The notes under the pieces are model-generated. The model was not told the DNA's origin and did no database searches. It saw only the letters and a list, made by a program, of their open reading frames with translations. A program made the translations under genes and the position numbers. Positions 1 to 64,000 of a stretch of DNA of 64,000 nucleotides are shown here, piece by piece. Position 1 is the first letter of the stretch; the number at the start of each line of letters is the position of its first letter. This DNA is from Dirofilaria immitis (taxonomy: Eukaryota; Nematoda; Chromadorea; Rhabditida; Onchocercidae): contig JAKNDB010000107.1 in the NCBI GenBank assembly GCA_024305405.1, positions 2,356,001-2,420,000 on the forward strand. Reading direction: 5' to 3'.

Positions 1-40
1 TCTATCGTACAATTTTAAATGTCTTCGAAATTTCTTGTAG

Positions 41-899
41 GATCGTTTTATCGGTTTGATGCGAAGTATTGCTACTGATTGTATGACACATATAACAATG
101 GTAGTCCATCCTCGAAAAACTAACGTAAGTTGTAGCTAAGAATTATTTATTTTACATTTTTTATGGCTTTACGAATGTTAATTCTAAAAAAGATTCATAG
201 GAGATTTCCATTTTTGTAATGATTTTAGGGTGGCGAAGATCTCGACATAAATCACTTTGGAGGTTCGGGACGAGTCACGCAAGAAGCGGATAATGTTTTT
301 GCAATACAACGACGACGAGACGAAGTTGATCGGCGCAGATTTCGTAAATTTTTATATGTAAGTTTTTCAAAAGTGCAAATATGTTTACAACATTGTTTAT
401 TTACACATTCGATGCATTTTTAAGTCTTTGTTGAATGATACTTTGGCGAGTAGATAATCGATGTGAAATGTTATAAATGGATATAGATATATCCTATTCC
501 CACCAGATACGTTGGCAATTTACCCGAAGGATTATGCATTATAACATTATTGTTTATTATAAAGAATAATCGTTATTTTGACCATTAGATGGATTAAGAA
601 CCATATTTAATTGCGAATATCAAATGGGAACCATAATTAATTCCGAATATCAAATGTATAGTAGTAAAAACATGTACGAAATTAAGTGTCGAAAATTTTT
701 ACTGACCATGGTGAGAAATAAATCCATAATATCAATCTAGTCTCTAATATAACTAATATTCGTTTTGCAGATTTTGAAAAATCGATATGGTCAGAGAAAA
801 GTTGAAGATGATATAATTGAGATGATTTTTCAACCGGCTACATATACACATGCATTGGTCGACCTATCTGGAGGTCCGATGAGCTCATCCTCAAAGTGA
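41..899 (+). CDS. TWNK: Twinkle mitochondrial DNA helicase, C-terminal end (partial)
   Basis: Three exons remain: 41-124, 229-357 and 771-899 (stop TGA 897-899); the rest of the gene lies before the window. Twinkle is the ring-shaped 5'-3' replicative helicase of mitochondrial DNA. The first exon reads ...THITMVVHPRK, the second contains GSGRVTQEADNVFAIQRRR, and the third begins ILKNRYGQ. These follow, in order, the C-terminal part of the RecA-like helicase domain of animal Twinkle (HITLVIHPRK, then the QEADNV element, then the KNRF segment). The reading frame is continuous over all three junctions and needs no correction. Splice sites are standard (GTAAGT donors, TTTTAG and TTTGCAG acceptors). 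The tail after the helicase core is about 30 residues and not recognisable. Family assignment is from remembered conservation; the missing N-terminus (primase-like region) cannot be judged. Confidence 0.88.
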
Positions 900-2971
900 C
901 CTTCTGTCTCTCAAAGTCTTCAGTCCTCACTGCCATGTTATTGGAATCCTGCCGCCATCAATAAGTCTAAATTTCCATTTCTGACATGTCCAGCTAGAGC
1001 AAGTCAAGCTTCTCATTTTCGAATTATCGCTGTAATTAGCTAGTACAGCAAAGTTTCAATTTTATATGAAAAAGAAAAGCTCATATTTGCTCGTTTCTCT
1101 TATTTAGATTCTTTGAATATGCCATATGATATCTGCCTATGCATGTGTTTCTATTCATTGAATTTACACGAACAAACATTATCGAATATAGTAGCATTTA
1201 TCCTTATTTTTTATAAATTTTCTACAGAAATGACATTCATATTATTTTGAAATGTAGTTGAGTATTGTTGCTGCAGTTTTATTTTAACATTGAATGTGTC
1301 TTTCTTGTAGATATGATAATATTTCAGCAAGGAACAAGATTATAAACATGATTCTTTAGTTGTAGCTCAGCGATGGACATGAAGCTTTAAAGATGATAAT
1401 ATTGCTCGATGTTTAAGTCTCCCAGTAAATTTGAAAAAAATTAGTTGGCTGTTCCAAAAGCAGTTGATTGCCTATGCAAAAACATGCTAAGACTATCCTG
1501 ATTGCATCACTCATTGTTTTATTTTTTATCAGCGGAAAACTAAAATTATAGCTCGATCTATATTTGTGTTCCTTATTCAATGTTTAGTAGGAAAGCGAGT
1601 GTCACATTGTTAGAAGGATCAACTCTTCCATTTTTCGGTCGAAACATAAATATAGTAATGACACTTTCAATTTTATGGATAAAATAATAGCATGATAATG
1701 CTACTGGATATGTACTCAGTTTCAATAATTATGGCTAATAAATAACTTCAGATAATTCCTCTATGTAAATTATGATAGCAGCAATAGCGGAAATATGAAT
1801 GAAAAATAAAACTATTGCTTAATAGTATGCACTACAAGAAAAAAGTAACCTTTCATTTCGACAAGCGTGGATAAAAAATTTTTCGCTGATTTTATTTTTC
1901 CTAAGTGGACAGATCGGGAAGGGATTCAGGAAGTTAAACGACAAAGTATTTTGAATCATTCGTGAGAGCAGATTGTAATTATTCTGCTGCATATCTTAAC
2001 TTTTTGAGTATGTCCGAGATTATCCAAGTGAGTGAGATGCTCACAATGCGATATTATAGGAAAAAGTGTACCGCATTCCATTTTTACTAGCTTCCGAGAA
2101 TTCTCGAGAATGGCTTTGATATCCGAAGGATTTGCCCAACATCTGCAGATAAATCGGTAACGCGTATCTGTCATTTCCTCACAATAATTCAGGGACCGAC
2201 TCTTCTACATTGCCCACCGGAATTTTTGCTAATTGCGGAAATTCGAAAATTTGTTCTGAAATAAGCCCGCAATGGAAAGTTGAAGAAGTCCTGTTCTGTG
2301 AGAGAGTATGGAGGTTGAGGAGATTTGATGTTGCAGGTGTGTGGCGAAAATGAGGTAATTTTTGATATTGTGGGGAGACGGTGGGGTGTGACATGGTGGC
2401 GTGTACTGGGGCTCGGAAGTGGCGTACGCTGGGGTGTGTTATGTATCTAGTCTATTTCTATACTTTTTATTGTGTGTAGTTTTAACTTTCCTTCCATGTC
2501 ACGCTGCCACGCTGTCACGCTTCTCCAATTTTCTATTAATATATTCACGTGTCATCATACGTAATGCCAATAATTTAAATTATAGAGTTGTATGAGATTT
2601 ATAGGAATTAAAAGAATAAACTTGGACAATGATGTTAGGAAGCTCTTTATTTTTCGGATATATTAGTAGCCGGTAATAATATCTATATATGTTTCTGTTG
2701 ATTTAATATTATAAACACGTAGTATTTCGTAAATATCAAAATAAAAATAAATGAAATAGAAAGTTTGTGTAGAACATATGAGATGAAGATTTTTTTAGTA
2801 AAGATGAATAGAGCAAATTTGATGAATGAATATAGAACAGCGACAGATAAATGCAGTACGTCGAAAGATCATAAGTTTGGTATCTCGATGAAATGCGTAC
2901 CTATACGAATCGAATATCTGAATTCGCAATTTCTCGTATTTGATGCTGATAGTTAGTAAATAATGCATATA
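900..2971. other. Intergenic region between Twinkle and TSEN34
   Basis: About 2 kb. It holds the Twinkle 3' flank and an unassigned open stretch on the minus strand (2394 to 1956, listed separately). Apart from that I see only AT-rich sequence without convincing coding structure. The plus-strand open frames at 2401-2595 and 2765-2956 lack homology and splice context. Confidence 0.5.
1956..2394 (-). CDS. Possible unspliced gene of unknown function, read in two adjoining frames
   Basis: On the minus strand one open frame starts with ATG at 2394 and ends at 2179. A second open frame covers 2174-1956 and stays open slightly upstream of its ATG. Joined, they would give a protein of about 140 residues, the second half of which is rich in Cys and His (FICRCWANPSDIKAILENS, later SHCEHLTHL). 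The composition looks more protein-like than the surrounding AT-rich sequence. The junction near 2175-2185 would require a single-base frame change, the same kind of break seen in many conserved exons of this window. I do not recognise the family and cannot exclude chance open frames. No intron is needed. Confidence 0.3.
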
Positions 2972-5550
2972 ATGATCTTAGTGAAAGTTGTCGAAAGAAA
3001 CGTGCCATATTACATTCGAAATATAACTGGAGTTATAATATTTTCCAAAAAATGTAGTTTACATGGTAATAGAAGAAACTGAGCCACAACACGAACAAAA
3101 ATTAACTATTTTGCTATTAGCAAATATGAGGATTTGAGTTGTAATCTCTTTTATTGTAAGCAAGAATTTGAAATTTATTTTTGAAATATTGTTTGGAAAC
3201 ATTCTCTTGGAATTCGCATAAATTTTGAAGTGTCCGAGCAGTTGATGAAAGAATGTCGTATTATCACCGAAGCATGTGGTACTTCTCCTGAAGCACGCGC
3301 TGATCTTCGGAAATATGGAGCTCCATTCGTTTTAATGCCGGAACAAGTGGCTGTACTTGTTGAATATGGTTAATCATTCTATTTCCGATTCTAATGAAAA
3401 TGCTGTTTTCCTTCGTCTATTCAGAAAAAACATGATATGAATTGATTTCAGCAATGTTTTTTTTGAAATAACTTTAAAAATTAGCACTTTATAACTGATT
3501 GATTTATCAATCAGTTATGTTTTATATTGTTTCATATTGTTTTAATCATTAATTATGTCGTCTTTTGGGTTCGCAAAGGTTGTACAACTCAAGAGTAATA
3601 CGGAAGATCTTCCTATTGAAAGGAAGGATGCAGAACTTTCAAATACTCATTCTACACAACTGGACGATGTAGCACTAAGAAAGAAGGCGGAAATGATAGC
3701 GAAGGGTCGAAAAGTAAAAAGTTGAAACGTCAGGCTGATAGCGGAGCCACAGCTGCGACTCTGAAAGTACCGCATAAGTTTTTTCTACTGCAGTTGAATG
3801 AAGTGAATTAAATACAGCATTTTTCATTACACGTTACTTGATAGAATTCATTTATTCTTTCTTTTCCTCGTCTTATAGGATTGGTTAGTTTTATTATAAA
3901 ATATTTCAATTTTCTTCAGAACATGTTCAAATAACTATGTACTTTAGTTATTTGTTGAATCTCTGTTCCTTCTTATACCATTTTGAAATATATAGGATCG
4001 AATTTTGTGTGAAATTTACCCTTTCGTATGTCTACAAGTCTTAGTAAATTTTCGAGACTAATATCATCATCTTATTATTATTATAATTGAAATCAGGCTT
4101 GCTCAGTTTAAAAATTCTTTTTTGAAATAATACACCACAAGTTTTATTCATTTCGATAAATCGGTAGCGAAAAATTAAGATTATTAGTTGCCTCTTTAAC
4201 TCGAATCATTATTTCTTTGTGTCTTTTAAAAACTTCTGTTCATGAATGATACTTTATATTTTGCATGTTCTATTTTTATTCGGAAAACTTCGCTTTTATA
4301 CATTACACTGAAATAAGATTTGTATGGTTAATGAAATTTTATAAAATAATAGAATTATAGTATATTCCAGGTTCGACGTTACGATATTCTTAACGTGGAA
4401 GTTACTACTTCCGAAATAGACGACACAGTGAAGGAATTATCGAGGCCTGGAAATGTCCTTAAGCAAGGTGATACCTGGTTTCTTCCATTGTGTGAGTTGT
4501 TTTAACATAAATTTTAAACTAAAAACTTCTAATTAGCAAGATCTGTACCTTAGTAAGAGTTTTATAGTTAGCATTTCATCATTACAATGGATTATTACAA
4601 TGAAGTTCTATAATTTGCCCTCAATACAGAAATCTTTCAAAAATACAACTAAGTAAAATTTCATTTCCATATAGGGCTGTATATTATATCAGTATACCAT
4701 ACCGATACCAAAAATTCAGAATTTGAAGTCTTAAAACTCCGGAGCTTATTAACTTTAATTATTATTAATAAGTTCCATAACTTAAATATACAGTATTTAA
4801 ATTCTCCGTTTAGTAACTTTAAAGGTGTAGAAATGAGAAAATTGGATTAAATCTAAATCCTAGCATAGTTTTTTACATTAGAACAATTGAGATTTGTAAC
4901 TGTTTACATACAACAAAGTTGGAAAAAAAACGAACTGCTTTCTTACTGTGACATATGTTTATTAACGATAGCTGAAAAATTTTAATGAAGAAATCGGATC
5001 TTTTTGTAGGTCGCACTTGTATTTACATATGATAATATTTACAGATGATACTCGTGAAGAAGCGTATGAAGAAATGGAGAGGCCACCGCTTCCCAAGAGT
5101 TCAGTTTTCCGAATCCGGCTGAACACATTTCGTGATTTGTGGCGTAGAGGTTATTATTTGACGTGTGGTTTGAAATTCGGATGTGATTACCTTGTTTACG
5201 AATCTGCTCCTGGTGAAGTTAGTATCTATACATTCCTTTGTTATTTATTAAAAGTCTTTTACCTAATAGCGTTTTCAAATATTATTGTCTAATACCATTT
5301 TTTATTCTCTAAATGATATAATAAATGCAGTATTTTTCATAATGTCATATTTTTTCAGGATCATTCCAAGTGGTTAGTGAAATGTGTGGATTCACAGGAT
5401 TCTCTATCTTCCTTAGATCTTATTGCACTCTCAAGGCTCTCCTCTCAAGTAAAGAAACATGTCTTGTTAGCTATTGTATCACCTGACACTTTATCACCTT
5501 ATTATATTGAATATTCTTGGTGGAAACCCCAGCGATCTCAGAATGTATAA
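2972..5550 (+). CDS. TSEN34: tRNA-splicing endonuclease subunit Sen34 (TSEN34)
   Basis: TSEN34 is the subunit of the nuclear TSEN complex that cuts the 3' splice site of pre-tRNA introns. Proposed exons: 2972-3065, 3231-3368, about 3580-3766, 4371-4491, 5045-5217, 5359-5550. The start ATG at 2972 opens MILVKVVERN, like the family's MLVVEV start. Exon 2 carries APFVLMPEQVAVLVEYG (human LPLLLMPEEARLLAEIG). The C-terminal nuclease domain is clear: TFRDLWRRGYYLTCGLKFG, then LVYESAPGE and DHSKWLVKC, then QVKKHVLL; the Tyr, His and Lys in the last three match the catalytic triad, so the enzyme is probably active. Two problems: the exon 3 acceptor is unresolved (the expected frame joins at GFAKVVQLK without an AG), and the A-run at 3716-3720 breaks the frame unless it is one base longer. 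Human TSEN34 is 310 residues; this model is of similar size. Confidence 0.87.
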
Positions 5551-6557
5551 CAGCGATTACACTGTATATTTTGATTATGAAGTTTAGTAAAAACCAATTT
5601 CAGATTACAATCAGTAGTCAAGAAAATATGCTAAATGAGAGAAAGAGAATAAAATTTGAAAATTAGCAAAAACGAAACTCTTGCACAGCAGTAATTCAAC
5701 TTTTTATAATCCCTTTTTCTACTCTGCCACAGGAAGTTGTCCTGCTGTCATTTTATTCCATTTTAAATTTTCTTAGTAGTTCTTTCTCAATTATGTTGCT
5801 TCATTGTTCTTTCTAACTGTGTTATTTTGCTGCTTTTCTCTCTTTCGTTCTGTAAATGTGATATCTTGCATTCACTGTTTGCAAGTACAGAAATTTCATG
5901 CTAAATAAAAATTGCAAAATATTTAATCTCTCTATTTTGGGATTTTGCTCCGTGGAATGCTCCGTGAGAATTTGTTATTGGACATATATTTCTGATAATA
6001 GCAGTTCTTTGCGCAAAATTGAAGTTTTGATTAGTGAACCAAAAGATCTTCTTTTTGTAGAAAGATGGTAAAACATCAAGGTCATAAAAAGTCATTTAAG
6101 ATACGGGAAAAGACAATGCTATTAATTTTTTGCTTACAGCTGTCGTGGGCGAAGTTTCCATTGTTTTTTCCAATTGACGACAATTTTTTAGCAACTTTCG
6201 TGCTCGATTTGATTTGTCTTTTCAAAGAATATTGATCTTATAAGGAATGATCTTATACGGAAGCTTAGCATAATTTAAAGTACGAAATCACAATTTAGTT
6301 AAGATATTGTGGTAAGAACTGTACTAGTCTTTACGAATATTTGTATGATTTTGAACATATGTAAATTGCAATTATTTTATTATATTCTTTCAAGTGGTAA
6401 TGATTCAGGATAGAGAATAGTGGGGAGAGGTATATCTGCTCTATATTGTTTTAAATGAAGAATTTTAAAGTTATCAAACTGTTCTGTTGCTATTATCAAA
6501 ATATTTGTTTAGTTTCAGGATAAGTATTTTTTATTGGCATGCGAATTGTTCATTGAA
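5551..6557. other. Intergenic region between TSEN34 and LSM2
   Basis: About 1 kb of AT-rich DNA with T-runs. The minus-strand open frame at 6095-5901 has no homology or splice context. It presumably holds the TSEN34 3' end and LSM2 promoter, but no specific element can be named. Confidence 0.5.
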
Positions 6558-7250
6558 ATGGTAAGTTTTTTCTTTTTTTTGATAGAGGAGGAGAAAAAAA
6601 GAAAAAGTGCCTTTGTTTATTATGGAAAGAGAAAATCCATTTGAGCATAACTAGAAGAGATTGGGAGTGTTGTTAAATTTCATAATTCATTTTACAGCTA
6701 TTTTATTCATTTTTCAAATCACTGGTTGGAAAAGATGTGGTGGTCGAATTAAAAAATGATCTGAGGTGAGTTAATTTGAAATTTACTTATAACGTTTAAT
6801 GTTGTTTTCGATCTTTTAAAATGGCACTTATTTTGGTTGAGCCAATATCGCTTCAAAGAATAGAAAACACCTAATTATTAGAAATGGTACCGGATGAATA
6901 GAAGATTTCTTTGTGTTCTTTTTTTCCTTGTGTTCTTTTCTTTTTCCAGTAACTAATAGAAGGAAAAAATGCAGGAAGTTGTTATATTCTTGATGAATTG
7001 ATTGTGATCTTTCCATTGCAGTATCTGCGGTACATTGCATTCTGTGGATCAGTACCTAAACATGAAATTAACGGATATCTCAGTGACAGATTCGGAGCGG
7101 TATCCACATATGCTTTCCGTCAAAAACTGCTTTATTCGTGGATCAGTAGTGCGATACGTACAATTGCCTGCTGATCAAGTGGATACCCAGTTATTGCAGG
7201 ATGCAAGTCGGAAAGAAGTTATGCAAGCTAAAAGATCCGCCACTGCCTAA
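6558..7250 (+). CDS. LSM2: U6 snRNA-associated Sm-like protein LSm2
   Basis: LSm2 is part of the LSm1-7 ring that activates decapping in the cytoplasm and the LSm2-8 ring that binds the U-rich 3' end of U6 snRNA in the nucleus. Three exons: 6558-6560 (only the ATG), 6698-6765 and 7022-7250. The product of about 99 residues begins MLFYSFFKSLVGKDVVVELK and continues SICGTLHSVDQYLNMKLTDI, nearly identical to animal LSm2. The Sm1 motif lies around residues 10-45 and the Sm2 motif around IRGSVVRYVQLP (residues 63-74). A first coding exon holding nothing but ATG is unusual but is forced by the strong family match MLFYSFF and by good splice sites (GTAAGT donor, TTTTACAG acceptor). No frame correction is needed. 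Confidence 0.96.
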
Positions 7251-7448
7251 TTTTTTTTGTGACTTCATCAATCAATGTATTACCTTTTCTGGAGGAAAGC
7301 ATTCTTAAATCAAGAAAAATTAAATATTTTTATCACCGCGGTTTATAGTTTTAAGATTTTTTAACTTTTTGTCAAAGAGAAATATTTTGAGCATTTAACC
7401 TATGACTTTAATGTCACATCTCTTTTATTTATTGTTTTTTTTAATTAA

Positions 7449-7685
7449 ATGTTGCATGTCTTTTATTATTTCTCAGTGTTGTTCAAAAATAAATGGCTTG
7501 TTTGTATAACGATTTCTCTAATCGTTCTTTTTCCACAAAATTTAAAATCCATGTGGTCACAATCGCCTAAATATATGGAGAAAGATTGGCATAGTTATGG
7601 CATATCTGAAGCAGGGAAACAATTTCTTGATAACTTTGAAGATAGTATATTGACTAGAATAAATAAAAAAATCTCAATGAAATAA
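7449..7685 (+). CDS. Possible small membrane or secreted protein, unrecognised
   Basis: A 78-residue open frame starting at ATG 7449, about 200 bases after the LSM2 stop on the same strand. Residues 1-30 are strongly hydrophobic (KNKWLVCITISLIVLFPQN) and could be a signal anchor; the rest is polar (SPKYMEKDWHSYGISEAG). There is a TTTCTCAG acceptor-like site at about 7475, so the annotated start could instead be in an intron, with only the C-terminal part being an exon. The distance to LSM2 would allow a downstream operon gene. No family is recognised, so it may be a chance open frame. Confidence 0.25.
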   Translation: MLHVFYYFSVLFKNKWLVCITISLIVLFPQNLKSMWSQSPKYMEKDWHSYGISEAGKQFLDNFEDSILTRINKKISMK

Positions 7686-7882
7686 ATGTATTACTACTCT
7701 TTGATATAGATAGCAATAATTTGTGAATTTTTATGGTCTGATATTCTCCGATATCTTAATGCGACGAATATACAGGATCTAACCATAGGGAAATGAGTGA
7801 GCACAATATGTAAAAAGAATATTAAACTAGTAATAAGTTATATGGATTTTATATTTTGTGGAAAAAGAATTCATTTTTCCTA

Positions 7883-7905
7883 GATATATATATATATATA
7901 TATAT
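7883..7905. repeat. (TA)n dinucleotide microsatellite
   Basis: About 11 TA units in intergenic DNA. A similar run lies at 20328-20345 in the first intron of NEMF. Confidence 0.9.
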
Positions 7906-10210
7906 GTAAGGAATATTAAACTATTAACACTTAAGTTATTTCTAAAATGATTTTTTTAGTTTCATTTTTATATTCTTGACATATACCTATCATACTTTCC
8001 TCTTTAAAAGATCTTCTCTTATTGCCACTTTTTATAATTATTATAATTTAATCTGATTTTTGTTTTCCTTTTTACTATCTCAATTATTAATGACTTATAA
8101 ATTCTTAAATGTTTTATTAATAAATTGATGATCCCTCATCTTCTCTATCATGATATGATATTTATGGATGATAATCAATCATAACAATCAATTAGTATAT
8201 GAATTCAATTTCAATATATATGATTATATTTATATTGGGAGATTTTGCAAAAGGAAATACAATGTATTTTACTTCTAATCCATATTATAACGTAGAATCT
8301 GGTAGTAGATGATATTTGATTGCTTTCATATCCCTGATATCTTCAATACTACTATATCAGAGTCATATCACAGAGTATCGAAGAAGGATGTTAGCAAAAA
8401 GAAAGATAAATAAACTGATATAACAGCAGATGAATAAATTATATTGCTAATAATAATAACAGGAATTGATAATAATAATGAAGCAATAAAAATTGAAGAT
8501 AATTAACAGTAATGATTGATGATAATGATTGAGAGATAATTTAGAAGGATGAAATAAGAAATATGCTGGTTTTTGTATTACAAACATTACAAGAACAACC
8601 AGCCTATCACTGATATTAATAATATATGCAAATTTATCACTAGCATTCTTTAACAAATAACATCCACTATTTTCTCCAATGATATTTGCTTATATTCAAA
8701 TTTTTTTTGATTCCATCATTTAAGAATGCTTGTATCAATAATTTTAATTTGCATTTTCATCATCATAAATTATAAGAAATAGAATATTTCAATATTTTTC
8801 TCGACTTCACATATATATGTTTAATTTAAGTTTTTCATAATTAAGTTATTCGAAGAATTGATTATAATGTTCATTCAATATTTGTTAATTAAAATATTAT
8901 CCAAATTTGCAATATATCTTCAAGAATATCTGATAATTATTGTTATAACTATAACAATGAAATTGATGAAGAGATTAAAATTGCTATAACTTAAGATAAT
9001 TTTTAACCTATTAATCATTAATGATAAAAATGATAAATATAATAGCAATAAGGTTTATAATTAAGACAAAACAATGGCAATAAAGAAACTTTTGACATGA
9101 ACTATTAAACTTGATTGCAAACTTATTTCCTTCTTATTTATAATAATAAAGTTAGCATAATTTAACCACTTTTATCTTACAACTATTCTCTTCCTAATCT
9201 TTCTCTTATATTTTAATACTATTCTATTATTTTCATCTTTCTCTTCTTCTAACAATAATAGAATAGAATTTAATTTATTATCAAATCTATCGTCAAATAC
9301 ATGAAATGAAGTAATAGAATGTTAAAAAATAATAAAATTTAGAAAAAGAATTTAGCTTTGGATAATATGACAGAATCATTGTAAAATACAAGTAACATAT
9401 AAATATTTTTACCTATTTATTTGTTTATAATAATTATTCGAGAATAATTATAAATAAACAAATTAAATTAAAAAAAAAAAAGATGAATAAACAATTTTTT
9501 GATATAAACAATTGATATGTTATTATTTACTATATGTATGCGAAAAAAAAAAAATTTGGCATTAATTTCAAATTCATCAAGTTGCCAAATATAATTTATG
9601 AAATGTCAATATAAAATGCAAAATGTTTACAATACATAAAATTAGTAAGCTTTATTTATATATATTGCCATGCATGCTATTTCTATTAGTAATCTCGATC
9701 ATGTCAGTAATCTCGATGAAACAATCATCTAGTAATTCATTTCTTACAACATGTATATATACAGAGTTCTAAAGTATCATCTTCCTAAATAGCATACAGT
9801 ACTTTTTCCGCGAAAATATATGCGGTAATTTTGCAATATATTTCATTCCGAGGATAAATGAAATATGGCAGTTCTATCAGTATAGACGGGAAAACAGTAA
9901 TTCTCGAATATAGTTCCAGAATATTCCAGAATTACTACAATACTGATATGCACGTACGCGATAATTTGCATATAGCATGCAGATCATGCCATGACTTTTA
10001 GCCAGAAATATCCCATTGAGTTGTATTATTATTATAGCGAATGGTCGGCTGCTAATTTGTCGCCTTAAGGGAATAGTTCAGATACTGTTGACGTACGAAC
10101 GTGAATCACGTTTACTTTTCTATTATTATTACTGTTATATTTTGTTGCCATTATTTCTTGATTATTGCGAGATTAAGTTAAACAAAATCTCTTGCCTTTC
10201 AATTATATAA

Positions 10211-10228
10211 AATGATCAATTGATCATT
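10211..10228. repeat. 18-base perfect palindrome
   Basis: AATGATCAATTGATCATT reads the same on both strands. It is in AT-rich intergenic DNA; function unknown and it may be chance. Confidence 0.7.
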
Positions 10229-11091
10229 ACTTATACAATTATTGATTGATTTTTTTAATCATTGAGAGTTTATATGAAATTTAGTGTGAGATATATGTAT
10301 TTTATAGCTTATTTGATTACCATCCCTATCATGTTAATTCGTATATGGGAAATTTCTCTTGCTTAAACTTAATTTATATAATTTCATCCTTAGATTCCTA
10401 CTTGCTTCTTTATCCTCAAACTGTTTCATTGCATCTTTAGAAAAACTTAGATGGAAAGTAGCAGGAAAAAATGATGAACTGAGATCAAGTTCAATTAAAA
10501 TGTCAATTCTTCGTTGAATAGTGACCCTACACAGAGTGATCAGCATGTTAATTCATAAAGAGGATAGTATAGAATATTTAAGACAAAACTTTTACAATAC
10601 TTATCATTAGTGGATTATTTTGATAAAAGCTCCAAATTGAGAGAGATAAGTCGTGATAAGAAAGAAAGATATTGGCTATTGCCTGGATGATATGATATTA
10701 AGAAGAAAGAGTAAAATAGGTGTGAAATATGGTGATTTGAATTCAGGATGGAAAAAAAGAATGATTGACCTTATGGTACTTCTATTAAGATATTGAAGAG
10801 AAATTACAATAAAATAAGATAGCGATGCTTGCATTTAGCATGGTATACGGTAGTCTAATTTACTAATCGAAAATGGAGAAAAATTTGATTAATGATAAGT
10901 TAATTAATACAGATGAGTATGTATGCGTATGTATGTGAATTGTTTCATTTCATTTGTTTGTTGTTCGATAGTGCGAGTTGAAAAAGTTATAGAACGATTC
11001 ATCCACGACAATACCAGAACAACAACAACAACGACGACATTATAGTGACAGCAGTAAGACAGGTGGCAAAGCGATACGTCACAAAGGAATC

Positions 11092-14000
11092 ATGTCAACC
11101 AGTAAAAAGTGCATTGTACCAGTAGCCCGAGATACACCATCCTCACGAACTTTGAGTTTCACAACATTGACTGATGGAAAGGAAGAGACACGTATGTCCT
11201 TAAGCGTAGAAGAACTCGCATTGTTGGGTGAAATTCAACGTCGTGGACGAGACAATTCTTCCGGTGTAAGTTATTTATTTGACGAAAAAAATATTAGTGA
11301 AATATTAGAGTGCAAGTACCGTATATTATAAAGAAGCTCAATAGATTATTAGTATCTTCAATAATGTTGCTTTGAACAAATCTTCCAATTCGAATTAGAT
11401 TGGTAGTATGAAATAGTATCGATTTAAATTGGTGCAGTATGAAATGTATGAATTTAGTTTCAATTTATCTGATATTGGCTTGTGATATTATTATAAATAT
11501 CCATTCGCTTCAGAGCGTGCGAACAGGAAAAATTAGTGTTTCGGAATTAATGGGATGTGGCGATAAAAATGCTGACAAAAGAGACGAAAAGATCGAAACG
11601 GCTCGATAATGACTACCAAGAGCAATAATGACCGCCATAACTGTGTGCCATCGATGGTTGAAACATCAAATCATCACGGAATATCAGTTGATCCTGCCAC
11701 TCTTCTTGCTGGATGGAAGATCCCACCACTACCACCAGGACTCGTCTCAATAAGTAATTTTTTTCTTATTATTTGCTCACATTCATTTTAACAATTTAAT
11801 TAATTATCATTTAATTAGAACTAATTATAGTTACTGCTTTGTTATTCTAAACTTTGGTCTGGATTATTCCTGCAAAACAATGTTATGTCATTAGATGCTC
11901 GAATTTTCCGGGAAAAATTAATGCGAGTTATTAACAAAAAGAAAACCCCTGATATTTTTGCTTTCCTTCTTAGCTCATGAAGCGGATCGTCATCCATATC
12001 CGTCAGCTCTTCCTACATGCATATTTGAAAAGGCGATGAAAGCAGCTGCAATTGTCCACGCCGGTTCACAACTGTCACCTGTATCTGCGGGACATAATAC
12101 TGGTGGTATATTATTTTTTATCATAGAAAAAAAATTTGTCGAATTTAACGAAAACTTCCAATTCTATTAAAAGATAGATTCTATTAGATCTGAGTATTCT
12201 CAATTGAAAGATTGATAAAAGTGAAATTGTTAAATAGTTTTTGAATATTTAGACTGAAGCCTGCATTCAGTTTTCGCAATTCTTTTTAATGTACATTTAA
12301 GGCGGCGGTAGCGGAGTGGCAGCGCATGGTAATGCGATTCGGTTACCACCATTGGAATTAATTCGGCTATTACCACCACTTTCCCCAATGTTTCCATTGA
12401 TTTCAAGCGGGATGCAACGACCGTCGACACCTGCATCATCGGCGCATGGTATTTTTAACCATGGTTTGGATTCTCAAAAACAAGGTAATATAAATATTAA
12501 TATTGACGAATTGAACTTGAAGAACCTGTTGGAAAAAGTATATAATCACTGACGTGTCTTTTTCTTGCTTCTATTTTCCCACGTCCGGCATTATGATATA
12601 AAATATTAGAACCACAAGAACCGTACAAGAATTCCCAGAAATTTATATGAAATGAAACCAGCTGCTGCAACACGAAGACCAGCCATAGCTCAGTTGGTAG
12701 AGCGGAGGACTGTAGATTATAAGCTGACATCCTTAGGTCGCTGGTTCGAATCCGGCTGGCTGGATCGGGTTGAATTTTGCCATAAATATGTTGCAATTGC
12801 GGTTATTCTCATGTTTTTAGCAGTGGATCATATTCTGGATAGTCTTAAATGATTTATCGTATACAATTGATCTTTAAATGCATCAAACGGTCGTATCTTC
12901 TTATTTATGAAATGGTATTTAGAATAAAAAAATAGTTCCATTAGCTTTTCATGGATGATTCGTTGCTTTGGGAACGAATAATGAATTTGGCATACTTTAT
13001 TATTTTTATAAATATGAGTCCTTTGACCTATTTTGAATTTACAGTCGAGAGGTAGAAACTTTTGATCAGTTAGTTATAGCGCTGCAAAATTGAGTGTGGT
13101 TAAAGTTTCAATTTCATTCCTTTGAACATTTGCCCCATTACTACGTACTGTGGTAATGGCGGCTACGGCGAACAAACACCCACAAGCATTACGTAAGAGT
13201 AGATCGTTCGTATTACTACTTAATATTAATTCATTGAAATTAATGCTTAATTTTGCGATCCAGATATTTCATGATTGATTTAGCTATTATTTTGAAACTG
13301 TTTTTTTTTTTTAAGAATGTGAAAAAATGATTTAAAGGTAATAAAAATGGTGGTGCCACTGGACATCATCATTATCTCAATAGTATACATGGCTTGCAAG
13401 GGAATGCCTCCCAAGTTAATGGAAATAATCAACAGCGAAGTATTCAGCAGAATCAAAAACTCGTAAACCCTTTTTCATGCCCTACGTGAGCTTGGATGCT
13501 GTAAATCGTGGATTAGCGAATGGAGATCTCATCAAAGTAAGCTTCTATTTTTTGTGAATAAATGTGTGTTACCTTTTTATTATGTTTATTTCTTTAAAAT
13601 ATATTTTGATATTTATTACTGATTCCCTCCAGCTTCCATCTATGAGTGTTGAAAACCATGAAGGAATTTTATTACTCTATTAGACTTATCTAAGGGTATT
13701 CTGCGTGTTAATCAACGTAACTATGAAGAGTCATTCGTGGACAATCCTATGGGCGATGAACAGCAAGATATTTTGATTCTTGGCGTCCATGATCGTAATC
13801 GCGCGCTTCATGGTGATGTTGTCGTTGTTCGCATCAAAGATAGGAATTGTTGGGTTGTAAGCTATATATTGCTATTTGTCGATTTGTTATTGATGTTCTT
13901 CTACTTTTTGTTTTTGATATTTCATGGCTATTAAGGTTCGTGATGCATTGTATGAGGCATGGCGTAGTGGGAATTTAAAGGCTCGTGTTGATGACAACGG

Positions 14001-17000
14001 CCAACCACTGACTATTCCACCAATCAAGCGTAGCGATTCCGAAATAGAATTGTCGCCAGCTGAACTGCTTGATGTAAATTATTTCTTTTATAAAATTTGT
14101 AAATCGTTGAAGCTTATTACCATGCTGTTACTTGTGATTTAAAAATTTTCATATGATAATTTTTTCTTCCAGCTTCCTATATGCTTTGATAAATGCATTT
14201 CAAGTGAAAAGTTGAAAAAAGACGTGCCCGTTACAAAGAATCGACGATACAGTCGCGAACAAATGTTATGTATTGCTGCAAAGGTTGTCTTCAGAGGGAT
14301 TGTTTTGAATTTCTGCTTCTATATTATTCACGAATTTCTAACTCTTATTTTGATAATAAAATGGCTAGTTTGCGCTCGACAAATTTTATCATTCTAGCTC
14401 GAATTGGAACGTCGCAGACGAGTTATAGATGATGGCAATGATATTGACCCAGTTATTCTGAACATTATATCAAGGCTTGCTATCGTAAAACGAACTGATT
14501 CATCAATGTATGTATCAAGTGTTCATCACATTATTTTAGATGCGGAGTATTTTAAGGGCTTTTTGTCCAATCAATTTACCGATATGTTTTTAAGAAGTCT
14601 TTCGCGCTCTGGGGTATCAGCATGTGGTGCTTACGTTTCAAATTTGGGAATGGGTACAATACCTACACGACGTAATGGAACTGGTAGCAATGGATCTGTG
14701 CAGCGACGATCAAATTACCGAATTTTATCAGATATGCCGGATGAAGATTGGGGATTCCTGATATATGCCTTCAAAAACCGCTGAGGTTAATTCGAAGTTC
14801 ATATTGCTAAAGTCAGCTATCATATGAAATTGTTCGTATCGATATGATATGTTTCACTTACATAAGTTATGAACAGTTAGGCCGAAATTTTTATCTTTCT
14901 TATCTTTCGCATCTTTTCAGGTAGTTTTCATCAGTGAACAGAAAAATTGCCGAGCTGCAGTAGGCATGCTAAAAATGATGGCTGATGGAAATCGTAATTG
15001 GGCACTTTTTCACCGGGTGATTCAAGAATGCCGCGGATGATGATACCAGCGGAGCAAACGCCTGCGACGTTTTTTGACCGTCCACAAGATTTCGCGAAGT
15101 TCATTTATGTGGCACGAATGGTAGAATGGCAGGCGACTGCACAGTTTGCACGGGGGTGAGCATTTTCCATTCAGTGCTGGCATGTTCTTAAGAAGTCATC
15201 TATCGGCTGCATAAATCATTGATGTGTTCAGGAAGTTATACAAGAGTCTCGGTATGGCGGGCGATATAGAAGCAGAAACAGAAGGCTTATTGTTGGCGAA
15301 TGATGTTGATACTCGAGAGTTTTCTCAAGCTGCGCTTTCGTCACTTCCAATTACTGAGGCGGTGGAGTGGAAAATTGATGAAGTTCGTTTCGGTTGAATG
15401 GAAAATTGATGAAGCTCACTATTCGGTTATGAGAACCACTCTCTCATTTGTTTTATTTCTTATTCAATGAAACTATATGCTCTATGGTTACAGAAAGAAT
15501 TCAAATATCGAAAAGATTTCCGAGATGAAACTGTGTTTACAATTGATCCAAGTACGGCACGAGATTTGGACGATGCTCTTCATATAAAACCGGTTTTGGA
15601 TTGCGATGGAACTGGTAATCCTGGTTGGGAGGTAAGTTACAATAGCTTCGCCAAATTTACGTATTTTTTAAGAAGTGAAATATTATGAAAATTCCAGGTT
15701 GGTGTTCACATAGCCGATGTCTCATATTTTGTACAATTCGGTACTGAACTTGATCATTGGGCTTTAAATCGTGGCACATCGGTTTATCTTGTTCATAAAG
15801 TTAGTTCTCACTAAATCCACATCACTTGCTTTAATAGCCTTTGAATTTAAATATTGAATATAAATATTTCTCTGAGATGTTTAGGTAATTCCAATGTTGC
15901 CACAAATACTTTGTGAAGAATTGTGTTCATTGAACCCTAATGTCGATCGGTTGACGTTTTCGGTGGTCTGGAAGATTAATGACCAAGGAGAAGTATTTGA
16001 TGAATGGTTTGGACGTACAATTATTCGGTCTTGTTGCAAATTGTCTTATGAACATGCACAGGTAGACAGATTTCTTTTTTTTTTTCTGACTTTTTTCATT
16101 ATACTGATTGTAATTTTTGAAGAATTTTGTCTTATATTTTCAATTTTACTATAGGATTTCATTCTTCATCCAGAAAAGGATTTCGTTCCATCCGAGTTGC
16201 CAGAAATCTTCAATGGCAGAAAGTCGGCCGAAGTAAAAGAAGCTGTACTTCGTCTGCATAAGGTATTCCTATCGAACTAGGATATTTTTTGATTTTGAAT
16301 CATATTGCTCTTAAATCAAGTTTGTAATGTTGAGAGGTAAGGAAGGATGTTTTACTTTTACCATGACTTCATGGAAAACAGCTTCCATGAAGTTGGAATT
16401 TTCATTAATTGCTTTTATCATTCTAAAATATACCCCTGATATTTCAATTTTATTTTTTAAAATCTACAGTAAGACGATAGTCTGAATCTACCGAAATATG
16501 AGAGTCAAAATTGTGCTGTGTAATATCAGTTTTTCAGGTTGCAGTCATCCTCAGAAAAAAGCGATTTGAAAATGGATCTCTCTATCTTGATATGCCTAAA
16601 TTAAGCTTTGCACTTGATGAAATTTCGGGAATGCCTAACGGTCTTTCTCTTCAAGAAGTAAGTTTCTTATTGTTTGCTAGGCTTACGTCAATTTCAGATT
16701 TGGGATCTATTTTTTTGGAAGTAAATATTGAAATTATTTCGTTGTAGCGGAAAGAATCCAGTTTTCTTGTGGAAGAATTCATGCTACTAGCAAATATAGC
16801 TGTAGCTCGGAAAATTGAATCAACATTTCCAAAGACTGCACTTTTACGACGACATCCACCTCCGAAAATAAAAGTTTAACCATCTCATCATTGTTATTAA
16901 AATTTTATAAAAACATCATGCTAGGCTTTATTTCGAAAATCTTGTAGACCAAATTTTACGCATAATTCATTCTTCCCTGATTTTTCGTTAAAGTTATTCC

Positions 17001-18903
17001 TTAGATGTTGCGCGACATTTTGGAAAAATGTGAGAAGGTTGGATTTTCGGTGGATGGTTCTTCGAGTGCAACAATTTCTTCAAGTTTGCGAAAATATGAA
17101 GGCGATACTGAATTAAAGCGAACAGTTGTGCAGGTAATGCGATCAATGATTTGGTCAAAAACAGGAATTAAAAAATAGATAGTTATTCTTTTTTGCATTT
17201 TTATAGCTGAGCATTCAGAAAATTTGTCAAAACTGTATGTTAAGGGTGGAATATCGGCATTGTTTTAGATGCTTACGTATTTGCTGATGAAATCTATGCA
17301 ATTAGCATCATATTTTTGCGTTGGTTCGTTGAAAAACCGAACAGATTATGCTCATTATGCTCTTTCGGTGCCGTTTTATACTCATTTCACTTCACCGATA
17401 CGTCGATATCCGGATATTATGGTTCGTCAATGACTTTATTTAGTTGGTTCATAAAATCAGTAGTAGATAACTTTCCAATTAAACTTGACCCTACATCATT
17501 GTAATGAATATAGGATATGGCTTGTCGGTTAATATAAAATCAAAATTTTGCCGTCTAAACAAGTTTATTTCGGAACGCTCGTATTTTGCTCATTATTTCA
17601 TGGGTTTATAATTGTAAACAATTATAAACTGTTGGAAAGCTAAAAATATGGGGAAATTCAAACTTGTTCGTGAAATATTTTAGATATTTTATTGAATTTT
17701 TCTTTTTTTGAAATGAGGAACAGTTTTTTTAGGTCCATCGTTTTTATCAGCAGCACTTGGTTATTCTCCTGCGCCAGGTTTGACAGTGAAAGAGGTCGAA
17801 ACTATAGCAAGTCATTGCAATGATAGAAAACTAGCTGCAAAAACAGTCTCGGAAGCAAGCGATGATATGTTTTTGGTGTTTTTATTAAGGTTTGTTTAAT
17901 CTTTGTCCTAATTCTTTGTGTGAATTTTTTTGGAATGAATGATGGAACAAAAAAGTTTATCCTACTCTCTCTTTATTACGAAGCATAAAATTCAGGAATG
18001 TGGACCACTGACTGAACGTGCTGTGGTAATACAAGTATTAGATGCCTCCTTCGATGTGCTGGTTGTAAAATACGGTGTTGTAAAACGTGTTTATACCAGT
18101 GTATGCTTTTCCATTACTTGTATTACGAGAAAAAAACATTCAGTGTTAGCCAAATTGATACAGTGAATGTTATGATATTCAAACAATGATTTTGAAATGC
18201 ATAAATTCTAAATATTTTGATAATTTATTAAGAAAAATAAAAGAAATGAAGCGAAACAATAAAATTGAGAAATTACTAATGTCATTTATTCTGCGTAGTA
18301 TATTGTTATTGTTATTTACCTTATCTGGGATGTATTATAGAGAAAGTGACGTTATATGGAAGAATGCTATAATACAATGATCCAGTAACTCAATAATAGT
18401 AGATATCAATGAAGATTTATAATTTTCTTATTTTTCAATCTTATAGCGTCTACGATTGGCACGTGAACCACGGTTTATTGAAGGTCCATGCCCATCACTT
18501 CTTCTTTATTGGGATTCCACCTGTGATGGTTCAAATGCTGCTATCGAACAAGTTATTTCGATGTGTACTGTTGTAGAAGTAATCCTTTCTGCACTTCCAG
18601 AACCAACAAAATATCAGGTAATATGCTTTCTTACTTGCAATTATTGTTATAATAATTTTGTAAGGAAGGAAAATATTTAATTTCAGGTTAATACTGTAAT
18701 AGTCAACTATCCAAATTCATAAATTGATGCACTATGCTATATCTTTCATTTCATCTTATTTTTTTCCCTTTCGTACTGCAAATGCAAAATCCTGAAGTAA
18801 TGGTCATATTTGTTGCATCATCTATTTTTAGGCATTACTGAAGCAACCACTTAACAGTGAAAAGTTGTTATCGCTGGCGGAGGTAGTTGCTTTGGCAAAT
18901 TAA
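11092..18903 (+). CDS. DIS3L2: DIS3-like exonuclease 2 (DIS3L2), 3'-5' exoribonuclease
   Basis: Cytoplasmic RNase of the RNB family that degrades 3'-uridylated RNAs without the exosome; worms call it disl-2. Exons: 11092-11265, 11514-11753, 11974-12105, 12302-12484, 13338-13536, 13695-13856, 13936-14073, 14173-14283, 14398-14784, 14921-15155, 15232-15382, 15494-15631, 15698-15799, 15885-16061, 16155-16262, 16538-16657, 16748-16873, 17005-17133, 17269-17421, 17733-17889, 17996-18100, 18447-18617, 18832-18903. A low-complexity Pro/Gly N-terminus is followed by cold-shock domains ([20 protein letters not shown]), the RNB core with the catalytic Asp cluster [26 protein letters not shown] and LLRRHPPP, then an S1 region ([13 protein letters not shown]). 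No PIN domain, as expected for DIS3L2. Frames break by one base at 11577, 13455, 14773, 15013, 17741 and 17879. Exon 9's middle is poorly conserved, so its end is less certain. Confidence 0.93.
12679..12764 (+). tRNA. tRNA-Tyr (GUA) with a 13-base intron
   Basis: A complete cloverleaf: acceptor arm CCAGCCA pairs with TGGCTGG, D arm GCTC...GAGC, anticodon stem GAGGA with TCCTT around loop CTGTAGA, and T arm GCTGG-TTCGAAT-CCGGC, with discriminator A at 12764. The anticodon GTA is followed by an intron ATTATAAGCTGAC (about 12716-12728) just 3' of the anticodon, the canonical place in eukaryotic tRNA-Tyr. The internal A and B boxes for RNA polymerase III (TAGCTCAGTTGG and GGTTCGAATCC) are intact. 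It sits inside the DIS3L2 intron between 12484 and 13338, on the same strand. Removal of its intron requires the TSEN complex, one subunit of which is encoded 7 kb upstream. Confidence 0.96.
13156..13192 (+). CDS. DIS3L2: Possible alternative first exon of DIS3L2
   Basis: ATG at 13156 opens [12 protein letters not shown] and ends at a GTAAGAG donor after base 13192. The remaining phase (one base) fits the DIS3L2 exon at 13338 exactly, giving [24 protein letters not shown]. It would create a shorter DIS3L2 lacking the proline-rich N-terminus, with a promoter around the tRNA gene. No acceptor precedes it, which suits a first exon. Supported only by frame and donor. Confidence 0.45.
15361..15416. 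repeat. Short tandem duplication over a DIS3L2 exon end
   Basis: The last coding bases of the exon ending at 15382 (GGTGGAGTGGAAAATTGATG and onward) recur about 31 bases later as GGTTGAATGGAAAATTGATG within the intron. The second copy has two changes and lacks the donor's GTTCGT. Confidence 0.7.
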
Positions 18904-20146
18904 GAAATTATATAGCAGTAGTTACTGCTATTTATGGTAATGATTAATTCCGGAGAAATCTAGGCAGCAATAGCAGCAAAAATGATTCGTAAATAAGGCA
19001 AGGCAGCTATTTTTATTTGCCTCATATCTCATGTTTCCACTGATTTGTTAATTTTGTGTTTTTTCTATCATTTGCTTCAGAAAAAGAAAAGTTTTATTTC
19101 CTGGAACATTTATGTAGATATAAATGTTGGAACTGATCATGAAAATGTGAATTTCGAATTATTTCATCGAATCTCACATGTTATTTCGGGTTTTTCTTAT
19201 GTTAAGAAAATAATTTTAACACTATGAATAGTATATATTGTATATTAATTGGTAGTGGTTCCGATAAAAATTAGAATATAGATATGATTCTGTAAGCATT
19301 CGTCTTTCCCTGTTATTTGTATTTTATAATATTGCTGTAAAATATGCGATGATCTGCTTATTATAGGCACACATACATATATCAAGATATCCACCTTCTT
19401 CATTTTTTCTGATCTTAAATTACTATTGTTTAATAGTTTTTCTGATTCTAAATTATTGTTTAACAGTTTATTTTTATTTTTTCGTATTTTTGCTTTTTTT
19501 TAGAGTAAATTAGCTTGCTATTGTTTTTACCTGTATTTTGAATTTTATTTTCGAGTTTTTTCTATTTTTGTATAATATAGAACATTTCAACTACTTATTA
19601 ATTCCGCTTTTATCTTTAATATCAGTTTGTTGTATATACGTAAATGCATGCAATTGTTTGTTTGGCGATAAGATATGATCGTGGGTCTTATCTCTGATAT
19701 TTATAACGCGGAAATGATTAGTAGTTTTGTTACTTACAAAATTGTCTTTTATATCATTTCGTTGTTTCGTTCAAATTCGCATTAAATTATTGTAAATTGC
19801 ATATATAGTTGTTCCAAGAATTTATTAAGCCAGTATAGTTGCAATCTTCTATTTGAACAAAGTGTGTGATATTCCTTGCGGTTTCCTGAAATATTCATAT
19901 TTTTCACAATCATTCTGACTATGTATACATATACATAATATATGGTAGAAGGAAAGAGAGGTTTTTAATGATAAATGATTGGTATAACAAAAGAAAATGG
20001 ATATAAGCTGTTCGTACAATAGTCATTTAAATTTTCGATTGGAGTTTTTCGTCGTGAGTGTCTGCAACATAAGCATGCGATTTAAAGCGCTAAAAGTGAT
20101 TTTAAAGGGGATTAGTTTAATTAAGAGTCATAAAAATTATTCAGGG
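18904..20146. other. Intergenic region between DIS3L2 and NEMF
   Basis: About 1.2 kb of T-rich DNA with no conserved exon. The last bases before the NEMF ATG form an acceptor (ATTATTCAG, 20136-20144), suggesting trans-splicing or a 5' UTR intron. Confidence 0.5.
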
Positions 20147-23100
20147 ATGAAAAACCGATTTTCAACTTTGGATGTGTTTGCTGTGGTTCATGACTTGAAA
20201 AAATTGGTTGGTCAGCGTGTTGCTAATGTGTATGACATGGATTCTAAAACATATCTTATACGGATTCAAAAGTACTGAGCAATTAATTAATTCTGGTTTT
20301 CCATTATGATATTTAGAATTAGAGAAGATATATATATATATATATTTTAAATATATTTGTATATCTTTTTTATTTACTTTCTATTTTCTTATTTTTTCCA
20401 TTTTTTTATTTTTTTATTTTCTTTATTTTTTTATATGTATGTAAAATGTATGTATATAATATGGAATAGATATAGATATACGAATTTTACAGGCCAGATG
20501 AAAAATGTTTCATAATGCTGGAGTCGGGGTGTAGGATTCACAAAACCACATTTGATTGGCCCAAAGCACACTTTCCTTCGTCTTTTAGTATGAAACTTCG
20601 GAAACATATCAGACATAAACGACTAGAATGCGTTACACAACTCGGTGTTGATCGGATTATCGATATGCAGTTCGGTTTTAATGAATACGCATGTCATGTG
20701 GTATGTTGTATGATATCAATTTAAAGATTGTTTCTGATGTTGCATCAGCTGGAAGCCAGTAAGAGATGATAATTTCGACATTGTTTAACATTTCCATCCA
20801 GGTAAAAGTAATCAGTTTTTGATTTAGACAGGCAGCTTGGTAGTTTGAGAAGAATTAGCAGTGGAATGATTGATTTTATAGTTTATATAAATATTTAGTA
20901 ATTTCTCTCTTGAAGCCGGGAAAAGACTGTATATTCGTTCTAATTTAATTGTTATGATTTATATAATAATCATATATTTTGTTTTTAATAAGATTTGTTA
21001 TAATAGATTGTTGAACTATATGACAGAGGCAACGTGTTATTAACGGATAATAATTATATCATACTTAACGTATTGCGACCGAGAACTGACAAGGAAACAG
21101 ATATGCGTTTTTCTGTTCAAGAACGGTTACTGTTTTTATCCTTTTTCATATTTTCATACTATCTTTGATAAAGCTGCTTAAAAAAATTCTATTTAGATAT
21201 CCACTTGAAGCTGCACGACAAGATGTTAGTTGCCCAACTAAGGATGATCTGATGGAACAATTCAAAAGGTTAAAAAAGGTGAATCGATTAAACGGTTTCT
21301 TTCTCCTCTTACTCAGTATGGTCCTGTTTTAATTGAACATTCATTGAGAACTGTTGGTGTTCCGCGTAATGCTCAGGTTTGATCTAATTCATTATTTAAG
21401 AAAAAAATTTTTATATATTTTGCACAGTTGTTCATTTTTCGATGTTCCAATTTGTAAAATGTGCAGTTTTATATAATTCAATAGTATATGCTACTGACTG
21501 GAAGTTTCCTACTTTAAGACCCGGCCCTTGTTTTGGGTTTTGTTGAGTCCTTCTTTTAGATTTTTTCATTTTTCTGCAGCTTTGATTAGATTAGGTTATC
21601 TCCTATAACGTTAGAATTCGAACTTCAAATCTTTTTTGCAATATTTTATTTCTATTTTATCCATCTTCTCGCAATGCAATTCCAGTGAGTTCATTTATTT
21701 TCTTTCCAAATAAAATAAATCCAGTGAAACTTAATAAGTTTCTGAATTTATTCGGCATTCATCACGATACACGTAATTTGATAATTCGTGAGATATTTCG
21801 GAAGTTTTATGTGTTAGTTTTGACCTATATTTAAGGGTACAAAAGGGAAATGGACTAGGTAACAAGAAAAAAGAATATGTTATTCTCAGCACTATTCAGT
21901 CTAGTTATTATTGCTTTTGATATAATGATGAATAGCAGTGATTACTAGATTATATGATAAGAATAATCTTTACAGTCGTACTGTCGAAATTTAAGATTGG
22001 TATAAATATCGATATGGAGGAGAGTGGTGTGGCGAAACTATTCGAAGCACTACAGTTAGCTCATCAGATTTTCAATACAGTTAGAAGCAGTGCAACGCAA
22101 GGATTTTTAATATATAAAGAGGATACAAGGATGGATGGCGTTATTGTCGAAACATATCAAGTTTGTTAAATATATGATCTTGTTTCTAATCACGTTTAGA
22201 AAAAAAATCTAGTATTTGTATTTTTGTATTTATATATGTATTTTTTTTTCAGGAATTTCATCCATTCAAATTTTCACAGTTTAGCGATATGCATATTAAA
22301 CACTTTGATTCATTCTCGGAGTGTGTCGATGAATTTTTTCCAAGCTGGAGTTGCAAAAGCTGATATAAGAACATTAAATGCAGAAAGAGAAGCAATGAAA
22401 AAATTAAACAACATCATAAAAGATCAGCAGGTGTAATTATTGCGTTTGTTTCAGTCATAAAATTTTTCTATTCCTGAAAGGAATACGTTTGTTATTATCC
22501 ATAACCTGCATCTTTGTATGTGGAATTTCATCAATGGAAAAATCTTATTGTTGATGCAGGATCGATTAACAGCTTTAAAAATAGCGCAAGTAGAAAGGGA
22601 AGAAATGGCTGAATTGATTGAACTAAACAGTGATTTGGTGGATAAAGCATTGTTGGTTATTCGATCTGCTATCGCTAATCAAGTAATATTATCCGTAGAG
22701 AATCATTTCTTGTTATTTAAAAAATTTCCAGAAATTGATCCTTTTTGATTTCAGCTTAGTTGGGAAGCTATCGAAGAAATGCGAATAAATGCCTATGAGG
22801 CTGGTAATCCAATTGCTGCTTCTATCGTTGGTTTAAATTTAAATTCAAATGAAATGACACTGTTGCTCAAGGATCCGTATCGTCCGGAAATTGATCCAAA
22901 AAAGTAATTACAGTAAATATTATAATGAAGAATTTTGACCAATTCTCTCTTTATCTTATAATTAGTACTAAAAGACATCTCCAATCTTTATGGAAAGAAA
23001 AACAATAATATAACACATATTCCTTATTTGAGGTGACAATTGATATTGCTTTGTCATCCTATCAGAACGCTAGAAAGCTCCATGCAGAAAAAAAAGCTGC

Positions 23101-26100
23101 ACAGCAAAAACAGCAGAAAACAATTTCTGCTTCATCGAAAGCTTTAAAATCAGCAAAAATGAAAACGAAGGAAACGCTAGAAGTGGTAATTTTTTCATTT
23201 TTACGTTTTAGGTCGAAACAGAATTTGAGATTATTGAATGGCTTGACAGTGGAAAATCGTTGGTTCAGTGGAAAGCTTGGTTCATTGAACTTTTCTCATT
23301 CCTTCTGTTTTTTATTTCCTCAATGTTAAGGTTCATACAAAGGCTGAAGTCATGAAAAAGCGGCGTGTGATGTGGTTTGAGAAATTTTTATGGTTTGTCA
23401 GCTCCGAAAATTATTTAGTGATTGGCGGTCGCGACGCCCAACAGAATGAGCTGCTCGTGAAAAGGTAGTTTGGAATTCAATCATTTTTTCTTCACTTTTT
23501 GTATAGTTATTCGTGTAATGAAATCAATTTGTAAAGGTTCCAGGTACCTTCGATCAGGTGATATCTATGTGCATGCAGATACCCGAGGCGCGTCATCCAT
23601 CATTATACGCAATAAATTGGGTGGTGGTGATATACCACCACGAACTCTGAATGAAGCTGCTACCATGGCCATATGTTATTCTTCGGCATGGGAAGCTAAA
23701 GTAACGACCTCAGCGTGGTGGGTTCATCAGCATCAGGTTGGTATATACGACATCATTTTCGGCTTTATTATTTAAGTTGTTGGAGGTATAGGATATTAAT
23801 AGAAAAGAGTAGAAAAAAAGAGATAAAATATCACGTTAAGATTTTGTTATTTAAATTAAACATTATTATAAAAATAACTGCAAATATAACGGTGTCGTAG
23901 TTGCTAAACTATTTATCATTTGTTATATAGCTTTCGGCATGAAAGTATGTTGTTTTTCGGGGATGCTATGGTGAGCACATATATTCGATGTCGTGTGAAA
24001 AATAATTGAAATAAGTGAAATTCAGTTAGAAGAATTTAGCTATAGTCACATATATTATAGGTTTCAAGGACAGCACCCACAGGTGAATATCTAACACCAG
24101 GTAGTTTTATGATACGTGGTAAAAGAATTATTTACCAACATGTCAACTGCAAATGGGATTTGGTGTAATGTTCCAACTGGATGAGGAGTCGTTAGAAAGG
24201 CATAAAGAAGAAAGGAAAGTTGCTCCCGTTCTGGTAGCAGAAGACGATATTGTAGATCAAAGTGGTGGTGAAGATGACGGAATTTCTTTGAGTGGAAGTG
24301 ACAGTGAAGAAGAGAAAGATTCAGATAGGCAGAATGAGGATTTCCCAGATGTCCAAGTAAGTCTTTAAAATTTAAATTTTGGACCTGAAACGACCATCTA
24401 TTAATACATTGAGAAGGACAAGGATAATGTCTTCACTACTAATGACTCTGTCTCTCTGAAAGCTTTAGAAATTAGAAATAAGGATAAAGGAATAAAAGAA
24501 TTTTTTTTTAGTTATAAAATTTCAAAGCCTGTTATTGTATTGTCATTTCGGATTTTTTAGAATGATTTCTTCATTCTTATCAAACAGTTGTTAAGATTAT
24601 GAACTAAATGATTTATAAATTCATTCTAAGATTTTATTTTATTTAAATCATGTAACATAATCCTTATTGATTTTGACTTGAGGAAATTTAATGAATGAAA
24701 CCACGCTAATTCATAGTTAGATAATCAGTAGTAACGATATTTAGGTTAATCTACAAGGGATCATTGGTAAGGGAAAAAGTGCAGATGAAGATGATACTTA
24801 CACGATTATTCAAGTTGGTCCATTAGAACAAAAGAAACCCGATACCAGAACGGCCAATGATATTCGAGACAATGATAAAGCGCAGAAAGTAAATGAATTA
24901 AAAGAAGATGGCAAAGTGCGTCCTATGACCCGTCGACAAAAACATAAAGCAGATAAAATAAAAAGAAATATGCTGATCAAGATGAAGAAGAACGCGAATT
25001 AAGGTTGATGTTGCTAGCATCAAAGCCGAAGAATGCAAAAAATTTTGCAAGTTCGTCTTTTGTATATAATAAATATAAATTTATTATGCCAATGAAATTA
25101 TCTTTCCATAGTCCACAAAATGCATACATTGATTATCATTAGCTTTGCTTACTTTGCACACATACATTTAAATCCAATTTCAAATCAAAATGACGTTAGA
25201 TGTTCTAAGAAGTGTGAGTTAATCAGTATAGTAATCGCGGTTTATGAATACATTAATATTAAATATTATTTCATTCGCGATAATTAATTTATCAATAGTT
25301 CTTCGAACGTTTTGAGAAGTTATCCTCAGTAGCTGATTCCTTTTTTCTTTTTTTTTTGAGAGAGCAATGATATTTATAAGCGCTATGTAGTGAATCGAAA
25401 TTTCCCGAGATAATGTGATTATAGCTATTAAATACTGCATAGATTACTGTAAGATTTATTATGATATGACTGACGGATTTTTACAGAAAAAACGTGAATG
25501 AGAGGCCTTTGGAAAGAGACGAAAAAACAAGAATATCCAAGAAAGCAAAACGATAACTCAATTTCAGTGTGAGGCAAATACAACAGCAGTTGAGAAGAAA
25601 GCTGAACCTTTAACGAGATCTAAAGAAGTATGATGTTAGCTAGATCTGATACAAGTATAAGTTTCTGTCATATTTCAGATCTGGTCTATAACCATATTGG
25701 CTAGTTATTGCCAAACCTCTTTTGCAACGGGTGGATGAAGATTCGTGCCTAGTTTAAAGTGATGAAGCATTAAATAAATAGTGCAATTGTGAATTCCGGT
25801 GCACATCGAACTATTGGCAGTATAAGGAGATATTAAAATTCTGAAGTTGGTTGAGTACAATTTTACGCTTCTTAGTAAATAAGTTTTCAGGAGGAAGATG
25901 ATGAACTGCTGGAAACAGATATGGTAGCGATGGATGCCGAAGAAACGAAAATGTTAAATTCGTTGACATGGCGACCATTAGATAAGGATATTCTTTTGTT
26001 TGCTTTGGTAGTAGTGGCACCATATCAAACGATGCAGAATTTCAAATATAAAGTGAAATTAACTCCAGGAACCGGAAAACGGGGAAAAGCGGCTAAAAAT

Positions 26101-26629
26101 GCAATAGCATTATTTCAGGTAGTTTTACTGTTTTTACTTTTCTGTGTAATGTACGCAGAATTATCTAATCTCTCACTATCAAATTGATAGACGATGAACA
26201 AGTTTTGAAATATATGCTTGGGAAAAGTAAAATTTCCCTTTCATTGAAAATGAATTGCATACGGTAGTATATAAGCATAGACCTATATTTGTTATGTATT
26301 TTTGGCGCCATATTTGAAAGTCATAATAATTAGAACTTTAAGCTAACGTCGATGGTAACTATATTATAAGGATGATTATTCTGATACAGAACGAATATAC
26401 TGAATGTTCGGATGACTTCGATACTTTTTTATTTAGATCTTTATGTTACAAGTAACGATACTTTGATCGTAGTTTTAAACGATTCATTATTATTCTTCAT
26501 TTTCAGCGTGATAAATCGGCGAATGCACAAGAAATGAATTTGCTGAAGGTACTAGCAACCGACGATCAAATTTCACGAAATATCCCTGGGAAAGTCAGAG
26601 TTTCGGCTCCACAGCTGAACCGAAGATAA
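20147..26629 (+). CDS. NEMF: NEMF, ribosome quality control complex subunit (Rqc2/Tae2 family)
   Basis: Binds 60S subunits still carrying peptidyl-tRNA, recruits Listerin and adds C-terminal tails. Exons: 20147-20271, 20493-20700, 21007-21125, 21197-21376, 21996-22160, 22253-22430, 22560-22682, 22755-22903, 23033-23185, 23331-23464, 23544-23736, 24061-24356, 24745-25050, 25487-25627, 25891-26118, 26507-26629. NFACT-N starts [14 protein letters not shown] and keeps the Asp-Arg pair in [12 protein letters not shown] needed for tail synthesis in the family. A coiled coil ([16 protein letters not shown]) follows, then NFACT-R ([53 protein letters not shown]), an acidic stretch, a basic linker, and NFACT-C ([48 protein letters not shown]). 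One-base frame breaks lie at 21272, 22334, 22355, 22898, 24121, 24960 and 25547, all in A or T runs; ignoring them gives only fragments. ATG 20147 follows a TTATTCAG acceptor by two bases. Confidence 0.95.
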
Positions 26630-27115
26630 GATATACATATGATACAAAATATTTATAAATTTATATTTCATTGGATAAAGTCATAAATATTTTGACAGTG
26701 CATTATCTGAGTTATAATTGTGATAAAAGGAAACGCACCAACAATGTTGTAATCACCATGTTGACTATGTTGATCATTCCATGATTTCTTTTGTATAAAC
26801 GACAAATTTACAATTATTCGTTGGTATCACTGCACAGTTCGCGGTTAGTTACAAATTTCATGATATCTTCCTGAGAAATCCCACATCTCGCTAATTGCTC
26901 CCACATCAAGAGAAGAAGCTAATAGCATAGGCCTACGATAATATGTGGTTGGACGATGTTGTGGTTTGGTTTCTCGATGAGTGATAAATTATTCAAATTT
27001 TATGGTATCAGGTGGAACCAGGTGTCATTGGAGGAGGAAAGGGATTTGCGGTAGCGAATACTGTATATTATCATTAAATGAACGACCCTTCTAGAGATTG
27101 ACATTTGGTTTGCAG
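26630..27115. other. Short gap between NEMF and hnRNP L
   Basis: Only 486 bases separate the NEMF stop from the hnRNP L ATG on the same strand. A 39-base exon-like piece lies at 27012-27050 (acceptor ATCAG before, donor GTAGCG after) and an acceptor TTTGCAG sits immediately before the hnRNP L ATG. This may be an intercistronic region of an operon or the 5' UTR of hnRNP L. Confidence 0.5.
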
Positions 27116-30100
27116 ATGGATACAGAAGTGAAAGAAGAGGAAAGCGGATCACAAGTGCCACCATCAAAACGTTTTAGACGTGACGATAATGTTGACCCGA
27201 CTAATCCGGATCCATCAATTGTTGTTCACGTTCGAAATTTAAGTCCAAAAGCAACTGAAGCCGATCTGTTGGAAGCATTATCTCATTTTGGTCCGATATC
27301 CTATGCCACTTGTATGCCAGGAAAACGGATGGCGCTGGTGGAATTTGAGGTTGGTATCCTGTCTCAATATAGAATTTTGAAGAATGGTTTTGGTATGATA
27401 GTAATATTTTCTTGGAAATAAAAATATATTTAGTCGAATGCATCCATAAAGGATATTTAAGTAAGGAATATTTTTAGGAAGTAGAAGGTGCACGTTCATG
27501 TGTTGTTTATGCGCAAACGAATCAAATTTATGTTGCTGGACAAGCGGCTCTCTTCAATTATTCTACATCTAAAATGATCCAACGATTGGGACTTGAATCG
27601 GAAACACCAAACCACGTACTCATATTGACCATTTATAATGCTCAATATCCTGTTAACGTCGATGTCATTCACCAAGTATTGTTTATATCCTTGTTATTTA
27701 TATATTTAAAACTTCTGTTTATCTCGCTTGCTCTCATTATTCCAGACCACTTTTATATTCAAGCATGGTGCATTCGAGTCATCATGAATTAAGACTTGCA
27801 AAATGAGTTTTAAATTGTTTACTTATTGATAAGATAGGAACAAAAAGAGTCGAAGAAATTTGACATAGCTGAAAGTTATAGATATGTGAACCACATGGTT
27901 TTGTGAAGCGCATTGCTATGATACGTCGTACAATGCTGCAAGCATTGGTTGAATTCGAAAGTACAGAAATCGCGAAGAAGGCGAAGCATGCGATGAATGG
28001 GGCTGATATATATTCTGGATGCTGTACACTTAAAGTGGAATTTGCTAAGGTTATTTATATATTCCAAATTTTTTAGATATTGTTGAAATCCATGATATAT
28101 TTTTAATTAGATCTTTCTGAGAAAACAGTAATCTTCTTTCTTGGAAGCTCTCTTGATGACATGTAGCCATTATTGTTTAACTACCATTAAATAGGAGTAT
28201 GAAAACTTTGCTTGTGGCTTTGTCTTTAAATGAATGCAGTAAAGGTAAATAGTTTGAATTAATTTTCAGCCAGAGCATGTGAAAGTTACTCGAAATGACA
28301 TGGATCAGTGGGATTATACAAAAGCGCCACAATCAGGTTGTTTGTTAAGAATGTTAGTGACTGTGAAAATGGTAGAATGTGTTCTTGCAGGTGATTGCAA
28401 AATTACAGGACATAGTGTGAAAGTTACATCTATACAAACTACACTGACGTCACTATAAGTGGATCGGGAAATCAGCAACAGATTTTACCTATCATCAGTA
28501 CATATAATAATACCAACATGAAAATATCGCAGATAATCTACTGATGTGTTGCATTTCTCAGTCGTCATCAACACCATCATCATCATTATTATTATTATTA
28601 TTACCAGCACCATCATCATCATTCCTATCATCACCATCATTATCATCAACAGCATCAACATCATCAGCATCAGCAGCAACATAGAGGTTCATCGTAGAAG
28701 ACATATTTCCTGAGTTGATGCAGAAAATAGTCAAACAGCAGGTATCGATTGTCAACTTAAGTGCAGCTGCATCCAGCACCATAAATATGAAAAATGTGGC
28801 ATCGTATCCGAAAATTGAAAAAAAAAAAAAACTAAAAAAAAAAAACAACAACAAATATTTCTTCATATTACCATTACTGCAGTACAATCTATCATTCACA
28901 ACTGTTTACTGATCGTCGTAAACTGCATAAATGATAATGATGGGGAAAAGAGTGAGCGAAGAGGTAATGGGTTATAGTGTGACGGCATGCAAACGGACAC
29001 TTAATGGCGTACATTATTCGACTGCAATGCATAAAAAGAATACATACACAAAAAGGGATATAAGGACGAAGAAACTACGAGCACCATTATAAGGGCTTAT
29101 CATCGAGCTTCTTAATTATTGGCCTTAAACGTGAACGCATCCCTTTTCTGCAGGTTTCTACCGCAAAAGAGGTTGCGGTGTGGAAGAAATTATTCAGCGA
29201 TGGTACTGGCCTACAGGCTTAAGTTTATGTATTACTTGGATAAGGTTCGTTGATACCATTATATTGCATTGTTCGAGTGTGACTCGGGGCCTAATTGATG
29301 GATGAGTCGCTGATGTCTTCTGCATCTTTCTTTACATTTCATACAAGCTGTAAAGGTCGGCGTTGTATTACTGCATGATTTTTTTTTCGATTTTGTTTGT
29401 AAAATGCGCATAATAAAAAAGATATATCCTAGTGTCAAGCTCATTTCGAGATGCTGTTTCAGAATATACGGAGGAACCTCGAAAGACGTTGCTGAATGAT
29501 GCGGGACCACGTGGAGGACGTAATTTTTTCCATTATTTACTATAATTTTTCCATTGCATCCAAAACACCGATGTTATACATAGTTTTAATGGTTCGCTTA
29601 ATGTATAATTTCTCTTTCCCTCTTTTCAGCGCCTGGACCACGTGGACCTCCGAGTTACGGTATGTTGTGGTACTTTGTGGCGTGACGAACGGTTCAATCA
29701 TTGAAGATGCAGATTTACGTGATTGACTGGTTATACAGAGGATATAGTTAGATTAAACGTTAATTGCTTATTCAGATATTTCTAGAATAATTATTATAGG
29801 AGGATACGGTGGACGAGGCCGTGGTGGTCCACCTGCTGATTATGGGTATCATGATGACCGCTACAGTGGCAGCTACGGTAGAGGTCGTGGCAGCTATGAT
29901 GATTACGATGGAGGATATGCGAGGACTGAAGGATACGGAAGAGGAGATGGTTATTCTCGAGGTGATGGATATTATAGCAGAGGAGGTGGGCGAGGTGGAT
30001 TTGTTCGTGGTGATAGTGGTTATAGTCGAGGAGGATATGCACGTGGAAGAGGTTATCTTTCATTATCCTCTCAGTAATATACATTGTAATTTAAAATGAT

Positions 30101-32158
30101 CTTGTGAATACGAGTTAAGTTGATTATGAGTTAAGTTTTAAAATGCAAAATTCTGAAATAGTTCGATGTTACAAAAATTAGTCGCTGAATAAAGTGGAAA
30201 TGATCTTATTCTAAATAACTCACAGAACTGTAGAAATCACTTTATAGAAATTATTACCTGACTGATATTGCAAACATTATTAGTACCGTTCTGCTAACGA
30301 TAATGTAAGAATAACAGGTTATTGATGCTTCATTACTTATCATTTTTATTTCTCATTAATCAGTATATGTTTTTCACACCAATAGATTTTCCACATCTCT
30401 AAAAAAGATTAATAGTATTCGTTTCATTTCATTCCCTTTCGACTTTTCTGCTCTTGGGGTTTTCTTTTCTGATTTTCGATTCTTGAAAATTTCCGAATTC
30501 TTTGATCCACAAATTTGAAAGATTTGTGCTATATGAAAATTGTCTTATAGGAAGTGGTACCGGTCTCTACGAAGATGAGCGTGATTATTACAATGGCGAT
30601 GGTCCCGTGATGATGATTTATGGCATTGATCAAGATAATTTCAATTGCGACAAATTATTTAATCTCTTGTGTCTCTATGGTAATTGTAATAAGGTAATTA
30701 GTGGCTTTGTCGGATTGTTTTTGTCTCTTTTTCATTTTTCGAAATTTTGATCTTAATTCAGCAAAAAAATGCTGATTCATTGTTCAGTTGTGTTTAGGAG
30801 ACTTCTAATTTCTCATCTTTTGATCACAGTTGTTTTAGATCAAATTTATGAAGTCGAAAACAGATACAGCAATGGCCCAAATGGGTAGTGTACGCCAAGT
30901 CTACACAACAATTGATAATCTCCATGGTACCATGATTTTCGGCAACAAGCTTGCTCTTCGACCGTCAAAACAGCAAATTTTGCATGAAATACGTGATCCA
31001 TTCATATTGCCGGATGGTACACCTTCTTACAGGTAAAATATATGATCACCATATTTTTATGTAGATAAAGGAAAGTGAGATATTGTTGATTGATTGGATT
31101 TAAAAGGCTGGGCTATAGTGCAAAAAATTTGCCGTTGTTATGTGAAATTAAGTAAATTTGACATAACAATTGTTATCAAAATCGGTCACTTCTGTTGTCA
31201 AAAACTGATGTTAGCAACTTATAGAGATTATACCAATAGTCGCAATCAGCGTTATACGACGCCCGAATTAGCCGCACGAAATCGGATTGTAAAACCAACG
31301 CACGTGCTACACTGGTACAACGCTCCCGTGACAATGACGGAAGAAAAGCTCAAAGAAGTACAATTTGAGCTTATAAGATAGTCTAGATGTAGCAAAATAA
31401 ATAATTGCGCTTTTTTCCTAAATATATTGAAGAAAAAAATTAACATATCCATCAAGAATTATGGCATAGAGCAGGCAGATCGTAGAAATATCATCTGCGC
31501 TTCAAAAATTATCAATGAACAAATAAGTGCACAACATTCCACTTCACAGTGAACGTTAGAAAATGAGTAAAGTATAGTATCTCAAAAGTGACGTATGGCA
31601 ATGACCAATAAAATGATTGCAAAATTAAAATATATTCAGTTATTTGCGGATAAGGGAGCTGTGGCGCCGGACAAAGTAGTTATCTTTCCACAACGTTCGG
31701 AGCGTAGTTCAGCTGGAATTTGCGAGTTTCCGAACACAGAACGTGCGACAGAAGCGCTCATGTTAGCCAATCATACTCCGGTTGAAAGCCCTGGTAAATT
31801 CTTGATTTTTCTCAATTTTTTTCTTAAGGAAGCTGATTAATACGGGCTTTAATTCTAATGCAAATTTCTTTACTGATTGCTCTGCCACTACTCAGCAATA
31901 CTAAAGAAATTTTACATTCTAATGAAATATGAAGAATATTGGCGGAATTCATACTGCCTATCAGTGAGGCAAAATTTCAAATACTAAGTTGGTTACCATT
32001 CCATTTATGAGGAATTGATTTCCCAAATTCCATAGCAAATGTTTTGATTTCTATACTTTTATCAAGTTATTATGAAAAGTGTTGCAGTTGGCAAAGCACC
32101 ATATATTGTGAAGTTGGCGTTTGCTGGTGGTCGTGATGGGAAAGATTTCCGAATTTAG
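27116..32158 (+). CDS. HNRNPL: Heterogeneous nuclear ribonucleoprotein L
   Basis: Nuclear RNA-binding protein of the PTB/hnRNP L family that binds CA-rich RNA and controls splicing and mRNA fate. Exons: 27116-27349, 27478-27675, 27882-28049, 28270-28336, 29463-29519, 29630-29659, 29800-30051, 30551-30693, 30839-31032, 31225-31357, 31640-31793, 32088-32158. RRM1 starts at IVVHVRNLSPKATEADLLEA, RRM2 at HVLILTIYNAQYPVNVDVIH; exons 5-7 encode a Gly/Arg/Tyr-rich linker (RGRGSYDDYDGGY, RGGGRGGFVRGD); RRM3 begins VMMIYGIDQDNFNCDKLFNL and RRM4 HWYNAPVTMTEEKLKE, ending GKAPYIVKLAFAGG. All twelve exons join in frame without correction, which makes this gene a useful internal control. Introns are phase-consistent throughout. 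The 1.1 kb intron 4 holds a CAT-type microsatellite and A-runs. Confidence 0.94.
28561..28680. repeat. CAT/CAA-type trinucleotide microsatellite in hnRNP L intron 4
   Basis: About 120 bases of imperfect ATC, ATT and AAC triplets. It generates apparent open frames on the minus strand (28899-28558 and 28682-28485) that are simple-sequence artefacts. Confidence 0.85.
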
Positions 32159-32760
32159 TGATAGATTTGTATGCTTTTCGCCTTTTTATTTTCGGGCTAT
32201 CGGCCTGCTTTCTTTTTCATGTGGAAAGCGTACTACTGTGTTGTGTTCATGTAATATGAGGTTTTTCAATAATTTTTGCTATATGCATTATGGTCTCATG
32301 CCTCTCAGCGAACTTCAATTTTATTTTGTTAAGGAATATTTGCAGATTTTATGTATATGTATTCCTTAACAAGCGAGTCTCTTTTAAATAGAAATTATAG
32401 AAAACATATTTATGATTAAACATTAAACAAACATAGGATACGGATCAGTGCCATCAAGCAAGGGAATGACGAATTCAATCAGAAAAAGTCTATTTAAAGT
32501 AACAATTTTAAGCGGTTTTTATTTTGTCATGAACCCAAATTATTGTGAAGCAGTTTTGATTTTCTCATGAAAATTTGATGTTTTTATTATATTGTTTTGT
32601 TATGTTATAAACAGTGTCAGTATCGAATGATTTGGAATCAAATGCTGGAAACAGAGACTTATGAAAGAGCAAAGAAATATATTATAGGATGGTGATATGC
32701 CAGTATATCCCAAATGGCAATATAATTTGATATACATCAGTCTATACCATACTGAAAGGA
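32159..32760. other. Convergent 3' gap between hnRNP L and PSMD9
   Basis: About 600 bases between two converging genes. No conserved exon seen; it should contain both 3' UTRs and polyadenylation signals. Confidence 0.5.
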
Positions 32761-34573
32761 TCATATATGAGCAGGAGTGACTGGAAGTACGGAACATCCG
32801 AGAGTACCTTTTCCAGACCATGCTTGCGGTATAAGTTCCAAGCGTATCGGCCTATTGTTCCTGAGCACTGTCACTCGTATGGGTTTCTGTAATAAAGTGA
32901 AAAATAGTTTTTTTACTTAGGGACACCTACGTAAGCAATCATTTTTCTGTCTCGAAGATCCAGTTGCTGTGTCCAATATTCAGTAAAAATGGTTGCTTAC
33001 GTAGATGACCGTCTCAATTATTTATTTAATTTGTGGAATATAATTTTTCTAGCAGTATTATCGACTTAGCTCTACTTTCTACTTGATTTAGTATTTAAAT
33101 TACTCAGTCACTTTCATGAATGATCCAACAAGTAAAAATTTCTAATCTGCAAATGAGAAACTGGTCATTAATAAGACAGTAACTCCAACATTTACAGGTA
33201 TTCTTCGTAATCTCACCTTTTAATCGAGAAAGAGTAAAACAGGATTAAAATACAATAGATTCAATATTTTTAAACAGTGTGATAAAATGATGAAAAAACA
33301 AGCCAGAAAATTGAAAAGCTGCATTACAATCTTTTCTCTCCTCTTTTGTAGTAGAATATGCTATTAAGTCTCTAAGATACTCGGAAATATCATACATCTA
33401 TAGAGTTTTGTACAATAACTCGAAGTTCTTTTATATCGCTAAAATTTCCAGCATGTAACGAACCAAACTGTATTAGTTGGTCACCATCTTTTAAACCCTA
33501 AATAATATATAATTAAAGCCAACTAGGAAATCTGCATATTCGTTTTGCTTCATTAATAAAAAATGAAGTGTTATGAATTTTAAAAGACTTCCAAAAGTAT
33601 ACATTAAAATTAAAATAGTGAAAATTGTCGATAAATGAGCAAGAAAAGAGAAAATAAGTATTAAGATTATATGGGGTACTAATGTTTGGTGCTTTCGATA
33701 TATCATACCAACGGATCGTGTAGAAAACTTAGAAAAAGTTATACAAATTCATAATCATTGATCAATGTTCATGTTATTGACAGATAACGTACTGACCGCT
33801 CGAAAGGCCGGTGAGGATTCCATTACTTTGGCTATCGTTGCAAATGGAGCATTACTGGTACGATGTACTGTTGATATACCATCTACTTTTTCATGTTCAC
33901 TGAAAAACTGCATATCATCAGTTAAAAAGAAAAATGAGGAAGAATAATTCACAAATTTTCCTTAATAACAACATAATATTATCTGTGGATTATAACGCAC
34001 TATAATATCACCTGTGTGCTGTTATGCAATCTCGTTTTGCTGATGTAAGATAAGCATAGCTTTTCAATTTCAGAAGTTAATTTTTGACGATCATTCTGCG
34101 CACATATAATCGCATACCGTGCTCGTCTCACTGAGTACACATCAACAGACGTGATGGGAAAACCTTCTGCATCCACCAAACTTCTTTGCATATCGATATT
34201 ATTCTTAACTAGCAAATTTGAAAAATCCTGTAGGTTGGTATTATTTTCTACCATTAGTATAATCTAATGTAGTGCATATTATATATAGACATTTTTTATT
34301 TCCTTCGTCGTACAAATTATAAATTACTTTATCATTTCATGGTGCTTGGAAAAAAGATAAAGAAATAGATTAATCTGATAAAGAAAACTGAGCAGAAAAG
34401 ATAGATCAATTAATCTGGTAATAAAATATTATTCCTAGTATTGTTATAGAACCAAACGTTATCGTACAATGATAGGAAGATAAACAAAATTACCATCTTG
34501 AGAATCTCTTCTTCCTTCGCGATTCGTCGGTCGATTTCATCTCGTTCCGCGATAAGCTTTTCACCGAATCCAT
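32761..34573 (-). CDS. PSMD9: 26S proteasome assembly chaperone PSMD9 (p27)
   Basis: PSMD9 (yeast Nas2) is a chaperone that holds ATPase subunits Rpt5/Rpt4 during assembly of the proteasome base. Exons in transcript order: 34573 to about 34497, 34227-34012, 33907-33797, 33497-33396, 32886-32761. The N-terminal helical part has ERDEIDRRIAKEEEILK then SLVDAEGFPITSVDVYSVR and ARYAIICAQNDRQKL, closely matching animal PSMD9. A PDZ domain follows (PFATIAKVMESSPAFRA, GLKDGDQLIQFGSL, KPIRVTVLRN), and the end is AWSGKGTLGCSVLPV, the family's WSGKGLLGCNI tail. The ATG at 34573 is in frame with the first exon only if the GG at 34565-34564 is one base longer. Without that, no upstream start is available, so the N-terminus is the weak point. 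Confidence 0.93.
32927..33004. repeat. Inverted repeat in the last intron of PSMD9
   Basis: Arms of 20 bases at 32927-32946 and 32985-33004 are reverse complements with one mismatch (CTACGTAAGCAATCATTTTT against AAAAATGGTTGCTTACGTAG), separated by 38 bases. The transcript could form a stable hairpin. Confidence 0.85.
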
Positions 34574-36074
34574 TGTAACCTTTTCATTGTCCTTTTTCCT
34601 GATTCCATTTATGGCTTATTTCCGCTCTTTCTTCTAGAAAACAAACTTATCTCACCCGTCGCCCCACATTTCGCTAATTTAAGCGCCATCATCCGTTCCC
34701 TATTCCTTCCTATTCTATTGCTAGTTCAACTATTATCTTGCGTTGTCTCCCTCCAAATATTTGACTCAATGTGACAATCTTGTTATCCCATCAGTCCGAT
34801 CTCTACTAGCTTCTTACCCGGAACATGATGGAATATATACTTTTCATTTCTAAGTTTCTTATTCCTAATAAATGAAACTATTAACCCATTTATTCCGATA
34901 CCTATTTGATTATTTATACATTCCAATGATAATTTGCACAATTATTCAATCATTTATTGACTTCATTTCTTTGATGCTATATAGGAAATGTAAAATTATT
35001 TATAAGTTGCAAATAACTCATATTATACCATTTCCTTTTAATAGTTTGGCATCATTACTATATCAGCTATAATCGATCTCAACTAGTTGTTATGTTACTT
35101 TTAATGAATGGTGATATTTCGGCATCAAAATTATTTCACTTCTTCCTATGAATCAATCCTGGAGTAAAATGGATACGAATCACATGTTCGGAACTGTATA
35201 ACGTGCATAAACACAATGTGTTAAGAAAAATTTCTAAAGAAAAAATATGATAGATTTGATAGATCCTGAACTATTAAATAGGATTAATTAAATGAGCTGT
35301 TATAACACTATCATCATATATTTATTTAATTTTATTCAGAGTGAAACGCCGAAGTCCTGAAACAACTCACAGGCTAGTTCAACAAACAAAGAACTTAACT
35401 GTAACTAAATAAACGCCAAATAATCGAACGGAGCAGTTATGAATTACGATTGTGATTGAATGCGATGATGGCTATCGTCACATTAGTTTACTTTCTTTCA
35501 TTTAAAGTCATTAAATGTTATTTTAAAATATTCTCCTTTGTTTATTTTCTTTCAAAAGTGCTTACTTTTTAAACTTATCAACCATCATCATCATCATCTA
35601 TGTGACACGCAAATTTGAATCATTCTATTGCTAGTCAAGTTCTTCCATGATATTATACATGCATCATTTTTAAATACTGCTTTATAATCAACATTACAAA
35701 TTATGATCAAAAATCCAATGGAAGCAAACATCCCAAAAAGAAATTACTAGAACCACTTAAACCAATCCTCAATAAACATTTCAACTTCAAAAAAAACTGT
35801 CCGTTATATAAATACAGAATTGATTAATATTCTCTAAATATTTCATTTTTCACAAGACTCTAATAATTAATTTATTTCTGAACAATAAAAGGCTATATCG
35901 TACTGTTTCTTCCATAGGATAAATCGAAAAAACTTTTGCGGTATGTGGATAATATTCTCATATCCGCTTTGATAAATGCATATTGTCAAAATATTCCAAA
36001 CGAACAGCATAATAAACAACATAGTATTTTATTTATGTGACGGTCAGTGGTATGTCACTGATTGAAACAATAAT
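34574..36074. other. Intergenic region between PSMD9 and BAF-1
   Basis: About 1.5 kb. The left end should include the PSMD9 promoter and the right end the BAF-1 3' UTR. A short CAT repeat is at 35583-35600. No conserved exon found; the open frame 34872-35072 is hydrophobic chance sequence. Confidence 0.5.
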
Positions 36075-36958
36075 TTAGATGTACTGCTCACTCCATTCAT
36101 TTAAACAATTATAAGCTGATAAGGCATGATTACTGCTTACTCCGGCTACTTCCTGCAATGAAAAGGTACTGAATATTGCTATTAAATACTATGTGCAGTA
36201 CAAATCCAATCCATTCGGATGCATCATAAGAAAGGTTAATGCATTTACCTTTAACCAATCAATGAAAAGTTCTTTCTCTTTCTTTAAAAGCAGGAATTGT
36301 CCGAATAATACATAAGCCTGCAAAAACACATCTATTTTAAAAATGAAGAGAAAGATTTAAAAACTTAAATAAGATAAGGATTCAGTAGTGTTCGCATCAA
36401 AGTAGACTGAACTGTAAAGAATAAATGTTTGTGATGCAAAAAATCTATTTTATGGATTTTTTCAAACAGAATGAGTATAATGCAATTCAAACAGAAGGAA
36501 TATAATGCAGTGATTCAAAGATTCAGCTTATACAGAAATTTATATTACTGTAACATTCGGATAATACACACTTTCCAAATTTCATTTCTGAAAGTTATGA
36601 TAGTTCTGCACTTCATTAAAATAATTCATCCTATATATACAGTGAATGTTCAAAGAACTAGTAGGCAATAAATTATAAGTCTTTAAATAAGAAGAAAATT
36701 TGCAATAAATAAAAAAGTAGAATTAGGAAAGATCGGATTAATCATAATAAATAATAGGATTAAATGTTAAATAATAAAAAATAGTAAAAGTAAATGTTAG
36801 TATATACATAAATAAATCAATAAAAGAATTACCTTATCGAAGCCAGCTTTACTTAATTTTTCACCGTAGGTAGGTCCAATACCAGCAACAGCAGTTACTT
36901 CTTTTTCTCCCATTGGTTCGGAAACAAATTCGCGATGTTTCACAGATGTGGTAGACAT
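36075..36958 (-). CDS. baf-1: Barrier-to-autointegration factor BAF-1
   Basis: Small dimeric DNA-bridging protein that binds double-stranded DNA, LEM-domain proteins and lamin, needed for nuclear envelope reassembly after mitosis. Three exons: 36958-36833, 36317-36249 and 36152-36075, giving 90 residues plus stop. The start [20 protein letters not shown] is almost the nematode BAF-1 start; the helix-hairpin-helix [16 protein letters not shown] follows at residues 26-41, then [19 protein letters not shown] and [11 protein letters not shown] at the C-terminus. Length equals the family's 89-90 residues and all frames are intact. The gene is divergent from the SLC25A32-like gene. The close resemblance to worm rather than vertebrate BAF supports a nematode source. 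Confidence 0.97.
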
Positions 36959-38201
36959 TGTAGTACTCAGTCACTTAGTAAATAATATGTCCGGAAAATA
37001 TCAACTTCTTGCATTCATTTTTAATTGCAAAATAAAATTTCCCGCAACTTTTCAAATGATCATCTTAATTCTGATGAAATATATTTGTCGAGAGTAAATC
37101 CGACAAATTCGTAGATGTAAATACTCGATGAAAAGCTATTAACAATCCGATAAAAACATGGTACCACGGATGTAAATGACCTAGATGATACTTCATCCAC
37201 CGATATAGCAGCAAAAATCGATTTGGCGCGATTAGGAGTTGCTACAAATCAAAACTCAATCCTTAAAGCCATAGCCTAGTCTAATGATTAGATTCTGGAC
37301 AAGATCATTACTCCTGTCCCTTCCCCGCATTTACTAATAATAACCAAGTTAACAAATAACGTCACTCCCATTAATGAGTCATCGAGAAATCGAAATCAAC
37401 CAGTATTTGTCATTCTAATTACAATTTCTTTCACATCCTGTTGCAACAGCTAGCTATACTCTTTCAATTATTTTTTCATCTTACAACGCATAATATTCGA
37501 TTAATCTTGTCGATCTCTGTGATCTCCCAATTTACACTATATTTCTTGTTTGTTCTTATTTCTTGGGTGGGATTCACTTTCCCTCGTTTTCATGATCTTT
37601 TGTGTATCAATCTTTGGTACTCCCCAAAAACACTTCTTCTTACTGCACTTTCGCTCTACATCACCAACTCTTTCTTCCTCTCTCTCGCTCTTTTTGCTCG
37701 AGAAAGCAAGAACACCTCAGTTCGGAGGCACTGACTGGTCTCGCTAGATCACTATGCATTGTTTTGGTTCTGTGAGATCCGGATGCTTGTTCAATTCCCA
37801 GTTGGCTTAAGATATTCCGATGAGGGTTGTGACCAAATCTTGCTGTTGTAGTAAATGTTAGTCTTGCTAAGGATTTTCTTCATAATAGCGGAAAAAATTA
37901 CATCTTCGTTATTAACAGTATCTTTTAATAAGTGAATAGATAATCGAGTTAACGGGACATAGTTTAGATTCCAAATGAACAAATTAAGAAAAGTGTAAAT
38001 TATCTTCTGGATTTAGGCTATTCTTCAAATTCGGCGAATATTCTTATAAGAGAATAATGAATAATACATTATAGTGTATGTGTTATAGAATGATTCGTGC
38101 ATATCCAAGAAAAGCAATGTTTATTGCTTATCATGTTGCAGAGTGAGATGATCAGGATATTTTTTTTTTCATTTTTTTAGTAAAAGTGTTGATGCAGTCG
38201 A
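36959..38201. promoter_or_regulatory. Divergent promoter region of BAF-1 and the SLC25A32-like carrier
   Basis: About 1.2 kb between two gene starts pointing away from each other. It must contain both promoters, but I cannot point to a specific box. A T-rich tract ending in an acceptor (TTTTTTTAG, 38172-38180) precedes the carrier ATG by 21 bases and looks like a trans-splice or UTR acceptor. The overlapping hydrophobic open frames at 37441-37747 lack homology. Confidence 0.55.
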
Positions 38202-41200
38202 ATGGAAAAGTATGAACATCTAATTGGTGGTTTCACCGGTGGTATAACAAGTACCATTGTTTGCCATCCATTGGATCTCCTCAGGATCCGTTATTCCGGT
38301 TGGTATTTCTTTTTCACTTATTAGATTATATAGTAATATAATCTATTCATTCATTTGTACTATTACATTATCTTTTAAAGAGATGGAATAATGTAACAAA
38401 AAGAATAAAAAGTAAAATAAAAATAACAAAATGTGTTTACATAGTGACAAAATTTTTTTCGGTATTTAATAAACTTTTTATCCATAATGCAATGCATGTA
38501 CATTGTTAATTATATTTCAAAGGCATAACTTTTATATCTTGAGGTCAAGGTTAAACTTTTGCATCATCTTAGTGTCATGAATCTTTTCTCTTTCTGCAAA
38601 TTTTGACTTACTTCATTTCTTATGCATTGTTTCAAACAGAATTATAAGGATTCTAACTATATTCGATATATATCTCAGGCGAGCGAATTTATATTGTTTT
38701 TATTTCATTCCATAAATTATTACAAGCTATTAGATATAATAAAATTTGTTGATGAAAATAAGATATCAATCAATAATTCGGTCAATAAGTATATGAACAT
38801 ATATATTAAGGCATTATTAATATAAAGATTAAAATAATCAAATAATAGATGAATTATTAAGTACATTTTGTTATAAAATGAAATAAATGGAGAAGCGAAA
38901 AAAAAATGAAAGATCTGAAAAGACCCAAATATCAACTATTTGCGCGATTCCATGAATAATGCTCAAATTATTTAAAATGCACGTACAAAAATTTTGAATT
39001 TGTTATTCGAGTCTCAATATAAATTTATTGCAACTGTTAATGCGTTGTTGTATCATCCTCGTCATTGAAGCTAATGATGGTAACCGTCAACGTCCACAGT
39101 ACCGTAATTATTGGCATGCTACACAAAGTATTGTACTATCCAAGGGGTATAAAGGTTTGTATCAAGGACTATCGCCAAATCTGATTGGATCCGCTCTGTC
39201 CTGGGGATTTTATTTTCAGTTGTAAGTCTTCGTATCAAAATGCTCAGTTTTAGATTGGCTAATACATCGTAATACACTCATTTGTTTTCTTTAACCAGTT
39301 ATTAACTGAGGCATCTTTTATAAATTAAAAAAATATTGTGTCGCTAAGATCTTGTCACGCTAAGATTTCATTAGGATTTGAAATAGTTCCAAAACTGTTC
39401 GTGTTTACAAGATTTATACTTTACATCCTACAAAAAAAATTAGTTTCTAATTTAGTGCAGATAATTTAAATTGTTCAAGTAAGTCAACATACAGCCAACT
39501 CTCTTCTATATTTGTTAAGTGTTATTGGAAATTTCGAAAACGATACTTTGTCACCGCAATAACTTCTAGGAATAAGAAGAAGTTGTCACCACTTTCGCAA
39601 AATTACAAATAAAATTTTGTTGGTCTTTCATTTTTCTAAGCAGTTTCATTATAGTTATCATATCATCAAAAATATCTGTGAAGAGAAAACCATTTCAACG
39701 GGAACAGAACCACTCGATAATGTTCTACTGGGAATGATCACTGGTGCTGGTATTTTAATGTTTACTAATCCTATTTGGGTGGCAAAAACTCGGTTGTGTT
39801 TGCAATATGAAAATGAAAGAGTCAAGTATCGTGGACTCCTGAACTGCCTCTCTACAGTTGTTCGGAACGAAGGAATTATTGCCTTATACAGAGTTTGTCT
39901 TTTTGCTCTTTCTTGCTTTTTTTTTAAAATTTTTAACCAGCCAAAATTCATCAGAATCTATGAATGGAAGTGAAAAAGAATAATAGAAAATAGTATGAAA
40001 GCAAGCACCGCTGAGTGAAAGAATTTAAAGAACCGTGAGAAAAAAAATATTTATAACTTGTATTTCTAGCTTCTTAGACATGGATATTTGATTAGCTAGT
40101 TGTTTGAGCAAAATAAGAGTTGCAAAAGCGATAATATAGTGATAAATTTAAGAAAATTGAGGGCAGGATAAAAGAAAAAATTGGGGAAAGTTTGTTTCAA
40201 AGGGATTTGGTGGACCCATATTAAGAGTGAAGAAGCAGCATTGAAAAATAAGACATTAAGGTGATAATGGGAAGTTTACTGAAGTTATAGAAAGTATGAA
40301 CGGCAGGTCGCTGATTAGTTGAAAGAATATTGCATAAATTGGTGTAGAAGGTTCTAGTGAATTTCTAATTGTAAAAATAACTGCATTATTAGGATTGATA
40401 ACTTGCATTGTCTGACAGGGCATTTTGTTCGTCTTATATATCTTATGCGGATTTATTTTTAGAATATTTTTAGGGTTTTACGCCAGGAGTTATTGGAACT
40501 ATACATGGTGCAATTCAATTTATGCTTTACAATCGTTTTAAGGATGATCGATTAAAGCGTTTAGAGCTTCCTGCTAATCATATTTTGGTTTTGTCTTCAC
40601 GCGCTTTTGTTATGTAGAAAATTCCTTAAATTAAGTTTTCGTTCGATTTTAAATCTTAGAACTATTCAGTGCTGCTGTTGGCAGGTTTTGGATCTATAAC
40701 GACGGGTGCCAGCTGTCTGATCATCTTGTCATTAATCTACGCTATTGGCAGTTATTGCAAAGGAATCATGGAGCACTTAAAGTGAGTATTCTGAATTCAG
40801 ACTTACTATTGTAAATTGGAAAATTCTATTTTTTTCAGGATACTGCTGACTGCTTGATATATTCAGCCGCATCTAAAGTAATTGCTACAACAATAACATT
40901 TCCGTACCAAGTGCTGCGAACTCGGTTGCAGGTGATTCTTAATATTGAATTATTTTTATTTAATCAGCCTAAATGAAAGTCCAAAGCATTTTCATCTAAT
41001 TTTCAAACATCTGATATTTGCAGGATCATCATACGAAATATAATGGAATATGCGACTTGATAAGCAAAACATATGGAGTGGAAGGTGTGCGTGGCTTCTA
41101 TAAAGGCTTGCTGATGGGCAATTTACGTCAGCTGCCAAATGTAATCGTTACGTATGTAACTTACGAGAACGTAAGGTACCTCGTTCGCCATTTTTCTCAA

Positions 41201-41203
41201 TGA
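38202..41203 (+). CDS. SLC25A32: Mitochondrial carrier of the SLC25A32 type (folate/FAD transporter)
   Basis: Inner-membrane carrier; in mammals SLC25A32 moves folate and FAD into the matrix. Exons: 38202-38298, 39071-39221, 39655-39892, 40474-40587, 40839-40931, 41024-41203. Three repeats each carry the carrier signature: HPLDLLRIRYS at residues 24-34, NPIWVAKTRLCLQ in the second, FPYQVLRTRLQ in the third. Additional matches to SLC25A32 are KGYKGLYQGLSPNLIGSALS, the segment GFTPGVIGTIHGAIQFM, and GVEGVRGFYKGLLMGNLRQL. The C-terminus VTYVTYENV matches the human FVVYENV. All joins are in phase. An out-of-frame ATG at 38192 opens a tiny upstream frame overlapping the start. Substrate is inferred from family; closely related yeast Flx1 carriers move FAD. 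Confidence 0.92.
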
Positions 41204-41986
41204 AAGCCGTATAAAATCCGAAGTTAATTAACTTTATTCGTTGCATTTTATTTCTTTGCTTATATGATGTGTAGTACTTAAAATGACCTATTATCTTCGT
41301 GTGATAGGACGAAACAAAATGCAGCAAGATTCCCATACATATAAAATCTGCTCTAAATAAAGTTAGCTTCATGTCCACACATACAAAGCAGCACTTTTTT
41401 AGGTTGAATGTGGTCTTTTTTAGTAAATAAAAATTGTATAACTTATAACCATATCTTTCAAACATTGAAATTTGGTTAAATAAGCTATCGCTAATTAATT
41501 TTCGCTAGTTAGACTATTTTGAACACAACTTCTTCTAATATTGTTAATGTCAAAAAATGGCTTCTGGGAATCATAAAATAAAGAATTGCGATATAGTATT
41601 TTCTCTAAAAATTTGAATATTATTAATAGTGAAACTTTCGGTTATTTAATTGATTAGTTATAACAGTCAATTCTAATGCAATAATCAATCCTAGTAATTG
41701 TTATAATAAATACGTTTCTATGTTAGGTAGCATGCGGGTAAATTCTTTTGTAATCTGATTTATGAATAAACACTTTAATGAACACTGTTCCAAATTTTCT
41801 TTATGGATGCTGCGTTCAATTACCAAGGTGTGAAGGAATATGTTGTATGCAAAAAATGATTCAGATTGAACAGGAAGAGAGATTTTGACTTTAACTTGAA
41901 ATATTTCGAAAAAGTGATAATTATCCCTTAAACTGCATCTCTTCAGGAATCATAACTTTTTATAAGCGCAGTTAATTATTAAGAAG
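41204..41986. other. Convergent 3' gap between the carrier and IFT172
   Basis: About 780 bases between two converging stops. AT-rich, no conserved exon; the minus open frame 41465-41148 overlaps the carrier's last exon antisense and is not a gene. Confidence 0.5.
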
Positions 41987-44900
41987 TCATAAAGATAGAG
42001 ATGTTGTCGTATGTGTCCATTTCGCTATGAACTGCAATACATCACTTATATTTTCTGTTGATTTCGTCTTTTGTGCCATAATAAAGCGACTCCAGGTATC
42101 ACGATCGGCTGCTTTGCCAGAAGATCCAAATTCTTTAACGTTGCCACGTATTGGATAACCTCCAACAGAAAGTTTATTGTATTCAAAGCAGGCCTATCAA
42201 TAGTGATGTTAAACGAATATGCCAAGATTGCGGCTTTATAAAAAGTATTATCTTAGTGATAAAATAAATGAAGGAACCTGAAATAAGACACGCTGAATGA
42301 GATATACCGTTTGCATCAACGAGGCTTACTTCGAAATTACCGTTAGCGTCACAGGGTAAATTTCGTTCTATATTTTGTTCCACAGATATCGCCAATATCC
42401 ATTCCTTTACCTCTTCATGTTCATCATCCTGAAAACTTTAAATGACAAATGAACTTGGAAATCATATAAGAAAGTTTAGACTCTGACATTTTCATGCACG
42501 AAAGGAATGAGGAGAAAATGATAAAATCGAAGTCTGAATTTCAGAAGTGGACTCACAGATGTATATCTTGTTTCCGGGAGCAGTACTTCTTGCGGTATAT
42601 CAGTACCCTCAAAAATGGAACCATTAACAATCGTTGGGTCCTGATCCTCAATTGCGTCACATAAATCAAGATAGTGATTCAGAAGTGTGAATGCCAAGCT
42701 CTCTTTCTTGACACCTTTCTTCTGTGGTTAACACGAAATTAATTTTTTACAAACAAGATGCCAAATCAACTATCAATTTTTCAAAGCATTTTGAAATTGC
42801 TAGGTCTTTTCCTCAATAAAACTGATTTTTTGGGAAATTACAAGAAGTTGTAGGTTGTTGTTATCTTTTTTTCCAAAAAGATAAAGAAAAACATGATGGG
42901 AAATATTATATTACTTAAATAAAAAAAAGTAAGTAAATTAGACGAACTCTGCATGCCATTCCAGCTTCATAAAAGACTTTATCAGCTTGCATGATATCAC
43001 TGTAACGAATAAAACTTATTGTAATTTGAGCTGCGATAAGTTCCATCTCCATTCCATCATATTCCAGAATAGCGGAACGTAATGCACCGTAATGAGCAAT
43101 CTCCAAATATCTGTTGAATAACTGAAATGTGAAACAAATCTAGCAACATATTGATTTAACTCATTCTTTTTTTTTTACTGATTCAATCTGAATCTTATCT
43201 TTACTCTCCAGGATAAATTAATGAATTGAGATATAAAAATTGTAGATAAGTTAATTCGATGATCGATACTTTTCAGGTCAGTTTAAAAATGGAATATCCT
43301 ATTTTTAATGGCATGCAAAAATAGAAGGTAAGTTCACCCCTTTCATCGTTTCCTTCATATTCATACCATTGCATACCATAAGAAGAACATTTCTTAGCGC
43401 TGCCCATCTTCTATAAACGTTCGGATTGTCCATATTACGCATATTGATAATCTTAAAATGAAATAGGTCATGATGAGTTGAAAATGATCCAATTTCTTAA
43501 TTTGCTTGTTTATCCAACTCAATCCAACTCAATGCCCGTTAATATCCAACTCAATGTCCGTTAATATCCATCATTATGCTTATACTTAGAATATATTTAA
43601 TCCTTGACAGATACTTTACTATACTATATTCATAAAAATTATAGATTCTAGAACGAATTGCCCTCATGAATTTTTAATTTGAATCATTGATTTTTTTTCA
43701 TTTACTGTGTTTCTAGACTTTCCTACAACCTTTCTCAAATATTTATAGTTTAATTTAATCTTCACATAGCTATCTATCTATCTAATGTTAAAAGAAAGAT
43801 ATGATGAAAAATTCCGCTTACTTCTTCAACAAGTCGTTGATATATATTAAAATTGCTTGGATTCGAAGATGCTCCATATTTTTCAAATGCAGCAGTTGCT
43901 TCAGCATACCTGTTTTCTTTGATCAATTCGGTTGCATATAATGCGACATATTTATCCAATAAAGGTTGATGCTACAAACGATCTATCCATTAGATATAAT
44001 AAAGAATAAAATTTTAATTTAATCTTTTATTCCAATCTTTTTTTTTCTATGATAAAAAGAAATGCTACATAGATACGCTTATCAAATTAATATGAAGCAT
44101 TACGAACAGAATATATCAATATTAATGGTTAGTAAAAGTATGAAAATAAAGTGCTACATATAGGGATATGAAAATTTTTTAAAATTCATCCCATTAGTAA
44201 TGACTTAATTGGTCGAAATAAATTTGAGTTCCCACATTATCTAACAAGACATATGTATATCATTGTTATTATCATTTCTCGCTTTTATTCTTTTGCTTAA
44301 TTGAATTAAAATGTCAAAGTTACATATTGCAACAACTAACTTTCTGTTGACGAGCTGTTTCCAGAGCCTTTTCCCATTGACCTCGTTCCAGTAGTATATC
44401 GATGGCACTGACCACATCTACATCCATTAATTCTCCTAATCGACCTTGTTGTTTCAATGATTCCTTATATTTTTCATCTACGAAATCCGCTAAATCGGGA
44501 ACGAATTCCATAGCCAACTAAAAAAATTAATTATATAAAAATAATGCTTAATGAGTGCAGTAGGAATGCATATGAGATGAATGTGATATGATTAATTGAT
44601 TGATTGGTTGATCAATAAGTGTATGCTTACCTTTTAGCTTTTGCCCATTGTCCACCAAGCAAGAAAGCTTTGATGGCATTATCCGGTTGATTTGAAGCCA
44701 AAAAAGTTCAGCTGCTTCGGTGAACCTTTAGCAAAAGCATTATAAATTATGTCATATCTTCATTCAAATGAAAATAAAATGGTAATTTTATAAAATAACA
44801 TAAATTATCGGAACTTCTATATCATCTTTCTATAGTTTTCTCATATCTTAATAAATTTTCGATAATTCTATACATTTTTAACTATCACTAAAAATATTAA

Positions 44901-47900
44901 TTTATATTTAAATTAATAACCAAAAATATCTCTTTGGGGAAATACTCTTGGGGCAATTCAGTTCGATATTGAAATAATTTAAATATAAATCATAAGATTG
45001 GAAATGAAAAGTATTGATAGACTTTTTAACACTTCCCATATATGAATGCAATAATAAATTCAAAGTTAATATTAATAACAATTCATAATAACCATACCTT
45101 TTCGAATGAATGAAAATTTCCGCAATTTCATCCACTACTGTAGAAGCTTCATCATCAGAAAGAAATTTTATTGCCAATTCTCCAGCCTGATTGATACAAG
45201 AAAAAAAACAAATTTTTCGCAGTAATAATTTCAGGAAACGAGAAGGAAAAAATTTTTTCTTGTGTCTTTTGATAATGTCGATAGAAATCATAGGAGAAGT
45301 TTTAATTTTGGTAATAGATAGGAGGATTTGTTTTACTACTGAAATTTCAAGAATCTTGGATATAATGATGGAAGTATTCTGATTGATTGATGATAATTCG
45401 AATAGAATTTAAATTAAATTACAGCTTTAAGCATGTCAGAACACTAAATGATTAGGAATGAATTGGTAAAGATGAAATAATCAAATCAAATTATGAATAT
45501 TATTCAACAAGATGATAGGAGGAAAATAAAAATTTCTGATACTAACAGGCATGTGACATTATCAGTTCATCCCATGAATCAATATAATTGAACTGATATC
45601 TGATATTATACTTCACTAATCAACTAAATTATTTATTAACAATACCCGTTTCAGCGCATCAACAACTACATCATTATCTGCCGTTTCTGAATCCTTCACT
45701 TTTAGATAACATTGAATAGCTCGAACATATTCGCCTTGACTTTCCCAATCTCGTGCTTGGGCAATAAATGATAAAATGCCTTTTGCGCCAGACTTTAGCT
45801 GTACTTCATCGAATTCTTCCTGAATTATACTTGTAATTTTATCAATTTATGCTGATTCTGGTAAATCAAAATATTATCTCGAAATGTATATTGCATACGA
45901 ATAATAATTGTTTCATCATTATTCTATTTTTCGCATAGTTTATTTGTTATTTCTTTCATCTGAATTAAAACTAAACAAATGTAGAAGGAAGTGATAATGA
46001 AAGATTGATTTGATAGAATGAAAAAAGTTTTTTCTTCATATATTACTAAAGTTTGAGTAAAATAGGTGATAAATTGAATGATAATATGATTTAAACAAAT
46101 TATGATAAATATAAATATATATGTGTATGCGTTATTTCGATACTATACAACTAAAATGATTACCTCTAATTGTTGTAATTCTGTAGGCATATAATCTTTA
46201 GCAATACGAATAGCATCTTGCCACATTCCTGATTCTTTATAATAGCGTAGAATTATTTCAGGACGATTGATACGAAGTAAGCAACTTTCGGCACATGTAA
46301 AATCTTTTTGTTCAATTGCCATTCGTGCTTGTCGAATATAAACATCGGATAGTGCTTCTGGACAATACTCTCTATAAATCATTCATTCTAATAATTCAGA
46401 TAGATCATTCATTACAAGTTATATGGAAAGAACTTTCTATTAGAATAGAACGATCAAACAAAATTAGCCAAAGAGTGGATATGTAAACTTTATTATTTTT
46501 AATTCTCTTTAATAATGATGTTTTCTATTTGAAATAATTTTTCTTCTTCCTCTACTTCCTATTGTAAAAGGCTGCTAGAAGTTGATATGAATTGAAAGAC
46601 AAGAAAATATACAAATAATACTTCGCAATACGTTCTGCATTTTCCCAGTCTTGATCATGGATATACATCAGTATAACTTCTTTGGCTTTCCACTTTCTAT
46701 ATAATGCATTTCAGCTTTTTCAAATTCACCTTCCTCTTCCAATTGTTGTGCTAATTTGAAATGAACTGATGGTAGACGATTTTTTGCTTCCAAACGGCAT
46801 AAATCAAATGCAAAATCGAAAGCTCTTAAATATATTAAATAAGAAATTAATTTTCTTTTTAATTAAACCTATTTTTTTCTAAGTTATTTATTTAAATTAT
46901 TTCTATTTATTTTATATTAAATAGAAGAGAATTTTTTAATGATATCTAAGGATATTTCTATCTAATATTTTACCCATTTTCACATGCATAATCGATCGAT
47001 TCATCTAATAATTTAAATTTTTGCAATAATTTCACTGCTGCATCACTATTTAAACTTTTTGCCCATAAATATGCAATCTGTAAAATAATAATAAATTAAA
47101 ATTAATTCTTAAATAATCAATAAATTTGCTTGATTATTTTTGTAAGAATATTTTATTTATAGGATAAATATGATACTGCAAATGTTGTATACCTGTTTTT
47201 GTGCAGTATCAGCACCTTCTTGCTTTGCTATTCTATATGCATCATTCCATATCTCAGCATTACGATACATATTGACCGCTGCTTTCCAATCACCAGCAAG
47301 TAAGTAATGCTCTTCTGCTGCTCGTAAATCGCCTTTTTCCTCTAAATCAGCTGCGACTTGGAGATGAGCATCCTATAGATACATATTTGATCAAGAATAT
47401 AATGATTCTGCAGATATGATATTTGATCGTTTTCATCTTCTACTTCCAACATAAAGCTTCTACTATAATAAACCTTAACATCGTCGACATCATATTTCTC
47501 CATCAATCTCATCATATCATCGATTCGACCTATTTTTTTGTACATTGTAATAGCCTTATTGGCTTGTCCAATTGCGATATATAACTGAAATAATATAGCA
47601 GTGATAGTGCAAAAAGCAGCTTATTGAAAGTTTTGAAAATTAAATCTAAAAATAAAATTGAGTACTGTAAATATTATTTAGATTAGCACCTGTTCCGCAT
47701 CCTTCAAACGACCCTTCTCCTCCATTGATTGTGCCAATTCTCCGTACATTTCACTACTTTCATCTCCCATAAATTCTGTTGCCAACTGAAACAATTCATT
47801 CAAACTTTTACGCTTCAAAGTTTACTTCAATCTTTTTTTCCACTTCTTTACCGTAACTGAAATAAAGAATATGACTAGTTGGCTTTAGAAAAAATCAGAA

Positions 47901-50900
47901 TCAATATATGAGATTCGGGATGTTGTAAGTGAATATTTGCCCTACAGTATTCTGAAAGAATATGAAAGATCAAATGCTGGATTTATCAATCAATCAAATG
48001 GATTAGATGAAATATTATAATTATAAACTACATATTAATTAAAAAAATAGGAGCATTTACTCGATATGAATCAGTCCATCGGGCAGCTTTATTATACATC
48101 TCGATCGCTTCTCGATGCATTTTCGCTTCAATATACAACATTTCTGCTCGCTAAATTATAATATTCCATTTTAGGATTCTTTTCAATTATTAATTTAATA
48201 CTTCAACATTTTTTTCTGCACTAATTATATTGTATTGAAAAAACCTTTATAATAATAACTATCTTATATTTGATAAACTCCTCAATAATCATAATGTATA
48301 TTATATAATCTTATTGAATGATTAGATAACAATTCACCTCAAGATCACCAATACTTGCATGATGATCAGCGATTTTACCGTAATAACGTTTTGCCAGATC
48401 ATTATCTTCAAGTACATCAACAATTTGTGCAGCTTTACCCCATTGTTTTGCTTTGATTGATGCTTCAAGTGCTTTCGCTGTTTGTCCACTTTCTATAGAT
48501 TGTATAAATTTAAGGCCTAATTAAGATTAAATTAGATTAGCTAACATCATTGAATATATTCAATGCCACAAACCAAGAAAATGATTTATAGCGGCTTCGT
48601 AATTTGCTTCTGCGACCAGGCTATCGCCCCATTCTTCTTCCAGTAAAACAACTCTTTCCGGAAAATGCACCCGTGCTAACTGAAATGACAAGAGTAAGCA
48701 GATAAATAAGCATTAACTAAGTAATATTTAATAATGCAATCAGCACTTTTCATTACCTGGATAGCTTTCGCGTAACCTTTGCCCTTTCGGTAATTTTCCA
48801 GAGCTTGTTCAAAATCTTTCGTTGCTTCGAATAACTCACCAGCCTGAAAAATTCATCATTTCTCGTAAATTTTACTTTAGCATATTAAGTTAAGTATACA
48901 TAGATATATTAAATCAGATCATTTCGAGAAAAGAAAAAGAAGATGAATAGCAAACTTTTTCGAACAGATCAGATCGTATTAACGCGGTAGCAACATTTTC
49001 TATCAAATCATCTTTGAAGAGGAATTTTGGATTTTGCAAAAGTATACGAGCTGCTTGTATTGCTAAGCCTGCTTTTAAATATAATTCTATTGCAACAAGC
49101 AGGTCACCATCACATTCTGATACCTAAAATTAAAAAGTAATTAATAATGTTCAATATTTTTTAATTTACTTAATAATTATTACCGAATTATATTTTCAGA
49201 ATTCTAATGAGTACTGTAAGAAAAGGAATTTAACTACTCGGGCCGTCTGTTACCGTATTAATTCAGTGCGTCAGATTTTTGAATACACAAGTGATTTGAG
49301 AAAAGTAAGAATTCAGCTAAAGCCAATTTCTTTTTTACAACAAATCATAGAACATTACTTAAAATGATAAATAATGATATGCGTGAAAAGAGTTAAAATC
49401 AAATTAACGGACTAACTTGTGCAGCCTTTCCATCTTGGCCTGTATCAGAGAGATAACGATAATATCGAGATTTAATAGTTTCTAAATCTGGATGATTCTG
49501 AAAAAAGCAATTAACGGAAAAAATTTTCAAGTGGATTATTTTTAGAATAAGTACAATCTCCGAGATATTTTGTTGATCTTATCAATACATTAAGTGGGAA
49601 ATTGATAATTAAAATAATTTTAATGAATAAAACATACTTGATTTTGGGCTAATTCAAATGCTTCTTCCCATTTGCCAATTTGCTGATACATTTCAATAAT
49701 TTCATCTAATGCATTCTATAAATTAAAATGAAGCAATTTGATATAAAGCAAAATTTCGTTCGTTCTAAGAAATTTGCTAAATTTATTTTTAATTGAAATT
49801 TGAATAAAAATTTTTTACAGCAGGATTCAAAAATTATAGAGAAATTTTTGAAATAATATCATATCATAATCTAATAATCACTGATCATTAATTTTATATT
49901 AAATATATTGCTTTTTTAAATTGTAAAATTACATGGTTGATAATTTTATCACCTCTTCAAGATAAATTCTTTCTACTTCTCTGAAGTCTTTATTCATAAG
50001 TGCTATTCGCGCTCGAACCTAAAGAAATAATGCTCATATAATCAGTGATAATGAATCTCCGCTTTAGATTACTTTCTTTCATTGTAAAAAATACATATAA
50101 TAAAGTTTCATATACGATAGGTAGTTGGACTAATGGCATAGATTGAAATATTTGAACTATATAAAAATATCATGATAAGCTTAAATTAAAGAGAATACTT
50201 TATAATTATTTCTCCCATCATTTCCGGTATTTCTGGTTATTTCATCGGCAATTTGAATTGTTTCGGCAAGCATTTGTACTCGTGATATATCACCTAAAGC
50301 TGCGAAACATCGTTGTGTTATCAGTAATTGTTGTTCCGATAATGCAACCTATAAAAATGCACTGTAACGAAATTCTCTCAAAAATTTAAAAAGTTCTTCA
50401 GACAGTTTGATAGTAAATAGGAAAACAACATTTATCAAATTGATGTTTACTTAGTTAGTAAAAATAATCATAATAAACCTGAGCAAGTTGACGCCATAGT
50501 ACCGTATTATCATATTCTTCTCGTTTCTCCAAAAATCAATTGCCCGACCAAAATCGAGCCGATCAATAGCAGAAGCAAATTCGATAAGTGTTTGATCAAG
50601 TTCATAAGCAACTTTTTCATTTGCTTCCTACAAATTCATCTCTTAAAAATGATTGAAAATATGATAATATCGAGAGTATGAAAATAAAAATTTTGTAATT
50701 TTTAATAATTTTTTAAAAATGAAAAAGAATAAAAGTATGTTATAGTAATATAGTATTATGGCAAAATATACCATAATTTATCATTATTATTCCTCTTGAA
50801 GAATTATCATGCTTTTATCAAAAATAATCATTCATTTAGAGAAAGTAGTTAGTATTTCTAAAGTATGCAAATTTTTGTATGAATAAGAAAGCTCTTTATA

Positions 50901-51453
50901 ATATAATAGTTTGTTTTTATCAATAAACAAAGTTTCATTTTATTCCTGGATAAGGAATTTAAATTTGAAATTTTAGTTATCTTGATAACTGCTCAACTAA
51001 TGATACAAGTTGCATAATTGAATATGTCTCAAATTTGATCTAAGTTATATTTGATTTTTTGTTTATTAATTTATTCTTATTTATTACTGATACAAACTAA
51101 CATTGATTTTATATATTCATTCTTAAAGATGTTTTATATTATAAAATTAATAGAAAAATCAATCTTAAATTTATTTATATGTTTAGTATTTCTGGGGATG
51201 AATATTTAGGAGAATAAGTGTAATTATTTAGAATCAATTTTAATTCCATATATTTAGAATCGAAAACTTTTTAAAATTTTCTACTTGAAATGACTTCTTA
51301 AAAAGAAATAGTTTCATTAAGATTAATTATTAAATAATAGAAGCATCTTATGATTATTTCCAATTTAGATTCTTTTATTTTTAGAAATCTTCTTTTCTTC
51401 CTCTTCCTTCATGCATTTACTTATTTTTAATTATCTTTCACCATATTAGAAAA

Positions 51454-51495
<42 letters not shown>

Positions 51496-51995
51496 GCAAT
51501 GACAACCTCAACAATAACTTCAGTTCTAGATTCATCACGTAGAACAGTTTCAATTTCACCTTTTATAGGTATCATTACCATCTGCAAATGTAATCATTTA
51601 TTACAGGTAGAATAAAATAGAAAGTAAGCATGAAATGATGAATATACGTTACTTCATCTGGATTTTCAGCTTGATACCAAATGCAAAGTTGATCATTTGA
51701 TTGAGCCACAATGACATCACTTTTAGGAACCCATTGAACATAACTACAGTAATCTAATAATGATATTTTCCGATCAGTTTTTAGATCAGCTAATAGCAAT
51801 CGATATCTCTTGTCACGAAATAATAATTTTGTTGCCATTTCACTAAGCTAAAAAAATTAATAGACTTGATTTTTTTGATTATATTAATACATTCAGTTCT
51901 ATCTTTTTTATATTCTATTTCAAAAAAAATTTGTATAATTATATATCTATAATATAATAATTAAACTTAATTAATTAACATGATACAATTGGTAG

Positions 51996-52036
<41 letters not shown>

Positions 52037-55000
52037 AAATTTGATTGACATTTTTAAGATATAATGTTTGATGATTAAACTTGATTAGCATGATGTTATA
52101 ATGAATGATATAATAATTTAACCTGATTAAATTAATTATATTAAGATATTTGATAGAGTAGTAAAAATACAATATGTTAATAGATAAATATTACTTACAT
52201 TCCATTTAGCAATAAAATGATAAAATTAAACCTCAAGCCAATCGATATATGTTGGATGCGAAAATTGTAGCGATCTGTCGTTGAGTTAACAAATCAACTA
52301 CAAACAAAAAAAAAAAAAATTACAAAATGATAAGAAAAGAATAATTTTAATTGGTCTTAAATTAAAAAATTTCAAAATTTAATTATAGGTTTATAATAAA
52401 ATAAATTTGAATAAACAGTTGATGCTAACGCAAATGATTGATACATATCATATATGATTGTTTAACTGATTGATATTAACGAATTAAAAAAGATTGATCT
52501 TAATGTTTAGATTGAAATAATCTATAATTGATAGAAATTATGCAGAGATAAAAAAATTAAATTGATTTCGTAAATTTTTATAAAACATAAGAGGATTCAA
52601 AGTATTTTCGACAAAAGATAATGTATGTTCTAAAATTATTGTAAATGTAATAAAACAGGTTAGCTACATACCTACTGAAATGGTATTCAGGTCGAGAAGA
52701 TAAGCAACACATTTTATAACACCAACTTTTTTCATTTTCTGTTGTGTAAGTCGTACTGAGATAAGATGTGGTGATATGAGTTCCGTTCGAATCCATCCAA
52801 TTATTTCATTCTTTCCATATTCTACCAAATTTACCTGTTAGCAAATATTTCTTTAATTAATCTATATTCTGCTTAAACTTAATTAGTACTTAAATATTGA
52901 ATATTAAAATGCATCATTATTAAATTACTAGAAATATGATTGCTGTCTTGAATAAATTGTACTCGTTACTACTATTGCTAGATATTAAAGTTCAAATTAT
53001 CATTATAAGTTTATATTTCAATATTAAATACCTCGCCAGCATTGATTATCATACAAATATTTTCGTTATCAAAATAAAATTTTTCATTGCCAGCACTTTG
53101 CCATTCAATTTCACTGCAACAACCGGTGCTCATATCAGCAAGTATCAATGTATTCGTTGTATAAGCTACCACATATCGATCATGTCCCATTATCTAATTA
53201 AACTATTCCATTTAAAATTCAGTCTTAAGAATTGTTAAATATTTTAATGATTAAATTTATCAATTTCATATAAATATATGTAACATTTACAATCTTTATC
53301 ATGTAATATATAAAATATCGATAATAGTAATAAAAATAATAATAATAATAATAAAAGAATTTAAGTAAGAAATAATAATAATAATAATACGAATAATTTT
53401 TTAATATATTATAATAATTTCTTTTCTTCAATTAATAATAATAAAGAAAAAAACAATTATATGCTAAGAGAGAAAATGAACGTATATTCTATCTGATATA
53501 TATATGAAATATTAAAATTGATATTTAAAAAAAAAAAAAAAAGGAAAGTTACTTTAATTTGATTAATAGGCAATCCTTTGGAACAATGAATTGTTACACG
53601 TTGTTCACTAGTTGTATCACTGATAAGAACCTGAGAAGGAGAAATATATTTCGTCCTAAAACGTCCCTTTAACATCGAATATTTTAAACAACAATCTATA
53701 GTTATCACTGAACCGCATAATGTACCCTGCAATAATAATATCTATTAATCATATAATCTTCTATAATATATTTATTATTTAAATGCTTATAATATAAGTT
53801 GAATTATTTTAACGATAAATATAAATGACATTAGTAATTACTTTATGAAATCATTTTTAATTTCTTCAATTCTTATATATTAATGATTAAAAGATTAGAA
53901 AGGAACAAATTTTTTTATTACAATTAAAAATTTAAAAAGTACAAGAGAAAAGAGAAAAAAAGGCAAACCATAGCAATAGTTGAACCATCTGGACTCCAGG
54001 CTAATGCACTAATTGTATATAAGTAACGAATCTCTAGTGGTTTACCTTCATCCAATGCACCACGTCGAGAATTCCATGAATAAAGTCGTACCCTACAATA
54101 AAAACATTCTTGATTTCTAAGAGAAAACTCTCTCTTCTAAATAAAATTATATAATATAAATGATTATTAATGTATGATATATAAAATTTTAAATAAAGAT
54201 ATTATAATAAAATTAATCAATCATTATATTATTATGTTAATCATTCGAAATTAAAATATCTGAAATGGTGATAAATATGAAAAGTGATAAAGTAACGACG
54301 AGTTAAGATAAGAGATGAGAAGTTATGATAAACCTATCAAAGCTTCCAAAAACAACACTTTGTCCAAGTGAATCACGAGCAGCAACAGTAAATTCCTTCT
54401 CATGATCTGATTCATTATGATAATCAAACTGTTGTAATATTTGGCCATTTTCTGTATATGATATTATACTTTGATTACATCCGCCAATTATAATACCATT
54501 AGATGTATATACTAAAGCATATGGTGGACAAGTATGTGATAAAATTTTTGCTTGCATTCTTCGTTCGAATGAATATAAAATGACGGAACCATCACTATGA
54601 CCAGAAACGAATGAACGATTATCAGGTCTTAAAAAAAAAAAAAGAAATTAAATTTTAATTACTCATTTGATAAGCAATATGATTTCAATTTAATACACAA
54701 TAAAATGTCCATATGAGATAATATCGAGAAATATTTGAAAAGTATTTTTATATGAAATGAATATTTAATTATTATAATTAATTAATCGATTTCATTTGTT
54801 GATTTGTTTTTTTCGCTTCCACAAATTAAATTAATTAATTTTAGAAATAGAAATTCTATGATTTATTAGCTACTTAATGATAATATTTTGTTTATTATTT
54901 ATCCTTTCTATTATTTTGAAATTATAAGAAGTATAATCTTGCGAATGAATTGCTTCCAATACATATTGATGTCTTTTTATCAAGCTAAAATTTTACCCAA

Positions 55001-56646
55001 CCATTATTTATCAAGCTAAAATTTTACCCAGCCATTATTTATTAGGCTAAAATTTTACTCAGTAATTTTTTTATTAAATCATAATTCTATCAGTTGAGAA
55101 TTTGGAAAATTAAACTTGTTAGGAAAAGAGAGAAATTCATTAATTTACTTTGACTACAATTAACAACTTCCTATTTTTTAATTCTTCAGTAGTAAAATAC
55201 AAGCAATGTATAATTCGTATTTTGGAAAATAAATTAAAATTATTCATAATTTGATTAAAATTAAATGCGATATATTCTTAATAAATTGTTTTGTGACCTA
55301 TGAACCCATATAATTTTAATTGCCATATGAAAAAAAAATTGAAAAAACAGATTTAGAAAAAAATTTAAGAACCAAAAATCTTACGAAAGTGCAAGAGAGA
55401 CGACGGATATATCAGTTTTATACAACGTGGAACATTTATTACCACGACATGATGCAACTCTTACTTTGCCATCATTTAAACCAATTATCAATCGTTCTTC
55501 ATTTGGCCATAATAATGCTATCACTGCTGATGATTGTACAAATTTGTTACATATAACTTTCTTCTCATCCCTATAATTTAAAATGAATTATTTAGAAATT
55601 TAGTAATATATACTGCAATAATATATACTGCCTTTTTTTTAAATTGATTCTGAATTTGCTTTCAAAAAATTGTTATCAATAAATTGTTTGATAATATCAC
55701 ATACCATGTTTGACCAATTCGATAAACATAAGTAATATTATCAGTTTGACCGATAGCAATACGAGTAGAATCAGGCGAGAAAATTAATGCTTTCACTAGA
55801 TAGCTTTTTTTCCGTACTATAACAATTAATATTAATTGCTAAAATTAAATTTAAATGGGAAGCATCTGATCTGTTTCATCTACCTTTATTCAAAATATAA
55901 TTAATATATTCTGATTTTTTAATTCAATCCTAAATTTAATTTTATATATGAAGAAGTCTTGCATAGGTCAATGAGGGATAAAGATGATAATACTTTAGCA
56001 TCGATCGGTTTAGTAGCAAATTTATCACGTCGTTTTCCACTTTCATCAAATAGCAATACTACTCGATCAGCATTAGCAATAGCTAATTTTTTACCATTCG
56101 GTGACCAATCTATCGCTGGTACCTTGGCCATTTTATTCTGAAATTTTATTCTTATCTGTATATTTTAATCGGTTATTTTTTTTTCCTGTATCAATGATAA
56201 TAATAGCTAAATACTATATGCCTTTTTTATTCGAGAATTTTTTAAAGAACACCAATTAAAGGTATGAAAATTTTTAAGATATTAAATTTTTAAAATCATC
56301 TCTTATTATAAATTAAAACAATTATTTAATTTAAAATGTAATAAATCTCATAATATGTGAAATTTTTTAGCTAAAAAAATTATTTTGGTTTTCAAGATTG
56401 TATCATATTTTGTTTTTTAACGAATGGATTTTTCAATGTACAACAATCAGATGCTTCAAATAGATTGCCAATTTTATAAATTCTTGATTTACAAAAGTTT
56501 CAATTTCAACACTCGATGCAATTTGACTGCTAAGTTAAACAAATTGAAATCAATGCTCTACGGATACATTAGCAGAGAACAAACGAGATATAATTGAATA
56601 GCCCTACCTGTTGTTCCACTAGTGTAGTCAAATATCTCAAACGCAT
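41987..56646 (-). CDS. IFT172: Intraflagellar transport protein 172 (IFT172; osm-1 in worms)
   Basis: Peripheral subunit of IFT-B, which carries cargo in cilia and acts in turnaround at the tip. I model 38 exons from 56646 (ATG) to 41987 (stop); the first are 56646-56608, 56137-55994, 55816-55705, 55570-55385, 54627-54334, 54092-53969, 53726-53553, 53193-53032, 52834-52672, 52297-52232, 51847-51653, 51581-51507, 50627-50479; the last are 43971-43822, 43451-43377, 43121-42948, 42721-42557, 42428-42278, 42159-41987. N-terminal WD40 propellers: [20 protein letters not shown], then [55 protein letters not shown]. The remainder is TPR-like helices (KALECYRKG-type: [57 protein letters not shown]). 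C-terminal [10 protein letters not shown] and [19 protein letters not shown] fit. Frame breaks: 55805, 52261, 50531, 46687, 44700, 44632. Confidence 0.95.
51455..51495. repeat. (TAA)n microsatellite in an IFT172 intron
   Basis: About 13 TAA units immediately downstream (transcript sense) of the exon ending at 51507, within a long AT-rich intron. Confidence 0.9.
51996..52035. repeat. (GAT)n microsatellite in an IFT172 intron
   Basis: About 13 GAT units in the intron between exons at 52232 and 51847. Confidence 0.9.
54977..55072. repeat. 31-base minisatellite, three copies, in an IFT172 intron
   Basis: The unit TATCAAGCTAAAATTTTACC plus CAACCATTATT is repeated three times with a few changes, period 31, within the intron between 55385 and 54627. 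Confidence 0.8.
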
Positions 56647-57562
56647 CTTCCCGAGAAAATTAAATCATCCGGTGGTGTTTCTCGAATTTTTCGGAAACTG
56701 GCAGTCAAGGGTTAAGATATTTCAATATAAAGCTAAGTGGTTCGTTTCTTTCCAATTCCGTTGGCATGGTTACCTATCATGTTATTACTCTTTCGTATTG
56801 CTGCTAATATTAACTGCAGATTCAAGTATTTTATTTCACAATAAAGCATAGTGCATGTTAATCATTAATTGTAATACAGCAATTATTCCAAACATGATAA
56901 AGCGAAGTTTTGAGATGATATAACAACCGTATCGGATCGATATCGATAGACTATATTAGGTAAAGTTGCGAATGGATGAGATTCCCAAGAAAAAAATCAG
57001 ATGGAATTCAAGATGAGGATTTTCTGAGATTAAAAATCACAAACAGTATTTATATTACAAAACTTATGCGTATTTTAGCGAACAAATAGAGCCAAAATAT
57101 AAGCCTTTTCAAAAAGCTTTCAGAATCAATCACATTGTGAATATATTACAAATATATAATATCGCAATCAAAAATAAACAAATGAGACCAAACTGGATAC
57201 AGTGAAGAACATTCTACACTAACAGTGAAATTTCACTACAGTTAATCTTTGGATTTATCTAAAATCGCGAGTAAAAGATGGCTAAATCAATAAAGTCAAA
57301 AGATGATAAAATATTAATATACAATAAAAACATTAGCATCATCAAATTTACATTATTATGATGTTTAAAGAAGTCAGTAAATTTACTTCTCGCAGCTGCA
57401 GTTGCATGTTGTTTTTGGATTCAATATAAATTTTTCACTCCAGATATATCAAGCATGCAGTAAAATAACTTGCTTATTGTGAAAACGAAATGAATTACGT
57501 AAACAAATAATCTCTTATTTATCGGAAGACAGTAACTGGCAATTCTCCTCCGACAATAAAAA
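56647..57562. promoter_or_regulatory. Gap upstream of IFT172
   Basis: About 900 bases between the IFT172 ATG and the end of the ATAT gene, both on the minus strand. It should hold the IFT172 promoter. I looked for an obvious X-box (RFX site, expected for worm cilium genes) and could not identify one with confidence by eye. Confidence 0.4.
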
Positions 57563-59173
57563 TCACCATATCGATTGATGCTCGAAATCACGAGTTATTT
57601 TTCTTCCTTGAGCTGTTTCTGGATCGACAAAACGTCTTGCCATTACAACATCATCCTGCATTAGATTATTAGCTCACCCATGATAACGAATAGTAAGTGT
57701 ATGAGATAGTGCAATAAAGCTTTATGTAATTCTATTTCTCACAATTAAAAACCTTGTAGAATATATTAGAGAATATTTCTCGAAAATAATCATATTTTAC
57801 AATCACGCAGCACTATTCTTAAAAAGCTGAAGAATCGTTGGGACAGAAACTTCCTGTTAAAGACGCAATTTACTTGCCTCATTCAATGAATTTCGAGAGT
57901 TTTTCAATGGGCTGATAAAGTATGGTGATAAATTATTTAACAAACCTGATTTCCATTCGCAGCTTCCGTTTTTCAGATTTTTCACATGGCTCATTGATGG
58001 AAATTGAACGTTCATACATTTTGATATTTTCGAAAAATGGAGAGTAAACAACATAATTCGTAACTTGCCATAACGGATCATTCAAACCATAATGTTTGTT
58101 CATAAACTGCAGTAATGATTGTGATGGCTTATCAATTGCAACATTTTCCGCGGATGAGTTTTCCCGCTGAAAAAGAGAAACATTCAACACAGATAGATAC
58201 TGTATAATCTGATAAATATATGTATCTCTAAGCTCTACAAGAAACTTATTATAGGAATGTTTAATAATAAAAGAGCATATGAATGAGTAGCAATGCCTAC
58301 TTGTAACATATAATCAAACAGAGCATGTCCGTATCCTTGTCGTTGAAGAGTATCATGAACGTAAAAATCGAGCACACATAATGGTGCTACTTGAAACGAA
58401 CGCATACATTGATCCATCAAATAGAGATTTTTATAGCCAATCTTTAACAAACCTATTATTATACTGGCATTCCTGCAAATAAAAGCAAATGTTCAGAATA
58501 ATGGATGAAGCAGTTCATGACTCTATTTTTCTTATTAATCCAAATTACTTGTGAAAATAATTTAATAAACTTATTACATAATTAGTTACAACATTTAAAT
58601 TATTGATAAGTAATAGAATAACATTAATTTAACTATTAGTGCACTTTTTGCACATAATGTATCCTATATAAAATAAGTTTTAAGCAAAATATATAGTGAA
58701 GTCACTTACTCATTATTTGGATTTTTTCGCCACAAAAGATAAAGCACTTGTCCATCATCTGAATTGACTATCTTATCATAAGTGGTAAGCGCACGTTTCA
58801 ATCCTTGTGCCTGAAAAAACCATATTTTATGGAAATCATAATGTCAAAAATAAATTAGATATTTCTAAGATTATGAGAATTTAAAAGTTTCAATTGCACT
58901 ATTATTGGTAATGATTCCTAAAATTGTCTTAATCGAAAAATACATAAATTCATATTCTTTATAATACTTATATACAAGTCAAGCTTAGAAAAACATGACG
59001 TTATCAAAAACAAAAAAAATAAGTCGTACAGCTATAGAAAGTGCTCCCATATTATTGATCGTTTTTTCAACAATCCAACATTTTCGTGGATTAAGTTGCC
59101 TGAGCATAACATCATTCAGCCTTTGTATCGGCATATCAGGGAAATAAACGCTTAAATCAGCTGGCACATTCAT
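57563..59173 (-). CDS. mec-17: Alpha-tubulin N-acetyltransferase (ATAT1/MEC-17 family)
   Basis: Acetylates Lys40 of alpha-tubulin in the microtubule lumen. Exons: 59173-59030, 58810-58710, 58472-58301, 58166-57946 and, in my reading, 57655-57563. The start MNVPADLSVYFPDMPIQRLN fits the family's ...LFPERITVLDQ start; then VLYLLWRKNPNNENASIIIG and LLKIGYKNLYLMDQ. The catalytic core PLCVLDFYVHDTLQRQGYGH carries the Cys of PLCILDFY and the acetyl-CoA loop QRQGYG (human QRHGHG), and VAIDKPSQSLLQFMNKHYGL has the conserved Asp and NKHYGL. The last exon (DDVVMARRFVDPETAQGRKI...) joins in frame only if the run of five at 57969-57973 has one more base; otherwise the frame stops at 57933. Worms have two paralogues (mec-17, atat-2); which this is cannot be told. 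An acceptor sits just before the ATG. Confidence 0.92.
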
Positions 59174-59673
59174 TACCTGACAATGAATCAATCACGTTAA
59201 ATTGCATACGATGAGCAAATATTGGTTAAAAGCAACGTCCTGAACTGCAAACAACAAATCAAACACTAAATGATAGTACAGTAAAGAAAGAAAAATATCG
59301 ATTAGAAGATAGATAATTATTTCAGGTAATGCGATAAATATTCTAGCAAAGTATGATTAATATGTTTCTAATTATAAGAATGCTGTCGATCGGGAAATAT
59401 AAATATTTAGTAATAGCAAATTTGTAATAAGAAATATGGATTTGTAAATTATTTGAAAAAAAATCTAAGATATTGCTATCATTTGTTAATTAATAATTAA
59501 CAAATTTAATAATATATGAGCTTAATTTTCCTACAGTATAAATTAAAATTCTCGAGATTACTGCATTACTATTATGTATCCAAAAATTTAAGTTTTTTAA
59601 AAATCATAGTGAAAGCTTTAGTAAATAAAAATAATAACGAGCTAGCAAAACCATTTACAAAAAATAAATAACC

Positions 59674-59753
59674 AATAAATTGTTTCCCTGGTACCATGAT
59701 AAAACGAATTTTTAATAAATTGTTTCCCTGGTACCATGATAGAAGGAATTTTT
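59674..59753. repeat. Two-copy 40-base tandem duplication
   Basis: AATAAATTGTTTCCCTGGTA plus CCATGATA and a GAATTTTT tail occur twice, offset 40, with three or four differences. Recent local duplication in intergenic DNA. Confidence 0.85.
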
Positions 59754-60342
59754 ATTTTTAAATTCGTTTTATCAATGCGAAAAATAGACAAGATTAATTA
59801 TACAGGAAACATAGCATTATAGAATGGCTAAATTTTTACTAAATGATATGAGCAGTTTAGAATTATAATCAATCAAGCTAGTATCCATTACCATTTTTTT
59901 TTGGGTTGATAGATAATCTGAAGAAAACACTGAGTAGTGAAGTAACGAAAGTAAAGTAATCATAAATTTAAATTCAAAATGAAGGGAGAAAAAAACACAG
60001 CATAATACACAATTATTGGAAGATAGTTGAAGGAGAACTTGAAATAATGACAAAATCCATACATCTCTCATCGTTTTATATCCTCCAGCCATACGATCAA
60101 TAAATAAAATGCCATTGTATGATTATCGCAATGTGACAACGCTACAATGAAGTAGTGAACATATTTCAAATTCCGCTTTTCTTAGATATAGGCAATTTCT
60201 TTCAAGCACACATAATCAAAACTAAAAAAGCAAAAAAAAACAAAAAAAAAAATAAAATATTATCTTATCAGAATATCATGCGTTATTTAATTATTCAGCG
60301 TATAAAATATTTCCTTGCAATGACATCAAGTCAATGAATTCA

Positions 60343-60474
60343 GAAAGTACTGATTCGTTTCGTCAATACATCATAATCAAAGAAATCAATGCGTTTTGAT
60401 CCATTTGAAGTTTTCACAAACATTGTATCTTGATCTTTACCACAGAATGTGAATTCCAAACCATAATAAGAAAT
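60343..60474 (-). other. Exon-like open stretch, unrecognised
   Basis: Between two in-frame TGA codons the minus strand is open for 44 codons with a good protein-like composition (FTFCGKDQDTMFVKTSNGSK then RIDFFDYDVLTKRIS) and a GTACTT donor-like site at its end. Upstream, another short open piece (RDFGKTTEEYKLGNSS) ends at the TGA. It could be an exon of an unknown gene or a decayed fragment; no family recognised. Confidence 0.25.
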
Positions 60475-61389
60475 TCAACTTGAATTTCCTAGTTTATATT
60501 CTTCAGTAGTTTTACCAAAATCCCGCAAATTACAGAGCTGATAAGTGATTATGATCGTACAATTAAGAAAACCGAAAAAGGTTACGAAAATGGAATGGCA
60601 TATGGAGAGCTATATATGCATTCCCCTGCTTTCACAAGAAATCGATCCTAGCATTAAAAAGCTGATTTTGCCATCTAGGAGAAGGAAATAGCTACGACAA
60701 TATGTGCCATAAAAGTGACTTTTTTGAAGCAGTGATATAATTAATTTCTAAGACTGCGCAGCAATGCCAAATTGCCTAATGATCATAAAGAAGATTATAA
60801 TATACAGTTATTCAATCTGCCATACAGCATTTAAAGAAAACATCTAAAAATTATTCAAATCTAATTGACTGTGAAAAAGTTATGATAAGAAAGAATTCAA
60901 AAGTAGAATAGAAATCTAACAGGAAATCAATATTCAATGAATCATCTGTTCGCGAAAAAACGACGTATTTGTTTATTGTTAATACCCTTCGTCAGCATTA
61001 CTCCTATTAATTTACATTTTTAATATTTCTGATTCCTGTGTATGCGTGTGCCATTATTAACTTGAAACTTATTATACACTAACCAAATGATGAATTAGAT
61101 GACGGATTTAGTTTTCAGCTTTGATTCTACAAAAAACTCAGATATATAAAAATTTCATAAACAACATCATTCAATGTCACATTAGGAGAATAATAATCAA
61201 TCTAAATTTTGGGAAAAAAATATCATGATATAACAAAAGATGTAAGCTTGAGCTATAATAAGCAGCATGGAAATAATATACTGCCAAGCAGAGCTAACTT
61301 TGATGTTCAATTTCATTTTCTACCGCAAAAATACACATCATTTAACAGCACGTCTATATAAGGACAACTATTAACTAACAAAAATACTT

Positions 61390-63587
61390 TTATGCCTGCA
61401 CTCTTTTTCGAAAGTTTTTCTGAAGTAAAGCTGCTCCAGCCCTCGAATCAACTTCTTCGCGCATTCGTTCAAACCATATCTTAATCTCAGTTTTACCGCA
61501 AAGTTCATCAAAAGTTGCACTACCCAAAAACGAATTCATTGCTCCATAAAGCGCCTGCAACAGGAAATTATATAGAAAAAAATTAATGACCGTAAAACAT
61601 TGAAAATTTTGTTAATTGAAGCGGCTAAATAATCCAAGCACTTTTCTTCTCTCAATTGCTCAGTTAGCAAACAAAAAAAATTAACAAAAAATCTAAGTCA
61701 ACACACTATTTTCGCTTTATTTTTCGCTTCACAAAGTGTCAAGGAACGTTTTGTCGCTCATCGCAAACTGATTATGAAGCATTATCCGCAAATACTTGAG
61801 TAGTACAGATTCAAAATAGAAAAGATTCCTATTTAAGGTAGAAACATGAGTTCTGGAAAACTTTAAAAGAAATGTGAACAGGATAAAATAAAACAAACCA
61901 AATCAGCCAAAGTGGGTTGCTGACCACCGAGAAACGACGAATTTCCAATAGCATTTAGCCATTCATTGCAAGCATCTATTAGAAGTTGACGAACATCAGC
62001 ACCATTATATCTGAATATATTTTTTTCCATTTAGCTTGATAAAATTGAACAAATATTAAACTGATAAAATCAAAACGAAGAATAGTCTAGCAATCCAAAC
62101 CTGAACGTAAGTAAAGAAAAGCAAATATTTTATCAAAAGGCATTGGATGAATTATTTTTTAAATAAAATATGTAATGATTCCTACAGAGCCATAGAGAAA
62201 GCTGGATTATTAAATGAATAATTGTTACAAGTATTTACTCAATTTTTTAAAGGGATTATTCTTTTTTTATTTTTAATTTTTGAATTACCTTCTTTTTTAC
62301 ACTAAATAATAATTATTGTTCAAAAAAAAGAACGCAGCGCTGTCATTCCCAATAACATCCGTTTATTAAAAAAAAACACAATTCAACTCACTTCTTTCGA
62401 AGTTTTTCGATAAGAAGTACATGGCGATTGAACCAAAGTAAATGGTCGCATATCGTTCCCATGCTGGTACCATTTTGTCCCAGTGGCCCGCTTCACTAAA
62501 CCAACGGAATGTTTGAATGCATTCATTCCAGGAACGATATACATTTGGTACTATTAAAGGAATGAAATGTTCATCGACCCATTTTCGCCATTCTTCTTCC
62601 TTCCTTCACAGAACTTTCAATTAAAAAAAAAAGTCTGCATAAAACACCAGATTAATAATAACTGAAAAGCAATAGAAAAAACAGCTGCTAATTTAGTATT
62701 GTTTACCTAATCCATAAAAAGAGATAGTAAATACCAGAAAAAATAAAAATAACCTTGCATTCTCTTGTTCCTTTTTCGAAAAGTTGTTGAAGGATGTCAT
62801 AATTTTGTACATATTAGGATGCGTAACTATCTGCTTTCCTGTTTCTTTTACAATATTCATTTGCTCTGGATAAAAACCAATGACATCATCCAGACTTCGA
62901 TCATTTTGCGTTATATAACTTGTCAAAATTGATATTATTAGCGAAGAATCACTCAATTTCCGATCCATTTGCGCAACTACAGTTGGCAACTGAAGAGAAA
63001 AATCCATGGACATATTAACTTTTCATTGTATTATTCATAAGTAGAAGATACATACCTTTCTAACGCCATCCAATTTCTTGATCTCCTTTCGAGTCAGAGG
63101 ACTGACTTCTATTACATCGTACGAAAAACCATAATAATTCAAAAGGCACGAACTTTGCAACAGAACGGACAGGCTTCATACTGATAAAGCCTTAACTTCA
63201 AATTAGTATGATCATAATCGCTTACAATCTGTAATAAAACATTCAAGCAATAACCTCAATTCCTTATTCTTTCAACATTTTCATTTCTCGATACCAATAA
63301 TTTTAATTGGACGAGCTTTTTAAGCAATTGATAATTCCATATCTACGTTATTCATTACAAATCAGAAATAAAATGTTTTCTAACTCGTTTAGCAATAAGT
63401 GTTCCATCGGTAGGATCTTTAAAAGGTCCTTCGATACGCCATTTTCCATATTTGAGTATTTCAGTGATTTGATCGTGCCAGAATTTTCCTCATTATTGGT
63501 AAATCTTGCCAATGCAACAGCTGCTAACATTCCACCACCACTACTACTATATCGTATTAATCTGCTCATCATACAACGATTCCACAT
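61390..63587 (-). CDS. PTGES2: Prostaglandin E synthase 2-like protein (membrane-associated GST/glutaredoxin fold)
   Basis: PTGES2 is a glutathione transferase-related protein that can isomerise PGH2 to PGE2 and binds haem; worm homologues are of uncertain activity. Exons: 63587-63385, 63228-63056, 62989-62754, 62603-62392, 62010-61899, 61554-61390. A basic, Ser-rich N-terminus (MWNRCMMSRLIRYSSSGG) suggests mitochondrial targeting or a membrane anchor. The thioredoxin-like domain has LRLYQYEACPFCCKVRAFL with the CPFC active site, then EVSPLTRKEIKKLDGVRK, LPTVVAQMDRKLSDSSLII and SYITQNDRSLDDVIGFYPEQ. The helical GST-C domain has EEEWRKWVDEHFIPLIVPNV, AIGNSSFLGGQQPTLADLAL, ending IKIWFERMREEV. 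One-base frame breaks lie at 63425 (GG), 63141 (A4) and 62403 (T5). Loss of the last would remove the second half of the enzyme, so these are probably artefacts. Confidence 0.92.
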
Positions 63588-64000
63588 AATTACAACTGTA
63601 AAAAACAATCTTATAATAATGGAATAATAAGTCAATCTGCAATTTATTATACAGTTAATTTCAAATTTTTCTACTGCGTATTTTGGATGAATTCGAATCG
63701 CCATCTCATCCTTGAGATATAATACATCATGCAATATTGCAGCTTTGATAATTAGCATTAGTAATGAAAGTCTTGAACAGTTCAAATTGACATGTTGCAT
63801 ACACAGCACCACGAATGCTGAACGATCCCTCTGATAACTGCTCAACCATTCATTTCATTATTTCTGATCAGCCAAATATATCATTATCATACTCTGTGCT
63901 ACCAGAGAACGTGAAATTCTTTATTCGATTAAAAGAGCATCGGCAACAGTTCAATAAAAACCATTTCGACGATAGTCTTTCTACGCATTTCACTTGCTTT
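63588..64000. other. Region upstream of PTGES2
   Basis: About 400 bases. The PTGES2 frame stays open upstream to 63845, but the start at 63587 gives the expected short N-terminus and the extra stretch (LSLLMLIIKAAILHDVLYLK) has no homology. No other feature seen before the window end. Confidence 0.45.

Follow-up and report, generated by a model that had tools for sequence, protein, structure and literature searches.

Single-base frame breaks in conserved genes of a Dirofilaria immitis assembly are very probably residual run-length errors of nanopore sequencing

Homopolymer deletions are the commonest residual error in long-read-only bacterial assemblies (PMC8812927, as excerpted), and a published long-read bacterial draft illustrates what they do to an annotation: in the available text of that report, most errors are losses of one base from A/T runs, and both genes and protein predictions are broken (PMC12007338). 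The frame breaks considered here, which interrupt conserved exons of the nematode D. immitis, are likewise mostly one-base losses from A/T runs, and their mechanism offers nothing new compared with the known homopolymer errors. They differ from the bacterial long-read cases in their host, a nematode whose genome is poor in G+C, with the consequence that a large number of genes is affected. The second class of described systems to which they can be compared is that of frameshift pseudogenes, whose reading frames are likewise cut by single-base changes. Unlike in such pseudogenes, however, an uninterrupted IFT172 is present in D. immitis, its codons flanking the breaks are unchanged, and members of essential families are affected.

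The window, by which we mean the whole stretch of 64,000 nucleotides that was analyzed, corresponds to positions 2,356,001-2,420,000 of contig C58 (5,307,330 bases) of a D. immitis assembly that, in the form examined, has 65 contigs totaling 86,694,620 bases. In PMC12693587, the table row on GCA_024305405.1 credits Gomes-de-Sa et al. 2022 and gives the figures 86813779 and 4253153, taken here as size and N50 from a row whose header lay outside the excerpt of that source. We infer that the window's assembly is the nanopore-only assembly described in PMC9179477. According to the accessible sections of that paper, the source material was one worm from Portugal, the pipeline led from ONT MinION R9.4.1 reads through Guppy 2.3.5 and Flye to Pilon with the raw reads, and genes were called with GeneMark-ES; the methods as excerpted name no short reads. 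The figures reported there (110 contigs, 87,899,012 bases, N50 3,687,191) are unlike the 65 contigs examined. A second D. immitis assembly, based on PacBio HiFi and Hi-C data from a single male and including an X scaffold of 27.5 Mb, was annotated by BRAKER3 with RNA-seq (PMC12562366, in the parts available); Table 1 of PMC12546972, as excerpted, sources its D. immitis chromosomes to that paper.

Three genes, IFT172, DIS3L2 and NEMF, were compared with orthologous proteins over 11,628 coding bases by use of a purpose-written protein-to-DNA aligner that is both splice- and frameshift-aware. The reference for IFT172 was the D. immitis protein P0001, joined at position 52271 by P0002 from A. viteae and P0004 from Loa, while four filarial orthologs served for DIS3L2 and three for NEMF (Table 1). 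These frame-tolerant alignments contain 20 frame-break events. A preliminary description, which gave 25 positions (in its words, "about 26"), had claimed frame breaks in conserved exons, and all 19 of its positions within these genes (6/6 in IFT172, 6/6 in DIS3L2, and 7/7 in NEMF) match breaks in the alignments, with 17 of the 19 lying within ~15 bases of the break placed by the aligner. Its further claim that the breaks lie nearly all in nucleotide runs, which are nearly always one base short, agrees with the alignments as well: runs of at least 4 contain 18 of the 20 events, although such runs account for 7.3% of coding sequence (P 6e-19, with events assigned to runs by hand), and 19 of the 20 events are losses and one is a gain as read, or 18 of 20 are losses if the NEMF event at 25515 is taken as fitted.

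Table 1. Coordinates of the genes discussed, in window positions, with their frame breaks and the comparisons made.
Feature	Position	Strand	Frame breaks	Comparison
TSEN34 exon	3546..3808	+	putative, 3716-3720	open frames only
LSM2	6695..7235	+	no break	84/94 codons identical to human LSM2 (hand-entered sequence), no frameshift
DIS3L2	11092..18900	+	seven one-base losses: ~11577, 13454, 14750-14755, 14772, 15005, 17745, 17870	orthologs P0121-P0124
NEMF	20147..26626	+	seven: ~21258-21272, 22334-22340, 22355-22360, 22896-22903 or 23034, 24121, 24958, 25515-25549	orthologs P0241-P0243
hnRNP L	27009..31810	+	no break seen	pieces match solved hnRNP L
PSMD9, 5' part	34003..34615	-	putative, 34564	open frames
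BANF1 (BAF-1)	36078..36955	-	no break	46/89 codons identical to human BANF1 (hand-entered sequence), no frameshift
IFT172 (osm-1), 38 exons	41990..56646	-	one-base: ~55804, 52271 (extra base), 50531, 46682, 44706, 44635	alignment to D. immitis P0001
ATAT (alpha-tubulin acetyltransferase)	57860..59191	-	putative, 57969	pieces match 8y9f chain C
PTGES2	61393..63654 (approximate ends)	-	63425, 63141, 62403 (preliminary description)	1z9h

For IFT172, the alignment amounts to a check at the protein level against a second assembly of the species. P0001, which headed the protein matches to the open IFT172 pieces, comes from an independent D. immitis assembly, the PacBio HiFi one, in which the IFT172 frame is uninterrupted, and all six of the breaks in the window are absent from it. 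Of 1728 aligned codons, 1725 are identical, with six frameshifts and no gaps; under a stricter penalty five frameshifts are fitted and a gap replaces the sixth. With three of the 1728 codons different and its frame intact, P0001 was not predicted from the window's sequence.

Two of the IFT172 breaks also bear on the possibility that one or a few events are true heterozygous or strain alleles lying among the errors. At 52261 the preliminary description had noted one base too many; an extra base is indeed found, but its place is ~52268-52271, outside a run, as P0001, P0002 and P0004 agree. This insertion, together with the break at 46682, where the observed run has a length of 3, and a putative break at 57969 in ATAT that is without a supporting reference, supplies the candidates for such alleles. 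Against them, P0001 is uninterrupted at both 52271 and 46682, and non-run insertions are also among the errors in the excerpted text on the long-read bacterial draft (PMC12007338). We regard true alleles at any of these positions as improbable.

In DIS3L2, the same seven losses were found with all four filarial orthologs, P0124 placing the first of them at 11583. An additional event, at 13133, was given by P0122 alone in a poorly aligned stretch and was left out of the counts. The preliminary description had read position 14773 as one base too many, a reading that the alignments replace: with each of the four references, two one-base losses are present instead, one at ~14750-14755 and the other at 14772. 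Two of the NEMF positions are placed less closely. For the break near 22898, P0243 gives 22896, while P0241 and P0242 both move it to 23034, where the following exon begins. The frame break proposed at 25547 was recovered, but the aligner fits it as two extra bases at 25515 with all three references; two extra bases and one lost base have an equal effect on the frame, and the event is read here as one lost base, in line with the preliminary description.

The 19 losses were placed in runs by hand from the alignments, an assignment that is ambiguous at 11577, 14750-14755, 17870, 22898, 25547, and 46682. Counted in this way by inferred length, the A/T runs that are one base short number 1 of 112 at length 4, 5 of 46 at length 5, 7 of 18 at length 6, 4 of 5 at length 7, and 1 of 2 at length 8, and none of the 4,509 runs of length 1-3 is short. 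Runs of at least 6 are thus short in 12 of 25 cases, compared with 6 of 158 for runs of 4-5 (Fisher P 3e-8). Breaks are also found well beyond the window. Ten copies of the conserved EF1A, beta-tubulin and actin genes, spread over seven contigs and covering 13,027 bases, contain 17 losses of one base as well as 3 gains, and each of the ten hand-picked copies carries at least one break. This rate, 20 in 13,027 bases, does not differ from the 20 in 11,628 bases of the three ortholog-tested genes (P 0.75). The copies were picked from strong matches, with 23 matches listed for EF1A, 109 for tubulin and 38 for actin. Some of the breaks in them lie outside long runs, and the events at loci L032 and L033 are less sure, the reference there being only ~57% identical. 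The counts leave out an actin-like locus with one two-base event (L002, too diverged) and one flagged stop in L030. Two tandem actin copies are break-free. The references for EF1A, beta-tubulin and actin were hand-entered sequences in which single residues may differ, with hardly any effect on frames.

These observations can be set against the proposal that the genes are decaying in the worm's lineage, as pseudogenes do. Decay produces frame-breaking single-base losses, and several neighboring genes are affected in the window. The proposal is refuted for IFT172 because P0001 is uninterrupted: the species possesses an unbroken copy, and the codons that flank the breaks show no change. More generally, the chance of a loss tracks the length of the run, falling to zero among the shortest A/T runs, and EF1A, beta-tubulin and actin copies are broken as well. 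The preliminary description had preferred run-length errors of sequencing to gene decay, and the uninterrupted IFT172 of the second assembly, the steep dependence on run length and the similar rate elsewhere all favor that preference; decay is, in our estimation, highly improbable. A still smaller chance, close to negligible, attaches to programmed frameshifting or transcript editing that would read through real breaks: most breaks do lie in A/T runs, which are typical slippery sequences, but predicted proteins from filarial relatives and from the second D. immitis assembly run through in one frame (four for DIS3L2 and three for NEMF, and for IFT172 P0001, plus P0002 and P0004 at 52271), and many unrelated genes lose bases in step with run length.

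We therefore put at roughly 0.97 the probability that the breaks are residual run-length errors of the nanopore-only D. immitis assembly and are absent from the worm's genome; the genes themselves are probably intact, and the positions of the preliminary description that lie outside the three ortholog-tested genes presumably share the same origin. The signal of the R9.4.1 pore would leave the number of identical bases in a long run unresolved, and the base caller would tend toward one base too few, an error expected to repeat across reads. Correction of the Pilon type with the same raw reads would then leave the run error in place, and a miscalled run within an exon would shift the frame. Several points speak against this reading. 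The spectrum of A/T runs over the whole window showed no visible shortening relative to a first-order Markov model, which is a weak yardstick; BUSCO completeness, given as 93.9% in the accessible text of PMC9179477, is high for so many coding breaks, although BUSCO may perhaps tolerate them; the two tandem actins are clean; the insertion at 52271 lies outside a run; and the second assembly is represented by one protein. None of these points yields an alternative that accounts for the remaining observations.

The remaining genes of the window were compared with more distant material. In PTGES2, the flanks of the breaks that had been proposed at 63141 and 62403 match 1z9h, a solved relative, in one register on both sides when the query is joined by hand, and the proposed break at 63425 fits the open frames only. 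Human PSMD9, in a hand-entered sequence, matches the exons at 34060-34227 and 32779-32886 and not the exon with the putative break. In ATAT, the similarity to Toxocara P0011 fades near the putative break at 57969, and past the catalytic domain no usable alignment was obtained with either P0011 or Mesorhabditis P0020. A possible splice donor ahead of the second ATAT frame, picked out by eye, was set aside on account of its phase, which mismatches the next placed exon.

Other genes had been described as clean, and the contrast between them and the affected genes had been singled out as deserving attention. LSM2 and BANF1 both align without a break, with BANF1 diverging in its last exon (5 of 25 codons identical to human), and the pieces of hnRNP L that match solved hnRNP L likewise agree with its description as clean; the placed parts of SLC25A32 were seen as open frames only. 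Run counts for these genes use approximate exons. On that basis, the 1,758 coding bases of hnRNP L include two A/T runs of length 5 and nothing above that length. In the combined 2,991 coding bases of hnRNP L, LSM2, BANF1 and the SLC25A32 parts there are ten A/T runs of length 5 and a single run of length 6, which is the maximum. At a flat error rate, 5.1 breaks would be expected in the clean genes and the probability of finding none is 0.006, whereas with rates that depend on run length this probability is 0.15. The contrast arises largely because the clean genes are nearly without A/T runs of at least 6 (1 in 2,991 bases, versus 25 in 11,628 bases of the affected genes); it is thus largely explained, and a special cause is unnecessary.

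If the breaks are sequencing errors, they are uninformative on heartworm biology but important to those who use the data. The sampled rate is ~1.3-1.7 breaks per kb of coding sequence, or ~1.3 elsewhere when the two clean actins are included, a rate at which, on a Poisson assumption, a break would be expected in most genes of more than 1 kb. Two D. immitis protein records illustrate the effect. P0010, which ranked below P0001 among the matches to the IFT172 pieces, is identical to the window in 1116 of 1116 aligned codons, without a frameshift, yet it starts at about residue 579 of IFT172, so that the first ~578 residues are missing, and it contains wrong-frame stretches and lacks further pieces. 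P0130, retrieved with DIS3L2 pieces, agrees with the window at all 1676 aligned codons apart from a single misfit, at 23210, where a two-base event is accompanied by eight gap residues. It fuses parts of DIS3L2, NEMF and hnRNP L: it begins just past the DIS3L2 break at 15005, omits NEMF stretches beside breaks and continues into hnRNP L. DIS3L2 and NEMF are separate proteins in relatives. Both P0010 and P0130 are taken to be predictions from the window's own sequence; the two deposited proteins repeat its errors, and some public protein records derived from the assembly are in all likelihood wrong. In the excerpts of the papers concerned, GCA_024305405.1 served as a mapping reference (PMC11144916) and contributed evidence to the annotation of D. 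asiatica (PMC12546972). A literature search over titles and the openings of abstracts found no reports of errors in GCA_024305405.1.

Sequences of Wolbachia origin were sought as a further yardstick of error. A search of the assembly for the ftsZ family gave one weak match, of 34.9 bits against a cut-off of 295.2, a result that agrees with the removal of Wolbachia contigs stated in the accessible text of PMC9179477; a Wolbachia comparison is therefore not possible. COX1 gave six partial matches, all on large contigs, five of which contain internal stops.

The deposited D. immitis protein P0130 joins portions of DIS3L2, NEMF, and hnRNP L in a single record, apparently because the one-base frame breaks conceal the gene ends; DIS3L2 and NEMF are separate proteins in relatives. 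On their common strand, hnRNP L starts ~0.4–0.5 kb past the end of NEMF (window 26626-27116), a spacing short enough to fit a nematode operon; the pair is a candidate operon.

Features on the contig bearing the window (G000:C58)
Feature	Position	Strand	Remarks
P0130	window 15028-28455		1684 aa
tRNA-Tyr gene	window 12679-12764	+	anticodon GTA; inside DIS3L2, between exons
Actin gene	G000:C58:702190-704055
Actin gene	G000:C58:709246-711142

Residues 244-267 of the Onchocerca ochengi DIS3L2 model (P0121) align to window 12662-12736, and this model seems to translate a portion of the tRNA-Tyr gene as an exon. No exon was found at the tRNA site in the DIS3L2 alignments of two other filarial orthologs, P0123 and P0124.

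On the minus strand, ATAT lies immediately upstream of IFT172 (window 41990-59191). P0011, a protein of Toxocara canis, is annotated as alpha-tubulin N-acetyltransferase yet has similarity to IFT172 as well, so that the two genes may have been neighbours for a long time, or the same annotation fusion may have been made more than once. Elsewhere on the contig, the frames are unbroken in both members of a closely similar actin pair, ~7 kb apart.
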